Origin: Gemmatimonadota bacterium | Lineage (GTDB): Bacteria > Gemmatimonadota > Gemmatimonadetes > Longimicrobiales > RSA9 | DNA: 64,000 nt | Assembly (NCBI GenBank): GCA_039715185.1 | Contig: JBDLIA010000009.1 | Location: forward strand, 1-64,000 | Reading direction: 5' to 3' | Part shown: positions 1-64,000 of the stretch, one piece after another | Position numbering within the stretch: the stretch's first letter is position 1 | Layout of the letters: the number at the start of each line of letters is the position of its first letter | Program-made: the position numbers and the translations under genes | The notes under the pieces: generated by a model | Database searches by the model: none | Told to the model about the DNA's origin: nothing | Seen by the model: only the letters and a program-made list of their open reading frames with translations

Positions 1-333
1 TACCGTGTCGCGAAGGTTGGGGCGGCTGCCCCCGCCGCGCTCGGGCTTGTCGTAGGTCTTCGGCCGCACGCTGGCAGCCAGCCGCCGCGCGTCCGCCTTG
101 CCCTGAGTAGGCGCGAGCACGTCCGCGGCGGCGCACTCCAGCAGGACACGCCGCGCGGGGTCGTCTTCGGCCGCGAGGGCAGCCTTCAGGCGGTTCAGGA
201 ACGCGAGCACCGCCTCGCTCGGCGGGTCGGCTCCAAGCGTGCCGCCCCCGCAGGAGCGGATAACGTCGGAGATGGGCTCCTCGGCGCGCACCACGCGCAG
301 GTGGGTCGGGGTGCCGCCGGTGGTGACGCTCAC
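1..333 (-). CDS. Hypothetical protein of the mobile element, 3' end outside window
   Basis: An open frame of 111 codons runs from a GTG at 333 off the left edge of the window with no stop. The GTG overlaps the TGA of the gene before it in a GTGA arrangement, the coupling style used throughout the window, which is the main reason to call it a gene. The visible part is hydrophilic and ends in a Gly/Arg/Lys-rich stretch. I recognise no family. It is probably part of the accessory gene set of the integrated element whose integrase lies at 1435-2622. An alternative is a fortuitous open frame in high-GC DNA. Confidence 0.5.
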   Translation of the reverse strand, partial: MSVTTGGTPTHLRVVRAEEPISDVIRSCGGGTLGADPPSEAVLAFLNRLKAALAAEDDPARRVLLECAAADVLAPTQGKADARRLAASVRPKTYDKPERGGGSRPNLRDTV

Positions 334-530
334 TCTGCCAGCTCGTGGAGGGCCGTGGAGGCGAGGCCGTAGAGGCGCCGGGACAGCCAACGCGCGTTGA
401 GCAGGTGTAGCTCTTCGCGGTCGGCCAGGTTCGGCTCGGCGGCCGCCAGGGGGTTATGGCGGGCGTACTCCTCGAGCAGGAGCGCGCAGTCCACGACAGA
501 GGCGAGCGCCTCGGCCGCTGCCTGGTTCAC
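330..530 (-). CDS. Small hypothetical protein of the mobile element
   Basis: A 66-residue product is predicted from GTG at 530, which overlaps the TGA of the HTH gene (GTGA at 530-527). A longer in-frame ATG at 584 lies inside that gene and is less likely. The sequence is soluble and Ala/Leu-rich, probably helical, with no signal peptide or membrane segment. Its own stop overlaps the GTG of the next gene. It sits in a coupled three-gene cassette led by an AlpA-like DNA-binding protein. No family recognised. Confidence 0.5.
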   Translation of the reverse strand: MNQAAAEALASVVDCALLLEEYARHNPLAAAEPNLADREELHLLNARWLSRRLYGLASTALHELAE

Positions 531-745
531 GCCGCCCTCGGGCCTGGATCGGCCGTGCTGGTGCGTACGCGCTCGGCGGCCCACGCCTCGAGGTCCGCGA
601 CGCGGTATCGGACGCAGCGCGAAGAGATGCGGACGTGGGGCGGCCCGTCGCCGCGGCTCCGCCAGACGGCCAGCGTTCGGGGTTGGAGGCCGAGCGCTGC
701 GGCTGCGTCGCGCTCGTCAACGAGGATGGTGGTTGCAGCGGTCAT
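527..745 (-). CDS. AlpA/excisionase-like helix-turn-helix protein
   Basis: This 72-residue protein has the layout of AlpA/MerR-type excisionase-like regulators: a short N-terminal segment, then residues about 16-52 forming a winged helix-turn-helix (AAALGLQPRTLAVWR, then RVADLEAWAAER). Such proteins bind DNA as Xis factors or as activators of integrase and excision genes on integrated elements (family knowledge). The start is supported by an AGGAGA ribosome-binding site 7 bases upstream of the ATG. It leads a coupled operon with the two downstream small genes. Two direct repeats GCACGGT spaced 10 bp lie just upstream (784-800) and could be its operator. The exact target is not known. Confidence 0.75.
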   Translation of the reverse strand: MTAATTILVDERDAAAALGLQPRTLAVWRSRGDGPPHVRISSRCVRYRVADLEAWAAERVRTSTADPGPRAA

Positions 746-783
746 CGTGCTTTCTCCTGCGGCAATGAGCTACGGTCACTGTC

Positions 784-800
784 GCACGGTAATGCACGGT
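784..800. promoter_or_regulatory. Candidate operator: two GCACGGT direct repeats, 10-bp period
   Basis: GCACGGT occurs at 784-790 and 794-800, exactly one helical turn apart, about 40 bp upstream of the excisionase-like gene that reads leftwards from 745. Direct repeats on one helix face are a common layout for small winged-HTH/Xis proteins. Binding is inferred from position only. Confidence 0.35.
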
Positions 801-856
801 GGTCGGCAATTGCTCTGGCTTGCCTAGTTTTTTTGTGTCTTCTATCTCGGTTTGGG

Positions 857-1438
857 CTAACGGATCGACCAGGACAGCCCCGGGCGTGCGGCACGCACCT
901 TGTTCTGGACCGAACGGACCGAGAGGCCGTAACGCTTCCCGACGCGTCTACAAACGGCTGTCCAGCTGAGAGCGGGGTGCCGCCAATGCATGACCTCAAC
1001 CTCGTCGGCCAATGCGTCCGCAGGCGGACCCTTTCGGCTCGCGAAGCCTCCTGCCGCTCGATGCTTCTGCTGCTGTCGTTCCTTCTCGGCCAAGGGCCGC
1101 TCCAGCCGTAGTGCCCGCTTGGCGTGGTAGAGATGCGGGTGTGACTGGTCGATGCCATTCTGGAGCCCGATCCACAGGGCGTAGCGGGCCGCATTCCACG
1201 CGTCACCCGCTCGCGCCAGCCGGAGGAGGACGGGCGCGGTCAGAAGGTGCTCTTCCGCCCGCTTCCGCTGGCTGTAGCGCTCGTCCTCCGGATTCTCCGG
1301 CATTCCGCGCTGCTCCTGGTCCCTGACAAACGCTATGGCCTCCTCGGCGCCCTCCGTCCACCCCGCGAGGATGTTGCGCAGGGCCTCCTCCGCGTCGTCA
1401 GGCGGGAGAGGCTGCAGCCAGTGAGGACGGCGGTTCAT
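857..1438 (-). CDS. Hypothetical element protein with C-terminal HTH-like segment
   Basis: A 193-residue product from ATG 1438, overlapping the integrase stop (ATGA), so it is the second gene of the integrase transcript. The same reading frame stays open upstream inside the integrase gene, but that part is a shadow. The protein is hydrophilic and charged, with an acidic N-terminal third. Residues about 145-180 (LSWTAVCRRVGKRYGLSVRS) look like a helix-turn-helix of the kind in phage or transposon regulators. Function unknown; a DNA-binding accessory to integration or regulation is an inference from the context. Confidence 0.6.
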   Translation of the reverse strand: MNRRPHWLQPLPPDDAEEALRNILAGWTEGAEEAIAFVRDQEQRGMPENPEDERYSQRKRAEEHLLTAPVLLRLARAGDAWNAARYALWIGLQNGIDQSHPHLYHAKRALRLERPLAEKERQQQKHRAAGGFASRKGPPADALADEVEVMHWRHPALSWTAVCRRVGKRYGLSVRSVQNKVRAARPGLSWSIR

Positions 1439-2622
1439 GCTCCCGCCCCGTTCACGACCGCCATAAGACGGGCGCCATGTTGTTCGAGCGCTTCGCGTGA
1501 AGCGTCCTGCGCCAGGCGCGCGTAGATCGCGGTTGCGGCCACGTCGCCGGGTGCGTGCCCGAGCACCTGTCCGATGACCTGGAGGCTGACCCCAGCCGTC
1601 GCCATCCAGGAGCCCACGGTCCTGCGGAGGTCGTGCAGGGTCACGTCCTCGCATCCCGCCTCCGCGCGGACGCGGCGCCAGCTCTTGTCTATCGACGTGA
1701 GGGCGGACCCGCGGCTGCGGCCCGGAAAGACGTGCGGGTTTCCGGCCTGGCGGGGGAGTTGCTCGAGGATCTCCACCGCGGGCGCCGAGAGGTAGACCGA
1801 ATCGACATCGCCGCCCTTCCGCACCACGCGCCAGCGCCGGGCCTCCAGGTCGATGTCCGACCACTCGGAGCGGAGCAGTTCGGAGCGCCGTAGGCCCGTC
1901 AGCAGGAACAGGCGCAGAGCCGCCTTGATGTAGATGTTCGGCTCGGCGTCGATCGCCTCCATCAGGCGCGGCATCTCCTTCGGCGTGACGTAGCGCTCGC
2001 GGTTCCTTTCCTTGAACGCCTTCACTCCGCGCGAGCCGTGGCGGTCGAGTGTGGCGGGGTTGGCGCGGCCTTCGGGGAGCTCGCCCCACGCGATCGCCTT
2101 GCTGAACATCGCTCGCGCGACCTGCAGCACGCGGTTGGCCTCTACCGGGGTGCGTGCACCGATGCGCGCGTGGAGGGCGGCTAGGTCCGTTCGCGTCACG
2201 TCCGCCAGACGCAGGTGGCCGATGGCGGGAATGAGATGCTTCTCCAGCCGACGCCTATCCTCCCTCCACGAGCCTGGCCGGTGCGGCTTCGCGTGCTCGC
2301 TGATGTAGCGCTCGGCGAACGCGCGCACGTCGTCCGGCTTCGGCCCGCGGAGGGCTGCCACGGGGTCGCCGCCGTCGCCGACCTCCACCAGCGCCTTCCG
2401 CGCGCGGGCGCGCGCTTGGTCGAGCGTCAGGACACCGTACTTGCCGAGCGTCAGCAGCCGGGTGCGACCGGAGGGGGTGCGGTAGCGTAGGACGAACGCC
2501 TTGCGGCCGGTGGGATACACGCGCAGCCCGAAGCCGGGAATCTGTCCGTCGTAGGCGATTTGCTGGGCTGGGCCGGCGGGGTCATACTCAAGGGCTTGGA
2601 TGCCGCGCTTTGTGAGGCCCAC
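1435..2622 (-). CDS. Tyrosine recombinase/integrase of a tRNA-Pro-integrated element
   Basis: The 395-residue protein has the P4/tRNA-type integrase layout: an arm-binding (DUF4102-like) N-terminus at about residues 1-90, a core-binding SAM-like domain at about 100-190, and a catalytic domain at about 210-375. Catalytic residues are visible: Arg245 (TGLRRSE), His330-x-x-Arg333 (HDLRR), His356 (LGH) and nucleophile Tyr367. The GTG start at 2622 is chosen because AGGAGG lies 6 bases upstream; a longer frame to 2715 has no such site. It catalyses site-specific integration and excision. The gene lies about 160 bp from the tRNA-Pro 3' fragment and reads away from it, so the element's attachment site and integrase are adjacent. 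The family is clear; the active state is not tested. Confidence 0.93.
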   Translation of the reverse strand: MGLTKRGIQALEYDPAGPAQQIAYDGQIPGFGLRVYPTGRKAFVLRYRTPSGRTRLLTLGKYGVLTLDQARARARKALVEVGDGGDPVAALRGPKPDDVRAFAERYISEHAKPHRPGSWREDRRRLEKHLIPAIGHLRLADVTRTDLAALHARIGARTPVEANRVLQVARAMFSKAIAWGELPEGRANPATLDRHGSRGVKAFKERNRERYVTPKEMPRLMEAIDAEPNIYIKAALRLFLLTGLRRSELLRSEWSDIDLEARRWRVVRKGGDVDSVYLSAPAVEILEQLPRQAGNPHVFPGRSRGSALTSIDKSWRRVRAEAGCEDVTLHDLRRTVGSWMATAGVSLQVIGQVLGHAPGDVAATAIYARLAQDASREALEQHGARLMAVVNGAGA

Positions 2623-2712
2623 GGGGCGCCTCCTGTCGGGAGAGCAGCTAGTCGTTCGAGTGCGCGGTGAGTGCGCAAAATGAATGTAAAACCAGGTAAG
2701 GGTCGGGCACAA

Positions 2713-2758
2713 CAAAAGCTGGCAAAAGCGCTACAGACGGTAGCTTACTGCCCTTTTG
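2713..2758. promoter_or_regulatory. Candidate integrase arm-type sites beside the attachment site
   Basis: CAAAAGC occurs at 2713-2719 and again at 2723-2729, a 10-bp period, and CTTTTG at 2753-2758 is its inverted partner. Between them is the small hairpin GCTAC-AGACG-GTAGC (2730-2744). This lies between the integrase start and the tRNA-Pro fragment, exactly where arm-type sites or the integrase promoter of such elements are usually found. Assignment is inferred from layout. Confidence 0.4.
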
Positions 2759-2782
2759 TGGGGGTGTGGTAAACCTAGGAAA

Positions 2783-2830
2783 ATCTGCTTTGGGAGCAGG
2801 GGGTCGCCGGTTCGAATCCGGCCGCCCCGA
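2783..2830 (+). other. Attachment site: displaced 3' part of tRNA-Pro (UGG)
   Basis: The sequence from 2783 to 2830 is the 3' part of a tRNA-Pro: anticodon stem and 7-base loop with TGG at the anticodon positions, a variable region, a perfect T arm (GCCGG-TTCGAAT-CCGGC) and a 3' acceptor strand CGCCCCG plus discriminator A. The expected 5' acceptor CGGGGCG and a proper D arm are missing upstream; only a vague G-rich resemblance remains. This is what an element integrated in a tRNA gene leaves at the far end. The intact tRNA-Pro should lie beyond the left edge, which would make 1 to about 2830 element DNA. Confidence 0.75.
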
Positions 2831-2911
2831 CTTGAGATGGACTCCGCGCCGCATACCTGGTGAGCCCATCCTGCGTGCGCACTGAGCGAGCCGAGTGAGA
2901 AACGGGACAGC

Positions 2912-3355
2912 ATGATCGACCTTACCATCTACGCAGCCGGCGAAATCCATTCCGACTGGCGCGACGAGTTGCGGGCGGCGCTCGAGGAGCGCGGGGTCGA
3001 CGCCGACGTCGTCGGTCCGCAGGAGGACCACGAGCGCTCGGACGACATCGGCGAGGCGATCCTCGGGGAGCAGGCGAATCCGCGCTCTCGAGACATCGAA
3101 GGAGCGCGCGTCAATACGCTTCGAACGCGGGTGCTGCTGGGACGCGCGGACCTCGTGGTCGCCTACTTCGGGCCCACGTACAAGCAGTGGAACACGGCGG
3201 CCGACGCGGGCTGGGCGCTCGCCGCAGGGCTGCCCGTTCTGCTCGTAAGAGCGCAGGAGCACGTGCACGCGCTGAAGGAACTCGACGCGCTCGTGTCGCT
3301 CGCCGTGGAGACGCTCGAGGAGGCCGCCGAGGCGATCGCCTACATCCTCGAGTAG
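2912..3355 (+). CDS. ytoQ: YtoQ family protein (nucleoside 2-deoxyribosyltransferase-like fold)
   Basis: The 147-residue protein matches the YtoQ family: an N-terminal LTIYAAGEIHSDWRDEL, a central IGEAILGEQANP, and YFGPTYKQWNTAADAGWA followed by a Leu/Val-rich strand and a C-terminal helix. YtoQ belongs to the nucleoside 2-deoxyribosyltransferase superfamily (family knowledge), but the physiological reaction of YtoQ itself is not established, so the substrate is left open. No signal peptide or membrane segment. It is a single gene between the element attachment site and the tRNA cluster and is the first host gene after the integrated element. Confidence 0.85.
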   Translation: MIDLTIYAAGEIHSDWRDELRAALEERGVDADVVGPQEDHERSDDIGEAILGEQANPRSRDIEGARVNTLRTRVLLGRADLVVAYFGPTYKQWNTAADAGWALAAGLPVLLVRAQEHVHALKELDALVSLAVETLEEAAEAIAYILE

Positions 3356-3418
3356 CGCGACGGCAGTGGCCGGGTTCGCGCCGGGCGCAAGGCCGCCGGC
3401 CAGGCCCAGCGAAATCCC

Positions 3419-3446
3419 TTGACAGCCTTGGAGAAAGCCTTATGGT
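3419..3446 (+). promoter_or_regulatory. Sigma-70-type promoter for the tRNA cluster
   Basis: TTGACA (3419-3424), a 16-base spacer and TATGGT (3441-3446) form a near-consensus housekeeping promoter. The predicted transcript start is about 46 bases upstream of tRNA-Arg, and no protein gene intervenes, so it most likely drives the Arg-His-Lys tRNA cluster. Confidence 0.7.
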
Positions 3447-3498
3447 GAAGGGCTTCCGTTGGGCCGTCGTATGGCAAAGGCGGTCGTCGGAGGTGCTC

Positions 3499-3573
3499 GC
3501 GCCCGTAGCTCAGCCTGGATAGAGCAGCGGCCTTCTAAGCCGCGGGTCATAGGTTCAAATCCTATCGGGCGCA
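3499..3573 (+). tRNA. tRNA-Arg (UCU)
   Basis: A full 75-nt cloverleaf: acceptor GCGCCCG pairs with CGGGCGC, D arm GCTC...GAGC, anticodon stem GCGGC/GCCGC with loop CTTCTAA (anticodon TCT), T arm ATAGG-TTCAAAT-CCTAT, discriminator A. CCA is not encoded. It reads arginine AGA (and AGG by wobble). First gene of the three-tRNA cluster. Confidence 0.97.
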
Positions 3574-3652
3574 TCCTTTGACTTGGCGGGCCGCGGCAGG
3601 ACGAAGGGAGCGCGAGGGAAGCGCGACTCTGGCCCCGCTGCGCGGGACACAT

Positions 3653-3727
3653 GGTGGGCGTAGCTCAGTCGGTTAGAGCGCCAGGTTGTGGTCCTGGAGG
3701 TCGCCGGTTCGATTCCGGTCGCCCACC
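3653..3727 (+). tRNA. tRNA-His (GUG)
   Basis: A full cloverleaf: acceptor GTGGGCG/CGCCCAC, anticodon stem CCAGG/CCTGG with loop TTGTGGT (anticodon GTG), T arm GCCGG-TTCGATT-CCGGT. The histidine identity pair is encoded: an extra G at 3653 opposite discriminator C at 3727. CCA is not encoded. Second gene of the cluster. Confidence 0.97.
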
Positions 3728-3735
3728 CTGAGAGA

Positions 3736-3753
3736 CGTGCCGGAAACGGCACG
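3736..3753 (+). other. GAAA-tetraloop hairpin between tRNA-His and tRNA-Lys
   Basis: CGTGCCG (3736-3742), loop GAAA, and CGGCACG (3747-3753) make a perfect 7-bp stem with a GNRA tetraloop in the 38-nt spacer between two tRNAs. It may guide processing of the polycistronic tRNA precursor. It has no T-tract, so it is not a convincing terminator. Confidence 0.5.
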
Positions 3754-3765
3754 CGCAACGTGCCC

Positions 3766-3838
<73 letters not shown>

Positions 3839-3854
3839 CTAGCTTTCTCACGGA

Positions 3855-3885
3855 CCCCGCGCGGAGCACGCTCGCTCCGCCGGGG
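3855..3885 (+). terminator. Terminator-like hairpin after the tRNA cluster
   Basis: CCCCG-C-GCGGAG, an 8-base loop, then CTCCGC-CGGGG gives an 11-bp GC stem with one bulged base, 16 bases past tRNA-Lys. The following bases (CTCGTTCGTCTG) are only moderately T-rich. Termination is inferred from position and stem strength. Confidence 0.5.
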
Positions 3886-3955
3886 CTCGTTCGTCTGCAC
3901 CGTCCAGCGCCCACCGCGCTTGGCGCCCCGGAGGCCGTCGCGGCTACTCTTCCGT

Positions 3956-4873
3956 ATGCCTGAATCCACCGACCGAGCTCCCACCCGCGCTGGTCACGTC
4001 GCGCTGGTCGGCATTCCCAACGTGGGCAAGTCCACCCTGATGAACGCGCTGCTGGGCGAAAAGCTCAGCATCACGACCGCCAAGGAGCAGACGACCCGCC
4101 AGCGCGTGACCGGCATCCTCACCCGGCCGGCGTTCCAGGCTGTGTTCGTGGATACTCCGGGGCTGCTGGAGCCGCGCTACCTGCTGCACGAGGCTATGCT
4201 CGGCGAGGCGCTCGCGAGCCTCCGCGACGCGGACGTCATCGTCCTCATCCTGGACGCCACGCGCCCGGCGCAGACGCTGCCGCCAACCGAGTCTCTCGAC
4301 CAGGTGCTGGCGCGCCCCGAGCGCGTCATCGGCGTGGTCAACAAGAGCGACGTGGCCTCTCCCGCGGATGTCGCGAGGCTCGCCGAGTGGGTGGGCGAGC
4401 GCGCCGGGAGCGACGCCGTCGTCGTTTCGGCGACCCGCGGCAACGGCTTGCCCGAGCTGGAGAGGCGCATAGCGGAGGGTTTGCCCGCATCGCCCTTTCT
4501 GTATCCCGAAGATGAGATCGCGGTACAGCCCATGCGGTTCTTCGTGGAGGAGCTGATCCGCGAGACCGTCTTCGAGCGCTACCACCAGGAGATTCCGTAC
4601 AGCGTGGCGGTGCAGGTGGAGGAGTACCGCGAAGGCACCGACCCGCTCTACATTCGGGCGACCATCTACGTGGAGAGAGAGACGCAGAAGCAGATTCTCA
4701 TCGGCGCCAAGGGAGCCGGGATCCGCGACCTGGGGACGGCCGCGCGGCGTAAGATCCAAGCGTTCGTGGGCGAGCGTGTGTACCTTGACCTCTGGACCAA
4801 GGTCCTGCCACGCTGGCGCAAGCGGGAAACCGCGCTCAACCGCCTCGGGCACGCGCCACCGGGGCAACGGTAA
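3956..4873 (+). CDS. era: GTPase Era, small-subunit ribosome assembly
   Basis: 305 residues from the ATG at 3956; an in-frame GTG at 3920 would add 12 residues that other Era proteins do not need. The GTPase domain shows G1 GIPNVGKS (residues 19-26), a switch region TTRQRVTG, G3 DTPG, G4 NKSD and G5 SAT. The C-terminal KH domain carries the usual FVEELIRE and a GxxGxxI-type loop [12 protein letters not shown]. Era binds 16S rRNA near its 3' end during 30S maturation (family knowledge). Length and domain order are normal. It is followed 25 bases later by the Trm112-like gene. Confidence 0.96.
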
Positions 4874-4898
4874 GAGACAAGGGAAGGGAGGCGGAAGG

Positions 4899-5069
4899 GT
4901 GCTTGACCGAGACCTGCTGGACATTCTCGTCTGCCCGAAGTGCAAGGGGCCTCTGGAGCACAGGGCGGAGGGAGAGACTGAAAACCTCGTGTGCCACGCG
5001 TGCGCGCTGGTCTACGAGGTGCGCGACGACATCCCCATCATGCTGATCGACGAGGCGAAGCCTCTGTGA
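4899..5069 (+). CDS. Trm112-like / UPF0434 zinc-ribbon protein
   Basis: A 56-residue protein from GTG 4899, preceded by a purine-rich GGGAGGCGGA site. It begins [20 protein letters not shown] and contains a second CxxC (VCHAC), then [12 protein letters not shown], which is the YcaR/Trm112 signature with two knuckles. The family has a small zinc-ribbon or zinc-lost fold, and Trm112 itself activates methyltransferases in eukaryotes and archaea. The bacterial role is not settled, so no substrate is named. All four cysteines are retained here. Confidence 0.88.
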
Positions 5070-5109
5070 GCGAGGGCGCGCCGCGGCTGGGTGGCAGAGC
5101 CGAACCGGC

Positions 5110-6099
5110 ATGACTGCCAACTCGAGCATCGTCTACCAGTCATCCCAGGCCCGAGAGGTGCCCGCCGCCGTGCGGGCCCTGGCCGAGGCCCGCGGCCTGC
5201 GCGTGCTCCGGGTCGACGGCCCCGCGGCTGTAATGGATATCGTGAATCGCAGCATGCCCGTCGGGGTCGTTCTCGACCAAGGCGAGAGCGCCGCGGCCCG
5301 CGACCTGTGCGTCGCCCTCAAGCGCGAGCCCTACAGCGCCATCATTCCCGTCATCCTCTACGCGACGTCGTCGAGCGCCGAGGTGGCGTTGGATGGTCTG
5401 CGGGCGGGAGCGGCCGAGGTGTTCGGCCCCGACATGCCCGAGGACGAGCAGCGCATCCGCATGGAGCTGGCGCTGCAGCGCGCGGACCGCGATGTGAGCG
5501 TGCACCCGACCACGCGACTCCCCGGCACCGTCCAGATCGAGCGAGCCATCGGCGACCGCATGAAACGTGGCGAGCGGTTCGCGGTGTGCTACGCCGACAT
5601 CGATCATTTCAAGGAGTTCAACGATCGCTACGGCTACACGGAGGGCGATAGGGTCATCCTCATCGTCTCGCGCATCCTGCGTGACGTGGTCCGGGCGCAC
5701 GCGCCGAGCGGGTTCATCGGACACATCGGCGGGGACGACTACATCTTCGTGGTACCGCTGGAGCGAGCCGTCGAATGCTGCGAGGAGATCATAGAGATCT
5801 TCGACGAGTTGATGCCGTTCAACTACTCGGAGGACGATCGCGAGCGGCGCTACTTCCTCGGCAAGGACCGCCGAGGCAACGTGTATAGGGTACCGCTCAT
5901 GTCGCTGTCCATCGGTGTCGTCACGAACGACAAGCGCGTGTTCAGCCATACGGCGCGTGTCGGGGAGTTGGCCTCCGAGATGAAGGCCTACGCGAAGACG
6001 TTGCCCGGTTCCGTGTTCGCCGTCGACCGGCGCAATGACGAACGTACCGAGCCGCCCTTGGAAGAACGACGAGGCGGGGGATTCGGCGTTGGCCCGTGA
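5110..6099 (+). CDS. GGDEF-domain protein with GGDDY active-site variant
   Basis: 329 residues. Residues 1-130 resemble a degenerate receiver-like domain with no clear phospho-acceptor motif. The GGDEF domain spans about 135-310: substrate-binding ADIDHFKEFNDRYGYTEGD, then GGDDY at 207-211 in place of GGDEF, and a late LSIGVV strand. GGDD[FY] variants exist in active cyclases, but the change, and Tyr for the usual His in DRYGY, leave activity uncertain. No RxxD inhibitory site is visible upstream of GGDDY. No membrane segment, so it is cytoplasmic. Product, if active, is cyclic di-GMP. It stands between the Trm112-like gene and a zinc-ribbon gene. Confidence 0.85.
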   Translation: MTANSSIVYQSSQAREVPAAVRALAEARGLRVLRVDGPAAVMDIVNRSMPVGVVLDQGESAAARDLCVALKREPYSAIIPVILYATSSSAEVALDGLRAGAAEVFGPDMPEDEQRIRMELALQRADRDVSVHPTTRLPGTVQIERAIGDRMKRGERFAVCYADIDHFKEFNDRYGYTEGDRVILIVSRILRDVVRAHAPSGFIGHIGGDDYIFVVPLERAVECCEEIIEIFDELMPFNYSEDDRERRYFLGKDRRGNVYRVPLMSLSIGVVTNDKRVFSHTARVGELASEMKAYAKTLPGSVFAVDRRNDERTEPPLEERRGGGFGVGP

Positions 6100-6137
6100 G
6101 GCTCCGTTGAGCGCCGCAAGGCACTGAGAGCGAGACG

Positions 6138-6581
6138 ATGAACGTCACTTGTCCCAGTTGTGAAGCCGTGTACCGCGTGGACCCCGAACGGGTCCCGGAG
6201 GCCGGCGTGCGGACCCGCTGCGGCCGCTGTGAGGCCATTTTCGACCTGGCCCGGGACGGCACGGTGCAGGCCTCGGCCGAGACGCCGACCGCGGCCCCGG
6301 CTCCGGCTCCGGCGGAGACGAAGCCCATGTTCGGCGCCCAGGATCCCGATACGCGCGCGCTCCGCATCGCCCGCGCCCTGGTGTCGGATATCATCGCCTA
6401 CACCGACCGCGACGTGGACGCCAGCCGCACCGAGGGAAGTCTGCGCACGGACTTCCGAGAGGACATCCTCAAGAGCTGGGAGGAGTACGTGGAGCAGGTC
6501 GGGGTCGATTTCGCCAAACAAACGCCCTTCTTCCGCGACGCTCTGAACGACATTCTGGCCCAGGGTGAGCCGGTATTCTGA
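6138..6581 (+). CDS. Zinc-ribbon (MJ0042-type) domain protein
   Basis: 147 residues. The first 37 form an MJ0042-type zinc ribbon: CPSC at 5-8 and CGRC at about 29-32, with VYRVDPERVP between, followed by FDLARDG. A Pro/Ala-rich linker (about 45-62) leads to a helical C-terminal domain of about 80 residues (FREDILKSWEEYVEQV). In other bacteria such ribbons head regulatory or envelope proteins, but here there is no membrane segment. The C-terminal part is unassigned. The gene sits just after the GGDEF gene, 38 bp apart. Confidence 0.8.
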   Translation: MNVTCPSCEAVYRVDPERVPEAGVRTRCGRCEAIFDLARDGTVQASAETPTAAPAPAPAETKPMFGAQDPDTRALRIARALVSDIIAYTDRDVDASRTEGSLRTDFREDILKSWEEYVEQVGVDFAKQTPFFRDALNDILAQGEPVF

Positions 6582-6606
6582 GGGCCGAGCGCGCCCTGGA
6601 AGGTGT

Positions 6607-6627
6607 TAGTGTACCGTTGCACACTAG
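6607..6627. repeat. 21-bp relic of the 168-bp repeat (ends only)
   Basis: TAGTGTACCGTTGC matches one end of the 168-bp repeat and runs directly into ACACTAG, which matches the other end, so the internal part is missing. It lies in the intergenic space between the zinc-ribbon gene and prfB, like the full copies elsewhere. Best read as an internal-deletion relic; chance similarity is unlikely over 21 bases but not excluded. Confidence 0.6.
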
Positions 6628-6673
6628 GAGCCGGTGTTATCGTTCCGGCTGGCGACAATCGGACTTCCTCCGG

Positions 6674-6698
6674 GGGGTCGCCCTGGTAGGGCGGCCCC
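6674..6698 (+). other. Strong hairpin in the prfB leader
   Basis: GGGGTCGCCCT (6674-6684), loop GGT, and AGGGCGGCCCC (6688-6698) form an 11-bp stem with one G-T pair, 29 bases upstream of the prfB ATG. No T-tract follows. It may end transcription from the zinc-ribbon gene, or be a leader structure of prfB. Confidence 0.45.
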
Positions 6699-6727
6699 TC
6701 TGCGCATGAACCCGTAATGGACAGACA

Positions 6728-7838
6728 ATGAGCACCGATCAGAGCGCGGACCTTACCGACCTCCGGGAGCGGATCGGCGAGCTCGGAGGGTTTCTTTGAC
6801 GTCTCGGTAAAGCGGACCGAGGTGCAGCGGTTGGAGGAAAGGATGGCGTCGCCGGGCTTCTGGGACGACGGGGACGCGGCGCAGGCGGTTATCGCCGACG
6901 TGCGCCGGCTCAAGTCCTGGCTCGACCCGTGGCAGCAACTCGCCGACAAAGGCGAGGAGCTCGCGGAGATCGAGGAGCTGCTGCAGCTCGAGCCAGACGA
7001 GGCGCTGGAAGAGGAGTGGCTGACCGAGGTGGGCCGGCTCGGCGAAGCGGTGGAAGCGCTGGAATTGCGCAACATGCTACGCGGGCCGGACGACGCCCGC
7101 GACGCCATCGTCACGATCCACCCCGGCGCCGGCGGCACCGAGTCCCAGGACTGGGCGGAAATGCTGCTGCGCATGTACTCGCGCTGGGCCGAGGCGCGCG
7201 GCCGACAGGTGGAGTTGTTGGACCTGCTGGAGGGAGAGGAGGCGGGTATCAAGAGCGCCACTCTGGAGGTGCGCGGAGACCACGCGTACGGATATCTGAA
7301 AGCGGAGAAGGGGGTCCACCGGCTCGTCAGGATCTCGCCGTTCGACAGCCAGGGGCGGCGTCACACTTCCTTCGCCAGCGTCTTCGTGTACCCGGTGGTC
7401 GACGACGACATCGACATCGAGATCGATGAGAAGGACCTGCGCGTGGACACCTATCGCGCGTCCGGCGCCGGCGGGCAGCACGTGAACAAGACCAGCTCGG
7501 CCGTGCGCATCACGCACCAGCCGACCGGCGTGGTGGTGTCGTGCCAGCAGGAGCGCAGCCAGCACAAGAACAGGGCCACCGCCATGAAGATGCTCAAGGC
7601 GGCGCTCTATCAACGGGAGCTGGAAGAGCGGGAGGCGGAGCGACAGGTGCTCGAGGCCGAAAAGACCGACATCGCGTGGGGCAACCAGATCCGCTCTTAC
7701 GTCTTTCAGCCGTACACGATGGTGACCGATCACCGCACGGAGCTGAAGATAGGAGACGTGCAGCGGATCATGAATGGAGACCTGGACCCCTTCATCGAGG
7801 CCTACTTGAAGCGCCGCGGGGGGGCGCACGGCGCGTGA
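6728..7838 (+). CDS. prfB: Peptide chain release factor 2, with programmed +1 frameshift
   Basis: The gene is split over two frames. Codons 1-23 run from ATG 6728 to CTT at 6794-6796, followed by the in-frame TGA at 6797-6799 and C. Shifting +1 at CTT-TGA-C continues as DVSVKRTEVQRLEERM into the long frame, giving 369 residues, normal for RF2. An internal Shine-Dalgarno-like GGAGGG lies three bases before CTT, as in E. coli prfB, so the autoregulatory frameshift is conserved. The protein shows the stop-recognition tripeptide SPF (RISPFDSQ) and the catalytic GGQ (GAGGQHVN). It releases peptides at UGA and UAA. It is coupled to lysS by a GTGA overlap. Confidence 0.97.
6785..6800 (+). promoter_or_regulatory. 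prfB programmed +1 frameshift signal
   Basis: GGAGGG (6785-6790), a 3-base spacer TTT, slippery CTT (6794-6796), stop TGA (6797-6799) and C at 6800 reproduce the classic RF2 autoregulation site: low RF2 slows termination at UGA and lets the ribosome slip +1. Confidence 0.95.
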
Positions 7839-9385
7839 GGCACGGGGAGGCCGGAGACGGCGCTCCGGGGCCCTCGGCGCCCGGCTTGCGCGAGGCGCGC
7901 GTGGCCAAGCTGGCTCGCCTCCGTGAGGCGGGGGTCGAGCCCTATCCGTATTCGTTCGATCCGGACCGGTCGGTGGCCGACGCCCGCACCTCCTTCGAGA
8001 GCGCGGAGGCCGAGGGCGGTCTCGACGCCGACGGCGTGGGAGAGGAAGTGCGCCTGGCCGGACGCCTTGCCTCGCTGCGGGGGCACGGCAAGGCCACCTT
8101 TGCCGATCTGCAGGACCGGTCCGGGCGCATCCAGCTCTTCCTGCGTCAGAACGACCTCGGGACGGGCTACGAGCTGCTGGAGCTTCTGGACCTGGGCGAC
8201 TGGGTGGGCGCGTCCGGGCGCCTGATGCGCACCAGGATGGGTGAGGTCAGCGTCCGCGTGAGCTCCATCACTCTCCTCGCGAAGTCGATCCGTCCGCTCC
8301 CCTTCGGGAAGACCGAAAAGGACGACGGCGCGCGGGTCGTGCACGGAGGGTTTGCGGACGTGGAGCAGCGCTACCGGCAGCGCTACGCCGACCTGGCCGT
8401 GAACGAGGACGTCCGCACCCTTTTCGTGCGCCGCGCGGACGTGGTTCGGGCGCTGCGCCAGTACCTGGACGAGCAAGGGTATGTGGAGGTCGAGACGCCC
8501 GTCCTGCAGCCGCTGTACGGCGGCGCCATGGCGCAGCCCTTCAAGACGCACCATCGCGCGTTGGACGTGCCGCTCTACCTGCGGATCGCGGACGAGCTAT
8601 ACCTGAAGAGGCTCATCGTGGGCGGTCTGGAGCGCGTCTACGAGGTGGGGAAGGACTTCCGCAACGAAGGCATCGACCGGACGCACTCCCCGGAATTCAC
8701 GATGCTGGAGTTCTACGAGGCGTTCGCCGACTACGGCACGATGATGGGGCGCGTCGAGGAGATGATCAGCGCCGCGGCGCGGGTCGTGACCTCCGAAGGC
8801 TCCACCGTGGTCTTCCAGGGTACTGACATCGACTTCTCCGCGCCGTTCGAACGGATCCGGTTCATGGACGCCCTGGCGGCGGCGGCGGGGTTCGATCCCG
8901 CGGGCGCGACCGACGACGAGCTGCGCGAGCGGCTGCGGATGGCGACGAGCGACGACGTCGCCGACCTGACGCGACCGCAGCTGCTGGACGGGCTGTTCGG
9001 CGCGCTGGTCGAGCCGGGGCTGGTGCAGCCGACGTTCGTGCTGGATCAGCCGCGGGAGCTGTCTCCGCTCGCCAAGCCGAAGCGCGGCGAGCCCGAGTTG
9101 GCCGAGCGCTTCGAGCTGGTCGTCGCCGGCATGGAGATCGCCAACGCCTTCAGCGAGCTGAACGACCCCTTCGATCAGCGGGAGCGATTCGAGGCGCAGG
9201 CGCGTTACAGGGAAGAAGGAGACGAGGGGGCGCACGCTCTGGACGAGGACTACCTGCGAGCGCTGGAATATGGGCTACCGCCGACAGGCGGGTGCGGCAT
9301 CGGCATCGACCGACTCATGATGATCTTGACCGACCAGGCATCGATCCGGGACGTGATCCTGTTCCCCCAGTTGAGGCCGGAGTAG
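7835..9385 (+). CDS. lysS: Lysyl-tRNA synthetase, class II
   Basis: 516 residues from GTG 7835, which overlaps the prfB stop; the same frame is open further upstream inside prfB but only as a shadow. It has an N-terminal OB-fold anticodon-binding domain (about 55-165; VRLAGRLASLRGHGKATFADLQD) and a class II catalytic core with motif 2 (FRNEGIDRTHSPEFTMLEFYEA) and motif 3 (GCGIGIDRLMMIL). It charges tRNA-Lys, one isoacceptor of which is encoded at 3766. The prfB-lysS order is common in bacteria. Confidence 0.96.
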   Translation: MRHGEAGDGAPGPSAPGLREARVAKLARLREAGVEPYPYSFDPDRSVADARTSFESAEAEGGLDADGVGEEVRLAGRLASLRGHGKATFADLQDRSGRIQLFLRQNDLGTGYELLELLDLGDWVGASGRLMRTRMGEVSVRVSSITLLAKSIRPLPFGKTEKDDGARVVHGGFADVEQRYRQRYADLAVNEDVRTLFVRRADVVRALRQYLDEQGYVEVETPVLQPLYGGAMAQPFKTHHRALDVPLYLRIADELYLKRLIVGGLERVYEVGKDFRNEGIDRTHSPEFTMLEFYEAFADYGTMMGRVEEMISAAARVVTSEGSTVVFQGTDIDFSAPFERIRFMDALAAAAGFDPAGATDDELRERLRMATSDDVADLTRPQLLDGLFGALVEPGLVQPTFVLDQPRELSPLAKPKRGEPELAERFELVVAGMEIANAFSELNDPFDQRERFEAQARYREEGDEGAHALDEDYLRALEYGLPPTGGCGIGIDRLMMILTDQASIRDVILFPQLRPE

Positions 9386-9386
9386 C

Positions 9387-10631
9387 GTGCCGGCGGCAGA
9401 GTGGTACGTGGCACGGCGCTATCTGGCCTCGCGCAGGAAGGGCCGGTTCCTGTCGCTGATCACGCTGATCGCGGTGGGCGGGGTAGCGGTCGGCGTTGCG
9501 GCGCTCATCACGGTCATCGGCATGATGACCGGCATGCAGAGGGACCTCCAGGCGAAGATCCTCGGCGCCAACCCCCACGTCTACGTTTTCCAGAACGGCC
9601 AGGGCTTCCGCATGACCGGCTGGCGGGACGTTCTCGAGGAAGTGGAGGACGTCCCCGGCGTGATCGGCGCGCAGCCGTTCGTCATGACCCAGGTGGGCGT
9701 TACACCCACCGGCGAGTACGTGCAGTTCGGTACCCTGTGGGGAATGGACGCCGCGGGGAGGGGCGTGCCGGTCAACGAGATCGTGCGCCAGATCCGCTCC
9801 GGCGCCCTATCTCTCGGGCCCACCGAGTCGGGGCTCCCCGGGGTGCTCATCGGGCGCAGGCTGGCGGATCGGTTGGGTATCCTTCCGGGCGATGAGGTCA
9901 CGGTGCTCGCGCCGGAGAATCTGAAGGCCTCTCCGCTGGGCGATGCGATTCCGGCGACCGGCTATTTCGAGGTCACCGGCACGTTCGTCACCGGGCACTT
10001 CGAGTACGACTCGGGGCATCTGTACGCGGACCTGGCCGCGGTCGTCTCGCTGCTGGACTTCGAGGACGATGTGGGCGGGCTCGCGCTCGCCGTGGAGGAC
10101 CCGTTCCTGGCGCGCGAAGTGGGGGACTCGATCAACTCCCGGCTGAGCTTTCCGTACTACACGAACGACTGGATGACGCTGAACAACTCGCTCTTCAGCG
10201 CGCTTAAGCTCGAGAAGCTCGGCATGGGGCTGATCCTGTCGCTGATCGTGCTGGTCGCCGCGTTCAACATCATCAGCACGTTGATCATGGTGGTGACCGA
10301 CAAGACCAGGGAGATCGGCATCCTGAAGTCCATGGGCATGACGCGCGGTGGCGTGCTGCGGATCTTCCTGCTCCAGGGCCTCGCGATCGGCGCCATCGGC
10401 ACCTTCCTCGGCACCATGGGGGGACTGGTCCTCATCTGGGTGCAGGCTCGCTACGAGCTCATCACGCTGCCCGGGGAGGTGTACGGCATCAGCACGCTCC
10501 CCGTGGCGCTCGATGTTCTGGACGTCGGCTGGATAGTGGGGCTCAGCATCCTCATCGCCTTCGCCGCCACGATCCTGCCCGCGCAGCGGGCGTCGCGGCT
10601 GATGCCGGTGGAGGCAATCCGTCATGACTGA
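9387..10631 (+). CDS. lolC: Lipoprotein-releasing ABC permease (LolC/LolE type)
   Basis: 414 residues from GTG 9387, directly after the lysS stop. The N-terminus (WYVARRYLASRRKGRFLSLI) and first membrane segment (about 22-45) are typical of LolC/LolE. A large periplasmic domain follows (about 50-265), then three membrane segments (about 275-305, 325-350, 375-400) with the FtsX-like core and conserved DKTREIGILKSMGMT coupling motif. With LolD it should extract mature lipoproteins from the inner membrane for the outer membrane. A single permease suggests a homodimer, as in LolF-type systems. It overlaps lolD by 8 bases. Confidence 0.92.
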   Translation: MPAAEWYVARRYLASRRKGRFLSLITLIAVGGVAVGVAALITVIGMMTGMQRDLQAKILGANPHVYVFQNGQGFRMTGWRDVLEEVEDVPGVIGAQPFVMTQVGVTPTGEYVQFGTLWGMDAAGRGVPVNEIVRQIRSGALSLGPTESGLPGVLIGRRLADRLGILPGDEVTVLAPENLKASPLGDAIPATGYFEVTGTFVTGHFEYDSGHLYADLAAVVSLLDFEDDVGGLALAVEDPFLAREVGDSINSRLSFPYYTNDWMTLNNSLFSALKLEKLGMGLILSLIVLVAAFNIISTLIMVVTDKTREIGILKSMGMTRGGVLRIFLLQGLAIGAIGTFLGTMGGLVLIWVQARYELITLPGEVYGISTLPVALDVLDVGWIVGLSILIAFAATILPAQRASRLMPVEAIRHD

Positions 10632-11400
10632 GCCCCGGACCTTCGGCGGCGCCCCCGACGCGACCGGCTGGGGAGACGACGGGGTCGCCACGCAGCCCGG
10701 CCAGGCGGTGCTGGAGGCGCGCCGACTGCGCAAGGTCTACGTGGGCGGGGACGGCTCCGAGCTGGAGGTGCTGACCGGAGTCGATCTGACCGTGGCCCGA
10801 GGCGAGGCGGTGGCGATCGTCGGCGCGAGCGGGGCGGGCAAATCCACGCTGCTGCACCTGCTGGGCGGGCTCGACCGCCCCACGTCGGGGGCTGTCAGCC
10901 TGGAGGGACGATCGCTCGGCCTGCTCCCCGATGAAGACCTCGCGCGCGTGCGCAACGCGCGCATCGGGTTCGTCTTCCAGTTCCACCATCTGCTGCGCGA
11001 ATTCTCGGCGCTCGAGAACGTCGCGCTACCGATGCTGATCGGGGGCGTCGATCGCTCCACCGCGTACCGGCGCGCGGACGAGCTGCTCGGGCAGGTCGGC
11101 CTGGGGGAACGCACCGAGCACAGGCCGGCGCAGCTCAGCGGAGGCGAGCAGCAGCGCGTGGCCGTGGCCCGAGCGCTGGCTAACGCGCCTGTACTCCTGA
11201 TCGCCGACGAGCCGACGGGTAACCTGGATACGCACACGAGCGAGACGCTCCACGACCTCTTCTTCCAGTTGAAGGAGGCGCACGGCGTGGCGCTCGTGCT
11301 CGCGACCCACAACCGCGAGCTGGCCGACCGCGCCGACCGGGTACTCCAGGTGCGGGAGGGTCAGTTGGCGAGCTTCTACCCATCCCGGCAGGACGCATAG
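10624..11400 (+). CDS. lolD: Lipoprotein-releasing ABC transporter ATPase
   Basis: 258 residues. ABC ATPase with Walker A GASGAGKS (67-74), Q-loop VFQFHHLL, signature LSGGEQQRVAVARAL, Walker B LLIADEPTGNLD and H-loop ATHNREL. The LolD/MacB subfamily is indicated by FHHLLREFSALENVALP. The roughly 30-residue N-terminal extension before EARRLRKVY is longer than in E. coli LolD; a later start is possible, but the ATG overlaps lolC in a coupled way. Partner of the permease at 9387. Confidence 0.93.
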   Translation: MTEPRTFGGAPDATGWGDDGVATQPGQAVLEARRLRKVYVGGDGSELEVLTGVDLTVARGEAVAIVGASGAGKSTLLHLLGGLDRPTSGAVSLEGRSLGLLPDEDLARVRNARIGFVFQFHHLLREFSALENVALPMLIGGVDRSTAYRRADELLGQVGLGERTEHRPAQLSGGEQQRVAVARALANAPVLLIADEPTGNLDTHTSETLHDLFFQLKEAHGVALVLATHNRELADRADRVLQVREGQLASFYPSRQDA

Positions 11401-11402
11401 AG

Positions 11403-11900
11403 ATGCGTTGCGATCACTGCGGAGACCAGGAGGCCGTGATTCATCTCACGCACATCGAGAACAACGAGATGAGCAGCTTCCACCTGTGCGAGGCGTGCGC
11501 GGCCGAAAAGGGGATCGATCCCGAGGCGGACGAGACCGTGAACGCCCCGCTGGCGGCTTTCCTGGCGCAGATGGGGAGCGAGGGGGAGGCGGCCGCCCCG
11601 CAGGAGGCCGAGTGTCCGTACTGTGGGCTGTCGATAGACGGATTCAAGAAGACGGGCCGGCTGGGGTGCTCGCAGTGCTACGTGGCGTTCGAGGCTCACC
11701 TCAAAAACCTGATGAGGCGGCTGCACGCGGGCACGCAGCACGTGGGCAAAGTCTACCTGCCTCCCGACGACGCCACCGCGGCCAACCGGGACGAGCGCCT
11801 GAACGGTCTGAAGCGCAGGCTCACCCGGGCGGTGGACAGCGAGGACTTCGAGCGCGCCGCCCAGATCCGCGATCAGATCCGTGCCATGGAGAGCGCGTGA
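11403..11900 (+). CDS. mcsA: McsA, zinc-binding activator of the McsB arginine kinase
   Basis: 165 residues. Two zinc knuckle pairs are visible: CDHC and CEAC in the first 35 residues, and CPYC and CSQC at about 76-103. The C-terminus carries a UVR motif (LKRRLTRAVDSEDFERAAQI), as in UvrB and ClpC. McsA binds and stimulates McsB in Bacillus (family knowledge). It begins two bases after the lolD stop and is followed one base after its own stop by mcsB, the usual mcsA-mcsB-clpC order. No CtsR repressor gene is next to it. Confidence 0.94.
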   Translation: MRCDHCGDQEAVIHLTHIENNEMSSFHLCEACAAEKGIDPEADETVNAPLAAFLAQMGSEGEAAAPQEAECPYCGLSIDGFKKTGRLGCSQCYVAFEAHLKNLMRRLHAGTQHVGKVYLPPDDATAANRDERLNGLKRRLTRAVDSEDFERAAQIRDQIRAMESA

Positions 11901-11901
11901 C

Positions 11902-13008
11902 ATGAAACCCGTGACCAAGCTCGGCGATGTCGGCCTGGACTGGCTCGACGGCAGCGGCCCGCACTCCGACGTCGTGCTGTCCACGCGCGTGCGGCTCGCC
12001 CGCAACCTCCAGGCCCACGCGTTCCCAACGCGGCTCGGCGAGGACGAGAGGCGCAGAGTCTGGGAGCAGATCGGCGCCGCCGCGGACGCGAGCGAGCTCC
12101 TGAAGGGAGGGGCGGCCATAGAGCTGTCAGCCGTGCCCGCGATCACGCGCAGGGTGCTGCTGGAGCGCCACCTGATTTCGCGCGAGCTGGCGGGCGGCGT
12201 GGCCGAGGAGCACGCGCCGGTGGGCGCGGGGCTCTACATGCGCGGCGGTGGCGAATTGGGCGCCATGGTGAACGAGGAAGACCACCTGCGCTTGCAGGCG
12301 CTGCGCTCGGGGCTGCGCTTGCAGGAGGCCTACCAGGAGGTGGAGCGCCTGGATGAGGAGTTGGGCGCCCGCCTGGCGTTCGCCTTCCACCCCGAATTCG
12401 GATTCCTGACCAGTTGCCCGACCAACGTGGGGACCGGGCTACGCGCGTCCCTCCTGGTGCACCTTCCCGGGCTCGTGCTGACGAAGGAAATCGGCAAGGT
12501 GTTGCAGGGCATCAACCAGGTCGGATTGACCTTCAGGGGATTGTACGGTGAGGGCTCGGAGGTGATCGGGAATTTCTTCCAGATCTCCAACCAGACGACG
12601 CTGGGCAAGAGCGAAGAGGACCTGATCGACCACCTGGACCGCATAGTGGGTCAGGTCATCCAGTACGAGATGCAGGCCAGGGGCGTCCTGCTCAGGGATG
12701 CCTCGGCGGTGATCGAGGACAAGATCTGGCGCGCGTTCGGTTTGCTGACCCACGCCCGCACATTGTCCTTCGACGAGGTCATGAACCTGCTGAGCGCGGT
12801 CCGCCTGGGCGTCGGGCTGAAACTGATACCGGACGTTCGGGTATCTTCGCTTAACACGGTGATGATCTACTCCCAGGCGGCGCATCTCGAGCAGGCAGCC
12901 GGTAGACGGCTCGCGGAGGGCGAGGGGGAGATCCACCGGGCAGCCTTCGTACGAAAGGCGCTGGGGACGGGCGGTCGACCCCGCGCGGAAGCGGAAACGG
13001 ATGCGTAA
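11902..13008 (+). CDS. mcsB: Protein arginine kinase McsB
   Basis: 368 residues from ATG 11902. Guanido-kinase family signatures are intact: STRVRLARNL (nucleotide-binding arginines), NEEDHLRL, and SCPTNVGTGLRASLLVHLP with the active-site Cys. A C-terminal regulatory segment binds phosphoarginine in homologues. McsB phosphorylates arginines on unfolded proteins, marking them for ClpC-ClpP. The presence of an mcsA-mcsB-clpC set in a diderm, lipid A-producing organism is notable because the system was defined in Gram-positives. The downstream partner clpC lies 42 bases away. Confidence 0.95.
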   Translation: MKPVTKLGDVGLDWLDGSGPHSDVVLSTRVRLARNLQAHAFPTRLGEDERRRVWEQIGAAADASELLKGGAAIELSAVPAITRRVLLERHLISRELAGGVAEEHAPVGAGLYMRGGGELGAMVNEEDHLRLQALRSGLRLQEAYQEVERLDEELGARLAFAFHPEFGFLTSCPTNVGTGLRASLLVHLPGLVLTKEIGKVLQGINQVGLTFRGLYGEGSEVIGNFFQISNQTTLGKSEEDLIDHLDRIVGQVIQYEMQARGVLLRDASAVIEDKIWRAFGLLTHARTLSFDEVMNLLSAVRLGVGLKLIPDVRVSSLNTVMIYSQAAHLEQAAGRRLAEGEGEIHRAAFVRKALGTGGRPRAEAETDA

Positions 13009-13050
13009 GCGGAAGGGATAGGGGGCATCTCGGGGTTCGGGGACCAGGGC

Positions 13051-15531
13051 ATGAATTACAACTTCACGGATCGAGTGCGGAAGGTGCTGGCGATGGCCCG
13101 CGAAGAGGCGATCCGTCTGCAGCACGACTACGTCGGCACGGAGCACATACTCCTCGGCCTGATTCGCGAGGGCGAGGGCGTCGCGGCCGCTGTCCTCATG
13201 AACCTCAACGTGGATCTCGACCAGGTGCACGAGCGCGTCGAGGGTGAGGTCCGCAAGGGCAAGGCGACCATCGCGTTGGGGGAGCTCCCCTATACCTCCC
13301 GGGCCAAGAAGGTCCTGGAGTACGCGATGGCCGAGGCACGGGAGCTCAGCCATTCATACGTCGGCACGGAGCATCTCCTGCTGGGATTGCTCCGCGAGGA
13401 ACGCGGCATCGCGGCGCAGGTGCTCAACGCCCTGGGCGTTACGCTCGAAGAGGCGCGGGCGCAGACGCAGAAGCTTCTGGGCAGCGATCTCGACGCCACG
13501 CCCGCGGGGGCCGGCGCGGGCGCCGGTCAGTCCAGCGCGCCCTCCAAGACCGACAAGAAGTCCAAGACCCCGGCGCTCGACCACTTCTGCCGGGACCTGA
13601 CCGAGCTGGCCCGCAAGGGCGAGCTGGACCCGACGATCGGCCGCGAGCCCGAAATCGAGCGGGTGACCGAAGTGCTCTCGCGCCGCAAGAAGAACAACCC
13701 GGTGCTGATCGGCGAGCCGGGCGTCGGCAAGACCGCCATCGTGGAAGGGCTGGCGCAGCTCATCTCGCGCGGAGAAGTCGCCGATAGCCTGTCCGACCAC
13801 CGCGTCCTGGCGCTCGACATGGCCGCCGTGATAGCGGGGACGAAGTACCGCGGCCAGTTCGAAGAGCGGCTGAAGGCGATCATGAACGAGATCGCCCAGA
13901 ACCAGGGCGTGATTCTCTTCATCGATGAGTTGCACACGCTGGTCGGAGCGGGGGCCGCGGAGGGCGCCATCGACGCGTCCAACATGCTCAAGCCGGCGCT
14001 CGCGCGCGGGGAGCTACAGTGCGTGGGCGCTTCCACGCTGAATGAGTATCGCAAGTACATCGAAAAGGACGGCGCGCTGGAACGCCGTTTCCAGACGGTG
14101 ATCGTCGACCCGCCCTCGATCGACCAGACGCTGGAGATCCTGAAGGGACTGCGAAAGCACTACGAGGACCACCACAAGGTCGTGGTTCCGGACGAGTCGC
14201 TGGCCGCCGCCGCCAAGCTGTCGGAACGCTACATCACCGACCGTTTTCTTCCGGACAAGGCGATTGACGTCATCGATGAGGCCGGCGCGAGGGCGCGGCT
14301 CGCCACGCAGGTACCGCCCCCCGAGGTCGCCGAGCTGAAGCAGGAGATGGAGACCCTCGCCGAGTCCAAGGACGAGGCCATCCGGGATCAGGATTTCGAG
14401 AAGGCCGCCGAGCTACGCGACAAGGAAAAAGATCTCCAGGACCGCATGCGCAGCGAGCAGGAGACCTGGGAGGAAGAGCGGCGCACGCACCGCCCCGTCA
14501 TCTCCGAGGAGGATGTCGCGTTCATCGTCAGCCGCTGGACGGGCGTGCCGGTGACCCGGTTGCAGGAAGCGGAGTCCGAGCGGCTGGTCCGCATGGAAGA
14601 AGAACTCCACGAGCGGATCGTGGGGCAGGAGGAGGCGATTCGCGCGATCAGCAGGTCCATTCGGCGCAGCCGAGCAGGGCTCAAGGATCCGCGGCGCCCC
14701 ATCGGCAGCTTCATCTTCAGCGGCCCCACGGGCGTCGGCAAGACGGAGCTGGCGCGCGCGCTGGCGGAGTTCCTGTTCGCCGACCGCGACGCGCTCATCC
14801 GCGTGGACATGAGCGAGTACATGGAGAAGTTCTCGGTGTCACGACTGATCGGGGCGCCCCCGGGATACGTCGGTTACGAAGACTCCGGGGCGTTGACCAA
14901 GGCCGTGCGCCGCAAGCCGTATTCGGTGGTCCTTCTGGACGAGATCGAGAAGGCGCACCCGGACGTGTTCAATATCCTGTTGCAGGTGCTGGACGAGGGC
15001 CATCTCACGGACAACTACGGCCGCGTCATCGACTTCAAGAACACCGTCATCATCATGACGTCCAACCTGGGCGCCCGAGACATCAGCAAGGGTGGCACGC
15101 TGGGCTTCCAGTCCGATTCCTCGGCGGGTTCGTACGAGATCATGCAGGAGAAGGTCAAGGAGGAGATCGAGCGGGCCTTCAATCCGGAATTCCTGAACCG
15201 TGTCGACGACGCCATCGTCTTCCACCCGCTCAGCCGGGAGCAGATCGGCCAGATCGTGCACATCATGCTGGACGAGGTTCGGACCCGGCTCCAGGACGAG
15301 GCGTTGAGCCTCACGTTGACGGAAGAGGCCGTCGACTTCCTCGTCGAGCGCGGGTACGACCAGACCTTCGGCGCGCGGCCGCTGCGCCGGGCCATCCAGC
15401 GTCACCTCGAGGACCCGCTCTCGGAGAAGATCCTCATGAGCGAGTACTCGGCGGGCGACGAGGTCGAGGTCGACATCTCGGACGATGGCGACGCGCTGGC
15501 CTTCCGGGTGCCCTCCTCGAGTCGCACCTGA
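13051..15531 (+). CDS. clpC: AAA+ unfoldase ClpC
   Basis: 826 residues with the full ClpC domain order: duplicated N-domain (about 1-145; paired [11 protein letters not shown] and [11 protein letters not shown]), a Gly/Ala/Ser linker (150-170), AAA-1 with Walker A GEPGVGKT (221-228), a UVR-containing middle domain (about 437-475), and AAA-2 with Walker A GPTGVGKT (558-565). It unfolds substrates, including arginine-phosphorylated proteins, for ClpP. No clpP is in the window. The ATG start gives the family N-terminus [12 protein letters not shown] exactly. Confidence 0.97.
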
Positions 15532-15535
15532 GGTG

Positions 15536-18001
15536 ATGGCGGCTCCCGGTTCTCCCCCGGCCGCGCGACACACCAGCGGGGCCGCCGTCCGCGGCGCCCT
15601 ACTCGTGAGCATGGCGCTGCTATCGGGGGGCGGCGTAAGCGCCCAGGCGCAGGGCAATCAGCCGCCGGGCTTGGTCCAGGTCCACATCGAGACCATCACG
15701 GTTCGCGGATCCGAGCGCCTGGCGACCGAGACGATCATCGCCGCTTCCGGTCTCGCCGCCGGCCAGGAGGTCTCCTACCGGGCGATCCAACGGGCCATCC
15801 AGCGCCTGTGGAGCTCCAATCTGTACGCGGACGTCCAGTTTTCGGCGTTGTCCGTAGAGGGCGCGGAAACCGATCGGGTCCACCTGTTCATCGACGTCAC
15901 CGAGCACCCGTTCGTCGTGCAGGTTCTCTTCGAGGGATTGGAGAACCTCAGCGCCTCCAGCGTGCGTGACACCCTCGGAATTCGCGGGAGGGGGCCGTAC
16001 AACCCGGGGCGGGCGGCGTTGGCCGAGGACTTCATCCGTGTCGGCCTGGCCGACAAGGGTATTCGCGTCAGGAGCGTCGATCACGAGCTGGTGCCGATCG
16101 AGGAGAGGCCGGGCGAGAACCGTCTCATCTTCCGCGTGCGCGAAGGGAGTCGGGTGGCCATCGCCGAGGTCGTCTTCGAGGGCAACGAGGTGTTCGACCA
16201 GGAGGAGCTGCGAGGGGCCCTAGGCACCAAGAAAGAGGGCTTCTTCTGGTTCCGCGACGGCAAATACGACGAGGACCGGTTCCGACAGGACGTGCGCGAC
16301 CGACTGCCCAGCTTTTATGCGCAGCGCGGCTACATAGACATGCGGGTCGTGGGAGACTCGCTGGAGGTCGATCCCGTCACCGGGAAGGCCCGCGTCCTCG
16401 TGCGCGTCGAGGAGGGCGTGGCCTACCGCGTCGCGGACTTCGAGATCCGGGGGAATCGGCGCTTCCCGACCGAGGACCTCAAGATCTACTTCACCCGGCG
16501 GCGGGGAGGGCTGCTCAGCACCCTCGGCCTGGGAGGCGGGGACATAGGTGAGGAAGCCAACCCCGTCTTCGACCGTCTGGCGTTCGACGTTGCGACCGAA
16601 GAGGTGTGGCAGCTCTACCGCAACCAGGGCTACATCTATTCGCAGGTGAACCCCATCGTCGAGCGGACCCAGTTGGAGGACGGCCAACCGGCCGTGTCTC
16701 TCGCATGGGAGATCGTCGAGAACAATCCCGCGTACGTGAACCGCGTGCGCATCGCCGGCAACTCCTACACCCACGAGAAGGTCGTCCGCGAACGGGTGCT
16801 CGTGCTGCCCGGGGACGTTTACAACGAGGAGGCGCTCATCCGCAGCATGGAGAGCATCTCCGCCCTCGGATTCTTCGAGGCTCCGCTGGCGCCGCCGGAC
16901 ATCGAGCCCGATCCCGAGACCGGCGACATCGACATCACCTTCCACGTGGACGAGAAACAAACCGGGTCGTTCAATTTCGGCACGGCGCTCGGCGGCGTAT
17001 CCGGAGTTTCCGGGTTTCTCGGTTACGACCAGCCCAACCTGTTCGGACAGGCCAAGGTGGGGCATCTGCGCTGGGAGTTCGGGCGCTTCTCGAACAACTT
17101 CGAGGCCAGCTATACTGACCCCGCGGTTCGAGCCACCAGGATCAGCGGTTCGGTGTCGTTCTTCAACACGCAGAACCGATTCTTCACGTTTCGCGAGGGC
17201 AGCGTAAGGCGTTTCGGAGGATCGCTTCGGTTCGGCGTTCCGTTCCCCTGGGATCGTTGGACGCGGGTCTTCGCGGGTTACTCGCTGCAGAAAACGACGT
17301 ACGATCAGCGATCGGGTGAAGCCGAGACACTGTTCTCGCTGCCGGATGGCACGCAGAGCACCGTATCGCTCGGCCTCAACCGCAACACGCTGAATCACCC
17401 CCTGTTCCCCACGTCGGGGTCGGAGCAACGCATCGACCTGGAGTTCACCGGCGGGCCCTTCCGCGGGTCCGGCGAGTTCCAGAAATACACGGCCAAGGGA
17501 GACTGGTGGGTGCCGGTCGCTCAGATCGGCGGATCGGCGCCCGGAGAACGCCCCATCCGCTTCGCGCTCGGACTGGCCGTGGAGGGCGGCGTGTTGTTCG
17601 GTAACGCCAGCCGTTTTCCCTTCGAACGGTTCTGGATGGGGGGAACCCAGTTCGGCACCGCGCTGCGCGGGTACGAGGAGAACACCGTCACCCCTCTCGG
17701 GTACTTCTCGCGCAACTCTGGGCTGATCGAGCTGCAGGACCGCTTCGGGGACGCCTACGTCAAGATCAGTGGGCAGTACGCGATCCGCTTCAACGACAAC
17801 ATATCGGCGTCTGCATTCTACGACGCCGGGAACTTGTGGCGGGAGCCCGGGCAGATAGAACCGTCCCGGCTGTTCCGGGGCGCCGGAGTCGGCCTGTCGG
17901 TGGTCACTCCGTTCGGCCCCATCGGCCTGGACTATGCGTACGGGTTCGACAGGACGGTGCCCGGGTGGCAGCTACACTTCAAGCTCGGCAACCTGAGATA
18001 G
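15536..18001 (+). CDS. bamA: Outer membrane protein assembly factor BamA
   Basis: 821 residues. ATG 15536 (or GTG 15533) follows the clpC stop by a few bases. A signal peptide is visible (hydrophobic ALLVSMALLSGGGVSAQAQ). Five POTRA repeats occupy about 45-440, then an Omp85 beta-barrel with the diagnostic VRGF-like loop motif (here LRGYEENT) and a C-terminal strand ending in an aromatic-rich HFKLGNLR. It is the core of the beta-barrel assembly machine in the outer membrane. It heads the bamA-skp-lpxD-lpxC-lpxA series, an order conserved across diderms. Confidence 0.95.
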   Translation: MAAPGSPPAARHTSGAAVRGALLVSMALLSGGGVSAQAQGNQPPGLVQVHIETITVRGSERLATETIIAASGLAAGQEVSYRAIQRAIQRLWSSNLYADVQFSALSVEGAETDRVHLFIDVTEHPFVVQVLFEGLENLSASSVRDTLGIRGRGPYNPGRAALAEDFIRVGLADKGIRVRSVDHELVPIEERPGENRLIFRVREGSRVAIAEVVFEGNEVFDQEELRGALGTKKEGFFWFRDGKYDEDRFRQDVRDRLPSFYAQRGYIDMRVVGDSLEVDPVTGKARVLVRVEEGVAYRVADFEIRGNRRFPTEDLKIYFTRRRGGLLSTLGLGGGDIGEEANPVFDRLAFDVATEEVWQLYRNQGYIYSQVNPIVERTQLEDGQPAVSLAWEIVENNPAYVNRVRIAGNSYTHEKVVRERVLVLPGDVYNEEALIRSMESISALGFFEAPLAPPDIEPDPETGDIDITFHVDEKQTGSFNFGTALGGVSGVSGFLGYDQPNLFGQAKVGHLRWEFGRFSNNFEASYTDPAVRATRISGSVSFFNTQNRFFTFREGSVRRFGGSLRFGVPFPWDRWTRVFAGYSLQKTTYDQRSGEAETLFSLPDGTQSTVSLGLNRNTLNHPLFPTSGSEQRIDLEFTGGPFRGSGEFQKYTAKGDWWVPVAQIGGSAPGERPIRFALGLAVEGGVLFGNASRFPFERFWMGGTQFGTALRGYEENTVTPLGYFSRNSGLIELQDRFGDAYVKISGQYAIRFNDNISASAFYDAGNLWREPGQIEPSRLFRGAGVGLSVVTPFGPIGLDYAYGFDRTVPGWQLHFKLGNLR

Positions 18002-18080
18002 GCCGGGTCGGCCCGGCGTGGCCAGTACCAAACGGACGCGCGTGCTGTGCGCGCCTTGATCGGCAAACAGGAAGACAGCC

Positions 18081-18611
18081 ATGCGTAGGATGAATCCCCT
18101 CGCGCTGACCTTGCTCGCGGCCGCGATCGCGACGCCGCTCGGCGCCCAGGGCCCCCAGAAGTTCGCATACGTGGACACCCGGCGGGTGATCGCCGAGGCG
18201 CCCGGTGCCGCGGAAGCCCAGGCGACCTTCGAGCGCGAGATCCAGGCGTTCCAGAACGAGCTGAAGACCCTCGAAACGGAGCTTCAGACGTTGTTCGATG
18301 ACTACGAGCGTCAGCAAGTGACGTTGTCGCCGGACGCGCGCCGCCAGCGCCAGGACGCCATTCGCGACAAGCAGTCACAGTATCAGCAGCGCGCCCAGCA
18401 GCTCGAGCTCACGGCCGCGCAGCGGCAGACCGAGCTGGTCGAGCCGATCATGGCACGCATTCAGACGGTACTGAGCGAAATCCAGCAAACCGAGGGCTAC
18501 GCCTTCATCTTCGACGCCGCGGCGGGAGCCGTGGTGGCGGCAGACCCGTCGTTGGATCTCACAGACCAGGTGCTTACTCGGCTCCGCGCTGGTTCCGCGG
18601 GCCAACCGTAG
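18081..18611 (+). CDS. skp: OmpH/Skp-family periplasmic chaperone
   Basis: 176 residues with a signal peptide (NPLALTLLAAAIATPLGAQG) and then KFAYVDTRRVIAE, the typical strand at the start of Skp. Residues about 45-125 form the long alpha-helical tentacle (coiled-coil, rich in Gln/Glu/Arg), and the C-terminus returns to the body (EGYAFIFDAAAGAVV). Skp holds unfolded outer-membrane proteins in the periplasm on the way to BamA, its upstream neighbour. The start at 18081 is chosen for the signal peptide; an ATG at 18090 is also possible. Confidence 0.92.
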   Translation: MRRMNPLALTLLAAAIATPLGAQGPQKFAYVDTRRVIAEAPGAAEAQATFEREIQAFQNELKTLETELQTLFDDYERQQVTLSPDARRQRQDAIRDKQSQYQQRAQQLELTAAQRQTELVEPIMARIQTVLSEIQQTEGYAFIFDAAAGAVVAADPSLDLTDQVLTRLRAGSAGQP

Positions 18612-19667
18612 GTGTCGCCCGGCTCCCCAGAGCCGGCTTCCGACCCGTTGAAGGCGTCGGACATCGCCGTCGCCGTCGGGGGGCAACTCCACGGTGACGG
18701 CGATCCGGAGATCCTCGGCGTCGCACCGCTGGAATCGGCATGCGACGCCGATTTGGCGTTCCTTGCCCACCGAAAATACCGCCGGTACGTTTCCCAGTCT
18801 CGAGCCGGCGTGATTCTCGTCGGCGCACAGCTCGACGACACGCCGTTTCCGGGACCGCGCATCGTGGTCCCGGATGTTCATCAGGCCCTCGCGACGGTGC
18901 TCGGCATGCTGTATCCCGAGGCCCCGCCGGCTCGAGGCGTGCACCGGACGGCGGATCTGGGAGACGGCGTGCGCCTCGGCGCAGACGCGTCCGTGGGCGC
19001 GTACGCGGTTGTGGGTCGGGATGTGCGCGTGGGCGAGCGGGCTTCTATCGGCCCCCACTGCGTGGTGGGGGAGGGCGCGGTGCTGGCGGAGGACGTGACG
19101 CTTCATGGACACGTCACGCTGTACCCGGGAGTGGAGATCGGCCCGCGCTCGATAGTGCACGCGGGCTGTCGACTGGGGGTCGACGGGTTTGGATACGCCC
19201 AGGACGAGGGCGGCTTGCGGAAGATTCCGCAGGTGGGAGGGTGCCGGATCGGCGCGGACGTGGAAATCGGTGCCAACACCACCATCGATAGAGGTTCGAT
19301 CGGGGTGACCCGGATCGGGAACGGCGTGAAGATCGACAACCTGGTGCATATCGCGCACAACGTGACGATCGGGGATCATTCGGTGGTCGTGGCGCAGGTG
19401 GGCATCGCGGGCAGCACGAAAGTGGGCCGCGGCGTCACGCTCGCCGGTCAGGCGGGCATACCCGGCCACCTGGAGATCGGCGACGGCGCCACCATCGCCG
19501 CTCAGGCCGGCGTGTTCGGGGACGTGCCGGCGGGCGCCACCTACAGTGGCTACCCCGCGCGGCCTCACAAGGAGTCTCTGCGGCTACAAGCGGCGCTGGG
19601 CAGGGTCTCCGACCTGCTGAAGCGCGTGCGCAGGTTGGAGCGGGATTCAACGGGAGGCGGCGAGTGA
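18612..19667 (+). CDS. lpxD: UDP-3-O-acylglucosamine N-acyltransferase
   Basis: 351 residues from GTG 18612, immediately after the skp stop. An N-terminal uridine-binding domain (about 1-105) precedes a left-handed beta-helix of hexapeptide repeats (about 110-315; many [IV]GxxxxI units). The catalytic His of LpxD lies in the [17 protein letters not shown] region, and a C-terminal helix follows. It adds the second acyl chain in lipid A synthesis using acyl-ACP. GTGA overlap with lpxC/fabZ. Confidence 0.95.
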
Positions 19668-20941
19668 GCGTCCGGCAGACGACGCTGGGGTCCGAGGCGA
19701 CGTTCGAAGGCGTCGGCTTGCACACCGGAGAGGCCGCGCGGCTGCGCTTCCTCCCCGCGGAGCCCGGGCAAGGACTGCGGTTCCGGCGCACCGACCTCGA
19801 CTCCGCACCCGACGTGGTGGCCGACCTGGAGCACGTCACCTCCACCGACCGGGGCACCACCCTAGGCGAGGGCGAGGCCGTGGTGCACACGGTCGAGCAC
19901 CTGCTCGCCGCCGCCATGGCCCTGCGCGTCGACAACATGGTGGTGGAGATCGACGGTCCCGAGGTGCCGATAGCGGACGGCAGCTTCGAGCCATTCCTGC
20001 GCGTCCTGGCCGGTGCGGGCGCGCGCGAGCTGGATGAAGCAGCGCGGGTCATCCGCCTGAGCGGCAACGTAACCGCCGCGGGACCCGCCGGCGCCGCGTA
20101 CGTCGGCATGCCAGCGGACAGGCTGCGGGTATCGGCGGGAATCGAGTTCGATCACCCGCTGGTGCGCCGCCAGTTCGCTTCGTTCGACGTCGACCCGGAG
20201 GGCTTCGAAGAGGAGGTCGCGCCGGCGCGCACGTTCGGCTTCCTGCGGGAGGCCGAGGAGCTGCGCGCGCGCGGGCTGGCGCTGGGCGCGACGCTCGAGA
20301 ACGCCATCGTCCTGGACGATGAGGGACTGGCCTCGGGCGAGCTTCGCTTCCCCGACGAGTTCGTGCGTCACAAGATCGGCGACGTCGTGGGGGACCTGGC
20401 CCTCCTGGGCGCGCGCGTCGAGGCGCACATCATGGCCGACAGACCGAGCCACGCGGGCAATCTCGCGCTGGCCAGGGCGATACGGACCTCGCACGCGGCC
20501 AGTCGGCACGACATCGACATCCAGCGAATCATGGAGGTGCTGCCGCACCGCTACCCGATGCTGCTGGTAGACCGGATCCTGGAGTTCGAGCGAGAGAAGC
20601 GCGTCGTGGGCATCAAGAACGTGACCATCAACGAGCCGTTCTTCCAGGGGCACTTCCCCGGTCACGCGGTCATGCCCGGAGTCCTGATCATAGAGGCGAT
20701 GGCCCAGTGCGGGGGCCTTCTGCTGATGGACTCCGTGGACGATCCGGACGACAAGATCGTTTACTTCATGTCGCTCGACAAAGTGAAGTGGCGGCGCCCG
20801 GTCCGTCCGGGCGACCAGTTGCGGTTCGAACTGGAAATGCTGCACCTCAGGAGGCAGGTTTGTCGGATGCGTGGGACCGCTTCGGTCGACGGCCAACCGG
20901 TGGCCGAGGCGGAGATGATGGCCCGCATCATGGACCGCTAG
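19664..20941 (+). CDS. lpxC/fabZ: Fused LpxC deacetylase / FabZ dehydratase
   Basis: 425 residues, two enzymes in one chain. Residues 1-275 are LpxC, the committed zinc deacetylase of lipid A synthesis: zinc ligands in HTVEHLLAA and HKIGDVVGD, and catalytic His in HAGNLALAR. Residues about 285-425 are FabZ, the 3-hydroxyacyl-ACP dehydratase: [11 protein letters not shown] with catalytic His and [20 protein letters not shown] with catalytic Glu. The two compete for the same 3-hydroxyacyl-ACP pool, so the fusion ties lipid A to phospholipid supply. The fusion is known in Bacteroidota and some other phyla. GTG start overlaps lpxD. Confidence 0.96.
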
Positions 20942-20961
20942 CTAGCATGGGGGAGGGGAGC

Positions 20962-21759
20962 ATGCTGAAGACCCAAATCGGACGGGAAACGCGCGTCCAC
21001 GAGACGGCGATCCTGGACCCGGCCGCAAAGCTCGGCGCGGGCGTATCGATAGGGGCGTACAGCATCGTGGGCCCCGATGTCGAGATCGGCGAGCGAACGG
21101 CCGTCGGCCCCCACGTCCTGATCGAGCGCGACACCGTCGTGGGAGCGGACTGCACGCTGGCCAAAGGCGCCGTACTCGGGACGGACCCCCAGGATCTCAA
21201 GTATCACGGCGAAGCTACGTCGCTCGTGGTGGGTGACCGCACCGTCATCCGGGAGTACGCGACGCTTAACCGCGGCACGGCCGCGCGTGGCATCACCGAG
21301 GTGGGGCACGACTCGCTCCTCATGGCCTACGTGCACGTCGCGCATGACTGCGTTGTGGGAGACCACGTCGTGCTGTCGAACGCCGTGAACATGGCGGGCC
21401 ACGTGATCATTGGCGATCACGCCATTGTAGGCGGCCTGACGGCGATCCATCAGTTCGTGCGCATCGGCGAATACGCATTCATCGGCGGCGCATCCCGGGT
21501 GCCCAAGGACGTGCCGCCGTACGTGAAGGCGGCCGGCAACCCCATGCAGCTCTACGGGCTCAACAGTGTCGGCCTGCAGCGTGCCGGCTTCTCCGACGAC
21601 GTGCGCGCCCGGCTCAAGCGGGCCTATCGCATCTTCTTCCATTCCCAGCTCAACGTGTCACAGGCGGTGGAGCGGGTTCGGGACGAACTACCGGCGTCGC
21701 CGGAATTGGACACGTTCCTGGCGTTCGTGGAGGAGAGCGAGCGCGGCATCCTCGTCTAG
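20962..21759 (+). CDS. lpxA: UDP-N-acetylglucosamine acyltransferase
   Basis: 265 residues from ATG 20962, which has a GGGGGAGGGGAG site just upstream; the ATG at 20947 is less well placed. Beta-helix hexapeptides fill residues about 5-190. Family motifs are GTDPQDLKYHGE, the catalytic His in NMAGHVIIGDHA, and AIHQFVRIGEYAFIGG; a C-terminal helical domain follows. It starts lipid A synthesis. The stop codon TAG is the first CTAG of a 168-bp repeat (21756-21923), which separates it from the rest of the lipid A genes. Confidence 0.95.
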   Translation: MLKTQIGRETRVHETAILDPAAKLGAGVSIGAYSIVGPDVEIGERTAVGPHVLIERDTVVGADCTLAKGAVLGTDPQDLKYHGEATSLVVGDRTVIREYATLNRGTAARGITEVGHDSLLMAYVHVAHDCVVGDHVVLSNAVNMAGHVIIGDHAIVGGLTAIHQFVRIGEYAFIGGASRVPKDVPPYVKAAGNPMQLYGLNSVGLQRAGFSDDVRARLKRAYRIFFHSQLNVSQAVERVRDELPASPELDTFLAFVEESERGILV

Positions 21760-21923
21760 TGTACCGTTACAGAAGTTTCGATGGCATTCAGCGCGCGCTG
21801 CAGCCCGCGAGGGCATCGTTGCCGCTCCTCACCGTAGCTACGGCTACGCTTCGTCGCGGCGCCTTGCTTCGCGGGTGCTTCGCACGCTTCGGTGCACACG
21901 CAACTTCCGTTACGGTACACTAG
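21756..21923 (-). repeat. 168-bp palindromic repeat, copy A (inverted relative to B and C)
   Basis: The copy starts with CTAG at 21756 (inside the lpxA stop) and ends with CTAG at 21923. Its ends are CTAGTGTACCGT and ACGGTACACTAG. Reverse-complemented, it aligns without gaps over all 168 bases with copies B and C, at lower identity than those share with each other. The two halves are imperfect inverted repeats around a central CCGTAGCTACGG. It lies between lpxA and the oxidoreductase gene, whose ATG is only 7 bases beyond the right end. Most likely a small non-autonomous mobile element. Confidence 0.88.
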
Positions 21924-21930
21924 CGAGAAT

Positions 21931-22911
21931 ATGTTGCGTCTCGGAGTCGCCGGCGTGGGGAGCCTGGGGTTCCACCACGCTCGTATCCTGCGCGACCTGG
22001 ACGGGGTCGCTGCGGTGACCGCGCATGACACCGACCCGGACCGGCTCGTCCACGTGGCGACCGAGTTGCAGTTGGAAACCCGGCCCGATCTGCCCTCTCT
22101 GCTCGATTCCATCGACGCTCTCGTCGTGGCGGTGCCCACGTCGGCGCACGAGGAAGTGGCCCTTCAGGCGCTCGAGCGCGGCATGCCCGTGCTCATCGAG
22201 AAGCCCATCGCCGCCGACCTCGAAGAAGCCGACCGCATCCTGGGAGCCGCGGAGTCGGCGGGCGCCATGGTGCAGATCGGGCACGTCGAGCGCTTCAACG
22301 GCGTGCTGCGCGCCTGTGAGCCCTACCTGGAGTCACCGCTCTTCATCGAATCCCACAGGCTCGCGCCCTTCAGGGCCCGCGGCACCGACGTGGCGGTGGT
22401 TCTGGACCTGATGATCCACGACCTGGACCTGGTCCTGAGCATCGTGGGCCAGGACGTACGCGGCCTCTCCGCGACCGGCGTGCCGGTCCTGTCGCCGAGC
22501 GCCGACATCGCCAACGCGCGCATCGAATTCGAAGGCGGCTGCGTTGCCAATCTGACGGCCAGCCGCGTGTCCCTCGAACGTAAGCGCAAATTCCGATTCT
22601 TCCAGCCTTCGGGCTACGTAAGCCTGGACCTGGACGCGGGGGTGGGGGAGTTTCTGCGCATCCGGTCGGAGGCGGGATTCGCACCGGGCGTGCCCTTGCC
22701 CGCGGCGCGCCTGGAGGACGCGGTGGAGAGGGTCACGCTGCGGTCCGACGGCGGCGAACCGCTGCGTCACGAGCTGGAGAGCTTTCTGAAGGCCATCCGT
22801 GGGATGGCTGCGGTTTCCGTGTCGGGCGAGGACGGGCGACGCGCGCTCGCGACCGCGCTCGATATCATGAAACAGATCGAATCCAATGTCGCTCTTGCGC
22901 GTTCTACGTGA
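21931..22911 (+). CDS. Gfo/Idh/MocA-family oxidoreductase, possibly GnnA-like
   Basis: 326 residues from ATG 21931. N-terminal Rossmann fold (LGVAGVGSLGFHHARIL), then the family signature EKPIA (near 90) and a C-terminal alpha/beta substrate domain (IGHVERFNGVL; DLMIHDLDLVLSI). The family includes GnnA, the UDP-GlcNAc 3-dehydrogenase that makes 3-amino sugar lipid A precursors and sits beside lpxA in some species. The position between lpxA and lpxB supports a lipid A sugar role, but no GnnB aminotransferase is nearby, so the substrate is inferred. No clear ribosome-binding site, since a repeat ends 7 bases upstream. Its 3' end overlaps the next small gene. Confidence 0.8.
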   Translation: MLRLGVAGVGSLGFHHARILRDLDGVAAVTAHDTDPDRLVHVATELQLETRPDLPSLLDSIDALVVAVPTSAHEEVALQALERGMPVLIEKPIAADLEEADRILGAAESAGAMVQIGHVERFNGVLRACEPYLESPLFIESHRLAPFRARGTDVAVVLDLMIHDLDLVLSIVGQDVRGLSATGVPVLSPSADIANARIEFEGGCVANLTASRVSLERKRKFRFFQPSGYVSLDLDAGVGEFLRIRSEAGFAPGVPLPAARLEDAVERVTLRSDGGEPLRHELESFLKAIRGMAAVSVSGEDGRRALATALDIMKQIESNVALARST

Positions 22912-23023
22912 ACGGCGAGGGGGTCGCCTGCCGACCACCCCGCCGAGGCTCTGGAGGCTGCTCGCCGGACTCCTAATCGTGATCCTCATGATCTGGATGG
23001 CGACCCGCATCGCCAGCGGGTGA
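22886..23023 (+). CDS. 45-residue single-pass membrane protein before lpxB
   Basis: A short frame from ATG 22886 overlaps the end of the oxidoreductase gene by 26 bases and ends in TGA that overlaps the GTG of lpxB (GTGA at 23020-23023). The product has a basic N-terminus (RVLRERRGGRL), then about 20 hydrophobic residues (LLAGLLIVILMIWMA), consistent with one transmembrane helix. Perfect stop/start coupling on its 3' side, and filling of an otherwise empty 108-bp gap, support translation. No family recognised. It could be a small partner of LpxB or just a coupling peptide. Confidence 0.55.
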   Translation: MSLLRVLRERRGGRLPTTPPRLWRLLAGLLIVILMIWMATRIASG

Positions 23024-24156
23024 GCGCACCGAGCATCCTCATCGCCGCCGGAGAAGCGTCCGGCGACATGCACGGGGCCGCCCTGGTTCGAGCCCTCCGG
23101 CGGCGGCTGCCCGGTGTTCGGCTGTGGGGCCTCGGCGGCCCCCGCATGTCCTCCGAGGGAGTAGAGCTGCTCGCCGGCCTGGACAGGCTGGCCGTGATGG
23201 GGTTCGCCGAGGTAGCGCGCCACCTGCCGTATTTCTTCTTCCTGATGCGGCGGCTGCGGCGGGAGCTGGTCGAGCGACGGCCCGACCTGATCATCCTCAT
23301 CGACTACCCCGGGCTGAACATGCGGCTCGCGCGCGCCGCACGCGCCGTAGGCGTTCCGGTGCTGTACTACGTCGCGCCCCAGGTGTGGGCGTGGAAGCGC
23401 CGCCGGGCTCGGGATCTCGCGCGCACGGCCGACCGGGTAGCCGTAATCCTGCCCTTCGAGCCCGACGTTCTGCGCAGTGCGGGCGTCCGCGCGGAGTTCG
23501 TGGGCCACCCCCTGATGGAGGAGCGAGCGCGTCCGCTGGGTCGCGAAGAGTTCTGCGCCGACCTCGGGCTGGACCCCGGACGGCCGCTGTTGGCGATCTT
23601 TCCGGGATCCCGTCGCCAGGAGGTCTCGCGCCACCTGGAGACGTTCGCCATGGCGGCGACGATGGCCGCCGCCGACTCGGACGCCCAGACAGTAGTCGCG
23701 CAGGCCGCTGGAGTCGACGACTCGCAGTTCGAGCCCGCGGACGCCCCCCGCACGCGCGACGCCTGGACCCTCCTGAGCCACGCGCGGGCGGCGTTGATCA
23801 AATCGGGCACGGGTACGCTGCAGGCGGCCATCGCGGGCACCCCGATGGTGGTGGCGTACCGGACGAGCGCGGCGACGTTCGCGCTCGCCCGCCGACTGGT
23901 GCGGGTGCCGCATGTCTCACTGGTCAACCTGATCGCGGACTCGGAAGTGGTTCCCGAGTTCCTCCAGGAACGCGCCGACCCGGCCACGCTCGCGGACGCC
24001 CTGCGAGCCCTGTTGCGCGATGGCCCGACGCGCTCCGACATGCTGGCGGGTCTGGCGCTGGTGCGCGCGTCGTTGGCCGCTCCGGGACCGCTGACGCCGA
24101 GCGAGCGCGTAGCCGAGATGGCCGCCGAGTTGCTGCAAGCTGCCGCCTCTTCATGA
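23020..24156 (+). CDS. lpxB: Lipid-A-disaccharide synthase
   Basis: 378 residues from GTG 23020. GT19-family signatures: ILIAAGEASGDMHGA at the N-terminus, LIDYPGLNMRLARAAR, YYVAPQVWAWKRRRA, FVGHPLMEE, FPGSRRQEV and SGTGTLQAAIAGTPMVVAYR. It condenses UDP-diacylglucosamine with lipid X to make the lipid A disaccharide at the inner face of the membrane. The lipid X-forming hydrolase (LpxH, LpxI or LpxG) is not in this window. ATGA overlap with the next gene. Confidence 0.95.
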   Translation: MSAPSILIAAGEASGDMHGAALVRALRRRLPGVRLWGLGGPRMSSEGVELLAGLDRLAVMGFAEVARHLPYFFFLMRRLRRELVERRPDLIILIDYPGLNMRLARAARAVGVPVLYYVAPQVWAWKRRRARDLARTADRVAVILPFEPDVLRSAGVRAEFVGHPLMEERARPLGREEFCADLGLDPGRPLLAIFPGSRRQEVSRHLETFAMAATMAAADSDAQTVVAQAAGVDDSQFEPADAPRTRDAWTLLSHARAALIKSGTGTLQAAIAGTPMVVAYRTSAATFALARRLVRVPHVSLVNLIADSEVVPEFLQERADPATLADALRALLRDGPTRSDMLAGLALVRASLAAPGPLTPSERVAEMAAELLQAAASS

Positions 24157-24812
24157 AGCTGTCCCGGCTTCCGGGCCTGGCGAAATGGGGGCCGCCCGCC
24201 GGCGCCCTGCTCCTGGAGGCGCTCCTGAGCACCGTCCGCGTGGAGATTCGCCCCTCGCCCGGAATGACGCGCCTGGATGAGGCGGAGGAGCCATACGTCG
24301 TCGTGTTCTGGCACGGCCGCTTGTTGCCGCTGGCCTACGCCTACAGGGGCAGCGGCGTGGCCACGCTGATCAGCCGATCGCGCGACGGCAGGGCCATAGC
24401 GGAGGTCGCCTCGCGTTGGGGCTACCGAATCGAGCGGGGGTCGAGCTCTCGGGGGGGCTCCATGGGACTGCGCGGGGTCGTGCGGCATCTCGAGGCTGGG
24501 CGGCGGGTGGCGCTCACCCCCGACGGCCCCCGTGGCCCGGCCCGCGTGATGAAGCTGGGCCCGCTGCTGGCGGCCCGCTTGACCGGCGCGCCCATAGTGC
24601 CGATCGGCATTGCCGCCAACCGCGCCTGGCACGTGGGGAGCTGGGATCGCTTCATGCTGCCCCAACCCTTCGCGCGCGTCCTCATTCAGTTCGGCGAGCC
24701 GCTGCGGGTGCCGGCCGACGCCTCCGACGCGCAGGTGGAGAGCCTCAGGGAGCGGCTGGAAGGGGCCCTGAACGAGCTGGTCGATCGTACGGATGCCGAT
24801 GTCCGCGGCTGA
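24153..24812 (+). CDS. DUF374 lysophospholipid-acyltransferase-like protein
   Basis: 219 residues from ATG 24153, overlapping the lpxB stop. Family motifs are VVFWHGRLLPLAYAY (His of the acyltransferase HxxxxD-like region), LISRSRDGRAIAEV, RGGSMGLRGVVRHLEAGRRV, TPDGPRGPARVMKLG and GAPIVPIGI. DUF374 proteins belong to the LPLAT fold and are usually placed with lipid A or Kdo genes, where they may act as acyltransferases of lipid A. Exact donor and acceptor are not known. The gap-free position between lpxB and lpxK argues for a role in lipid A. Confidence 0.88.
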   Translation: MKLSRLPGLAKWGPPAGALLLEALLSTVRVEIRPSPGMTRLDEAEEPYVVVFWHGRLLPLAYAYRGSGVATLISRSRDGRAIAEVASRWGYRIERGSSSRGGSMGLRGVVRHLEAGRRVALTPDGPRGPARVMKLGPLLAARLTGAPIVPIGIAANRAWHVGSWDRFMLPQPFARVLIQFGEPLRVPADASDAQVESLRERLEGALNELVDRTDADVRG

Positions 24813-25809
24813 ATGGGCGGGCGCATACGTGAGCGGCCACGCGGTTCGGGGCAGGGCGGCCGCCGACGCCGCGTTGTGGCCGGCCGAGCTGGCCTACCGC
24901 GGCGTCTCCGCCGCGCGGCGGGCGGCGTACCGACGGGGCCTCTTGCGGGCGCATGAGCCGCCGATCCCGGTGGTCTCGATCGGCAATCTGGTATTGGGCG
25001 GAGCGGGCAAGACGCCGGTGGCAGCCTACATCGTCCGCCTGCTCGGCGAGCTGGGCGCGCGACCGGCATTGGTCCACGGCGACTATGCGCGTGACGAGCC
25101 CGACCTCCACCGGCGCTGGAACCCCGATGCGCCCGTGATCGGTGACCCATCCCGCATCGCCGCGGTCCGGCGCGCGGCGCAGGCAGGGGCCGATGTTGCC
25201 GTGCTGGACGACGGCTTCCAACATCTGGCCCTGGCGCGCTCGCTGGATGTGGTACTCGTGCCGGCCGAGCGGTGGCAGGATGCCCCGCGCCTGCTGCCCC
25301 GGGGGCCGTGGAGGGAGCCGCCCGCGGCGCTGTCCCGCGCCGACTTCGTGGCGCTTACCCACCGGGGCGCCGACGAGCGAGCGTTGGCCGCGGCGCGTAG
25401 CGGAGTCGCCAGGGTGATCGGCGCGCCGCCGGGCGGCGACATCGTCATCGAGCCGGCAAGCTGGAGCCCCCTGGGAGCGCCCGACCAGACCACCGCCGAC
25501 GGACCGGCGGGGCCGGCCGTGGCCGTGTGCGCCATTGCGCACCCCGAGGGTTTTCGCAGCAGCGCCACCGCGGCCGGCTGCGTCGTGGCCGAACTGCTCG
25601 GCTACCGGGACCACCACGAATTCACGGAGCGAGACCTGGACGACATCGTCGCCGCCGCCTCGGGGCGCCCCGTGGTCACCACGGAAAAGGACGAAGGGAA
25701 GCTGGCCCGACTCGGCCAGCGCGTGCCCGTTTGGGTCCTGCGGGAGCGCGTACGGGTGCGGCGCGGATCGGCCGCGCTGGAAGACCTGCTGCGGCGGGTG
25801 GTGGGGTGA
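24793..25809 (+). CDS. lpxK: Tetraacyldisaccharide 4'-kinase
   Basis: 338 residues. P-loop SIGNLVLGGAGKTPVAAYIV (about 55-75) is the LpxK signature; further motifs are VLDDGFQHLALARSLDVVLV and, at the C-terminus, HHEFTERDL and VVTTEKDEGKL. It phosphorylates the 4' position of the lipid A disaccharide at the cytoplasmic face of the inner membrane. The start overlaps the preceding gene by 20 bases; ATG 24799 is an alternative. GTGA overlap with nadB. Confidence 0.94.
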   Translation: MPMSAAEWAGAYVSGHAVRGRAAADAALWPAELAYRGVSAARRAAYRRGLLRAHEPPIPVVSIGNLVLGGAGKTPVAAYIVRLLGELGARPALVHGDYARDEPDLHRRWNPDAPVIGDPSRIAAVRRAAQAGADVAVLDDGFQHLALARSLDVVLVPAERWQDAPRLLPRGPWREPPAALSRADFVALTHRGADERALAAARSGVARVIGAPPGGDIVIEPASWSPLGAPDQTTADGPAGPAVAVCAIAHPEGFRSSATAAGCVVAELLGYRDHHEFTERDLDDIVAAASGRPVVTTEKDEGKLARLGQRVPVWVLRERVRVRRGSAALEDLLRRVVG

Positions 25810-27359
25810 GCGAGCGGCGCGTGTTGGTCATCGGCAGCGGCGTCGCGGGCCTCAGCTTCGCCCTCAAGCTCGCGGATCACGCGCGCGTTACCCTGGTCAC
25901 CAAGAAGCACCGGGCCGAATCCAACACCAACTACGCGCAGGGAGGGATCGCCGCCGTCCTGGACCCTCTGGATTCGCCGGAGGACCACGTCCGCGACACG
26001 ATCGACGCCGGAGCCGGTCTGTGCCACGCCGAGGCCGTGGAGCGCCTGGTGCGGGAGGGGCCCGCCCGCGTCCGCGAGTTGATCGACTGGGGCGTAGAGT
26101 TCTCCCGCACTGGAGCCCGGCTGCATCTCGGCCGGGAGGGCGGCCACTCGCGCCGGCGCATCGTGCACGCTCTCGATCGCACCGGATGGGCCATAGAGAC
26201 GGCCCTGCTGGAGGCGGTGGCGGAGCATCCGGCCATCGAGGTTCTGGAGGATCACCTGGCGGTGGACCTGCTGGTCGCCGACGGACCGAAAGAGCGAAGC
26301 TGCCGCGGCTGCCTCGTCTACGATCGCATTGGTGGCACCACCGCCGCCGAGCGAGCGGACTATACGCTGCTGGCCACCGGCGGCGTCGGGCGCATCTACC
26401 GGCACACGACCAATCCCGCCATCGCCACCGGCGACGGTCTGGCCATGGCGTGGCGGGCGGGCGCACACGTGGCCAACCTCGAGTTCATCCAGTTCCATCC
26501 CACCGCGCTGTTCCCGGCGGAGGACAGGGCCGTGCTGATCTCGGAGGCGGTGCGCGGAGAGGGCGCGGAGCTGCTGAACATCGCGGGCCGGCCCTTGATG
26601 CAGCACCACCCGGGTGGCTCGCTCGCGACCCGCGACGTGGTCGCGCGCACCATCGACCTGGAGCTGAAGCGCACCGGCGAGCCTCACGTCCTCCTGGACG
26701 CGTCCCGAATCCCCAAGCGGACGCTGGAGGCCCGCTTCCCGAACATCGTGGCCGAGTGCGCCGCGCGCGGCCTGGACATGACCTCGGAGCCGATTCCGGT
26801 GGTGCCGGCGGCGCACTACTCGTGTGGCGGCGTGGCGACGGACGCCGACGGACGCACCAGCCTCGCGGGACTGTTCGCGGTGGGGGAGGTGGCGTTCACG
26901 GGCGTCCACGGGGCCAACAGGCTGGCGTCGAACTCGCTCCTCGAGGCGGTCGTATACAGCCACCGCGCCGCGCTCGCGGTCGCCGCCGGGCTCCCTCGCC
27001 ACGACACGGAGGACGATGGAGCGCCGGCCTCCGAAGACGTCGAGCCCGGCCCCGACGATGAGGACCGAGGACCCGTCGAGACGCGCATCCGGAGCGTCAT
27101 GTGGCGGGACGTGGGCATCGTCCGCGACGATCAGCATCTGGACACCGCGGCGGCGGCGCTGGAGGACATGGAGGCGGCCCCGGCGACGCTGGCCGGGCTG
27201 CGCGGATCCGGCCGCATCGAAGCGCGGAATCTGTTGCTGTCGGCCCGGCTGGTCGCCGACTGCGCGCGGCTCCGCAAGGAGAGCCGCGGTCTGCATTTCA
27301 ATCTCGACCATCCGGACCCCGACGCAGAGTTCGCCGCGGACACGGTGCTGCGCCCATGA
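25806..27359 (+). CDS. nadB: L-aspartate oxidase
   Basis: 517 residues from GTG 25806. FAD-binding N-terminus VLVIGSGVAGLSFALKL, then NYAQGGIAAVL, EGGHSRRRIVHALDRTG, FIQFHPTAL and the C-terminal flavin-contact GEVAFTGVHGANRLASNSLLE. It oxidises aspartate to iminoaspartate, first step of de novo NAD synthesis. The FAD domain is followed by an acidic, proline-containing insert (about 415-440) before the succinate dehydrogenase-like C-terminal helices. nadA and nadC are not in the window. ATGA overlap with rlmH. Confidence 0.94.
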   Translation: MSERRVLVIGSGVAGLSFALKLADHARVTLVTKKHRAESNTNYAQGGIAAVLDPLDSPEDHVRDTIDAGAGLCHAEAVERLVREGPARVRELIDWGVEFSRTGARLHLGREGGHSRRRIVHALDRTGWAIETALLEAVAEHPAIEVLEDHLAVDLLVADGPKERSCRGCLVYDRIGGTTAAERADYTLLATGGVGRIYRHTTNPAIATGDGLAMAWRAGAHVANLEFIQFHPTALFPAEDRAVLISEAVRGEGAELLNIAGRPLMQHHPGGSLATRDVVARTIDLELKRTGEPHVLLDASRIPKRTLEARFPNIVAECAARGLDMTSEPIPVVPAAHYSCGGVATDADGRTSLAGLFAVGEVAFTGVHGANRLASNSLLEAVVYSHRAALAVAAGLPRHDTEDDGAPASEDVEPGPDDEDRGPVETRIRSVMWRDVGIVRDDQHLDTAAAALEDMEAAPATLAGLRGSGRIEARNLLLSARLVADCARLRKESRGLHFNLDHPDPDAEFAADTVLRP

Positions 27360-27838
27360 AGTTGTGGATCGTAACCGTAGGGCGGCCGGGTGGGGGTCTG
27401 GCCGCGGCCATCGGCGCGTACGAGGCGCGCGCTGCTCGCTATTGGAAGCTCGAATCCGTAGAAGTGAAGGGAGGAGCGCCCGGGGGCAGGCGCTCCTCGA
27501 CCGACGTGCGGGAGGCGGAGGGTGCGAGAATTCTGGACCGCCTTCCCGAACACGCCGAGGTGATCGCGCTCACGCGCCAGGGCCTCGCGTGGAGCTCGCG
27601 CGATTTGGCCCGACACCTGGACGAGCGGCGCCTGAGCGGCCAGGAGGGGTCCGCGTTCGTGATCGGCGGCGCCGACGGGCTGGCGTCCGCTGTCCTCGAG
27701 AGGGCTCGCGTCCGCCTGTCTCTCTCGCCCATGACGTTGCCGCACGACCTGGCGCGGCTAGTGCTGATGGAGCAACTCTACCGCGCCGGGACCATTCTGC
27801 GCGGGGAGCCCTATCACAAGGGAGGGGAGGGGGCGTGA
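27356..27838 (+). CDS. rlmH: 23S rRNA pseudouridine1915 N3-methyltransferase (RlmH)
   Basis: 160 residues, normal for the SPOUT-family RlmH. Motifs are EVIALTRQGLAWSS, the SAM-binding knot FVIGGADGLASAV, and the C-terminal LSLSPMTLPHDLARLVLMEQLYRAGTILRGEPYHK, which is the family signature in position and order. It methylates the pseudouridine in helix 69 of 23S rRNA on 70S ribosomes. It overlaps nadB and bshC by four bases each. Confidence 0.94.
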   Translation: MKLWIVTVGRPGGGLAAAIGAYEARAARYWKLESVEVKGGAPGGRRSSTDVREAEGARILDRLPEHAEVIALTRQGLAWSSRDLARHLDERRLSGQEGSAFVIGGADGLASAVLERARVRLSLSPMTLPHDLARLVLMEQLYRAGTILRGEPYHKGGEGA

Positions 27839-29439
27839 GTCTGGAGATTCTGATCGGGCGCCCGAGTGCGAACGCCATCGTGGTCGACCACCTGGACAAC
27901 GCGCCCCGCGTGCGCGGCTTCCTCAGCCACGACCCGGGCGCGCTCGAAAGCTATGAGGCCAGGGCGGAGGACGTCGACCGCCGCTTCGGCGCCAACCGCG
28001 AGCACCTCGCCGGCATGCTCCGCGCTACCTCCGAGGGTTCTGCCGGGAAGCTCCGCGCGCTGGCGGACGGGACCGGTCTGGCGGTCACCACGGGGCATCA
28101 GGCCGGCCTTTTCGGGGGCCCGCTCATGGGCCTCTACAAGCTCCTGTCGACGGTCCGCTTGGCGCGGGATCTGGAGTCCGCGCTCGACCGCCCGGTGGCT
28201 CCCATCTTCTGGGTCGCGGCCGACGACCACGATTGGGACGAGGTAAGGCGGGCGACGCTCCTCACCCCCCAGAACGAGGTCGCCGAGATCGCCCTTCCGC
28301 CGGCCAGCCCGGACGCGCCGGCGCCGCCCATGTCGGAGCGGGTCCTGGGGCCAGAGGTCGACGACGCGCTGGAAGCGCTCGGTGCGCTCCTGCCGCCAAA
28401 CGACTTCCGCGATCGGCTCCTGGCGATGGTTCGCTCCGCTTACCGCCCGGACGCTACGGCCGCCGCCGCCTTCGGGGACCTCCTCGCGGAGTTGGTCGGG
28501 CGCTTCGACGTCCTGCTCGTCGACCCCAGCGACGCCACCGTTCGGGCCCGCGCCGCGCCCGTGCTACGAGACGAAATCGAGCACGCGGAAGCGCACGACC
28601 GGATCTTCGCCAACCGCTCCCGCGAGCTGCTCGACGCCGGCTACGGGGCGCAGATCCCCGTACTCGACGGCGGCACCGGCCTGCACTTCATGGGTCCGCT
28701 GGGGCGAGAGCGGGTCTTCATGGATGGGGACGGTTTTCGCCTGCGCGCATCCGGCACCCGGCTCGGCCGGGCGGAACTGCTCAGGGCCGCCGAAGAGCCC
28801 GGCCGCCTGACCGCCGGCGTGGGTCTCAGGCCGATCCTGGAGAGCGCGATCCTGCCCACCGTGGCGTACGTCGGCGGCCCCGCCGAGGTGGCTTACTTCG
28901 CGCAGATCGAGCCCCTGTTCGACGAGCACGGCGTAAGCCCGCAGGTGGTCGTGCCGCGCTACACCGTGACGCTCGTGGAGGCCAAGACCCGCAAGGTTCT
29001 GGACCGCTTCGGGCTGGCGCCGGGCGACTTCGACAGGCCCGCGCACGAAATCGGCGCCCGCATCCTCCGCGAAGAGCTACCCGAGGACGTACGGGACGCG
29101 TTGAAATCGCTGCGTGCCGCCCTGGGCCAGGGCTACGGCTCTCTATCGGAGGCCGCCGAACGCATCGACCCCACGCTGCGCGGGGCCATCGGCAGCGCCC
29201 GCAATTCGGCGCTCCACGGCGTCGGCGAACTGGAGAAGCGCATCGCCCAGCACTCGGACGCGCAGCGTGAAATAGGGCTTCAGCAGTTGCGTAAGGCCGA
29301 GATCAACCTGTTCCCCGCGGGTCGCCCCCAGGAGCGGATCCTCAACTCCTTCCAGTACCTGGCGCGCTACGGCGTGTCGCTTCTCGACGACGTGCTGGCG
29401 GCGATGGGGCCGCTGGTCGGCGCCGGGGTGGCCGGGTAG
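27835..29439 (+). CDS. bshC: BshC, putative cysteine-adding enzyme of bacillithiol synthesis
   Basis: 534 residues from GTG 27835; the frame is open upstream only as a shadow of nadB and rlmH. BshC family marks are TTGHQAGLFGGPLMGLYKLLS, PIFWVAADDHDWDEV, VLDGGTGLHFM, ILPTVAYVGGPAEVAYFAQ and a C-terminal coiled-coil ending in NLFPAGRPQERILN. In Bacillus it performs the last step of bacillithiol synthesis, adding Cys to GlcN-malate. bshA and bshB are not in the window. Bacillithiol use is thus suggested, not shown. Confidence 0.93.
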   Translation: MSLEILIGRPSANAIVVDHLDNAPRVRGFLSHDPGALESYEARAEDVDRRFGANREHLAGMLRATSEGSAGKLRALADGTGLAVTTGHQAGLFGGPLMGLYKLLSTVRLARDLESALDRPVAPIFWVAADDHDWDEVRRATLLTPQNEVAEIALPPASPDAPAPPMSERVLGPEVDDALEALGALLPPNDFRDRLLAMVRSAYRPDATAAAAFGDLLAELVGRFDVLLVDPSDATVRARAAPVLRDEIEHAEAHDRIFANRSRELLDAGYGAQIPVLDGGTGLHFMGPLGRERVFMDGDGFRLRASGTRLGRAELLRAAEEPGRLTAGVGLRPILESAILPTVAYVGGPAEVAYFAQIEPLFDEHGVSPQVVVPRYTVTLVEAKTRKVLDRFGLAPGDFDRPAHEIGARILREELPEDVRDALKSLRAALGQGYGSLSEAAERIDPTLRGAIGSARNSALHGVGELEKRIAQHSDAQREIGLQQLRKAEINLFPAGRPQERILNSFQYLARYGVSLLDDVLAAMGPLVGAGVAG

Positions 29440-29448
29440 CTTCGCCCC

Positions 29449-29727
29449 ATGGTGATGGCGGGGATCCTCCTGATAGCGTTGCTCATCCCGCTCCTGGCGG
29501 TGGTGCTGGACTCACCGCCGGCGCGCGCGTTGGCCTCACGCCTGGAGCGCGAAGGCGGCGACGGGCCGGACGCGGGTCCGCGCGTGGCGGCGTTGGAGGC
29601 GGAGGTCCAGCGGCTGGCCGACGAAGTGAGGCGCCTGGAGGAGGAGACGGATTTCCTTCATCGGCTGCTGGAAGAGCGTCCTCCCCCTCCGCATCTACCG
29701 GCCGGGGACTCGCCGGAGGGGGGCTGA
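29449..29727 (+). CDS. Small membrane protein with cytoplasmic coiled coil
   Basis: 92 residues from ATG 29449, nine bases after bshC. An N-terminal hydrophobic segment (about 3-20; AGILLIALLIPLLAVVL) is followed by a charged stretch and a heptad-like helix (about 45-78; VAALEAEVQRLADEVRRLEEE), then a Pro-rich tail. The layout recalls PspB-like single-pass proteins, but the sequence does not match well enough to name it. It lies between bshC and murJ in the same orientation. Confidence 0.65.
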   Translation: MVMAGILLIALLIPLLAVVLDSPPARALASRLEREGGDGPDAGPRVAALEAEVQRLADEVRRLEEETDFLHRLLEERPPPPHLPAGDSPEGG

Positions 29728-29728
29728 G

Positions 29729-31351
29729 CTGCCCACCTGCGCGCCTGGCTCCGGCGCCCCCAAGGTAGCCGCCGGAATCCTCCTGAGTCGCCTGTCCGGG
29801 CTGATCCGGCAGCGCATATTCGCTCACTTCTTCGGAACCGCTCCGGCCGCCGACGCCTTCCACACGGCGCTCCGGCTCCCAAACGTCCTGCAGAACCTCC
29901 TGGGCGAGGGGGTACTCAGCGCCTCTTTCATACCGGTATACGCCGAGGCCCTCGAGCAGGGTGACGAGGAGCGAGCCGGCCGCATCGCGGGGGCCATCTT
30001 CGCCCTGCTCCTGGCCGTGGCGGGAGCGGTCGCCCTCCTCGGGTTCGTGGCGGCCCCCATCCTGGTGCGCGTCCTCACCCCCGGCTTCACCGGCTTTCGC
30101 TACGACCTGACCGTGCGCCTCGTGCGCGTGCTGTTTCCGATGGCCGGGGTGCTGGTCCTCTCGGCCTGGGCACTGGGCGTGCTCAACAGCCACCGGAAAT
30201 TCTTCCTGTCGTATGTGGCTCCGGTCGCCTGGAACGCGGCCATGATCGTCACGCTCGCCGTGTTCGGGACCCGGTTGGCGCAAGGCTCGCTCGCGGTCGC
30301 GCTGGCGTGGGGAGCGCTGGTCGGCGGCGTGCTGCAGTTCCTCGTGCAGGTTCCCGCGGTGCTCCGGCTCGAGCCTTCGCTGCGGGTACGCTGGGACACG
30401 CGCCTGGCCGGCGTGCGGACCGCGGTGCGCAACGCGGGCCCGGCCATCATGGGCCGCGGCGTGGTCCAGTTGAGCGGCTACGTGGATCTGTTTCTGGCGT
30501 CATTTCTCGCGACCGGTTCGCTCGCGGCGCTCGGTTATGCTCAGACGCTCTACGTGCTACCGGTTAGCCTGTTCGGAATGTCGGTGGCCGCGGCCGAGCT
30601 GCCGGAGCTGGCCCGCGAACGAGGGGCCGGCTCGGAGGTGCTCAGGGCTCGGGTGAACGCGGGCCTCGAGCGCATGGCGTTCTACGTCGTCCCGTCCGTC
30701 GTGGCCTTCTTCGCGGTGGGCGATCAGGTCGTGGGGGCGCTCTACAGAACGGGCGATTTCGGGGTCGCGGAGACGCGCTGGGTGTGGGTCGTGCTCATGG
30801 GGTACGCCTTCGGGCTGCTCGCCTCGACCGGCACGCGGCTGTTCTCTTCGGCCTATTTCGCGCTGCACGACACGCGTACCCCGGCGGTGTTCGCCGGCGC
30901 CCGCGTGGCGTTCGCCGCCACCGCCGGCGTTCTGCTGATGGTCTGGCTCGAGCCGATCCAGGTCGCGGGACGATCGGTCGGCGGCTGGGGCTTCGCCGCC
31001 GGAGCCGGACCCACGGTGGGCGGGTACCCGCTGGGTGTCTTCGGACTGACCGCCGCCGCCGGAGCGGGCGCGTGGCTGGAATGGGTTCTTCTGCGCCGAC
31101 GCTTGGGTAGGCGGATCGGACGCGTGGCGCTGCCGGGGAGGCCGCTCGCCAGGATGGTCCTCGCCGCGGCGGTGGCGGCGCTGGCCGGGCGCGGCGTGGC
31201 CCACTGGGGTCCGACCGCCCACCCGCTCGTCACTTCGCTGGCCTCGCTGACGACGTTCGGGGTCGTGTATCTGGGGCTGGCGTGGGCGCTGGGGTTGGCG
31301 GAGGCGCGCGCGCTGTGGGCGGCCCGGCTCGGGTCCGGAACGTCCGACTAG
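29729..31351 (+). CDS. murJ: Lipid II flippase MurJ, probable CTG start
   Basis: The first ATG in this frame (30017) would remove about 96 residues that are clearly MurJ: SRLSGLIRQRIFAHFFGTAP, DAFHTALRLPNVLQNLLGEG and SASFIPVYAE. Upstream the frame is open only back to a TGA at 29627-29629, and it holds no ATG, GTG or TTG. The only plausible codon is CTG at 29729, preceded by GGAGGGGGG at a good distance. That gives 540 residues and a normal-length MurJ with about 14 membrane segments. It flips the peptidoglycan precursor across the inner membrane. A sequencing error near the start is the alternative. Confidence 0.88.
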   Translation: MPTCAPGSGAPKVAAGILLSRLSGLIRQRIFAHFFGTAPAADAFHTALRLPNVLQNLLGEGVLSASFIPVYAEALEQGDEERAGRIAGAIFALLLAVAGAVALLGFVAAPILVRVLTPGFTGFRYDLTVRLVRVLFPMAGVLVLSAWALGVLNSHRKFFLSYVAPVAWNAAMIVTLAVFGTRLAQGSLAVALAWGALVGGVLQFLVQVPAVLRLEPSLRVRWDTRLAGVRTAVRNAGPAIMGRGVVQLSGYVDLFLASFLATGSLAALGYAQTLYVLPVSLFGMSVAAAELPELARERGAGSEVLRARVNAGLERMAFYVVPSVVAFFAVGDQVVGALYRTGDFGVAETRWVWVVLMGYAFGLLASTGTRLFSSAYFALHDTRTPAVFAGARVAFAATAGVLLMVWLEPIQVAGRSVGGWGFAAGAGPTVGGYPLGVFGLTAAAGAGAWLEWVLLRRRLGRRIGRVALPGRPLARMVLAAAVAALAGRGVAHWGPTAHPLVTSLASLTTFGVVYLGLAWALGLAEARALWAARLGSGTSD

Positions 31352-31370
31352 CAGGGGGGTCGATGAGGGA

Positions 31371-33206
31371 GTGAGCGCAACCTTCGACCCCCGCGGAAAA
31401 AGCCTCCCGGCGCGCCCCGGGGTCTACCTGTTCAAGGACCGACGCGGACGCATCCTGTACGTGGGGAAGGCCAAGTCCCTACGGGCGCGCGTGCGCGGCC
31501 ATTTCAATTCTGAAAGCACCACCTCGGCCAAGAATCGACAGATGCTCGCGCGCGTGGCCGACGTCGAGACGATCGTCGTGGCGAGCGAGGCCGAAGCGCT
31601 TCTTCTGGAAGCGAACCTCATCAAGGCGCACCACCCCCGCTTCAACATCCAGCTCCGGGACGACAAGCGATACCCGTACGTGAAGGTCACGCTCGCCGAG
31701 CCCTTCCCGCGCGTCCTCGTCACCCGCCGGGTCGAGAACGACGGCGCGCGATACTTCGGGCCGTACACGGACGTGGGCGCCCTGCGCCACGCGCTGGAGG
31801 TCATCAAGCGGGCGCACACGGTGCGCAGCTGTCGCTACGCCCTGCCAACCGAGCGGCCCGCCCGGCCCTGTCTCGACCACCACATCGGCCGCTGCGAGGC
31901 GCCCTGCGTGGGGCTTCAGACGCAAGCGGAATACGGCCGCATGATCGCGGAGGTAGTGGACGTGCTGGGCGGCCGCACGGGCGGGGTTCGCGGCCGCGTG
32001 GAGGCGGAGATGCGGGAATCGGCCGAGCGGCTCGACTTCGAGCGCGCCGCGGAGCGTCGCGACGTCCTCCAGGGTCTGGCCGCCATCGAGCGGCGCCAGC
32101 GAGCGCTGGACGTGCGCGGGGGAGACGTCGATGCTCTGGGGGTCGCACGCGACGGGGAGCGCGCGGCCGCCGTCCGTCTCCGCGTACGGGGCGGCAAGCT
32201 GCTCGGCAGGGAGGTGGACTTCTTCGAGAACGCGGACGAAGTCGACTCCGGCGGAGTGCTCGCCGCCGCCGCCACGCGCTTTTATCTGGGCCGCGGAGAG
32301 CACGGCGTCGATGACCTGCCCCGTGAGATCCTCGCTCCCGAGGAGTTCGAGGACCGCGCGGCGCTGGAGGAGATCCTGAACGAGCGGGGGGGACGGCGCC
32401 TGCGCGTTCGCGTGCCCCAGCGTGGGGCCAAGACCCGGTTGGTTCACCTCGCCGCTCAGAACGCGCGTCACCTGCTGGAGGAGAGGGCCGTCCTGCGTCC
32501 CGACGTCGGCGAGCGCGCGGAGGACGTTCTCTACGAGCTTCAGGAAGCCCTCGACCTGAAGGTGGTCCCTCGCCGCATCGTTTGCTTCGACGTCTCCCAC
32601 ACGCAGGGCACCGAGGTCGTAGCGAGCGCCGTGACCTTCGAGAACGGCGCCCCGCGCAAGGCCGGCTACCGGCGCTTTCGGATCCGCGGCGACTGGGGCA
32701 ACGACGACCTCCGGTCCATGGCGGAGGTGGTCGAGCGTTACATGCGGCGGCGCCTCGAGGAGGACGACACGCTGCCCGATCTCATGCTGATAGATGGCGG
32801 CAAGGGTCAGCTCCGCGCCGCGCTGAAAGCCGCCGTCTCCGCGGGAGCGGCGGACGTCGAAGCCGTCGCCCTGGCGAAGCGCGAAGAAGAGATTCACCGA
32901 ACGGGGGGGAGGGCGCCCGTCCGCCTGGCCGTCAGAAACCCCGCGCTGCGCCTGCTTCAGCGTGCGCGCGACGAGGCCCACCGGTTCGCGCACGGATACA
33001 ATCGCCGTCTGCGCGGGAAGCGGACGCTCAGGAGCAGCCTGTCGGAGGTGCCCGGAATAGGCCCTGCGCGTCAGCGGGCGCTGCTGGTCCAGTTCGGTAG
33101 CGTGTCGGCGATCCGGGCCGCCGCCGAGCAGGACATCGCCGCCATACCTGGCATCTCGCCCACGCTGGCACGCACGCTGAAGAGTCACCTGGAGCGCTCC
33201 GGCTGA
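31371..33206 (+). CDS. uvrC: Excinuclease ABC subunit C
   Basis: 611 residues from GTG 31371. GIY-YIG nuclease at the N-terminus (GVYLFKDRRGRILYVGKAKSLRARV), a Cys-containing region (ARPCLDHHIGRCEAPC), a UVR motif (about 205-240), the RNase H-like second nuclease domain (CFDVSHTQGTEVVAS, then LMLIDGGKGQLRAAL) and two C-terminal helix-hairpin-helix motifs (SEVPGIGPARQRALL; IAAIPGISPTLARTL). It makes both incisions in nucleotide excision repair. uvrA and uvrB are not in the window. Confidence 0.97.
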   Translation: MSATFDPRGKSLPARPGVYLFKDRRGRILYVGKAKSLRARVRGHFNSESTTSAKNRQMLARVADVETIVVASEAEALLLEANLIKAHHPRFNIQLRDDKRYPYVKVTLAEPFPRVLVTRRVENDGARYFGPYTDVGALRHALEVIKRAHTVRSCRYALPTERPARPCLDHHIGRCEAPCVGLQTQAEYGRMIAEVVDVLGGRTGGVRGRVEAEMRESAERLDFERAAERRDVLQGLAAIERRQRALDVRGGDVDALGVARDGERAAAVRLRVRGGKLLGREVDFFENADEVDSGGVLAAAATRFYLGRGEHGVDDLPREILAPEEFEDRAALEEILNERGGRRLRVRVPQRGAKTRLVHLAAQNARHLLEERAVLRPDVGERAEDVLYELQEALDLKVVPRRIVCFDVSHTQGTEVVASAVTFENGAPRKAGYRRFRIRGDWGNDDLRSMAEVVERYMRRRLEEDDTLPDLMLIDGGKGQLRAALKAAVSAGAADVEAVALAKREEEIHRTGGRAPVRLAVRNPALRLLQRARDEAHRFAHGYNRRLRGKRTLRSSLSEVPGIGPARQRALLVQFGSVSAIRAAAEQDIAAIPGISPTLARTLKSHLERSG

Positions 33207-33245
33207 CCGCGCGGGCGCCGGGCTCGCGCGAACGCCTCGACCGGG

Positions 33246-33413
33246 CTAGTGTGCCGGCGCGGAAATCCCGTGTGCATCGAGGCGCGTGATGCGCCCGCGA
33301 GGCAAGGCGGAACGACGCGCCGTAGCTGTAGCTACGGCAAGGAGTTCCAACGCCGCATCCGCGGGATGCAGCGCGCGCCGAATGCCTACGGGACTTCTGC
33401 AACGGTACGCTAG
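33246..33413 (+). repeat. 168-bp palindromic repeat, copy B
   Basis: It starts and ends in CTAG, is 168 bp long, and differs from copy C at about 6 positions by eye (about 96% identity). The left arm pairs with the right arm over nearly the whole length, with a centre around GTAGCTGTAGCTAC. It lies between uvrC and larC. The reading frame that runs through it (with a Met-Met-Arg-Pro start) is shared with copy C but broken by a stop in copy A, so it is not coding. Confidence 0.9.
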
Positions 33414-33477
33414 GGTTGGCGCGCGTGAACCCGGTGGCGTGCGCCGTCAGCAGGACAGGAGTCAACTCACTCGATCA

Positions 33478-34683
33478 ATGCGCGTCCTCATCTTCGACCC
33501 GTTCGCCGGCATCAGCGGCGATATGTTCCTCGGCGCCGTCCTGGCTCTGGGCTATCCTGTGGAGCGGCTTCGCGAGGTCGCCGCGCGGCTGGGCGCGCCG
33601 CCTGGATCGGTGTCCACCGACACGGTCCAGCGCCGCTCGATCGCGTGTCGCTCGGCCCGCTTCGAGCTTCCCCGTGAGCACCACCACCGGCACCTGCCGG
33701 ACATCCTGGAGATCCTGGAGGGCGGTCTGGACGGTGAGGCTCTCGCGCTCGCGCGCCGGATCTTCGAGCGCCTCGCCGCGGCGGAGGCATCGGTCCACGG
33801 CATCGACCCGGACCACGTGCACTTCCACGAAGTCGGCGCGTTGGATTCGATTCTGGATATCGGCTGCGCCGCCGACGCCGTCCGCTTCCTGAACATCGAG
33901 GAGTGCTTCACGCGCGCGGTCTCGATCGGCCGCGGCTGGATCGACATCGACCACGGGCGCTTTCCCTTGCCGGCGCCGGCCACGGCCAAGCTGCTGGAGG
34001 GTATGGACATCGGGGAAACCCAGTGGGACGGTGAGTGTACGACGCCAACCGGTGCGGCCATCCTCGCCGAGCTCACGGACGGACGCCCGCCGCCGACCCG
34101 TTGGCGGGTGCTGGCTTCGGGCTACGGGGCGGGCTCGCGCGACCCCGCCGACAGGCCCAACTGCTTGCGCCTGTTACTAGCGGAACTGTCCTCTGAACAG
34201 GACACAACGATGGTGATCGTGCAGTCGGATCTGGACGACATGGCGCCCGAGTACGTGCCCCCGGCGCTGGAGGCGCTGCGCGCGGCGGGGGCGGTCGATG
34301 TTACCACTTCCGCGGTGGGAATGAAGAAGGGAAGGCCGGGCCTGCGAATCGAGGCTTTGGCCCCGTACCAAACGCTCGACAGCGTTCTCGATGCTCTGTT
34401 CGAGAGCACGACGACGATCGGGGCCAGGTACTGGACCGTGGGCCGGCGCGCGCTGCCGAGGACCGCGAGCACGAGACTCTGGCACGGAACGCGCATTCGG
34501 AGCAAGCAGGTGCACCTCCCGGACGGGCAGGTGCGCCGGAAGCCGGAGTTCGACGACGTGGCGAGCGCGGCTCGCGACGCGGGCGTGCCCCCGCTGGGGG
34601 TCAGACAGGCTCTGGATTCTACGGAACCGACAGACGAAGACGGTACCGCGGTCGGTGGTTCGACCCCGGTCGAGATGGTATGA
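33478..34683 (+). CDS. larC: Nickel-pincer cofactor nickel insertase LarC
   Basis: 401 residues from ATG 33478; the open frame upstream includes repeat B and is not coding. Family motifs are FDPFAGISGDMFLGAVLALG, VHFHEVGALDSILDI and, after a middle linker, DDMAPEYVPPALEALRAAGAVDV and MKKGRPGLRIEAL. A His-rich segment (EHHHRHLPDI) fits a nickel-handling role. LarC inserts nickel in a CTP-dependent reaction into the pincer nucleotide made by LarB and LarE. Neither gene is here. In lactobacilli larC needs a frameshift; here it is one frame. Confidence 0.93.
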   Translation: MRVLIFDPFAGISGDMFLGAVLALGYPVERLREVAARLGAPPGSVSTDTVQRRSIACRSARFELPREHHHRHLPDILEILEGGLDGEALALARRIFERLAAAEASVHGIDPDHVHFHEVGALDSILDIGCAADAVRFLNIEECFTRAVSIGRGWIDIDHGRFPLPAPATAKLLEGMDIGETQWDGECTTPTGAAILAELTDGRPPPTRWRVLASGYGAGSRDPADRPNCLRLLLAELSSEQDTTMVIVQSDLDDMAPEYVPPALEALRAAGAVDVTTSAVGMKKGRPGLRIEALAPYQTLDSVLDALFESTTTIGARYWTVGRRALPRTASTRLWHGTRIRSKQVHLPDGQVRRKPEFDDVASAARDAGVPPLGVRQALDSTEPTDEDGTAVGGSTPVEMV

Positions 34684-34703
34684 ACTCCAGGAGGAGGAAG
34701 GCG

Positions 34704-36176
34704 ATGTCTCGTGTCCGCATGATTCTCACGCTCGTTGCGCTGGGAAGCATGGTCGGAGCGCTCCCCGCGTCGGCCCAGAAGCCGAGCGATAACCGCTACA
34801 CGCGTGGCGTGGCGCTCTACATCAGCCAAGCGCGCCAGAAGGCGAACCCCGACGACAAGAAGAAGCTCTTCCAGCAGGCGATCGATCTGGCCCAGGACGG
34901 CATGTCGGCGAATGCGAACAACCCGCGGCTCTACCTGCTCTTGGGTCGAGCCTACGCCGAGCTGAACCAGGTGGGAGAGGCCGCCGGGGCGTGGGATCGT
35001 GCGATAGAGCTCTATCCGGAATACGAAGAGGAACTCAGCACGGACCGCCACAACGCTTGGGTTCGCGCCTACAACGCGGGAGCCACGGCCTCCCAGCAGG
35101 GTGACATGGAGACCGCCGAGGCGCACTATCGCGGCGCGGACAAGGTCTTTCAGGGACGTCCGGAGGCCAAGCTCAACCTGGGAACCATGTTGGCGGCCGA
35201 GGGAGAAGACGAGGAGTCCGTCACGTTCTTTCAGGGAGCCCTCGAGATCATGGACGGCCCGGAGGGCGAGAAGCTCCGCGAGGCGAACGAGGAAGCCTTC
35301 GACAACAACCGCCGCGTCGCGGTATTCAACATGGCCCAGGTGCTGGCTCGTTCCGACCGCGGAGAGGAAGCGGTTCAGGCCTACCGGGACTATCTCGAGA
35401 TCAACCCCGAGGACATGACGGCGCTCGGCAATCTGGGCGTGGTGCTGGGCCAGCTCGGCCAAACGGATGAGGTGGCGGAGCTCTACGCGGGGGCCCTCGA
35501 ACGCGATGATTTGTCGGGCGATGAGTACTTCCGGTTGGGGGTGGGCCTGTTCGGCGCGGAGCGCTACGAGGAGGCTCGCACGGCGTTCGCCAAGTCGCTC
35601 GACAAGAATCCCCATTCCCGCGACACGCGTTACAACATGGCCAACTCGGTCTACGCCCTCGCGCGCGCCATCGAGGAGCGCCTGGTGGAGGCGGGGGCCG
35701 CGCCGGAGGGCGACGACAGGGACGACCTGGCCACGTACTACGGCGAGCTCCGCGAGCAGGCCGGCGCGTTGCGCGAAATGGACCCGTACAACGAGAACAT
35801 TCTTGCGCTGGCGGCTCAGGCGGTTCGATCGCTGAGCGACCTGGAGGCCGACGAAGCAGCGGCGGATGCGCTTCGGCAGGAAACCGCGAACATCCTGGAG
35901 CGGCGCGCCGGCCTGGCCTTTTCGGTAGAGGGTGTCGATATGGAGGTCGACGACGACTTCGTGATCCTCAGCGGCACCGCCGTGAACATAGCCGGCGCCG
36001 AAGGAGATCCGGCCACCCTGCGCTTTGTCGTGGTCGACGAGGATGGGGTCGAGCTGACCACGGGAGAAGTGGCGCTCACGCTGCCGGCGGAGGACGGATC
36101 CACGCCGTGGGAGCTGGAGCTGCCGTTCGACTCCGAGACACGGCCCGCGGGCTGGCGCTACGAGGTGGCCGAGTAA
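34704..36176 (+). CDS. Secreted tetratricopeptide-repeat protein
   Basis: 490 residues from ATG 34704, which has AGGAGGAGGAAGG just upstream; the ATG at 34680 overlapping larC lacks such a site. A signal peptide is visible (MILTLVALGSMVGALPASAQ). TPR-like helices fill about 30-350, with units such as ALGNLGVVLGQLGQTDEVAELYAGAL and YFRLGVGLFGAERYEEARTAFAKSL. The last 90 residues are beta-rich and Ig/FxLyD-like. Such proteins act as scaffolds in the periplasm or at the outer membrane. No partner can be named. Confidence 0.85.
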   Translation: MSRVRMILTLVALGSMVGALPASAQKPSDNRYTRGVALYISQARQKANPDDKKKLFQQAIDLAQDGMSANANNPRLYLLLGRAYAELNQVGEAAGAWDRAIELYPEYEEELSTDRHNAWVRAYNAGATASQQGDMETAEAHYRGADKVFQGRPEAKLNLGTMLAAEGEDEESVTFFQGALEIMDGPEGEKLREANEEAFDNNRRVAVFNMAQVLARSDRGEEAVQAYRDYLEINPEDMTALGNLGVVLGQLGQTDEVAELYAGALERDDLSGDEYFRLGVGLFGAERYEEARTAFAKSLDKNPHSRDTRYNMANSVYALARAIEERLVEAGAAPEGDDRDDLATYYGELREQAGALREMDPYNENILALAAQAVRSLSDLEADEAAADALRQETANILERRAGLAFSVEGVDMEVDDDFVILSGTAVNIAGAEGDPATLRFVVVDEDGVELTTGEVALTLPAEDGSTPWELELPFDSETRPAGWRYEVAE

Positions 36177-36212
36177 CGCTTTTCCTCCCAACTTTTTGGG
36201 GGCTGGGCGGAT

Positions 36213-36240
36213 GGGGGCGCGGGCTTGGGTCCGCGCCCCC
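36213..36240 (+). terminator. Intrinsic-terminator-like hairpin after the TPR gene
   Basis: GGGGGCGCGG, an 8-base loop, and CCGCGCCCCC form a perfect 10-bp GC stem 37 bases past the TPR stop. Only a weak T-run (GTCGTTTGTG) follows. It separates the uvrC-larC-TPR block from the DUF512-der operon. Confidence 0.65.
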
Positions 36241-36320
36241 GTCGTTTGTGCGAGTAACGCCCTAAGTGGTATTAGTCAGACGCATTCAGACGCTCGCCTC
36301 AAGCGATACCTTAGAGCGAC

Positions 36321-37580
36321 ATGGTCACGATAAAGACGGTTCTTTCCGGCTCCATTGCGGAGGCGCTGGAGCTACGTGTGGGCAGCCGAATCGTGCGTAT
36401 CAACGGCGACATCGTGCGCGATGGAATCGACTTTCGGTTCCTCGAGGCCGAGCCGTGGCTCGAGGTGGAGGTCGCCGACCCGGCGGGGGAGAGGGTAATC
36501 CTCGAGATAGAGAAGGATCCCGCGGAGCTTCTCGGCATCGAGCCCGCCCCGGATCCCGTGAGGGAATGCGCGAACAAGTGCGTCTTCTGCTTCATCGACG
36601 GAAACCCGGAGGGGGTGAGGCAAAGCCTCTACCTGCGCGACGATGACTTCCGTCTGTCGTTCGCCTACGGGAGCTACGTCACCCTGACCAACCTGGGCGC
36701 GCAGGGAATCGCCCGCCTGATAGAGCAGCGTCTGTCGCCGCTCTACGTCAGCGTGCACGCCACGGAGCCATGGGTGCGCGAGCGAATTCTGGGCGTAGGG
36801 CGCGGGGGCGACGTCCTCGAGCGCCTGGGCGAGCTGGTGCGCGGGGGCATCGCCGTACACGCGCAGATCGTGCTGTGTCCCGGGTGGAACGACGGGCCCC
36901 ATCTGCGCCGCAGCATCGACGATCTGTGGCGCTTGGGGGAGGGGATCCAGACCCTCTCGGTGGTGCCCGTGGGGTTGACCCGACACAACGCGCACAGGCC
37001 GGTGCGGCCCCTGTCCCCGGAGGAAGCCAGGGACGCCATCGCGGCGGTAGAACGGGCCCGCGGGCAAGCCCTCGGAGCGCGCGGCTACGGTTGGGCCTAC
37101 GCCGCGGACGAGCTGTTCTACCTGGCGGGCGAGACGCTCCCCGGCGCCGACTATCACGACGATGATTCCCTGGCCGAAAACGGCGTGGGCGCCCTGTCGG
37201 ACCTGCTCGCCGATTTCGGCGCCGCGCTGGCAGATGGCGCGTTCCATGGCAACAGGGTTGCCGTACTCACGGGTACACGAGTGGGCGCGGAGCTCCGCCA
37301 CGCGGTCGCGGAGCTGGCCGGTGGCGGTGGGCCGCGGATCCTGCCGGTCCCGAACCGCTTGTTCGGGTCGGAGGTGTCGGCCGCCGGCCTGATGGCCGGG
37401 CGCGACGCGCTCGCGGCGTTGGCCGCGTGCGGTCCGTTCGACCTGATCCTGGTCCCGGCCACCGCGCTGAACGGCGACGGCGTCTTCATCGACGACATCC
37501 CCGGTTCGGCCATCGAGGGCGCGGCGCGGGGCGCCCGCGTCGTTTTCGCCGAGTCCTTTTCGGAGGCTCTCGCCGCGTGA
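36321..37580 (+). CDS. DUF512 radical SAM-type protein with N-terminal PDZ domain
   Basis: 419 residues. A PDZ-like domain (about 1-75; VLSGSIAEALELRVGSRIVRING) precedes the cluster motif ECANKCVFCFIDGNPEGVR with CxxxCxxC cysteines, then a radical SAM-like barrel and the DUF512 domain at the C-terminus (VLTGTRVGAELRHAV; VLPVPN-type strand; LNGDGVFIDDIPG). It is expected to bind a 4Fe-4S cluster, but the reaction is unknown. The position before der is conserved in several phyla. GTGA overlap with der. Two TCAGACGC direct repeats lie about 35 bases upstream (36276-36293). Confidence 0.9.
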   Translation: MVTIKTVLSGSIAEALELRVGSRIVRINGDIVRDGIDFRFLEAEPWLEVEVADPAGERVILEIEKDPAELLGIEPAPDPVRECANKCVFCFIDGNPEGVRQSLYLRDDDFRLSFAYGSYVTLTNLGAQGIARLIEQRLSPLYVSVHATEPWVRERILGVGRGGDVLERLGELVRGGIAVHAQIVLCPGWNDGPHLRRSIDDLWRLGEGIQTLSVVPVGLTRHNAHRPVRPLSPEEARDAIAAVERARGQALGARGYGWAYAADELFYLAGETLPGADYHDDDSLAENGVGALSDLLADFGAALADGAFHGNRVAVLTGTRVGAELRHAVAELAGGGGPRILPVPNRLFGSEVSAAGLMAGRDALAALAACGPFDLILVPATALNGDGVFIDDIPGSAIEGAARGARVVFAESFSEALAA

Positions 37581-38905
37581 GCGCTCCGCTGCCGGTCGTG
37601 GCCGTGGTCGGCCGCCCCAACGTGGGCAAGTCCACGTTCTTCAATCGCGTCCTGGGGGGACGCAAGGCGATCGTCGAGGATCGACCGGGCATCACCCGCG
37701 ACCGCAACTTCGGTCAAGCCGAATGGGCCGGGCGGCCCTTCTGGCTGGTGGATACGGGCGGCTTCATCGGAGACGACCAGGATCCCCTGGCGGCCGCGGT
37801 GCGCGACCAGATCCTCGCCGCCATCGGCGAGGCAGACGTACTCGTCCTGATGGTCGACGGCCGCGAGGGCCTGACCGCCGAAGACGAGCGCGTCGCAGAG
37901 ATTCTGCGCAATTCCGGGCTCCCCGTGGTGCTCCTGGTCAACAAGCTGGACCGCCACCCGGAGGAGGTCGCGCAGCACGAATTCTGGGCGCTGGGGCTCG
38001 GCGACCCTCTGCCGGTCAGCTCTTCGTCGGGCCGGGGTTCGGGTGACGTGCTGGACGCCATCGTGGCTCACCTTCCCGAGCGCCCGCCGCCGGAGGAGGA
38101 AGAGACCGTTTCGGTGGCGATCATCGGACGGCCCAACGTCGGCAAGAGCAGCTTCACCAACCGCCTGCTCGGGGTGGAGCGAAGCGTCGTCGGCGAGGCC
38201 CCGGGGACCACGCGTGACACCGTCGACACCCCGTTTCGCTACCAGGGGCGGGATCTCATCCTGGTGGATACCGCGGGCCTGCGCAGACAGGCTCGCGTAA
38301 AGGAGGGCGTCGAGTACTACAGCGCGCTCAGGACCGAGCAGGCGATCCAGCGGGCGGCCGTGTGCCTGCTCCTGATCGACTCGACCGAGCCCATCCACGT
38401 GCAGGACCTCAAGATCGCCGAGCGCGCCCTGGAACACGGGTGCGGGCTGGTCCTGGTCGCCAACAAGTGGGATCTGGTCGAGAAGGACGACCGCACCTCC
38501 GCCGCGTACGAAAGACACATCAAAGAGCGCGCTCCGTCGCTGACGCACGTGCCAGTGATCTTCATGTCGGCGCTGACGGGCCAGCGCGTCAGGAAGGCGC
38601 TGGACGCGGCGCTGGCGGTCGCCGACCGCAGGCAGGCCCGCGTCCCGACGGCGGAAGTGAACGAGGTGGTGGGCGAGCTGACGCGCAAGCTGCACCCGCC
38701 CCACCACCACGGCCGGGCCGTGCGCATCCTCTACGCCACTCAAGCCGGCACGGCTCCGCCGACCTTCGTCCTCTTCAGCAACGAACCGAAGGGGTTCACC
38801 CGCAACTACATGCGCTACCTGTCCAACGGCTTCCGCCGGGCCTGGGGCTTCGAGGGAGTGCCGCTGACGATCCGCATCCGCGGACGTCGGGAGGACGCCG
38901 CTTGA
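37577..38905 (+). CDS. der: Ribosome-assembly GTPase Der (EngA)
   Basis: 442 residues from GTG 37577. Two GTPase domains in tandem, G1 GRPNVGKS in both (starting at residue 12 and near 183), with NKLD and NKWD G4 motifs, followed by a C-terminal KH-like domain (LHPPHHHGRAVRILYATQ; FVLFSNEPKGFTRNYMRYL). Der acts in 50S subunit maturation. It completes a pair with era (3956) of ribosome-assembly GTPases in this window. TTGA overlap with plsY. Confidence 0.96.
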   Translation: MSAPLPVVAVVGRPNVGKSTFFNRVLGGRKAIVEDRPGITRDRNFGQAEWAGRPFWLVDTGGFIGDDQDPLAAAVRDQILAAIGEADVLVLMVDGREGLTAEDERVAEILRNSGLPVVLLVNKLDRHPEEVAQHEFWALGLGDPLPVSSSSGRGSGDVLDAIVAHLPERPPPEEEETVSVAIIGRPNVGKSSFTNRLLGVERSVVGEAPGTTRDTVDTPFRYQGRDLILVDTAGLRRQARVKEGVEYYSALRTEQAIQRAAVCLLLIDSTEPIHVQDLKIAERALEHGCGLVLVANKWDLVEKDDRTSAAYERHIKERAPSLTHVPVIFMSALTGQRVRKALDAALAVADRRQARVPTAEVNEVVGELTRKLHPPHHHGRAVRILYATQAGTAPPTFVLFSNEPKGFTRNYMRYLSNGFRRAWGFEGVPLTIRIRGRREDAA

Positions 38906-39501
38906 GCGGCGCGCTGCTGATCCTGGCGTACCTGCTCGGGTCCATCCCGAGCAGCTTCCTGGCGGGCCGCGCGCGCGGCATCGACCTGCGCGAGCGCGGC
39001 AGCGGCAACCTGGGCGCTACGAACGTCTTCCGCGTGCTCGGCTGGCGCTGGGCCGCACCCGTGATGCTGCTGGACGTGGCCAAGGGATTCGTCCCCGCGC
39101 GCTACTTCGCTGGCCTCGCCGCGGTCGACGGGACCGGCTGGGCGCTCGCGTTCGGAGTCGCCGCCATCGTCGGGCACGTCTTCCCGGTCTACGTGCGCTT
39201 TCGGGGTGGCAAGGGGGTCGCCACCGGCGGGGGAGTGTTCCTGGCGCTCGCTCCGGCGGCGGTCGGGATCGGACTCCTGGTGTGGGGCGGCGTGGTAGCC
39301 ATCACGGGGATAGTCTCGCTCGCGTCCATGGTCGCCGCGCTCGCGCTCCCGGCGGCCGTGTGGTGGCTGGAGGGGAGTGGCCTGATGTTCTACGTGGCGC
39401 TGGCGCTCGCGGCCTTCGTGCTGGTCACGCACCGGGCCAACGTGCGGCGTCTGGTACGCGGCGAGGAGCCGTCGTTTCGGCGCAGGGAGGAGGCGACGTG
39501 A
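38902..39501 (+). CDS. plsY: Glycerol-3-phosphate acyltransferase PlsY
   Basis: 199 residues from TTG 38902, overlapping the der stop, with GGGAGGAC upstream. Three family motifs are present: GSIPSSFLAGR, GSGNLGATNVFR and GHVFPVYVRFRGGKGVATGGG. About five membrane segments. It acylates position 1 of glycerol-3-phosphate from acyl-phosphate made by PlsX (not in the window). The next gene, gpsA, makes its substrate. Confidence 0.94.
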   Translation: MSGALLILAYLLGSIPSSFLAGRARGIDLRERGSGNLGATNVFRVLGWRWAAPVMLLDVAKGFVPARYFAGLAAVDGTGWALAFGVAAIVGHVFPVYVRFRGGKGVATGGGVFLALAPAAVGIGLLVWGGVVAITGIVSLASMVAALALPAAVWWLEGSGLMFYVALALAAFVLVTHRANVRRLVRGEEPSFRRREEAT

Positions 39502-40505
39502 ACGCGGTAGGCGTCGTCGGCGCGGGGAGCTGGGGCACCGCCCTCGCGCTGCTGCTCGCGAAGAAGGGACACGATGTGCGTCTCTGGTCCTACGAAGAGG
39601 ATGTGGCCGAGGCAATCACGCAAAGCCGCGAGAACTCCATCTATCTGCCCGGAGTCCCGCTTCCGCCGCGGCTGGTCGCGACCACGAACCTCGCGGAGGC
39701 GGTCGAGGGGGCGCCGGTCGTCGTGTCCGTCAGCCCTTCCCAGCACGTGTCGCGGGTGATGGCAGAGGCGGCGCCGGCGCTGCACCCCTCCGCCCTGGTG
39801 GTGAGCGCGTCGAAGGGGATCGAGACCGCCACGCTGCGCACGATGGCCGAGGTGCTGGACGCGGCGCTGCCCCCGCGCATCGCGCACCGGGCGTGCTTTC
39901 TGTCCGGCCCCAGCTTCGCCGTGGAGGTGGCGCGCGAGGTCCCCACCGCGGTGGCCGTCGCCAGCGCCCAGCCCGCGGCGGCGCAGCTCGTCCAGGACCT
40001 GTTCCAGACCTCGTACTTCCGCGTGTACACGGTCACCGACGTGACCGGCGTCGAGCTGGGCGGCGCGCTCAAGAACGTGATCGCCATCGCGTCCGGGATG
40101 GCCGTCGGCCTCGGGCTCGGCCACAACACGCAGGCGGCGCTGATGACCCGCGGGCTGGCGGAGATGGCCAGGCTGGGCACCGCCCTGGGGGCGGATCCGT
40201 TGACGTTCTCGGGGCTCGCGGGGATGGGCGACCTCATCCTCACGTGCACGGGCGGACTCAGCCGGAACCGTTCCGTGGGCGTCGAGCTCGGCAAGGGACG
40301 GTCGCTGGCGGACATTCTCGGCGAAATGCGGATGGTGGCCGAGGGCGTGGAAACGACCCGCGCGGCGGCACGGCTGTCGGCGCGGGAGGGCATCGAGATG
40401 CCCATCGTTGAGGAGGTGCACGCGGTTCTGTTCGAAGGGCGCTCGCCAGGCGCGGCGCTGCGCAACCTCATGGAGCGGGACCCCAAACCGGAACGGTGGA
40501 CGTGA
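39498..40505 (+). CDS. gpsA: NAD(P)-dependent glycerol-3-phosphate dehydrogenase
   Basis: 335 residues from GTG 39498. Nucleotide-binding VVGAGSWGTALALLLAKKGH at the N-terminus, then SKGIE, GPSFAVEVA, catalytic-lysine motif GALKNVIAIASG and the C-terminal TCTGGLSRNRSVG. It reduces dihydroxyacetone phosphate to sn-glycerol-3-phosphate, feeding PlsY upstream. GTGA overlaps on both sides. Confidence 0.96.
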   Translation: MNAVGVVGAGSWGTALALLLAKKGHDVRLWSYEEDVAEAITQSRENSIYLPGVPLPPRLVATTNLAEAVEGAPVVVSVSPSQHVSRVMAEAAPALHPSALVVSASKGIETATLRTMAEVLDAALPPRIAHRACFLSGPSFAVEVAREVPTAVAVASAQPAAAQLVQDLFQTSYFRVYTVTDVTGVELGGALKNVIAIASGMAVGLGLGHNTQAALMTRGLAEMARLGTALGADPLTFSGLAGMGDLILTCTGGLSRNRSVGVELGKGRSLADILGEMRMVAEGVETTRAAARLSAREGIEMPIVEEVHAVLFEGRSPGAALRNLMERDPKPERWT

Positions 40506-40867
40506 CTTCTTCGAGAATCGCTCCCAAGGAGTACTACTCGATCGGCGAGGTCTGCGAGATAGTGGGCCTGAAGCCGCACGTGCTCCGCTACTGGGAAACC
40601 CAATTCGGCGTGCTCAGCCCGTCGAAAAACCGCTCCGGAAACCGCGTCTTCCGGCGCAAGGAGATCCAGCTCGTGTTGCTGGTCAAGCGTCTCCTGTACG
40701 AGGAGAAGTACACCATCGAGGGGGCGCGCCAGCGGCTCGAGCAGCTCCGCCGTGGGGGGGACCTGCCGGACGCCCGTCGGAGAGCCATCGATCAGGAACT
40801 ACTCGTGCAGCTGCGGGATGAGCTGGATGAGCTCGAGCGGGTGCTGACCCCTCCCCGGAAGCGCTGA
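40502..40867 (+). CDS. MerR-family DNA-binding regulator
   Basis: 121 residues from GTG 40502 (GTGA overlap with gpsA); GTG 40496 would add two residues. The winged helix domain (about 13-80; EYYSIGEVCEIVGLKPHVLRYWE) is intact, and the C-terminal half is a short helix rich in Arg/Glu/Leu that could form a dimer coil. No cysteine or ligand-binding domain is visible, so it may work as a simple MerR-like repressor or activator, as often seen next to gpsA/plsY. Target unknown. Confidence 0.85.
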   Translation: MTSSRIAPKEYYSIGEVCEIVGLKPHVLRYWETQFGVLSPSKNRSGNRVFRRKEIQLVLLVKRLLYEEKYTIEGARQRLEQLRRGGDLPDARRRAIDQELLVQLRDELDELERVLTPPRKR

Positions 40868-41625
40868 TGCGCCTCCTCGTCACCAACGACGACGGCTATC
40901 TGGCGCCCGGGATCGGCCTGCTGACCGCCGTCGCGTCCCGGCTCGGGGACGTGGACGTGGTGGCCCCCGACCGCGAGCAGAGCGCCACGAGCCACTCCCT
41001 GACGATGCACAGGCCGCTGCGCGTGCGCCGAGTCCGGGAGGGCGCGCTGGTGGTGGACGGCACGCCCACGGACTGCGTGGTGCTCGCGCTCGGCGAGCTC
41101 CTCGATGAGTCTCCCGACTTCGTGCTGTCCGGCGTGAATCACGGCTCCAACATGGGGGACGACGTGCTCTACTCCGGCACCGTCGCCGCGGCCATGGAGG
41201 CGATCATCCTGGGCGTGCCCGCGGTGGCCGTGTCCTACGCATCGAGGGAACCCGATCCGCCCCTGGACGAGGGCTGGGAGGAGGTCCTGGCGGGGTTGCT
41301 GCGCCAGATCGTCGGCCGCGACGAGTTCCCGCCGGAGACGCTGATCAACGTCAACCTTCCGCCGGTGCCCGCGCACGAGGTACGGGGCACGCGCGTAACG
41401 GTCCTGGGGCGCCGCGCGTACGACGATTCACTGACTCGCGCAATGGATCCGAGCGGCCGCGAGTACTTTTGGATCGGGGGAGGGGAGAGCCGCTGGTGGG
41501 GCAGCGAGCGGTCCGATTTCGCCGCGGTGCGCGAGGGCTTCATATCCATGACCCCGCTCCATCTGGATCTCACCAACCACCGCCTCATCGAAGATCTGGA
41601 GGCCTGGAGCGTGACGGCCCCGTGA
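40867..41625 (+). CDS. surE: 5'-nucleotidase SurE
   Basis: 252 residues. Typical start MRLLVTNDDGYLAPGI with the metal-binding Asp pair, DREQSATSHSLT, GTPTDCVVLAL, VLSGVNHGSNMGDDVLYSGTVAAAMEA and a C-terminal STFAP-like region (EYFWIG...SDFAAVREGFISMTPL). It dephosphorylates nucleoside monophosphates. The ATG overlaps the MerR stop (TGATG). surE-pcm order is conserved in many bacteria. Confidence 0.95.
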   Translation: MRLLVTNDDGYLAPGIGLLTAVASRLGDVDVVAPDREQSATSHSLTMHRPLRVRRVREGALVVDGTPTDCVVLALGELLDESPDFVLSGVNHGSNMGDDVLYSGTVAAAMEAIILGVPAVAVSYASREPDPPLDEGWEEVLAGLLRQIVGRDEFPPETLINVNLPPVPAHEVRGTRVTVLGRRAYDDSLTRAMDPSGREYFWIGGGESRWWGSERSDFAAVREGFISMTPLHLDLTNHRLIEDLEAWSVTAP

Positions 41626-42296
41626 GCGACGCCTACGCGCGCGCCCGTGAGGGGTTGCTGGAGACGGTACGGCGCAAGGGCGTTCGGGACCTCGACGTAC
41701 TGCGCGCCGTCGCCGAGGTGCCGCGCCACCTCTTCGTCCCCGAGGGCGTGCGCCACCGCGCCTACGACGATTCCGCGTTGCCGATCGGCTTCGGTCAGAC
41801 CATCTCGCAGCCGTCCCTGCAGGCGCTGTGCGCGGAGCTGGCCGAGCTGACCGGAAAGGAGCGGGTGCTGGAAGTCGGCACCGGGAGCGGCTACCAGACC
41901 GCGCTCCTGGCGCGGCTCGCCCAGCACGTGTACTCCATCGAGCGCATTCCGCAGCTCGCCACGCGCGCGCGCCTGGCGCTGGAGGAATCCGGCCACCGGA
42001 ACGTGCTGGTCACGGTGGGCGACGGCTCCCTCGGCTGGGCCAGGTACGCGCCCTACGACGCCATCATCGTGGCGGCGGGATCGCCGGACGTGCCGCCGGC
42101 CCTCATCGACCAACTCGCCATGGGCGGACGCCTGATCATCCCGGTCGGGGATCGCGAGATGCAGCACCTGAGGGTGGTTCGCCGCCACGAGGATGGCTTG
42201 ACCGTCACGGACGAACTGGCCTGCACCTTCGTGCCGCTGCTAGGCAGGCAGGCGTGGGGCGGTCGCGGCGAACACGCGACGGGAGACGAGGCTTGA
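41622..42296 (+). CDS. pcm: Protein-L-isoaspartate O-methyltransferase
   Basis: 224 residues from GTG 41622. Motifs: FVPEGVRHRAYDDSALPIGFGQTISQP at 40-66, SAM-binding VLEVGTGSGYQTALLARL, VYSIERIPQLATRAR and GGRLIIPVGDREMQ. It methylates isoaspartyl residues in damaged proteins to start repair. It is coupled to surE and to the downstream membrane protein by GTGA and TTGA overlaps. Confidence 0.95.
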   Translation: MSDAYARAREGLLETVRRKGVRDLDVLRAVAEVPRHLFVPEGVRHRAYDDSALPIGFGQTISQPSLQALCAELAELTGKERVLEVGTGSGYQTALLARLAQHVYSIERIPQLATRARLALEESGHRNVLVTVGDGSLGWARYAPYDAIIVAAGSPDVPPALIDQLAMGGRLIIPVGDREMQHLRVVRRHEDGLTVTDELACTFVPLLGRQAWGGRGEHATGDEA

Positions 42297-42916
42297 GCGA
42301 CACGGCGGCTCCACCCATCAGGCGCGGACCCATGCGGCGCCTATACGACTGGGTCATCGGCTGGGCCGATCGTCCCGGAGGCGAGCGGGCGCTCGCTGGG
42401 CTGTCGTTCGCCGAGTCGTCTTTCTTTCCGATCCCGCCCGATCCGCTCCTGCTGGCGCTCTGCGTGGGCAGGCCGGCGCGCGCGCTCAGGTTCGCCGCGA
42501 TCTGCACCGTCGCGTCAGTTCTGGGCGGGGCCGCGGGTTACCTGATCGGCTGGGGCGCGTGGTCGGCGGTGGACACGTTCTTCTTCGACCACGTCCCGGG
42601 GGTCACGCCCGAGGCGTTCGAGCACGTGAAGGGGCTCTACGATCGCTACGGCTTCCTGGCCGTGTTCACCGCCGGGCTCACGCCCATCCCCTACAAGGTG
42701 TTCACGCTGTCGTCCGGAGCGTTCGGCATCAGCCCGCCCGTGTTCCTGCTCGCCAGCGTCCTCAGCCGGGGCCTCAGGTTCTTCGTGCTGGCCGCGCTGA
42801 TCAAGCGCTTCGGGGAGTCGATTCAGGCCTTCATAAACCGCTACTTCACGTGGCTGGCGTGGGCGTTCATCGTGCTGCTGGTGGCTGGTTTCCTGGCGAT
42901 CGAAGCGCTGCGCTGA
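42293..42916 (+). CDS. YqaA/DedA-family (VTT domain) membrane protein
   Basis: 207 residues from TTG 42293 (TTGA overlap with pcm); ATG 42332 is an alternative start. Features of the family are SFAESSFFPIPPDPLLLALCVG with the acidic and proline residues, GGAAGYLIGWGAW, YGFLAVFTAGLTPIPYKVFTLSSGAFG, and a C-terminal segment LAWAFIVLLVAGFLAIEAL. DedA/VTT proteins work in lipid scrambling or undecaprenyl phosphate transport; the exact substrate of YqaA types is not known. About five membrane segments. Confidence 0.9.
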   Translation: MSDTAAPPIRRGPMRRLYDWVIGWADRPGGERALAGLSFAESSFFPIPPDPLLLALCVGRPARALRFAAICTVASVLGGAAGYLIGWGAWSAVDTFFFDHVPGVTPEAFEHVKGLYDRYGFLAVFTAGLTPIPYKVFTLSSGAFGISPPVFLLASVLSRGLRFFVLAALIKRFGESIQAFINRYFTWLAWAFIVLLVAGFLAIEALR

Positions 42917-42943
42917 CGCCGGAGGCACCCTCCCGGCCGGGGT

Positions 42944-42971
42944 TTGTCCGCCGCCCGGCCGCGTCTATCTT
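42944..42971 (+). promoter_or_regulatory. Possible promoter for tRNA-Arg(CCU)
   Basis: TTGTCC (42944-42949), a 16-base spacer and TATCTT (42966-42971) end 9 bases before the tRNA. This is a fair sigma-70-like match with a very short leader. TATCTT is also the -10 of the candidate ccm promoter at 46054, which adds some weight. Confidence 0.4.
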
Positions 42972-42980
42972 TCCTGCCGC

Positions 42981-43054
42981 GCCCTCGTAGCTCAGGTGGA
43001 TAGAGCGTGGGATTCCTAATCCCAAGGCCACAGGTTCGAGTCCTGTCGAGGGCA
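42981..43054 (+). tRNA. tRNA-Arg (CCU)
   Basis: A full 74-nt cloverleaf: acceptor GCCCTCG/CGAGGGC, D arm GCTC/GAGC, anticodon stem TGGGA/TCCCA with loop TTCCTAA (anticodon CCT), T arm ACAGG-TTCGAGT-CCTGT, discriminator A. CCA is not encoded. It reads AGG. Confidence 0.97.
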
Positions 43055-43078
43055 TTGCTGTAACGCTGGAGGCCCCTC

Positions 43079-43624
43079 ATGACGGATCGCGGAGTCTACG
43101 TTCGGGCTGGCATGCTGGACTTCGGCGTGAAGCTCGGGTACTCGGTCTGGGCCATCACGCTGCTGCTCCCGCAGACGCTGGTTGCGGGCCCGGGGCCTCC
43201 CAACTGGGGATATCTTACCTCACGCGGCTTTCTGGTCGGAACCGCCGCGTCCCTGACCCTCTGGCCGCTGGCGGGCGCCTTGTACGGCTGGCTGCGCTGG
43301 CGCCGGGAGGCTGCGCTGCCGCCCGAGGCGCCTCGTCTGGGGCCTTCCTTCCGCCTGGCCTTCGATCCACCCGAAACGACCGAACTGCGCGCACACGTAC
43401 GATTCTGGCTGGTGCAGTTCGGCGTAAAGACGGGCGTGTCCGTGTGGGTCGTCGTGTTCGTTCTCTGGCCGGTCTTCCTGGCCGCCGCCGACCCGCCCGA
43501 GTGGACCTACCTGGCGTCGAGCGAGTTCCTCTACGGCACCGTGTTCTCCGCTCTCCTTTGGCCGCTGGGTGGCGCGCTGTACGGCTGGCTACGCTGGCGA
43601 AAGATCCGGGTCGGAGCCGGTTGA
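43079..43624 (+). CDS. Internally duplicated four-segment membrane protein
   Basis: 181 residues from ATG 43079 (GGAGG upstream). The protein is two copies of one module of about 65 residues: FGVKLGYSVWAITLLLP..., ending PLAGALYGWLRWRRE (14-75), and FGVKTGVSVWVVVFVLWP..., ending PLGGALYGWLRWRKI (about 115-176). Each module has two membrane segments joined by a PPNWGYL or PPEWTYL loop. A hydrophilic linker lies between. No family recognised. The gene sits alone between tRNA-Arg and the TPM gene. Confidence 0.75.
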   Translation: MTDRGVYVRAGMLDFGVKLGYSVWAITLLLPQTLVAGPGPPNWGYLTSRGFLVGTAASLTLWPLAGALYGWLRWRREAALPPEAPRLGPSFRLAFDPPETTELRAHVRFWLVQFGVKTGVSVWVVVFVLWPVFLAAADPPEWTYLASSEFLYGTVFSALLWPLGGALYGWLRWRKIRVGAG

Positions 43625-43793
43625 CGCCCCCGACCCGAACGGCCTGAAGATCTACCCGCCGATACGCGGCTTCCTCATCGTCGCCGCCGGTGCTCCGGGA
43701 GCGCTCGGTTTGGCCTCCGCGGTGAAGCGCGGGCGCGCCCGGCTCGTATTATCCCCGGAGCGGAGACGAGAGCCAAGAATCGCGGCGGGAGCC

Positions 43794-44678
43794 ATGGCCA
43801 GGACGAACAGAGCGCGGAGGGGACTAGCTGCCGCATCACTGATGGCCGCCGCAGCGCTGGTGGCCGCGGCGAGCGGCGTCTCGCCCGCATCCGTGCGTGC
43901 GCAGCAGATCCCAGCTCCGGTAGGCTTCGTCAACGACTTCGCGGGCGTGATCGAGCCGGACGACGAGGCCCGGATCGGGCGGCTGATCGACGAGGTGCGA
44001 AGCAAGTCGAGCGGCGAGATCGTGGTCGTCACGCTCCGTTCCCTCGAGGGGAGGGCGGCGGAGGAAGTCGCTCGCTCCATCGGCCGGGACTGGGGGGTCG
44101 GCGCCCAGGGCGAGATCGGTGACCGCCAGCGCAACACGGGCGCGGTGGTCCTGGTCGTACCCAAGGAGACATCCCCCGACGGCCGCGGGCACTTCTTCGT
44201 GTCGCTCGGCACCGGCACCAACGCGTTCATCACCGCCGCCGAGGTGGGCAGGATTCGCGATCGTCTCGCGATCCCCGCGTTCCGCGAACAGGACTACGGG
44301 CAGGGCATCTTCCTTTCCGTGGCGGCGTTGGCGCTAGAATACGCCGAGGCTTTCGACTTCGAGATGACGGGAGAGATGCCCCGCCTGCCGGCGGACGGAG
44401 GGTCGAACGGCGACCCCGACCTGCGCACGATAGTGTTGCTGGTCTTCATCGCCCTCGTCGTCGTCGCGATCGTGGCCACGCGAGGCGGCGGCCGAGGCGG
44501 AGGGCCCGGAGGCCGCCGCGGGCGGCGCTGGCCGGTGGTCTTCATGCCCGTCCCGATGGGCGGGCGACACCGCGGCGGCTGGGGCGGCTTCGGAGGCTCG
44601 GGCGGAGGCGGAGGCGGATTCGGGGGGTTTGGAGGCGGAGGTGGATTCGGCGGCGGCGGCGGCGGCGGAAGCTGGTAG
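43794..44678 (+). CDS. TPM-domain (YgcG-like) exported protein with Gly-rich tail
   Basis: 294 residues from ATG 43794. A signal peptide (about 1-36; SLMAAAALVAAASGVSPASV) is followed by a TPM domain (about 42-180; VGFVNDFAGVIEPDDEARI; SSGEIVVVTLRSLEG; GTGTNAFITAAEVGRI), a membrane segment (about 210-232; TIVLLVFIALVVVAIVA), and a Gly/Arg then Gly/Phe-rich tail typical of the family. TPM domains have a Rossmann-like fold and are seen beside LemA genes. LemA is encoded here one gene downstream. Enzymatic role unproven. Confidence 0.85.
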   Translation: MARTNRARRGLAAASLMAAAALVAAASGVSPASVRAQQIPAPVGFVNDFAGVIEPDDEARIGRLIDEVRSKSSGEIVVVTLRSLEGRAAEEVARSIGRDWGVGAQGEIGDRQRNTGAVVLVVPKETSPDGRGHFFVSLGTGTNAFITAAEVGRIRDRLAIPAFREQDYGQGIFLSVAALALEYAEAFDFEMTGEMPRLPADGGSNGDPDLRTIVLLVFIALVVVAIVATRGGGRGGGPGGRRGRRWPVVFMPVPMGGRHRGGWGGFGGSGGGGGGFGGFGGGGGFGGGGGGGSW

Positions 44679-44692
44679 AACGGAGCGAAGCA

Positions 44693-45448
44693 ATGACCGA
44701 TCCGAAGGAAACCGCGCGCCGATTCGTGGCGGACGTGACCGGCGTCTGGGGAGACCGGCTGCGCTCGGTAGTGCTGCACGGCTCGGTGGCGCGCGGCGAC
44801 GCGATACCGGGCGTGAGCGACATCAACCTCCTGCTCCTGGTGGACACGATCCGCATGGAGGACCTGGCCGCCGCGGGGCCGCTCGCGCGCCGCTGGGTGG
44901 AGCTGGGCAACAGCCCGCCCATGGTGCTGGATGCGGCCGACTGGGCCCACGCCTCCGACGCCTTCGCGATGGAGGTGTCCGACATGCTGGATCACCGCGA
45001 CGTGCTGCTGGGCGACGACCCGCTGGCGGGAGTGAGCGTCTCCCCGGACGCTCTCCGCCTGCAGCTCGAAACCGAGCTGCGGGGCGCCGTGGTCCGACTG
45101 CACGAGGAACTCATGCTGTCGGCTTCCGAGCCCGACGAGGTGGGCGCGCTGCTGCTGCGCGCCCTGCCGTCCTTCCAGACGTACATGAGGGCGACGCTCA
45201 GGGTGGCCGGCAGGCCCGTCCCGGAGGAAGGGGATGAAGTGGTGCGGGAGGCCGCCCGCACGGTGGGCGGTGATCCGTCCGCCTTCCTGGAAGCACGCCG
45301 ATCGCGCCGCTCCGGGTCGGCGCCCGATAGGAGCCTCTCCCACCCCGAGGTGGAGGGGTACTACCGGCTGATGGAACGGACGGTGCGTTACGTGGACGGC
45401 TTGGACCGTCATCGAAAAACGACCCTTGGAGAGGAATCCGAAAAATGA
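44693..45448 (+). CDS. Nucleotidyltransferase-like protein with altered catalytic motif
   Basis: 251 residues. The pol-beta nucleotidyltransferase signature is present as VVLHGSVARGDAIPGVSDINLLLLV, but the second metal-binding Asp of the usual SD[IL]D is Asn (SDIN). That predicts weak or altered catalysis. The C-terminal part is helical, with a long region rich in Glu/Ala/Arg (about 125-245). It lies between the TPM and LemA genes, which are usually adjacent, and overlaps LemA by ATGA. A role with those two is inferred from position. A sensor or inactive binding protein is an alternative. Confidence 0.7.
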   Translation: MTDPKETARRFVADVTGVWGDRLRSVVLHGSVARGDAIPGVSDINLLLLVDTIRMEDLAAAGPLARRWVELGNSPPMVLDAADWAHASDAFAMEVSDMLDHRDVLLGDDPLAGVSVSPDALRLQLETELRGAVVRLHEELMLSASEPDEVGALLLRALPSFQTYMRATLRVAGRPVPEEGDEVVREAARTVGGDPSAFLEARRSRRSGSAPDRSLSHPEVEGYYRLMERTVRYVDGLDRHRKTTLGEESEK

Positions 45449-46029
45449 ACGGTCGATGGCTCCTGATCCCGCTGGTCCTCTCGCTGTCCGGCTGTGGCTT
45501 CAATCGCATCCAGTCGCTCGACGAACAGGTCGGCCAGATGCGGGCGAACATCGAGACCGAGTTGATGCGCAGGAACGACCTCATCCCGAACCTGGTCGCC
45601 ACCGTCGACGAGGCCGCGGAGTTCCAGCAGGAAACGTTCACGCAGGTCGCCCAGGCGCGAGCCGGGCTGGCCCAGGCCAGCGAACAGATGGCGCAGGGCG
45701 TGGACGCGCAGGTGGATCCCAACGAATTGGGGCGGCTGTCGGCCGACGTCGCGCGCAACATGCGCCTGTTCATCAACGTAGCGGTGGAAGCCTATCCCGA
45801 TCTCACCGCCAACGAGAACTTCCGTGCGCTGCAGGATGAGCTGACCGAAACCGAGAACCGGATCAGCGTCGCGCGCCAGGACTACAACGAGGCCGTCCAG
45901 GTGCACAACACGTTCATCCGGCAGTTCCCGCAGGTCGTCACGGCCAAGGTCATCGGCGCGGACCGGCACCAGTCCTTCGAAGCTCCCGAAGAGGCGAGGG
46001 AAGCGCCGACGGTCGACTTCGGCAACTGA
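45445..46029 (+). CDS. lemA: LemA family lipoprotein
   Basis: 194 residues. N-terminal lipobox LSLSGC (Cys at 17) predicts a lipoprotein. The LemA core is clear: RIQSLDEQVGQMRANIETELMRRNDLIPNLVATV, then long helices, and QDYNEAVQVHNTFIRQFPQVV near the C-terminus. LemA proteins are helical membrane-anchored scaffolds; the bacterial function is not well defined. It is coupled to the nucleotidyltransferase-like gene. After it a candidate promoter begins the ccm operon. Confidence 0.9.
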   Translation: MNGRWLLIPLVLSLSGCGFNRIQSLDEQVGQMRANIETELMRRNDLIPNLVATVDEAAEFQQETFTQVAQARAGLAQASEQMAQGVDAQVDPNELGRLSADVARNMRLFINVAVEAYPDLTANENFRALQDELTETENRISVARQDYNEAVQVHNTFIRQFPQVVTAKVIGADRHQSFEAPEEAREAPTVDFGN

Positions 46030-46053
46030 GGCGCCCGGCGGGCGGCCCGCGGG

Positions 46054-46082
46054 GTGACCCGGAAGCCCCCGGGCCCTATCTT
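46054..46082 (+). promoter_or_regulatory. Possible promoter of the ccm operon
   Basis: GTGACC (46054-46059), a 17-base spacer and TATCTT (46077-46082) lie 71 bases upstream of the ccmA start, in the only sizeable gap between lemA and the ccm genes. Match to consensus is moderate. Confidence 0.4.
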
Positions 46083-46152
46083 TGCGCGGTTCGCGGGCGG
46101 GGCGGTGACGCCTCGCCCGGTTTGTCGACCTGTGCTTTCGCCCGCATAGCTA

Positions 46153-46869
46153 TTGAGACCTGACCAGGCCACGCCTTCGACGCCTCCCGCGCTCGTGCTG
46201 CGGGGCGTCGCCCGTCGCTTCGAGCGCCACTGGGCGCTGCGCGGGGTGGACCTGACCGTCCGCTCCGGAGAGTCGATCGCGCTCGCGGGCCCGAACGGCA
46301 GCGGCAAGACCACGCTGCTGCGCATCGCCGCGACGCTGATTCGCCCCACGCGGGGAGCGGGCGAGGTGTGCGGCCACGACCTGGTTCTCGGCGCGGACGC
46401 GGCGCGCCGAAACGTGGGACTGCTCGCTCATCGTACCGGCCTGTACGAGGATCTTTCCGCCCGGCAGAACCTGAGCTTCGCGGCGAGGATGCTCGGCCTG
46501 GGCCCGCGCCCGGCAAGCCTGGCCGTCGTTCTCGACAGGGTCGGCCTGTCAGCCCACGCTGATCGCAGGGTCCGGGGGTTCTCCTCGGGCATGCGCCGCA
46601 GGCTCGCGCTGGGACGGCTGCTGCTCGCGCCGCCCCGGCTGCTGCTGCTCGACGAACCCTTCGCCAGCTTCGACGCCGCCGGCCTGGAGCTCCTCGAAGG
46701 TGTGACGCGCGAGCTCTCCGAGGCTGGCAGCTCGGTCGTCGTGGCCACCCACGACCTGGTGAGGGCAAGCAGGATCGTCGACCGCGTGGTCTACCTGAAG
46801 AGAGGCCGGGTGGTACCGAGCAACCCGGCCGGCTCGGCGCGCGGCCTGCCCGCGACCGTGGCCCGTTGA
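46153..46869 (+). CDS. ccmA: Heme exporter ATPase CcmA
   Basis: 238 residues from TTG 46153. ABC ATPase with Walker A GPNGSGKTT, signature region FSSGMRRRLALGRLLL, Walker B LLLLDEPF and H-loop ATHDL. The non-standard signature SSG is normal for CcmA. It powers the CcmABCD complex that releases holo-CcmE. TTGA overlap with ccmB. Confidence 0.93.
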   Translation: MRPDQATPSTPPALVLRGVARRFERHWALRGVDLTVRSGESIALAGPNGSGKTTLLRIAATLIRPTRGAGEVCGHDLVLGADAARRNVGLLAHRTGLYEDLSARQNLSFAARMLGLGPRPASLAVVLDRVGLSAHADRRVRGFSSGMRRRLALGRLLLAPPRLLLLDEPFASFDAAGLELLEGVTRELSEAGSSVVVATHDLVRASRIVDRVVYLKRGRVVPSNPAGSARGLPATVAR

Positions 46870-47570
46870 GCGCGCACCCCTCCGAATCCGGCGCCGGCGA
46901 GATCTCGCGTATCCTGGCGGTCGCATGGAAGGACGTCCTGATGGAGGCGCGTTCGCGCGCGAACTTCGCCGCGGTCGTGGGGTTCGCCGTGCTGATGCTC
47001 GTCCTGTTCGGGTTCGCGCTAGGGCCGGACTCGCGGGCGCTCGCCCAGGCGGCGGCCGGCGTCCTCTGGCTGACCGTGATCTTCAGCTCGGTGCTGGCGT
47101 TCGGGCGAACCTACCAGCTGGAACTCGAGGACGGGGCTCTGGACTCCCTCCTCATGTACCCGGGAGACCGGCGCTCGCTGTTCCTCGGGAAGGTGATCGG
47201 CGCGCTCGCGTTCGTGTTCGCCGTGGAGGCGATCGTGGTACCGCTGGCAGGCATTCTGTACGGGCTGCCTGTGTTGGTCGCACTGCCCGACCTGCTGCCG
47301 ATCATGGTATTGGGCACGATCGGGATCGTGGCGCTCGGTACTTTCTACGCCGGCATGGCGAGCCGCGTCCGAGCCCGGGAGGTTCTGCTTCCCCTGCTGC
47401 TTTTTCCCATGCTCGCCCCCATTGTAATCGCCGCGGTCAAAGCGACCGACGTGGTGCTCATCGGCGACGCCATCGCCGAGCGCGTGAACTGGCTCGGCCT
47501 GCTCGCCGGATTCGACGCGATCTTCCTGGCGGCGGCGTACCTGCTATTCGGCGCCGTCGTAGAGGACTGA
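46866..47570 (+). CDS. ccmB: Heme exporter permease CcmB
   Basis: 234 residues from TTG 46866, overlapping ccmA. About six membrane segments. Features include RILAVAWKDVLMEARSRANF at the N-terminus, ELEDGALDSLLMYPGDRRSLFLGK, and a long hydrophobic C-terminal half. Membrane partner of CcmA in cytochrome c maturation. Confidence 0.92.
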   Translation: MSAHPSESGAGEISRILAVAWKDVLMEARSRANFAAVVGFAVLMLVLFGFALGPDSRALAQAAAGVLWLTVIFSSVLAFGRTYQLELEDGALDSLLMYPGDRRSLFLGKVIGALAFVFAVEAIVVPLAGILYGLPVLVALPDLLPIMVLGTIGIVALGTFYAGMASRVRAREVLLPLLLFPMLAPIVIAAVKATDVVLIGDAIAERVNWLGLLAGFDAIFLAAAYLLFGAVVED

Positions 47571-47598
47571 CGGCCTAGACGACCAGGAGGTCTCGACC

Positions 47599-48339
47599 TT
47601 GATCCCGGACAACGACACAGGAGCGGCGGCTGCCGCCGGGCCGCTGCTGCGGCGGGGACCGGCGCTCGCCCTATTCGGCCTGGCCGCGGCGGCGTTCTTC
47701 GCTTACGCGCAGTGGTACGGCCTGAACACCGGTCCCGAGCGGGACATGGGGCACCTGCAGAAGATCCTGTACGTGCACGTGCCGTCCGCCTGGATCGCCT
47801 TCCTCTCTTTCGCCGTCGTGTTTCTCGCCGGGGTTTGGTACCTGGCGACGCGCAGCGAGCGCGCCGACGAGCTGGGCGCTTCGGCCGCCGAGGTCGGCAC
47901 GCTCCTGAACGGACTGGTGCTTCTCCAGGGCATGATCTGGGCGAAGCCCAGTTGGGGAGTATGGTGGACGTGGGACGCGCGGCTCTCCTCCACGTTGGTG
48001 CTGTTTCTGGTGTTCGTCAGCTATCTGGCGCTGCGGGCGCTGGTGGACGACCGCGAGCGGCGGGCACGCTGGAGCGCGGTGGTCGGCATACTCGGGGCGT
48101 TGGGCGTTCCGGTCGTCTACATGTCCGTGCGCTGGTGGCGCACGCTGCACCAGGTGCAGTCCACTCCGTCCACCATGGACCCGGCGTTCGCCACCGGGCT
48201 GCGGCTCAACGCCTTCGGCGTCCTGTTCGTGGGCGCCTTTCTCGTGCTCCTCAGACGCCGTGTCGCGCGCATGGACGCGGCGGTCGAGGCGATCGCAGAC
48301 GAACGCGCGCTGCGAGGGGAGGTCGATCATGTCGGGTGA
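47599..48339 (+). CDS. ccmC: Heme lyase CcmC
   Basis: 246 residues from TTG 47599, with CCAGGAGG upstream. Six membrane segments. Heme-handling motif WGVWWTWDARLSS, and the conserved His in LYVHVPSAW and in the WRTLHQ region. It loads heme onto CcmE in the periplasm. Overlaps the ccmD-like gene by 11 bases. Confidence 0.94.
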   Translation: MIPDNDTGAAAAAGPLLRRGPALALFGLAAAAFFAYAQWYGLNTGPERDMGHLQKILYVHVPSAWIAFLSFAVVFLAGVWYLATRSERADELGASAAEVGTLLNGLVLLQGMIWAKPSWGVWWTWDARLSSTLVLFLVFVSYLALRALVDDRERRARWSAVVGILGALGVPVVYMSVRWWRTLHQVQSTPSTMDPAFATGLRLNAFGVLFVGAFLVLLRRRVARMDAAVEAIADERALRGEVDHVG

Positions 48340-48478
48340 ATGGGGATGGGTCGCTGCGGCGTACGGGATTACCTGGGGAACGCTCCTTCTCTACTGGGGA
48401 TACGTGATGCGCAGGCAGCGCCGCGCTAGGCGCGCCCTGGAAGAGATCCTCGCTAGCGAGTCGGAGAACCCGCAATGA
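48329..48478 (+). CDS. ccmD: CcmD-like small membrane protein
   Basis: 49 residues from ATG 48329. One membrane segment (about 6-26; GWVAAAYGITWGTLLLYWGYV) followed by a basic cytoplasmic stretch (RRQRRARRALEE), the exact layout of CcmD. Position between ccmC and ccmE is diagnostic. ATGA overlap with ccmE. Confidence 0.85.
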   Translation: MSGEWGWVAAAYGITWGTLLLYWGYVMRRQRRARRALEEILASESENPQ

Positions 48479-48933
48479 TCCTCGAACGGAACCGAAAGCG
48501 GCTGACGGTGGTTGCGGGTCTCGTCATCATTCTGGCGGGTTTCAGCTACCTGGCTTGGGGCGGACTCGGGGAGAATCTGGTCTACTTCGTGACCCCCACG
48601 GAGCTGTCCGAACGCGGAGACGAAGGCGTGGACACTCCGGTACGCCTGGGCGGCATGGTCACGCCCGGCAGCGTGTCCTGGAAGGCCGACGAGCTGGACC
48701 TGCGATTTCAGCTCACGGACGGCGCCACCAGCTACGACGTGAAGGCGACCGGCGCTCCGCCCCAGATGTTTCGCGAGGGGATCGGCGTGGTCGTGGAGGG
48801 CAGCCTACAGACCGACGGCGAGTTCCACGCGCACAGCCTGATGGTCAAGCACTCCAACGAGTACCGCGCCCCCGCGGAGGGCGAGCGCCCGGAGGACCTC
48901 TACCGCGAGTTGGTCGGGCCGGATGCCGGCTAG
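48475..48933 (+). CDS. ccmE: Heme chaperone CcmE
   Basis: 152 residues. N-terminal membrane anchor (about 10-30), then the CcmE beta-barrel (VRLGGMVTPGSVSW; VEGSLQTDGEFHAHSLMVKHSNEY). The heme-binding histidine is in KHSNEY, matching the HxxxY type rather than the CxxxY variant. It carries heme to CcmF. Confidence 0.94.
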   Translation: MILERNRKRLTVVAGLVIILAGFSYLAWGGLGENLVYFVTPTELSERGDEGVDTPVRLGGMVTPGSVSWKADELDLRFQLTDGATSYDVKATGAPPQMFREGIGVVVEGSLQTDGEFHAHSLMVKHSNEYRAPAEGERPEDLYRELVGPDAG

Positions 48934-48963
48934 GCTCGCCGCCAGACACGGAGAGCGCGAGGC

Positions 48964-50985
48964 GTGATCCGCATCCTAGGTCACAGCAGCATCGTGGCGG
49001 CGTTGCTCGTCGCCGGCTACGGCGTGGCAGCGGCGGTGGGCGGCGTGCGCAGGGGCCGCGCGGACCTCCTGAGCAGCGCGCGCGTCGCCACCTACGCCAC
49101 CTTCGCGCTGCTGCTGGCCGCCAACCTGGCGATGGTCTACGCGCTCGTGACGCACGACTTCAGCGTGGGCTACGTCGCGCAGGTCGGGAATCGCTCCACG
49201 CCGCTGTTCTACACGGTCATCTCGTTGTGGGGCGCGCTCGAGGGATCCATCCTCTTCTGGGGACTGGTCCTGGCGGGGTATTCGGCGGCGGTCGTGTTCC
49301 TGAACCGGGACCGGCACGGGTCGCTGGTGCCGTACGCCACGGCGACGCTACTCGTCATAGGCATCTTCTTCTACCTGCTCCTGCTGGGTCCCGCCGATCC
49401 GTTCACGCTGGTCGATCCCGTACCGGCCGATGGACCGGGGCCGAACCCGCTGCTGCAGAACCACATTCTCATGGGCATCCACCCGCCCCTGCTGTACCTG
49501 GGGTACGTGGGGTTGTCCGTGCCGTTCGCGTTCGCGATCGGGGCGCTTCTGAGCGGCAGGGTCGAGGACGGCGCGTGGCTGCGCCTGACCCGACGATGGA
49601 CGATCGCTGCGTGGGCTTTTCTGTCGCTGGCGATCATGGCGGGCATGTGGTGGTCCTACGAGGTGCTGGGCTGGGGCGGCTACTGGGCCTGGGATCCCGT
49701 CGAGAACGCGTCCTTCCTGCCGTGGCTGACCGCGACGGCGTTCCTGCACTCGGCCATGGTGGAGGAGCGCCGCGGGCTGCTGCGCATGTGGAACCTGAGC
49801 CTCATCGTGGCGACGTTCCTGCTGACGATCTTCGGGACGTTTCTGACGCGCAGCGGTATCGTGGCGTCGGTCCACGCCTTCGCCGAAGGCGAGATAGGCT
49901 ACTGGTTCCTGGGCTTCATCGCCGTTTGCCTGGTCTTCTCCCTGGCGCTGCTGCTCGGCCGCAGCGCGGCGCTCCGCTCCGAGGGGCGCCTGGGCGGAGT
50001 GGCGACCCGGGAGACCGTATTCCTGTTCAACAACCTGCTCCTCACGGTGTTCACGTTCACCGTGCTGCTCGGCACCGTGTATCCGCTGGTGGCCGAGGCG
50101 TTCCGGGGGGTCAAGGTCAGCGTGGGCGCGCCGTTCTTCAATCGCATGACGCTGCCGCTCATCGTCGCGCTGCTGTTCCTGCTCGGCGTCGGCCCCGCGT
50201 TGCCGTGGCGAGCCGCGACGCGCGAGGAGCTCAAGGAGCGGTTCCGGGTGCCGACGATCGCGGCGGTGGCGGCGCTGGCGTTTGCGGTTCTTGTCGGCAC
50301 ACGCAACCCCTACGCGTTCGCCGCGTTCGCGTTCGCCGGCTGGGCGGGCGCCACCAACCTCCAGGAGTTCTGGCGCGGGGCCAGGGCGCGGATGCGCGCT
50401 CACGGCGAAGGGCCCGCCACCGCGCTGGTTCGGCTCGTGCGCTCGGGCGGGCGGCGCTACGGCGGCTACGTCGCGCACCTGGGCATCCTCATGATGGCGG
50501 TGGGCATAGCGGCCTCATCGGTGTTCCGGGTCGAGACCGAGCGGACCCTGAGGCCCGGGGAGACGCTCGAGATAGAGGGCTACACGCTGCGCTTCGACGG
50601 CGTCTCGGCGCGCGAAGAGCCGAGGCGTTTCGTGGTGTGGGCCGACATGGCGCTCCTGGACGCGGCCGGCGAGCCGCGTGAGGTGCTCCGTCCGCGGCTG
50701 AACTTCTACCGCACCAGCGACCAGCCGGTCACCACGCCCGCGGTAAGGGAGCGGCCCCACCGGGACCTCTACCTCGTGCTGATGGCCTTCGAGCGCGACG
50801 GGTCGTCGGTCACGATCCAGGCGCTGGTGCAGCCGCTCGTGGTATGGATCTGGATCGGCGGCGTGGTGGTGGCCCTGGGCGCCTTGATCTCGCTCCTGAC
50901 CGGCCGACGACGCGGCAAGCCGGGCCGGCTTTCGCGCACGGACGCGATTCGCCTCACCCGGGCGCCGACCGCGGGCGCGCCGTGA
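48964..50985 (+). CDS. ccmF: Cytochrome c heme lyase CcmF
   Basis: 673 residues from GTG 48964. About 14 membrane segments, the tryptophan-rich motif GWGGYWAWDPVENASFLPW and conserved His residues (HSAMVEERRGLL; HPPLLYLGY). A large C-terminal periplasmic region precedes the last membrane segment. It joins heme to apocytochromes with CcmH. GTGA overlap with ccmG. Confidence 0.95.
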   Translation: MIRILGHSSIVAALLVAGYGVAAAVGGVRRGRADLLSSARVATYATFALLLAANLAMVYALVTHDFSVGYVAQVGNRSTPLFYTVISLWGALEGSILFWGLVLAGYSAAVVFLNRDRHGSLVPYATATLLVIGIFFYLLLLGPADPFTLVDPVPADGPGPNPLLQNHILMGIHPPLLYLGYVGLSVPFAFAIGALLSGRVEDGAWLRLTRRWTIAAWAFLSLAIMAGMWWSYEVLGWGGYWAWDPVENASFLPWLTATAFLHSAMVEERRGLLRMWNLSLIVATFLLTIFGTFLTRSGIVASVHAFAEGEIGYWFLGFIAVCLVFSLALLLGRSAALRSEGRLGGVATRETVFLFNNLLLTVFTFTVLLGTVYPLVAEAFRGVKVSVGAPFFNRMTLPLIVALLFLLGVGPALPWRAATREELKERFRVPTIAAVAALAFAVLVGTRNPYAFAAFAFAGWAGATNLQEFWRGARARMRAHGEGPATALVRLVRSGGRRYGGYVAHLGILMMAVGIAASSVFRVETERTLRPGETLEIEGYTLRFDGVSAREEPRRFVVWADMALLDAAGEPREVLRPRLNFYRTSDQPVTTPAVRERPHRDLYLVLMAFERDGSSVTIQALVQPLVVWIWIGGVVVALGALISLLTGRRRGKPGRLSRTDAIRLTRAPTAGAP

Positions 50986-51638
50986 GCTGGGTGCGCGCGG
51001 CGTTGGGGGCGCTGGCTGCCGTGCCTATCCTCGCGCTGTTGCTTTTCGGCATGGGGCGCGATCCGCGCGCCATCGAGTCACCTCTGCCGGGCCGCGCCGC
51101 GCCTGCGTTCGAGCTGCCGAGGCTGGATGGAACCCCCACGCGGGGAGCAGCGGCGACTGCGGATCTGCCCGACCTGTACTCCCTGGGCGCCGACAGCGGC
51201 GACATCGTCGTGGTCAACTTCTTCGCGTCTTGGTGTGTGGCGTGCCGCAACGAGCACGGGCCGCTGGGCGAAGCCGCCGAGTTCTACGCCGACAGCGGCG
51301 TGCGCTTTTACGGCGTCGCCTATCAGGACCGGCCGGAGGATGCCCTGCGCTGGATAAGGGGCATGGGCGGGCAGGTGTACCCGGCGTTGCTCGACCCCGG
51401 GTCCCGCACGGCCATCGAGTACGGCCTGTGGGGCGTCCCCGAGACCTTCTTCGTGGATCGCGACGGACGCGTCGCGTACAAGCACGTCGGTCCGGTGTAC
51501 CGAGGGCTGCTGACCGAGCGGATCGAGGCGCTGCTGGCGGGGGAGACCGAAGTGGACGGCGAGGCGGCGACTTCCTCGCCGGGTTGGCAACGCGGCGCGG
51601 AGGCTCCAGGCGCCACGCCGGAGCTGGGCGTCCCGTGA
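50982..51638 (+). CDS. ccmG: Periplasmic thioredoxin CcmG/DsbE
   Basis: 218 residues from GTG 50982. N-terminal membrane anchor (about 5-23), then a thioredoxin fold with redox motif WCVACRNEHGPL, GVAYQDRPEDALRWI and cis-Pro region YGLWGVPETFFVDRDG. It reduces the CxxCH motif of apocytochromes. The roughly 30-residue tail after the thioredoxin fold is Gly/Ala/Pro-rich and dispensable-looking. GTGA overlap with ccmH. Confidence 0.93.
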   Translation: MSWVRAALGALAAVPILALLLFGMGRDPRAIESPLPGRAAPAFELPRLDGTPTRGAAATADLPDLYSLGADSGDIVVVNFFASWCVACRNEHGPLGEAAEFYADSGVRFYGVAYQDRPEDALRWIRGMGGQVYPALLDPGSRTAIEYGLWGVPETFFVDRDGRVAYKHVGPVYRGLLTERIEALLAGETEVDGEAATSSPGWQRGAEAPGATPELGVP

Positions 51639-52075
51639 CGCGCCGGTCCGCGGCGGCGGGCGCGTGCCTGCTGGTGCTCGCTGGCTTCGGCCCTGGCCCG
51701 GGCGGCGCCTCCGCCGAGACGGGCATCGACCAGGCGCCGGCCAACGACTCCATCGTCGAGGCGCGCACCCGCCAGATCGCCTCCGGGCTGCGCTGCGTGG
51801 TGTGCCAGGGTCTATCGATCGAGGACTCTCCCGCGGAGCTAGCACGCGAGATGCGGGCTATCGTCAAAGAGCAGGTGACCGCGGGCCGTTCGAGCGAGGA
51901 GATCGAGGCCTACTTCGTGGCCCGCTACGGCGAATTCGTACTGCTCGAGCCCAGGGCCGAGGGCTTCAACCTCCTGGTGTACGGACTGCCGATGGCGGCC
52001 ATGGCGCTCGGCGCGCTGTTCGTGCTCCGGTTCGTGCGCCGGTGGAGCGGGGAAGCGACCGAATCGGCCGACTGA
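51635..52075 (+). CDS. ccmH: Cytochrome c maturation protein CcmH
   Basis: 146 residues from GTG 51635. Signal peptide (about 1-27), then the CcmH redox motif LRCVVCQGLSIEDSPAELAREMR, the helical bundle QVTAGRSSEEIEAYFVARYGEFVLLEPR and a C-terminal membrane segment (about 110-130). No CcmI-type TPR domain is attached. Ends the ccm operon; lgt follows 22 bases later. Confidence 0.92.
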   Translation: MTRRSAAAGACLLVLAGFGPGPGGASAETGIDQAPANDSIVEARTRQIASGLRCVVCQGLSIEDSPAELAREMRAIVKEQVTAGRSSEEIEAYFVARYGEFVLLEPRAEGFNLLVYGLPMAAMALGALFVLRFVRRWSGEATESAD

Positions 52076-52097
52076 TCAAACACATGGAGGGGCGGCG

Positions 52098-52943
52098 ATG
52101 TACCCGGTTCTGTTCGAGATAGGAGGCTTCGAGGTCACCAGCTTCGGCGTGATGATCTTCCTGTCGTTCCTGACGGGCGCGTGGATCCTTTCGCTTCAGC
52201 TCGAGCGGCGCGGAATGGACCCGGAGATCGCGTGGGAAATCCTCGCCGCGACCGCGATCGCGGGCGTTCTGGGGGCCAAGCTCTACTACATGGGGTTGCA
52301 CTGGCGCGACTTCGCCGCCGACCCCATGGGCGAGCTCCTCAGCCGCGCCGGGCTCGTCTGGTACGGCGGGCTGATAGGCGGCGTGCTGGCGTTCTACTGG
52401 CAGGCCAAGAAGAAGGGTCTGCCGATCGCCACCATGTTCGACGGCGCCGCGCCGGCGCTGGGTCTGGCCTACGCGGTGGGGCGCGTGGGGTGCTTCTTGG
52501 TGGGCGACGACTACGGCTTGCCCACCGAAAGCGGCGTCGGGATCGCCTTCCCGCAGGGCTCGCCGCCGAGCACGGCCGGCTACTTCCGCTCTCTGGGCGT
52601 CGAGGTGGATGCCGCCTTGCCCGACAACGCGGTGCTCGCTGTGCACCCGACGCAGTTGTACGAGATCGGAGGCGGACTGATCATGTTCGCGATCCTCTGG
52701 CAGATGTCCAAGCGCGCCCTGCGGCCCGGTCAGTTGTTCGGCGCCTTCCTGGTGCTCTACGGCATCGAGCGCTTCGCGGTGGAGTTCGTCCGGGCGAAGG
52801 GAGATCGCTTCGTGTTCGGTCTCACCACGTCCCAGATCGCCAGCGTCGTGGCTCTGGGAGTGGGGGCGTGGCTGTGGGCGCGCAGACCGTCCCGGCCGGG
52901 GGCGACGGAGTCGTCAGCGGCGGCCGCCGCTTCTTCCGGCTAG
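52098..52943 (+). CDS. lgt: Prolipoprotein diacylglyceryl transferase
   Basis: 281 residues. Seven membrane segments. Lgt signature GRVGCFLVGDDYGLPT, then HPTQLYEIGGGLIMF and GIERFAVEFVRAKGDRF. The usual HGG of E. coli Lgt is YGG (LVWYGGLIGG), a variant found in other groups too. It transfers diacylglycerol to lipobox cysteines, needed by the Lol system at 9387. The gene ends 7 bases before repeat C. Confidence 0.95.
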   Translation: MYPVLFEIGGFEVTSFGVMIFLSFLTGAWILSLQLERRGMDPEIAWEILAATAIAGVLGAKLYYMGLHWRDFAADPMGELLSRAGLVWYGGLIGGVLAFYWQAKKKGLPIATMFDGAAPALGLAYAVGRVGCFLVGDDYGLPTESGVGIAFPQGSPPSTAGYFRSLGVEVDAALPDNAVLAVHPTQLYEIGGGLIMFAILWQMSKRALRPGQLFGAFLVLYGIERFAVEFVRAKGDRFVFGLTTSQIASVVALGVGAWLWARRPSRPGATESSAAAAASSG

Positions 52944-52950
52944 TCGACCT

Positions 52951-53118
52951 CTAGTGTGCCGGCGCGGAAGTCCCGTGTGCACCGAGGCGCGTGATGCGCC
53001 CGCGGGGCAAGGCGGAACGACGCGCCGTAGCCGTAGCTACGGCAAGGAGTTCCAACGCCGCATCCGCGGGATGCAGCGCGAGCCGAATGCCTACGGGACT
53101 TCTGCAACGGTACACTAG
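52951..53118 (+). repeat. 168-bp palindromic repeat, copy C
   Basis: It starts and ends in CTAG; 168 bp; about 96% identical to copy B by eye. It lies between the convergent lgt and tamB-like genes. The right-hand CTAG (53115-53118) supplies the TAG stop of the minus-strand tamB-like gene. Its strong internal pairing could serve as a bidirectional transcription barrier here. Confidence 0.9.
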
Positions 53119-56100
53119 TAGGTCCAGCGGCGCCGGATCTCCGCGAACGCCTCCTGGCGCGGGTTCACCAGCGAGCGGACGCCGGCGATCGTCTGGAGCA
53201 CGCGGCGGCGGTTGAACGGCTCGAACCCGGCCTGGGCCGTCCACTGGCGATCGATGCGCCAGTCCACGGCTACGGCCCAGGTGGCCCCCCTCTGCGTGGC
53301 TCCGGCGTCGAAGAGCGTGCCGATCCCCAGATCCGCGGTGATGAACACGTTGTCCAGCACTTCCTTGCCCACCACCACGGTCGGGGCCAGGGTCTGGAAG
53401 GTGCCGCCACCGATGCCGGACCCGAAGCGCACCTGAAACACGTCCAACGGCACGCCCAGATCTCGGGTCACCCCCTCCTCCAGGAACCCTCCGAAGACGT
53501 CTCCCAGGCCGCCCAGGAACGCTCCCTGTAGGGCGCTCCGACCGGGCACCCCACCGGCGCCTCCGGGCTGGCCGAAAATCAGGAACGACAGCAGATCCGC
53601 CTCCGGAATGGTCTGGCCTGTCTCCGTCGTGAGCGCCAGCGTCGGCTCGTCCAGGGTACCGCCGATCCTGGCCTGCACCTGCAGTTGTCCGCCTCCCTGG
53701 ACCGGCACCGTGCGCGCGGCGGTGATGTCCAGCACCGGATTGGGCTCCGGCAGCCCCAGGAACTTGATGTTGGCGTCGACGACGTCGAACCTGCGCACGA
53801 CCGGACCGGCGATCAGCGTGAACGTCCCCCGTTCGCCGAGTAGATCGCCCGTCAGTCGCAGCGCGTCCGGTGGAAAGAGGTCGACGACGAGCGCACCCCG
53901 GAGCTGCGCGCGCGCGTCCTCGACCACGAACCAGGTGTCGGGTCCGACGGCGAGATTCAGCCCCGCGACCGACAACTGGCGCCTGCCCACAGGACCGGAC
54001 GCCGCCCCCGGTAGATCCCCGAGCGTGATGGGTCCCGCCTCGGCGATACCGGCGATCTCGTCCTCGAGCGCCGCGCCGGGGCCCTGCCCGGGCACCACCA
54101 CGGTGCCGTCTCGAATCGCCAGCGAGCCCCGCAGGACAGGGCGCTCCAGGTCGCCCGTCAAGCGCAACGTGCCGCCGCTCGCCACCGCGGGCAGGTCGTC
54201 GAAGGCGATGGGCCGGATGCCCTCGAGCGTGATCTCCAGGTCGAGCGACGGGGGACCTCCGTCGTCGGACAGGAGCACCGTGCCTTGCGCGCGGCCCCAG
54301 CCGTCGCTGCGCACCGCGGCGTCCAGGATCTCCACCCTGGGGCCGTCGAAGCGAGCCGCCAGGCGGCCATCCTGGAAGGACCGGCCCAACGCGTCCACGT
54401 CCGCCGCCAGAGCCGTGGCGGAGGCGTCGCCCCGCGCCTCGGGCGCCTCGAGCGTGCCCTCCACCCGCACGTCGGCGCGTACCGATCCTCCGATGCCGGT
54501 CACGCCGGCCGGCGCGAAGGGCGCCAGGCTCCCGAGAGGGAAGCCCTCTGCTCGGAGGTCCGCCGTGAGCGGCGCTTGCTCGTCGACCTCGGACGACAGC
54601 GGACGCAGCGAGAGCGCGACGGGCAACGCCGTCTCCACACCGAACGAGCCGACCCCGTCCGCGAGCGCACCGTCGAGGTCCATCCCGACCGTCCCGGTTC
54701 CGTAGTCGAGCACGGCCGTCAGCGCGGACAGAACCAGATCCCCGATGCGCGCGTCCGTCAGGGACAGGTCGCCCGTGACGGTGGGCTCGGCCGGAGTCCC
54801 GCCCACGACGACGTCGCCGCGCAGCAGGCCTTCGAAGGGTGGTTCGCTCCCGGCCAGGCGCCCGAGGTGCTCCACCGGGACGCTGTCGATGTCCGCGGCC
54901 AGGGTGCCATTGCCCTCGGGTGAAAGCTCGCCGTGGACGAGGAAACGCCCGGGGCCGTCCGCCTGGAGAACCAGCAGCGAGTCCACCGAGATCGTGTCGC
55001 CCCACGCGACAGTGGCCGGGCGGGCGAGCGCCCAGCGTTGGTTCGGGAGGTCCATCCGAAACGCGCCGAGGCGGGCCGACCACGCTCCGGCGCTCACGGT
55101 CCCATCCGCGGAGGCCTGCACTCCACCGCCGGCCTCATGGTCCATGCTCAGAGCCGCGGACACGCTGGGCCGCCGCAGGTCCAGGTCGAACGCCGCGGCC
55201 TCGAAGGCGCCGAGGGACGTGGACTGCAGGCCCGTCGCGTCCGCGTTCAACGCCAGCCGCGCGAGCGGCCACCCGAGTACGACCTCGTATTCGACCTGGC
55301 CGCTCTGCACGTTCCAGCCGGCCAGGCGCGCGTCGGCGGTTCGCAGCTCACCCGCGACGTTGGGTGCGTCGAGGGTCCCGCTGAGGCGAGCCGTCGCCCC
55401 GAGAGCTCCGTCGAACGCCCGAACCGGGAAGAACGGCCTGAACGGCGTCACGGAGCCGAGGTCGGCCGTCAGGTCGAGCGAGCCCTCGGCGGGCGCCGAG
55501 AATCGCCACGTACCCTGGCCGGACCCCGACAGCGTGGCGAGCGCGACGTCCAGCGCGCGCACGGACACCCTGCCGCCCCTGACCAGCGCGCTCGCTTCGA
55601 GCCCGTCTCCCGCCTCCGTGAGCCAGCCGGTGAAGGTGAAGTCGACCGCCGCGTCGGTGTCCATCGTCTCGGGGTCGGTGCCGCGCCCGCGCGCCGCGAA
55701 CGTGCCGCTCACGGTCACCGGCGGAACCGAGCGCGCCAGCACCGAGTCGAGCGGCACCGCGATCACGTCGCCCCTGAGGTCGTAACCGAGGGTGTCCTCG
55801 GAGGCGTCGAGCGTACCGGTGACGCTGATGACGCCCCCCGCGATCTCAAGTCGGCCCGACAGCGGCAGGACGCCGTCCGGCCGCGCGGCGGATAGCCTCA
55901 TCGTGCCGGTGGCGGTCCCCGACAGCGCCGGCAGCGCGGGCAGCAGCCGGCCCAGTCCCGCCAGCGGCACCTCCTCCAGGTCCAGGTCGAGCGCGTCCAG
56001 CGCCAGCGGCCCTTCGCCGTCCAGTGAGGCGCCGCCCAGGAGGCGCGCCGACAGGGGCTCGGAGAGACGCCCGCCGACCAGGTCTGCGACGAGGTCCAGG

Positions 56101-57233
56101 CGCAGATCCGCCATCTCCCCGACGACGGAGCCCCGCAACGTTCCCCCGAACGGGATCGAGTCGATGAAGGCCTCCGCGAAGTCCAGGTCCAGAGGCTCGA
56201 GGGACAGGTCCAGCCGTTGCGCGCGGACGCGCCCGCCGTCGGCCGGCAACAGAGCGACGAGCGATCCGCGCACCCGACTCCCCGGACCCTGGAGATCGAA
56301 CCGCTCGAGGGTCGCGCGCGTCGAGCCTCCCGGCAGCGCCTCGAGTACGGCGGAGAAGGTCGCGCTCCCCGTATCGGGAAGGGCGGGGAAGTGGCGTCGG
56401 GCCACGGCGAAGTCGGCCACCACCTGGCCCGCCCGCCCGGTGATCCCGTAGCCGCCGTGCCGCGGATCCCAGACGCCCGCGACGGAGTTCAGGCGCACCC
56501 CTTCCAGGTCCAGGCTCTCGATCTGGAAGCGGTACACGCCGTCGCCGCCCTGGATGGTCCCCGCGCGCGCCAGAACGGGCAGGAACGGTCGCTCCGGATC
56601 CTCTCCCTTGAGCGCCAGCGCGAAGCGGTCCGCGGCGACGGCGACGGCCGCCGGATCCGCGGCGGGCACCGCTATGCTGGCGAGCTCGCCCTCTACGTCA
56701 CGCAGCGTGTAAGAGGTATCGGGTAGCTGCAGCGCGACCTGCACCCCGCGCAACACTGTGTTGCGCAGCACGGCCCGGTCTCCCGCCGGTGGTGGAGCGG
56801 GATCGGACGGTCGCTGCGCCTCGAGGAGCGCTTGGTAGTTCCACGGGGCGTCCCGCGCGGGCTTGACCAGGATCAGGCTGGCGTCGGTGATGTTTCCCGA
56901 GCCGGTAAGTATGCGCCCCCGCAGGAGCGCGTTGGCGTCCAGGCTGAAGCGCGCCGACGGCGCCTCGAGGAACGGCCGCGCCTCCAGGTCCGCCCAACGA
57001 ACGCCGGCCATCAGAGCGGACACCGGGCCGGGCAGGGGAGCGTCCGGGCTCTCCCAGGCCGCGGCGAGCTCCGCGACCCTGGCCTCGAACGTCGCGATCT
57101 GGGCGGCGCCGCTCGCGGCTGAGAAGGGAGCATCCGGCACGCCTCGCCGGACGGCCAGGACGACGCCGACGGCCACCGCCGCCACGGCGAGAACGAACCC
57201 GCTGGATGCCGCCAGGCTCTTGCGAACGGGCAT
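53115..57233 (-). CDS. tamB: TamB-like translocation and assembly protein
   Basis: 1372 residues from ATG 57233. An N-terminal membrane anchor (about 9-29; SGFVLAVAAVAVGVVLAV), then over 1000 residues of repeated beta-strand modules of the AsmA/DUF490 type, and at the C-terminus the TamB domain (LSFLIFGQPGG; a short barrel-like ending NPRQEAFAEIRRRWTY). TamB spans the periplasm, moving phospholipids or barrel proteins to the outer membrane. Its stop codon TAG is part of repeat C. It is 20 bases after the tamA-like gene in a shared operon. Confidence 0.88.
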   Translation of the reverse strand: MPVRKSLAASSGFVLAVAAVAVGVVLAVRRGVPDAPFSAASGAAQIATFEARVAELAAAWESPDAPLPGPVSALMAGVRWADLEARPFLEAPSARFSLDANALLRGRILTGSGNITDASLILVKPARDAPWNYQALLEAQRPSDPAPPPAGDRAVLRNTVLRGVQVALQLPDTSYTLRDVEGELASIAVPAADPAAVAVAADRFALALKGEDPERPFLPVLARAGTIQGGDGVYRFQIESLDLEGVRLNSVAGVWDPRHGGYGITGRAGQVVADFAVARRHFPALPDTGSATFSAVLEALPGGSTRATLERFDLQGPGSRVRGSLVALLPADGGRVRAQRLDLSLEPLDLDFAEAFIDSIPFGGTLRGSVVGEMADLRLDLVADLVGGRLSEPLSARLLGGASLDGEGPLALDALDLDLEEVPLAGLGRLLPALPALSGTATGTMRLSAARPDGVLPLSGRLEIAGGVISVTGTLDASEDTLGYDLRGDVIAVPLDSVLARSVPPVTVSGTFAARGRGTDPETMDTDAAVDFTFTGWLTEAGDGLEASALVRGGRVSVRALDVALATLSGSGQGTWRFSAPAEGSLDLTADLGSVTPFRPFFPVRAFDGALGATARLSGTLDAPNVAGELRTADARLAGWNVQSGQVEYEVVLGWPLARLALNADATGLQSTSLGAFEAAAFDLDLRRPSVSAALSMDHEAGGGVQASADGTVSAGAWSARLGAFRMDLPNQRWALARPATVAWGDTISVDSLLVLQADGPGRFLVHGELSPEGNGTLAADIDSVPVEHLGRLAGSEPPFEGLLRGDVVVGGTPAEPTVTGDLSLTDARIGDLVLSALTAVLDYGTGTVGMDLDGALADGVGSFGVETALPVALSLRPLSSEVDEQAPLTADLRAEGFPLGSLAPFAPAGVTGIGGSVRADVRVEGTLEAPEARGDASATALAADVDALGRSFQDGRLAARFDGPRVEILDAAVRSDGWGRAQGTVLLSDDGGPPSLDLEITLEGIRPIAFDDLPAVASGGTLRLTGDLERPVLRGSLAIRDGTVVVPGQGPGAALEDEIAGIAEAGPITLGDLPGAASGPVGRRQLSVAGLNLAVGPDTWFVVEDARAQLRGALVVDLFPPDALRLTGDLLGERGTFTLIAGPVVRRFDVVDANIKFLGLPEPNPVLDITAARTVPVQGGGQLQVQARIGGTLDEPTLALTTETGQTIPEADLLSFLIFGQPGGAGGVPGRSALQGAFLGGLGDVFGGFLEEGVTRDLGVPLDVFQVRFGSGIGGGTFQTLAPTVVVGKEVLDNVFITADLGIGTLFDAGATQRGATWAVAVDWRIDRQWTAQAGFEPFNRRRVLQTIAGVRSLVNPRQEAFAEIRRRWTY

Positions 57234-57253
57234 CCTTCAGTCCCCGCGCGGGT

Positions 57254-59500
57254 TCAAAACGCCTGTCCCACGGCGAGGTGAAACTGCAGCCTGTTGAAGA
57301 AGGTCTGCTCCTCCTCGAACAGTAGCTGCACGCGGGTCGGCTCGCCGTCCTCGGGGATCTCGAACAGCGGGCCCTGCGGCGAGGCCTGCGGGTTGAACGC
57401 CAGGTCCATGCGGATGGGCCCGACGGGGCTGCGAATACGGAGGCCCACCCCGGGCGTGATGCGCCAATCGGAATCCAGCTCGTCGAGCCCGCCGACGGTG
57501 ACCGTGCCCGCGTCGGCGAAGGTCGCGAGGCGCACCCGGTCGGGCAGGAACGGGGAAGGGAAGCGCAGCTCGAGGCTGGCTATCGCCGAGGTCGTGCCGC
57601 CGACCGGTACGAAGACCGTGTCCGTCGCCACCCCGGATTCCACGTCCTCCTGCTGGAATATCCACACGCCGGGGCCGAGGGTGTTCTGCCCGAAGCCGCG
57701 CACGCTCGTGGCCCCGCCCGCGAACAGCCGTTCGTCCGGCGGCAGAACGTCCTCGCGCGCGGCCTCTACGTTGGCCGAGTCGGTGGTCACGGTCGCCGTG
57801 CCGAGAAAGCTCGATACGCGGGCCTGAACGGCCACGACCCAGTCCGGGCGGACCTCGGCATACGTGGCCGCGCCGACGCCCACCTGGACGAAGTCCAGAT
57901 CCGACCCCAGGCTCGGCGTCGCCCAGGTGGTGGACGCTCTCAGCTGGTAGCCCCCGCGGGGGTCGATGGGCCCGTCGCGCCGGTCACGCGTCCAACTCAC
58001 GTCGAAGCCGTTGCGCCAGCGCGGTTCCAGCAGCACCGAGACGTCGTCCTGGCACACGCTCAGCGTGAGGCAGAACACCGCTCGCGACGCCTCCACCGAG
58101 GCCCGCTCCGCGTTGACGCCGATGGCCCCCAGGTCTCCCGAGCGGAAGCTGCGCTGCAGCCCCAATCGGCCGCCGCGCGCGTTGCGCTGGAATACCTGCG
58201 GCTCGCTGACGCGCTCGACGAATCCGCTGAGCGCGATCTGATTGCGCGCGCTGATGAAGAAGGGGCGCGTGAAGTCCGCGGTGAGCTGATAGTCGAGCTC
58301 ATCCCCGAAGTCGAGCTCGTTGCCCAGCACGTCCGTCTCGAACTCGTTGCACACGCTTCTGCCGAAATCGAACGCTAGGGGGTCGCCCAGACCCAGCTTC
58401 GACACGCTACCGCCGATCGCCAGCCGCCGCGCCCCGCCCAGAAAGGACCTGCTCACCCACGTGGCGTCCACCCGGCCGCAGCCCACGTCGCCGAACCCCA
58501 AGCCGGCGTCCATCAGGTGCACGTCGCCTTCGGCCACTTGAACCAGGACGGACGCCTGGGTGCTGTCGGCCGGAGTGACCTGCAGGGAATCGGGTGCCAT
58601 GGCGACACTCGCGAAGCGCACGATCTCCAGGTTGTAGAGGCCGCGCTGAGCCTCCGACAGCCTATCGACCTGGAGCAGCTCACCCTGGCGCACCCCCACC
58701 TGCCGGATAATCGTGCCGCGGCCCAGCCGCTCGGCGCCGACCAGGATCACCGTATCCACGCGCACGATGGGCCCCGGGATGGCGAGCAACTCGGCGTCGG
58801 CCCGGTCCCTGAGCGTATCGACGCCGAAGTTCCGCAGGATCTCGGAGAACGCGTGCCCGCGCTGGCGCAACTGCGCCTGGACGGTGTCCGCCGAGGCGGA
58901 GAAAAGTGCCAGCTTGAACGTATCGCCCTCGGCCAGCGGCAGACGCTCGCGGAGCCGAGCCGTGTCCAGAACGCCGGCCAAACCCTCCAGCCCCAGGCGC
59001 TCCACGAACACAGCATCGCTGCGCGCGATACGGAAGGTGACCCGCACTGATGGTGCCTCTCCAGCGGGCGCGGTCCGAGGCGACTCGATCTCCAGGACCA
59101 TGGGCCGGACGGTGGTGCCGAAGAAGCCGTTCTGCCGGTAGAACAGCGCGAGTCGACCCACGTCGTCGCGCAGCGTCTCGAGGTTCAGATAGCCACGCTG
59201 ACGGCCGAGTCCCCCCACGCAGACGGGCATGCCGAGAAGCGCACACCGGCTCGCGCGCGTGCCCACGAGCGCCCGCAGAGAGTCCGCCGAAAAGGGCTCC
59301 GCCCCCTCGAACACGACCTCATCGATCTCGCTCCCCGTGAGGTCGACGAAGGTGGGAAACAGCTCGGCCCCGGCGCCGCGAACGCAGCCCGCAGCGGCGA
59401 CCGTCACCAGCAGCGCCTGCACGACGCTCCGCCGGCGGCGGTGTAGCGGTCGCTCGGTGCGCGAACGAGGTCGAACCATCAGCGTCTTCGGGGGCTCCAT
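57254..59500 (-). CDS. tamA: TamA/BamA-like outer-membrane barrel protein
   Basis: 748 residues from ATG 59500; ATG 59479 is also possible. The signal region ends in VTVAAAGC, which is lipobox-like though -3 is Ala. POTRA-like domains (about 40-370; PFSADSLRALVGT; LALFYRQNGFFGTTVRPMVLEIE; GELLQVDRLSEAQRGLYNLEIV) precede an Omp85 barrel with the typical DRRDGPIDPRGGYQLRASTTWA and VRGFGQNTLGPGVW. With TamB it should assemble outer-membrane components. It is a second Omp85 protein beside BamA (15536). Confidence 0.85.
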   Translation of the reverse strand: MEPPKTLMVRPRSRTERPLHRRRRSVVQALLVTVAAAGCVRGAGAELFPTFVDLTGSEIDEVVFEGAEPFSADSLRALVGTRASRCALLGMPVCVGGLGRQRGYLNLETLRDDVGRLALFYRQNGFFGTTVRPMVLEIESPRTAPAGEAPSVRVTFRIARSDAVFVERLGLEGLAGVLDTARLRERLPLAEGDTFKLALFSASADTVQAQLRQRGHAFSEILRNFGVDTLRDRADAELLAIPGPIVRVDTVILVGAERLGRGTIIRQVGVRQGELLQVDRLSEAQRGLYNLEIVRFASVAMAPDSLQVTPADSTQASVLVQVAEGDVHLMDAGLGFGDVGCGRVDATWVSRSFLGGARRLAIGGSVSKLGLGDPLAFDFGRSVCNEFETDVLGNELDFGDELDYQLTADFTRPFFISARNQIALSGFVERVSEPQVFQRNARGGRLGLQRSFRSGDLGAIGVNAERASVEASRAVFCLTLSVCQDDVSVLLEPRWRNGFDVSWTRDRRDGPIDPRGGYQLRASTTWATPSLGSDLDFVQVGVGAATYAEVRPDWVVAVQARVSSFLGTATVTTDSANVEAAREDVLPPDERLFAGGATSVRGFGQNTLGPGVWIFQQEDVESGVATDTVFVPVGGTTSAIASLELRFPSPFLPDRVRLATFADAGTVTVGGLDELDSDWRITPGVGLRIRSPVGPIRMDLAFNPQASPQGPLFEIPEDGEPTRVQLLFEEEQTFFNRLQFHLAVGQAF

Positions 59501-59613
59501 TGGCGAGAGGATTCTGAGCGCTGTCGCCACCTCCCGCAATCGCCGCGGAGACCCGGCGGCGGGGGGGGAAGACGGCGCGTCCCGTCCACACCACGTACCC
59601 CCGTGGGCGCGGA

Positions 59614-59642
59614 TTGACCCGGTGCCTCCGTTTCGGTAGTCT
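59614..59642 (+). promoter_or_regulatory. Sigma-70-type promoter for the YfgM-like gene
   Basis: TTGACC (59614-59619), an ideal 17-base spacer and TAGTCT (59637-59642). It lies between the divergent tamA-like and YfgM-like genes and points to the latter. Confidence 0.6.
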
Positions 59643-59735
59643 AACAAGCTGTGCCGGCGCCGTTCGGGGGTTTGTCCGCGAGCGGCGCCATTGACGACAC
59701 CCGATACCCGTGGCGAGCCGCCCGCGGAACCACAT

Positions 59736-60422
59736 ATGGCCAAGCACCGAAACGTCCCGCACCATTCCCACGAGGACCCCGACGACAAGTTCGTCGCGGC
59801 CGTCGTCACCGGAACCGACTGGTTCAAGCGGAATTCGCGGGTCGTCACGATAGCCGCCATCGCCCTCTTCATAGTGGTCGCCGGCGGCCTCTATTGGGTG
59901 CGCTACCAGAGGACTCTTCGGGAGGCCGGCAGCGCCCAGTTGAGCGGCATCCGCCAGACCGTCGCGACCGGCAACACGCCTCTCGCCATGCGCGACCTGA
60001 CCACCTTCCTGGATAACTTCGGCGCCACCCCCTCCGGCGGCGAAGGCCGTCTCCTCATGGCCCAGCTGCTGCTCGTCGAGGGTCGCAACGAAGAGGCCCT
60101 ACAGGCCGCCTCACAGCTCGCCGCGGACCTGCGCGATCCGCTGGGGCCGGGCGCAGCGCGCCTTGCCGCCGCCGCCTACGAGCAGATGGACCGCTTGCCG
60201 GAGGCCGAGCAGGAATTCCTGCGCATCGCCGAATCGGCACCGAGGTCTTTCGAGCGGCACCAGGCCATGGCCGACGCGGCCCGCATCCGCGCCCAGCGTG
60301 GCGACGCCCAGGGCGCCGCCGATCTCTATCGTCAGCTGCTTGACTCGGTTCCCGAGACCGACCCCCAGTACCCGATCATTCGGCTTCGCCTCGGCGAGGT
60401 GGAGGCACGCTCCGGCGCCTGA
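59736..60422 (+). CDS. YfgM-like membrane-anchored TPR protein
   Basis: 228 residues from ATG 59736; a TTG at 59691 would add 15. N-terminal cytoplasmic stretch, one membrane segment (about 36-55; VVTIAAIALFIVVAGGLYWV), then TPR-like helices in the periplasm (about 60-225; ARLAAAAYEQMDRLPEAEQEFLRIAES). YfgM works with PpiD at the Sec translocon in E. coli; the similarity is in layout and helix pattern, so the assignment is moderate. It has its own promoter and a strong terminator. Confidence 0.75.
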   Translation: MAKHRNVPHHSHEDPDDKFVAAVVTGTDWFKRNSRVVTIAAIALFIVVAGGLYWVRYQRTLREAGSAQLSGIRQTVATGNTPLAMRDLTTFLDNFGATPSGGEGRLLMAQLLLVEGRNEEALQAASQLAADLRDPLGPGAARLAAAAYEQMDRLPEAEQEFLRIAESAPRSFERHQAMADAARIRAQRGDAQGAADLYRQLLDSVPETDPQYPIIRLRLGEVEARSGA

Positions 60423-60448
60423 GGGCCCTCCCGGAGCTTCTTTCTTTT
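60409..60448 (+). terminator. Intrinsic terminator of the YfgM-like gene
   Basis: GCTCCGG (60409-60415) and CCGGAGC (60431-60437) pair around an inner GAGGGCCCTC palindrome and are followed by TTCTTTCTTTT. The stem overlaps the TGA stop (60420-60422). Confidence 0.8.
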
Positions 60449-60557
60449 CTCCCTCCCCGTCCCAACATCCCAGAGTTTCGTATAATAGGGATTATGTAAA
60501 CCTGTCCCGTGAGACGGTGTGGAAAATCTGCGCACTTCTCCCCTTCCTCGAGTACGC

Positions 60558-61238
60558 TCAGCTGTTGATGTGAACAGCGGGCGGGCCAGCGCCCAGTCGC
60601 CGAATCGCCCCCATGACCGCCGCGGCCGTCTCGTCCAGGGCCCGCTCCCGCGCAAAGCGCTCGTCCATCTTGGGCAGCGGCACCGGCGGTCCGAACGCGA
60701 TCCGGACGGGCGCGCGCCGTACGCCACCGCCCCAGCGGGGCCAGACGTCGTAGGATCCGGAGATGGCGCACGGGATCACCGGCACGCCGGCCTTCAAGAG
60801 GAGCCGCAACGTGCCGAGCCGGGGCGGCTGCAGGACGCCGTCCCAGGACCGCTCGCCCTCGACGTACACGCCCACCGCCCTGCCTTGCGCCAGACGCCGC
60901 AGGGCGACGCGCACGGCCTGCGGGTCCACCTGGTAGCGCCGCACCGGAAAGGCCAGCAGGTGCTCTCGGAGCAGCCAGCCCAGGATGGGCGTCCCGAACT
61001 GAGTGCTCTTGGTCATGGTGTGCAGCGGCCGGCGGCAGAAGGACTGGATCAGGATCGGATCCAGGACGCTCTGGTGATTGGCCACCACCAGACACGCTCC
61101 CTCGGACGGCACGTGTTCCCCGCCGGTTACCCTCACGGATGGCAGGAACAGCCGCGACGTTACCCGGACAAGCGTCTGGAAACCACGATACACCGCCACT
61201 CGCTCGGGCACGCGGCCTGGGCCGGAAGAGTTCTTCAA
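60558..61238 (-). CDS. plsC: 1-acyl-sn-glycerol-3-phosphate acyltransferase
   Basis: 226 residues from TTG 61238, overlapping the stop of the zinc-ribbon gene (TTGA). Acyltransferase motifs: NHQSVLDPILI (HxxxxD), FPVRRYQ (motif II-like), VEGERSWDG (EGxRS) and GVPVIPCAISG. A hydrophobic N-terminal stretch suggests membrane association. It acylates lysophosphatidic acid after PlsY (38902). Third gene of the minus-strand dpm1-zinc-ribbon-plsC operon. Confidence 0.9.
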   Translation of the reverse strand: MKNSSGPGRVPERVAVYRGFQTLVRVTSRLFLPSVRVTGGEHVPSEGACLVVANHQSVLDPILIQSFCRRPLHTMTKSTQFGTPILGWLLREHLLAFPVRRYQVDPQAVRVALRRLAQGRAVGVYVEGERSWDGVLQPPRLGTLRLLLKAGVPVIPCAISGSYDVWPRWGGGVRRAPVRIAFGPPVPLPKMDERFARERALDETAAAVMGAIRRLGAGPPAVHINS

Positions 61239-61849
61239 AGCGCCACGATGCGCGGCTGGAACTCCCGGATCTCGCCCCAGCCCCGCTCCGCGTAGAGCCG
61301 CCTGAGGGCCAACTGAAGGAGTTCCTCCCACAGCCGCGGCGAGCCGGTGAGGAAGCGAAACGTCACTACCGGGGAGCCGCGAGGCTTGATCTGCACCAGG
61401 CGCGAGCTCGATTGGATGCCGGTGATGACCTCGCAAGCCCACGACCGTTCCCCCTCCGGGTCGCAATCAAGGCGCAACTCGCCGGGATACAGCCTCAGCG
61501 TGCCACGCAGCGTCTCTCCCTGCGTCTCCCGGAAGCCCAGCACTTCGCCCGCGCGCCGCACCGCCTCGTCCGGACCGGCGATGGTGGCCTCCACCGCGTC
61601 CGCGCGGATGGCGCTCTCCGGACCCGCTTGCGTCGTGGCTTCGCCGATATCCGGAAGGCGCCCGAGCCAATCGACCGCGCTCCCCGATTCCGGCGTCCCG
61701 TCCGGCGCCTCGCCCACGATCTCCGCGCGCGCGCCGCGCCGGAAGCGGGCGCCACAGCGCGAGCACGCCGATGCCCCCTTCCCCTCCCGCGCCACGGCTC
61801 CCACCGTCGCGCAGTAGGGGCACGCCCACAGCAGATCCCCGATCGCCAC
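61235..61849 (-). CDS. Zinc-ribbon protein with C-terminal PH-like domain
   Basis: 204 residues from GTG 61849, which directly abuts the TAG of the preceding gene. An N-terminal zinc ribbon (CPYC at 10-13, CSRC at 29-32) leads through a linker to a C-terminal beta-rich region (about 110-180; LRGTLRLYPGELRLDCDPEG; VITGIQSSSRLVQIK) that looks like a PH/GRAM fold, ending in a helix. PH-like domains bind membranes or proteins. Being between a dpm1-like and a plsC gene suggests a membrane-lipid role, but no function is known. Confidence 0.65.
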   Translation of the reverse strand: MAIGDLLWACPYCATVGAVAREGKGASACSRCGARFRRGARAEIVGEAPDGTPESGSAVDWLGRLPDIGEATTQAGPESAIRADAVEATIAGPDEAVRRAGEVLGFRETQGETLRGTLRLYPGELRLDCDPEGERSWACEVITGIQSSSRLVQIKPRGSPVVTFRFLTGSPRLWEELLQLALRRLYAERGWGEIREFQPRIVAL

Positions 61850-62581
61850 CTACAGACGCCGAAAGAGGCGTAGTAGCCGCAGATACCACACCCGCCAGAC
61901 CGCCTCCACGATGATCGCCTTGGACATCTTCGACTCACCGCTGTCGCGGTCGGCGAAGACGATGGGGATCTCCGCAATGCGGAAGCCCTTCACCCACGCC
62001 CGCAGCGTCATCTCGATCTGGAAGGCGTAGCCCTCCGAACCGACCGCGTCGAGGTCGATGGCCTCCAGGACTCGCCTGTGGTAACAGCGGAAGCCCCCCG
62101 TCACGTCCGCGACCGGCACCCCGGTGATGCGGCGCGCGTAGGCGTTGGCGAACGACGACAGGATCAGCCTGGTGATGGGCCAGTTCACGACCGTCACTCG
62201 GCCCCCCAGGTAGCGGGAGCCCAGCACGACGTCCGCGTCCTCGGCGGCCTCGAGGAACTGCGGCAGGTGCTCCGGGTCGTGGGAGAAGTCGGCGTCCATC
62301 TCGAACAAGAGCTCGTAGTCTCGTTCGAGGCCCCACTTGAAGCCAGCGAGATAAGCTGTTCCCAGACCTAACTTTGCAGGCCGATGCATCACGTGGACCC
62401 TGGGCTCGGCCCCGGCCATTTCGTCGGCCACCTGCCCGGTTCCGTCGGAGCTGGCGTCGTCGATGACCAGCACCTCGATGCCGGGGTCCTGGGCCAACAC
62501 CCGCGGTATCAGCCGCGGGATGTTCTCGCGCTCGTTGTATGTGGGAACTATGACGAGCGAACGTCTATCCTCTCGCCCCAT
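61850..62581 (-). CDS. Polyprenol-phosphate mannosyl/glucosyltransferase-like GT2 enzyme
   Basis: 243 residues from ATG 62581, with GGAGG 5 bases upstream. GT-A fold of family 2: VIVPTYNERENIPRLI, VLVIDDASSDGTGQVA, MHRPAKLGLGTAYLAGF, DADFSHDPEHLPQFL (DxD-like), VTGGFRCYHRRVLEAID, GYAFQIEMTLRAW and DRDSGESKMS. It lacks the C-terminal membrane segments of longer DPM1 enzymes. It likely makes a polyprenol-phosphate sugar donor for cell-surface glycans. It heads the operon with the zinc-ribbon and plsC genes. Confidence 0.88.
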   Translation of the reverse strand: MGREDRRSLVIVPTYNERENIPRLIPRVLAQDPGIEVLVIDDASSDGTGQVADEMAGAEPRVHVMHRPAKLGLGTAYLAGFKWGLERDYELLFEMDADFSHDPEHLPQFLEAAEDADVVLGSRYLGGRVTVVNWPITRLILSSFANAYARRITGVPVADVTGGFRCYHRRVLEAIDLDAVGSEGYAFQIEMTLRAWVKGFRIAEIPIVFADRDSGESKMSKAIIVEAVWRVWYLRLLRLFRRL

Positions 62582-62684
62582 TCGCCTCCGTCGGTGTGTT
62601 GGATTGCTCGGTCGGATCGAATGTACAACGTTAGTCTGCCGTTTCGAGCCAAACAACCGCCGCCGGGGTCCCTCTCCGCGGCGC

Positions 62685-62714
62685 TTGCAGAATGGACCGG
62701 TGAACTGCTAATCT
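62685..62714 (+). promoter_or_regulatory. Possible promoter of the terminal lipoprotein gene
   Basis: TTGCAG (62685-62690), an 18-base spacer and TAATCT (62709-62714), 89 bases upstream of the ATG at 62803, in the space between divergent genes. Fair match only. Confidence 0.4.
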
Positions 62715-62802
62715 GGTGGTATCGGTCAGCTCATCGCTTGGACATCTCCCCCGCCTGTCGGTCCTCCGGTCGATCAAACGTACGACAACGTGAGGTTCAC
62801 TC

Positions 62803-64000
62803 ATGGTCCTCGGGAAATCCCCTGCATCGGTAGTCGACCCGACCCCCTCGTTCGGCGCCAAGCGGGTGATCGGGCCGCGCCTTCGGCGCATCGGACTGAT
62901 CCTGGCGCCCGCCCTCATGGCGGCCTGCGGCGGCGCCTCCCCGATCGACCCTCCAGAGTCGCTGGAGCCCCGCCTGGAGGTCACCAAGGAGGCGCTCGCC
63001 TCTCCCGTAACCGCCGCCACGGAATTCGGCTTCGTCGTTCGGATCACGAATTCCGGGACGGGCCCCGCGACTCAGCTCGTCGTGCGGGATACGCTGCCCT
63101 CGGGAGCTGATGGCCCGTGGCTGATCGCGGCCAATACGGCTTGTCGGGTAACCGCCTCCACCGGCATCCTGGATTGCTCGCTGCCCAGCCTCGCGGCGGG
63201 CGCGGACTTTTCCGTACAGGTGACGTCCTTCGCATCTCGGTACTCCTGCGGTCTCTTCAGCAGCAGGGTCCATGCTGCGGCCGAAGAGGTCGCGGCGATT
63301 ACTGCCGACGCGGAGGTCTCGGTCGTGTGTCCGGACGGACAGCCCGAGGGGATCCTGTCGGGGCGCACCCCCCTGGCCAGTCGGCCTTTCGGGCTGGATG
63401 TGTCCGTTCTGGGCGACGTATACGTGGCTCGGCTGGATGCGGATGTCGCACGAGGCGTGACGCCGTTCGGCGATGTAGAGGGATCGATTCCGGTGGGCTT
63501 CGTGCCCCGCGACGTGACGTTCACGCCGCGCGGGACCATGGCGGTGGTGACGAACGAGGGTTCCGGCAACATCGGCCTTGTTGACGTCGCAACGCACGCC
63601 CAGACGCGTACGCTTCTGGTCACCGGCTCGCCCTTCCGGGTCATCACCAACCCGAGCGGCGATCGGGCTTACGTTTCCGCAAACGACCACGTCGTCTCCG
63701 TAATCGACCTGGTAACCCGCAGAGTGCTGGCGTCGATAAGTGTCGGTAGGGATCCGAATGGGCTGACATTCTCCACCGACGCCTCGCTGCTGTATGCGTC
63801 GAGCAGCAGGGGGACCACCATCTCCGAGATCGATCTCGCGACCAACGCGGTCCGCCGCACGTTCGAGATCGGTGAGGCTTCGCAGGACATCGCGGTGTCA
63901 GCCGACGGAGGAGTCCTCTACGCCGCCCTCGAGGGAAGCGGCAGGGTCGCCAAGGTCGACCTGGCGACGGGGGCGCTGGACGGTTTCATCGGGCTGCCCA
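62803..64000 (+). CDS. Secreted lipoprotein with DUF11-like domain and beta-propeller repeats, 3' end outside window
   Basis: Open from ATG 62803 to the end of the window (399 codons, no stop). The basic N-terminus and LILAPALMAACGG predict a lipoprotein (lipobox MAAC, Cys near 45). Residues about 55-150 resemble a DUF11 'conserved repeat' domain (LEVTKEALASPV; GFVVRITNSGTGPATQLVVRD), then YVTN-like beta-propeller blades appear (MAVVTNEGSGNIGLVDVAT; AYVSANDHVVSVIDLVTRRV; LLYASSSRGTTISEIDLATN; LYAALEGSGRVAKVDLATG). Probably a cell-surface binding protein. Full length cannot be judged. Confidence 0.85.
   Translation, partial: MVLGKSPASVVDPTPSFGAKRVIGPRLRRIGLILAPALMAACGGASPIDPPESLEPRLEVTKEALASPVTAATEFGFVVRITNSGTGPATQLVVRDTLPSGADGPWLIAANTACRVTASTGILDCSLPSLAAGADFSVQVTSFASRYSCGLFSSRVHAAAEEVAAITADAEVSVVCPDGQPEGILSGRTPLASRPFGLDVSVLGDVYVARLDADVARGVTPFGDVEGSIPVGFVPRDVTFTPRGTMAVVTNEGSGNIGLVDVATHAQTRTLLVTGSPFRVITNPSGDRAYVSANDHVVSVIDLVTRRVLASISVGRDPNGLTFSTDASLLYASSSRGTTISEIDLATNAVRRTFEIGEASQDIAVSADGGVLYAALEGSGRVAKVDLATGALDGFIGLP

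Follow-up and report, generated by a model that had tools for sequence, protein, structure and literature searches.

A tRNA-Pro(TGG) gene as the very probable insertion site of an integrative element in a Gemmatimonadota bacterium

Introduction

At the start of a 64,000-nucleotide stretch of Gemmatimonadota DNA (the window), a tyrosine integrase gene stands next to the 3' part of a tRNA-Pro gene. The question is whether this arrangement marks the border of an inserted element, and which side of the tRNA gene the integrase has taken. The window very probably begins with the right-hand border of an integrative element, either a genomic island or a remnant of one, that resides in tRNA-Pro(TGG) and carries its own tyrosine integrase. 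The locus presents two copies of the core and a complete integrase; its flanks are united in relatives, in which the site occurs both filled and unfilled.

Genes at the visible end of the element

The preliminary description had listed a cassette of an integrase, a helix-turn-helix-like gene, an AlpA-like gene and two coupled open reading frames. All of them are present, on the minus strand, with 4-base overlaps at three of the four junctions:

1-333, minus strand: open reading frame truncated where the contig stops, with 111 aa in view
330-530, minus strand: open reading frame of 66 aa, overlapping the AlpA-like gene by 4 bases
527-745, minus strand: AlpA-like HTH protein (HTH_17, 2.1e-8; PHROG 66 'excisionase and transcriptional regulator', 2.4e-9)
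857-1438, minus strand: helical protein of 193 aa whose C-terminal end resembles a helix-turn-helix (AlphaFold model)
1435-2622, minus strand: tyrosine integrase, 395 aa, uninterrupted frame (Pfam and PHROG matches)
2623-2784, no strand: element arm between core and integrase start, putative integrase arm-binding region and promoter (judged from its position alone; related elements are spaced similarly)

The integrase matches Phage_integrase (PF00589; 3.2e-26, score 92.6 against a cut-off of 27.1), Arm-DNA-bind_3 (5.7e-18) and the PHROG 1 integrase (1.9e-69). Its conserved boxes are TGLRRSE at 242, LHDLRRT at 329, LGHAPG at 354 and AIYARL at 365, which we take to be of catalytic meaning. Judged by its sequence, the AlpA-like protein is likely to be an excision factor or a regulator. 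It may steer excision, and the element may be able to move or may have been so in the past.

The 193-aa protein, modelled by AlphaFold from the single sequence, has a mean pLDDT of 65.8, with residues 141-180 in blocks of 80-92. It belongs to no family in Pfam, NCBIfam or PADLOC (best PHROG E 0.39), and no relative was found in 50,697 phage records, 72,556 plasmid records or viral contigs; among 390 genomes of the phylum it occurs in its own genome only and is absent from the 389 others. The sole match of the 66-aa frame covers 22 residues of PHROG 25435 (E 0.0016). For the frame cut by the contig end, the best matches in Pfam (E 0.15) and PHROG (E 0.034) are both weak, no family was found in NCBIfam or PADLOC, and searches of viral contigs and phages found no relatives.

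Base 1 of the window is base 1 of its contig, C9, and the element is cut there; the first 300 bases, used to search the bin for the rest of it, matched only themselves. The visible 2.8 kb contain no virion, packaging or phage replication genes and no relaxase or transfer genes. The G+C content of bases 1-2784 (69.1%) equals that of the chromosome (69.1%), and composition thus gives no sign of foreign origin.

The tRNA-Pro(TGG) fragment and its intact copy

2785-2830, plus strand: displaced 3' tRNA-Pro(TGG) fragment, probable right attachment site (attR core, 46 bases; exact match to the intact tRNA-Pro)

The fragment had been described as a 48-bp core at 2783-2830; it is present, on the plus strand, but this extent is two bases too long. 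The 46 bases of the core are identical, at 46 of 46 positions, to the end of an intact tRNA-Pro(TGG) gene, from the anticodon stem to the final base. An intact gene with the same 3' sequence had also been predicted to lie to the left, and such a gene, of 74 bases, was found on contig C87 (G000:C87:13624-13697), which stops exactly at the last base of the tRNA.

The 46-base repeat has an E value of 3.0e-17 in the 3.66 Mb genome. A 31-base pattern taken from the fragment matches twice in the genome with up to 2 mismatches allowed, and the reversed control pattern 0 times; the repeat is thus no chance match. Within the assembly, tRNA-Pro matches at E 1e-14 or better occur only at the C87 tRNA and the window fragment, and no further match to tRNA-Pro(TGG) was found. 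ARAGORN calls no tRNA at the fragment, and Rfam scores 2760-2830 at 34.3 bits (cut-off 29) versus 67-71 bits for the three intact tRNAs nearby. A second tRNA-Pro remnant was sought in 2831-3498; the best score of 19 was reached in 98 of 300 shuffles, indicating none.

In the proposed mechanism, the tyrosine integrase would have recombined the element into tRNA-Pro(TGG). Since the shared core begins at the anticodon stem, the crossover probably took place in the anticodon arm. The incoming copy of the 3' half would now complete a working tRNA on the left, on C87, and the original 3' half would have been displaced to the right end, at 2785-2830.

The integrase lineage and its side of the tRNA

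As the preliminary description had stated, the integrase stands at the displaced-fragment end. Its remark that this placement is less usual is not borne out inside the integrase's own lineage, in which most testable members are arranged alike. Nine matches to the integrase, the window included, were found in 395 genomes of the phylum. A clear tRNA 3' fragment lies about 140-230 bases from the integrase start and on the opposite strand in five of these nine, again counting the window, while one shows a decayed fragment, two have no fragment and one is untestable. In G177, no T-arm motif was found near either integrase, the stretch before the first being 330 bases long, and the stretch that could be checked in G193 was just 123 bases. 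The G063 integrase on contig C51 has an in-frame TGA. As the supposed intact partner in G267, tRNA-Arg(ACG) does not fit: its match to the fragment is only 93% over 42 bases, and another tRNA follows directly.

The closest relative found is the integrase of G271 (43% over 400 aa), which has an intact tRNA-Pro on one side and, on the other, 25 bases left over from the 3' part of that gene, followed by tRNA-Arg. A tree of 11 integrases, which does not include the second one of G177 or that of G063 C51, groups the window's integrase with those of G271 and G220 (84/95, drawn open), and its deep joins are weak. Distant relatives occur in 668 phage records and 609 plasmid records, all below 60% identity. 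Peptide patterns, which detect close relatives only, gave no confirmed relative among viral contigs or contigs of named genomes.

In an alternative reading, a local duplication or a vanished element left the 46 bases behind as a tRNA pseudogene, and the adjacent integrase does not belong to an element still bounded here. It would agree with the unseen left element end, with a composition matching the chromosome and with the decay of the G271 fragment to 25 bases. We nevertheless consider it improbable, because the core is 100% identical over its 46 bases, the integrase frame is whole, and related elements at other tRNAs repeat both the distance between fragment and integrase and their strands.

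Chromosomal flanks in related genomes

2831-3498, plus strand: chromosomal flank with a ytoQ-like gene (2912-3355; Nuc_deoxyri_tr3/YtoQ, 1.5e-47), within the ancestral gap between tRNA-Pro and tRNA-Arg
3499-3839, plus strand: tRNA-Arg(TCT), tRNA-His(GTG) and tRNA-Lys(CTT), the ancestral right flank (tRNA calls, Rfam, order in relatives)

The reading as an inserted element is consistent with the gene order of relatives, in which RNase PH, RdgB and tRNA-Pro are followed by tRNA-Arg, tRNA-His and tRNA-Lys. C87 holds the left half of this order, up to tRNA-Pro, and C9 the right half, from tRNA-Arg onwards. The comparison was drawn from 45 relatives, leaving out G045 (no match) and G042 (tRNA-Pro(GGG)) and treating G022 apart; G271 was included on account of its integrase. 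RNase PH and/or RdgB lie upstream of tRNA-Pro(TGG) in 30 of the 37 relatives compared. tRNA-Arg(TCT) follows within 64 bases in 13 of the 37, after 307-478 bases in 3 and after 1.5-7.8 kb in 6; it was not found in the stretch fetched after tRNA-Pro(TGG) in the other 15. On C87, RdgB lies 8.4 kb upstream of tRNA-Pro, farther than in any of the 37 in which it was found.

The ytoQ gene is left unexplained by the insertion because it lies outside the core. When it was used as a marker for the empty site, no tRNA gene was present in the surrounding DNA retrieved from 7 relatives. With era as the marker, 21 of 29 relatives have less than 1 kb of contig upstream of the gene, and six loci scanned upstream of era showed 23S rRNA and 5S genes in three and nothing in the other three.

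C87 and C9 are separate contigs joined by no read, and we infer that both border a single insertion in this cell. That they were mis-binned or mis-assembled, C87 stemming from another organism, is even less probable than a pseudogene. In favour of such an error, the assembly has 252 contigs, C87 ends exactly at the tRNA end, and the intact tRNA-Pro of another genus (G271) contains the same 46 bases, so that a shared core is not enough to link the two contigs. Against it, the G+C contents are similar (70.0% for C87 versus 69.1% for C9), the contigs carry complementary halves of one conserved neighbourhood, and no other tRNA-Pro(TGG) match was found in the assembly.

Other elements at the same tRNA-Pro

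tRNA-Pro(TGG) is also the target of another integrase lineage, found in G018, G020, G022, G028 and G044, with short pieces in G026. These elements share the target with the window, and the one in G022 also has a displaced 3'-half fragment. Unlike the window's integrase, their integrases point to the intact tRNA and end some 50-56 bases downstream of it, and identity to the window's enzyme is 26-30% where the sequences can be aligned at all. In G022, a single-contig genome, 20.9 kb lie between the intact tRNA-Pro and a 44-base fragment, and the cargo includes Hma and CBASS defence genes. The preliminary description had thought defence or phage genes possible in the window's element; defence genes were found only in this relative.

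One integrase of G063 (on contig C30) adjoins an intact tRNA-Arg and matches that of the window weakly (33% over 171 aa); thus, the two polarities may not be wholly separate families. A stacked arrangement of the two polarities is seen in G063 and suggested at tRNA-Pro.

Comparison with known systems

The pSAM2-type elements of actinomycetes target tRNA-Pro with a core that covers the anticodon loop and everything from there to the 3' end. They differ from the window's element in having conjugative and replicative genes, none of which was seen in its visible 2.8 kb.

The element is very probably a tRNA-gene island of a well-known, ordinary kind. Like the islands in the Islander account (PMC4383910), it has a tyrosine integrase inside, an intact tRNA at one end and, at the other, a displaced 3' fragment of like orientation that matches at 46 of 46 bases; the intervening DNA is absent from the unfilled site of other species, namely the 13 of 37 relatives with tRNA-Arg within 64 bases of tRNA-Pro. 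Unlike those islands, its ends lie on two contigs, so the relative orientation of tRNA and fragment rests on the flanks, and only 2.8 kb are visible. The same account gives a 3' fragment for 3760 of 3919 islands and an anticodon-centred attP for 2083. Both placements of the integrase seen here also appear in the description of Pseudomonas fluorescens Pf-5 (PMC2647930), where the integrase of prophage 04 adjoins tRNA-Pro and that of prophage 06 a putative attR, although the hosts differ and the Pf-5 cargo is phage-like.

Biological meaning

A tentative extension, against which the G267, G177, G193 and G063 integrases described above speak, is that polarity is fixed: this lineage would insert in the anticodon arm of various Gemmatimonadota tRNAs and take the displaced-fragment end, another would take the intact end of the same gene, and both could stack without competing, giving orderly arrays and long-lived hotspots for defence and metabolic genes. 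As it stands, the locus sets one border of a mobile element in a phylum that has received little study, and the comparisons show tRNA-Pro(TGG), between RdgB and tRNA-Arg, to be a recurrent insertion site in Gemmatimonadota. Because members of this integrase lineage usually occupy one side, they provide a simple rule for locating the far end of related elements.

Right end of the element and the intact tRNA-Pro

The window covers bases 1-64000 of contig C9, which has 66785 bases and belongs to a 252-contig, 3.66 Mb assembly. Five genes are visible of the element's cargo, up to the contig end, followed by a sequence identical to tRNA-Pro(TGG) from the anticodon stem to the 3' end, and by genes outside the element:

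1-333, minus strand, ORF cut by the contig end
330-530, minus strand, 66-aa ORF
527-745, minus strand, AlpA-like helix-turn-helix (HTH) protein
857-1438, minus strand, 193-aa protein
1435-2622, minus strand, tyrosine integrase
2785-2830, displaced tRNA-Pro fragment (46 bases)
right of the fragment, ytoQ-like gene, tRNA-Arg, tRNA-His, tRNA-Lys and era-like gene (named era by eye from the sequence)

The AlpA-like protein is likely an excision factor, a role predicted from its match to PHROG 66. The 193-aa protein is predicted to be all-helical by a single-sequence model of low overall confidence (pLDDT 65.8, pTM 0.36), with a more confident HTH-like part at its C-terminus. No sign of foreign origin was found in the base composition of the window's element. 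Rfam scores the fragment together with 25 element bases (2760-2830) as a full-length tRNA, at 34.3 bits against a cut-off of 29, and automatic annotation could therefore name the fragment a tRNA gene.

An intact tRNA-Pro with the same 3' sequence had been predicted to lie to the left of the window, and it is present at the end of another contig of the same genome, C87 (13,697 bases). There, an intact 74-base tRNA-Pro(TGG) occupies positions 13624-13697, its final base being the final base of the contig, and its final 46 bases are identical to the window fragment. No further tRNA-Pro matches were found in this genome at an E-value of 1e-14 or better. An assembly branch between different continuations may account for C87 stopping exactly at the end of the tRNA.

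The ancestral site

The site survey covered 46 loci, with tRNA-Pro(TGG) present in 38 (C87 and one locus from each of 37 relatives) and absent from eight. RNase PH and/or RdgB are encoded upstream of tRNA-Pro in 30 of the 37 relatives. A same-strand tRNA-Arg(TCT) follows within 64 bases in 13 relatives, at 307-478 bases in three and at 1.5-7.8 kb in six; it was not seen in the remaining 15, for which the fetched stretches ranged from 36 to 13,369 bases. One of these 15, G016, has tRNA-Arg and tRNA-His upstream on the opposite strand. In G006, a member of the same family, the closed site reads tRNA-Pro, about 20 bases, tRNA-Arg, tRNA-His and tRNA-Lys. RNase PH and RdgB precede tRNA-Pro on C87, and Arg-His-Lys come after the fragment on C9; by this gene order, the two contigs therefore look like the two sides of a single ancestral site, split at tRNA-Pro.

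The ytoQ-like gene (2912-3355) lies between the fragment and tRNA-Arg, where 13 of the 37 relatives have at most 64 bases, with no additional tRNA-Pro remnant beside it. ytoQ is present in seven of 60 relatives, and the stretches fetched around it in those seven contain no tRNA genes. In the window the era-like gene stands immediately after tRNA-Lys (the stretch at 3839-3959); in three of six relatives scanned (L038, L043, L053) it follows 23S and 5S rRNA genes.

Elements at tRNA-Pro in related genomes

Among the integrases found, the closest to that of the window is in G271 (43% over 400 aa), where the order is intact tRNA-Pro, integrase, a 25-base remnant of the tRNA-Pro 3' part, and tRNA-Arg. 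A tRNA-Pro 5' half, cut in the anticodon arm (L103:10604-10646), precedes the intact gene by about 2.7 kb and points to further rearrangement at this site.

A different integrase lineage also occupies tRNA-Pro. In the single-contig genome G022, 20.9 kb separate the intact tRNA-Pro from a 44-base fragment (C1, about 2445402-2466419; L097/L098), and the integrase of this other lineage is located about 50 bases from the intact gene. The element also encodes proteins that match best, in PADLOC, to HmaA, PDC-S02, HmaB, HmaC, a SAVED-HNH effector, E1-E2 and a CBASS cyclase. Beyond the fragment stands another integrase of this lineage, a partial one, as a sign of an older insertion. Integrases of this lineage end 50-56 bases downstream of intact tRNA-Pro in G018, G020, G028 and G044, and short pieces of one are found at tRNA-Pro in G026.

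Among six Gemmatimonadota papers on genomic islands and tRNA, and seven on prophages and integrases, none has a title or abstract opening concerned with this site; related sources are Islander (PMC4383910), a paper on a Sinorhizobium hotspot (PMC11476347) and a review (PMC6917214).

Position of the integrase

When 395 phylum genomes, including that of the window, were searched with the window's integrase, seven of them, its own among these, gave nine matches in all (E-value 1e-38 or better). Five of the nine have, ahead of the integrase gene and on the other strand, a T-arm motif from the 3' fragment of a tRNA; ARAGORN called no tRNA at these five places.

Distance of the T-arm motif from the integrase start, and tRNA behind the fragment
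Window: 186 bases; tRNA-Pro(TGG)
G220: 191 bases; tRNA-Val(TAC)
G267: 194 bases; tRNA-Arg(ACG), partner doubtful
G063, contig C30: 142 bases; tRNA-Arg(CCG)
G063, contig C51: about 210-228 bases; tRNA-Thr(TGT), by eye, without partner

The G271 fragment is a decayed form, no motif occurs in the available DNA upstream of the two G177 integrases, and the G193 integrase has only 123 bases of upstream sequence. For the fragments of the window, G220, G063 C30 and G267, similarity to the complete tRNA starts within the anticodon arm.

The far side was examined on a single contig in G271 and in G063. On G063 C30, a fragment (within 13861-13960), a second fragment (32595-32658) and an intact tRNA-Arg(CCG) (42613-42689) stand in line. 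In the window's genome the fragment and its intact partner lie on separate contigs, as they do in G220 (98% over 48 bases). The candidate partner in G267, a tRNA-Arg(ACG), does not fit its fragment. The G063 stretch (C30:13861-42689; L107, L242) is a tandem array at tRNA-Arg(CCG): its near part, about 10 kb, has one integrase adjoining the intact tRNA, and its far part, about 18.6 kb, has genes that look metabolic by eye and, beside the far fragment, an integrase belonging to the window's lineage.

The preliminary description had called an integrase at the displaced-fragment end less usual; given this shared placement, the arrangement is instead common in the window's lineage (five of nine matches with a fragment). 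Both arrangements occur in Pf-5 (PMC2647930).

Proposed mechanism

The sequences show a repeat, one copy of which lies within an intact tRNA, together with a complete integrase, and in relatives both filled and unfilled sites. The recombination steps follow the established biology of tyrosine integrases: inside the anticodon arm, the integrase would recombine the tRNA-Pro gene with the copy of that gene's 3' half carried by the element. The tRNA would thus be kept whole after insertion, with the old 3' half left to mark the far end. As the integrase gene begins on the side of the displaced fragment, it would not be driven by the tRNA promoter.

Follow-up and report, generated by a model that had tools for sequence, protein, structure and literature searches.

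The window analysed here, a stretch of 64,000 nucleotides that makes up the first 64 kb of contig C9, carries three copies of a mobile hairpin element. That this is a real element and an order-wide one is strongly supported. It is dispersed, it has inserted at sites found empty in related genomes, its length and fold are retained across the order, the pairs of its inner stem covary as do those of its ends, one of its strands is preferred, and in related genera its ends are identical to those of IS1182-family insertion sequences. The explanation that we favour, with a probability of roughly one half, is a non-autonomous hairpin transposon moved in trans by an IS1182-type transposase and combining exchangeable ends with a structured body conserved throughout the order.

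Copy A lies at 21756..21923 on the minus strand, copy B at 33246..33413 and copy C at 52951..53118, both on the plus strand. All of them are full-length elements of 168 bp bounded by CTAG and they align without gaps once A is reversed, exactly as the earlier note had described. Copies B and C (B subfamily) are identical at 162/168 positions, so the six differences estimated by eye were the six counted, and copy A (A subfamily) is indeed more diverged, with 129/168 identities to B and 131/168 to C. The imperfect inverted repeat was confirmed to form one long hairpin, as RNA folding closed each copy end to end (A −100.5, B −111.0 and C −115.0 kcal/mol), and copy C folded as DNA gave z = −7.5 against dinucleotide shuffles. 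On the plus strand of copy C, the left terminal arm (52951..52976) comprises the TA/CTAG junction and a terminal inverted repeat of about 22 bp and is a lineage-variable part of the element; the right terminal arm (53094..53118) is complementary to it, both arms being delimited by alignment A5 (described below) and pair counts. Further inside, the unpaired CCGA of an internal loop (52982..52985) stands opposite an unpaired GAA (53085..53087), and an apical hairpin, CCGTAGC(CGTA)GCTACGG, occupies 53025..53042. The intergenic location of the copies also holds within the window: the left CTAG of copy A (21756-21759) contains the TAG stop of an LpxA-like ORF (20707-21759), copy B is flanked by uvrC (31371-33206) and by the gene of a nickel-insertion protein, and the TamB-like gene at 53115-57233 on the minus strand has its stop codon within the right CTAG of copy C.

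The host genome (3.66 Mb in 252 contigs) was searched by BLASTN. Copy B as query gave 43 matches and copy A gave 46, and the two subfamilies, A and B, were resolved; confinement of the repeat to the three window copies was thereby ruled out. With a tolerance of 2 mismatches, the end pattern CTAGTGTRCCGNNRCRGAAGT was matched 144 times in this genome, against 0 times for the reversed control. The repeat is thus not a product of chance, and at least about 70 elements are present. In the host-genome stretches examined there were 25 complete copies of 167-169 bp, and about 45 element ends ran into contig ends, so that the repeat contributes to the fragmentation of metagenome assemblies in this group. 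Neighbouring elements were found inserted side by side with one CTAG in common. As a separate observation, a 22-bp remnant, CTAGTGTGCAACGGTACACTAG, directly adjoins a full element at two loci (L053:3623-3791 and L055:2519-2686), again with the CTAG in common. At two others, a 91-bp copy (L118:98-188) and a 168-bp copy (L127:2831-2998) each abut the 5' end of an apparent tRNA gene of the same kind (GGACGGGTGTCCGAGCGG...).

Besides the complete copies, about 20 shortened ones were detected (39, 58, 65, 66, 67, 81, 84, 91, 93, 95, 97 and 98 bp, and a few more). These have kept both ends and lost the tip of the hairpin, and their lengths are nearly all different, so they look like the products of single events that did not multiply; every non-shortened copy measured 167-169 bp. 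This distribution suggests that only the full hairpin multiplies. The 91-bp class, with five copies of which one is A-type, may reflect deletions that recurred at a GATGC/CGCG repeat, or else a single mobile derivative, and in so far as a single derivative may have moved, it counts against a requirement for the full hairpin.

To find empty sites, a single query of joined element flanks, the eighth site excepted, was run against the genus of G012. The empty sequence GGGA CTAT CCGT of G026 corresponded to the filled GGGA CTAG[element]CTAC CCGT of G076, with flanks 97% identical, and conversely the empty TTAG of G076 to the filled TTAG...CCAG of G026. Likewise, the CTAG at the groEL stop codon was empty in G070, G083 and G050 and filled in G012. 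At that locus (L225) the element lies exactly at the stop codon (GGMY-TAG), and the sister species have the empty site. Insertion was clean at a TA, usually within CTAG and often at the stop codon of a gene, and empty sites contained one TA and filled sites two. Among 111 elements, the inner G of the left junction was present in 110/111 and the inner C of the right junction in 111/111, and the outermost bases varied (12 and 19 of 111). Fixed inner bases together with independently varying outer ones indicate that the sequence gained is TA or CTA. Duplication of the four-bp CTAG was rejected, since left and right tetramers differ independently. Palindromic target flanks, which copies A and C had suggested, were not above chance over 100 sites.

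Beyond the host genome, a plain DNA search matched 5/61 genomes, and a search for the ends with one mismatch allowed recovered homologues of 168 bp and 165 bp in two other families (G019, G108). Covariance model R1, built from 14 elements and applied with at most 18 matches scored per genome, located the element in 87/154 genomes and in 36/61 genera of the order, mostly at a full length of 164-169 bp and with a patchy occurrence across genera. The exact end pattern had 0 matches in GTDB contigs because the ends differ between lineages. Searches of viral contigs (three patterns) and plasmids found no element, no known covariance model of Rfam matched at E <= 0.5, and no description of the element was found in Rfam or in the literature searched. 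The copy number, the two subfamilies, the empty sister sites and the order-wide length of 164-169 bp bear out the suggestion of the earlier note that this is a dispersed family of fixed length that spread over time.

Related forms were observed as well. At L312:3660-4344 of G012 (3.74 Mb), a related element forms a tandem array of at least four 171-bp copies arranged head to tail, with CCAG in place of the CTAG junctions. In the parts of this genome sampled (L303, L306, L310, L312, L314 and L298), the commonest form measured about 253 bp and contained sequence additional to that of the model. Longer CTAG-bounded relatives of about 280-410 bp with the same core occur in G032, G060, G058 and G007 (L040, L041, L043, L045-L051), with several different end types within one genome. 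The right flank of one of these, used as query, had about 100 or more matches in genus g12.

Selection on the fold was studied in alignment A5, made with MAFFT from 38 elements of most carrier genera. Changes on both sides of the pair were found in 50/59 stem pairs. In the inner stem these were 30/35 pairs, as against a mean of 15.8 in shuffled and at most 17 in slid versions, and in the terminal stem 20/24; the slid controls collapsed. In the apical hairpin, GTAGC/GCTAC became ATAGC/GCTAT in other genera, which is a compensatory change. The conserved structure proposed from the window copies is consequently upheld by strong covariation across the order. Pairing could also be kept by template switching or hairpin repair that copies one arm to the other, without selection. 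In favour of this, long palindromes undergo arm-to-arm correction, and one 91-bp copy (L118) has CTGG...CCAG ends. However, the CCGA and GAA of the internal loop were 95-97% conserved in the 38 elements and remained mismatched in at least 95% of them, which repair does not predict and which argues against it as the cause of pairing. Nor does repair predict the excess of G-T over A-C appositions described below, so that it is largely refuted and we regard it as very improbable.

This strand bias was counted only in pairs common to the folds of both strands, because the structure had been predicted from the same sequences. There were 84 G-T against 19 A-C cells, and 29 against 13 pairs, counts that come from related sequences and are not independent. 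The direction was identical in inner and terminal stems, and young copies in the host genome had no such bias (7 vs 5). In addition, the plus strand folded more stably in 38/38 elements. Relative to the gene reading into them, elements had no preferred orientation (50 left : 51 right), and random insertion together with strand bias suggests that selection acts on a single folded strand, be it single-stranded DNA or RNA. The folded shape, and not the ends alone, therefore appears to be kept by selection. A replication-strand test in the complete genome of G012 had a noisy GC skew and about ten loci only.

A strong fold in one strand would also be expected of an RNA or DNA element that serves the host (a terminator, an mRNA stabiliser or a nucleoid site) and spread through its usefulness at the ends of genes. 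The elements are often flush with stop codons, a frame of at least 150 codons ending at the boundary TAG in 26/42 host-genome elements. However, CTAG tetramers are scarce and frequently stops, and compared with other CTAG sites the stop codons were in modest excess (55/131 vs 67/225 sides). Moreover, a host function fits poorly with the even orientation relative to genes, although one strand alone folds well, and with the patchy occurrence across genera. We consider it unlikely.

A helper transposase for the favoured transposon was looked for in the host genome and in the order. IS630-type DDE_3 (PF13358) was absent from the host genome, with control genomes positive, and no IS1182-family gene was detected there by PF13751 or by profile A2, the latter used without a positive control. 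None of the host-genome elements examined formed paired ends enclosing a gene, and the search of this genome for a full-length transposon with the same ends, a check that the earlier note had proposed, came back empty. Two PF01609 genes on contig C159 were considered as helpers and rejected, their ends being unrelated to the element. They belong to adjacent insertion sequences (L130/L131), assigned by reading as IS4-like and IS1380-like; both are flanked by CTAG, one of which they have in common.

The collection was scanned with one IS1182 protein, a profile of seven being too diverse. In the order, IS1182-family insertion sequences measure about 1.5 kb and are bounded by CTAG. The ends of element L234 (G077) are identical over 19/19 bp to those of one of them, L149 (G024), from the same genus g12, and those of L049 (G058) over 21/21 bp to insertion sequence L146 (G035), the G058 element being a larger relative with the same core. 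Repeats of genera g12 and g17 measure 178-181 bp, have the same interior motifs and match the ends of the g12 insertion sequence over up to 19 bp. The host genome has ends of the type TGTACCGTTGCAGAAGT, and these TG-type ends (CTAGTGTNNYGTNNCNGAAGT) match IS1182 ends partially, at 11/17 positions after CTAG. A partner with matching ends was thus found in related genera only, and IS1182 genes did not track the element (9 genomes with both among the first 62, about 8 expected). These results, like the negative searches for an IS1182-family gene in the host genome and the partial match of its ends, count against the explanation that we favour. In both L234/L149 and L049/L146, similarity stopped after the ends of about 20 bp, which indicates that the interior is not derived from the insertion sequence and that the ends are exchangeable. 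A classical MITE, with ends left by internal deletion of an insertion sequence, a duplicated TA target and a body of no importance, would account for the small size, the inverted ends, the TA on both sides, the empty sites and the missing coding capacity. It does not account for a body dissimilar to the insertion sequence beyond its ends, conserved with compensatory changes over 36 genera and found with several end types, and this origin is accordingly improbable.

The junctions are not symmetrical. TA was lost at 27/134 left ends and at 10/135 right ends (p = 0.0026), and of the offset junctions (CTAG+G) four were at left ends and one at a right end. The right CTA may therefore belong to the element. 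This asymmetry is not predicted by plain duplication of TA and counts against our best explanation. It would be expected if a Y1 (HUH) transposase of the REPIN/RAYT kind read the folded plus strand and placed it 3' of CTA with no duplication of the target, in which case the right CTA would be part of the element and the left one part of the target. Selection of one strand to fold and the conserved mismatches within the hairpin agree with such a mechanism, and compensatory changes also occur in REPINs, hairpins whose movement is attributed to RAYTs (PMC3116915). On the other hand, no HUH-type motif of the RAYT kind was found in the loci searched, which total 1.5 Mb and lie mostly around elements, and in two related genera the element has the very ends of DDE (IS1182) insertion sequences. 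All REPINs known to us are, besides, shorter than about 165 bp. We hold this mechanism to be rather unlikely. For the IS1182 family itself, IS1272 has been reported to act on stem-loops and to make no target duplication (PMC5678879), and recognition of this kind would agree with the fold as well as with the odd junctions.

Under the IS1182-based explanation, the element is a DNA hairpin of about 165 bp that carries no gene and sits at a TA, mostly within CTAG and often within a TAG stop. An IS1182-type DDE transposase would recognise its ends of about 20 bp and move it in trans. Multiplication would require the hairpin body, with one particular strand folded either as single-stranded DNA or as RNA, and each lineage would adapt the ends to the transposase at hand and keep the body. 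A further and more tentative proposal, which we hold possible but would not put at even odds, is that the transposon is structure-dependent: the folded single strand (DNA or RNA) of its conserved body of about 125 bp would itself be part of the transposition substrate, and this body would have lasted throughout the order with ends of about 20 bp borrowed from the transposase of each lineage and helpers switched repeatedly. Miniature elements are usually thought to need their ends only, to originate locally from a single insertion sequence and not to last long. Here, in contrast, more than 30 genera have retained a full hairpin body, with dozens of compensatory changes in it, and it is the ends that change. 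Whether a transposase reads a single-strand fold and whether a non-coding element can change helpers become testable questions.

With a length below 500 bp, inverted terminal repeats and no transposase gene, the element resembles MITEs, and as an extragenic hairpin with compensatory changes it resembles REP/REPIN sequences. It works like either and may belong to one or the other, though no partner with matching ends was found in the same genome and no RAYT motif in the 1.5 Mb of loci searched. MITEs of the ERIC/Correia (NEMIS) type have a TA target. Like the element, they are intergenic imperfect palindromes of about 100-200 bp, with many copies, internally shortened versions and a wide occurrence in related genera. 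However, no sequence relation to them was seen (no Rfam match), the element's ends match the IS1182 family in related genera and no DDE_3/IS630 gene is present in the host genome, and it combines several end types with one conserved body. ERIC itself reaches up to 711 copies per genome in Enterobacteriaceae and Vibrionaceae (PMC10969869). With REPINs the element has in common an extragenic hairpin as the replicative unit, a fixed length and compensatory changes (PMC3116915), and it differs from them in its 165 bp, its CTAG target, the lack of a RAYT-like motif in the loci examined and, in related genera, the ends that it has in common with DDE insertion sequences. Finally, unlike members of the IS1182 family the repeats encode no transposase, and unlike IS1272 they replace no inverted repeat at the empty sites found, their flanks not being palindromic beyond chance; nevertheless, the ends of the repeats resemble those of the CTAG-bounded members of this family, about 1.5 kb long, that occur in the order.
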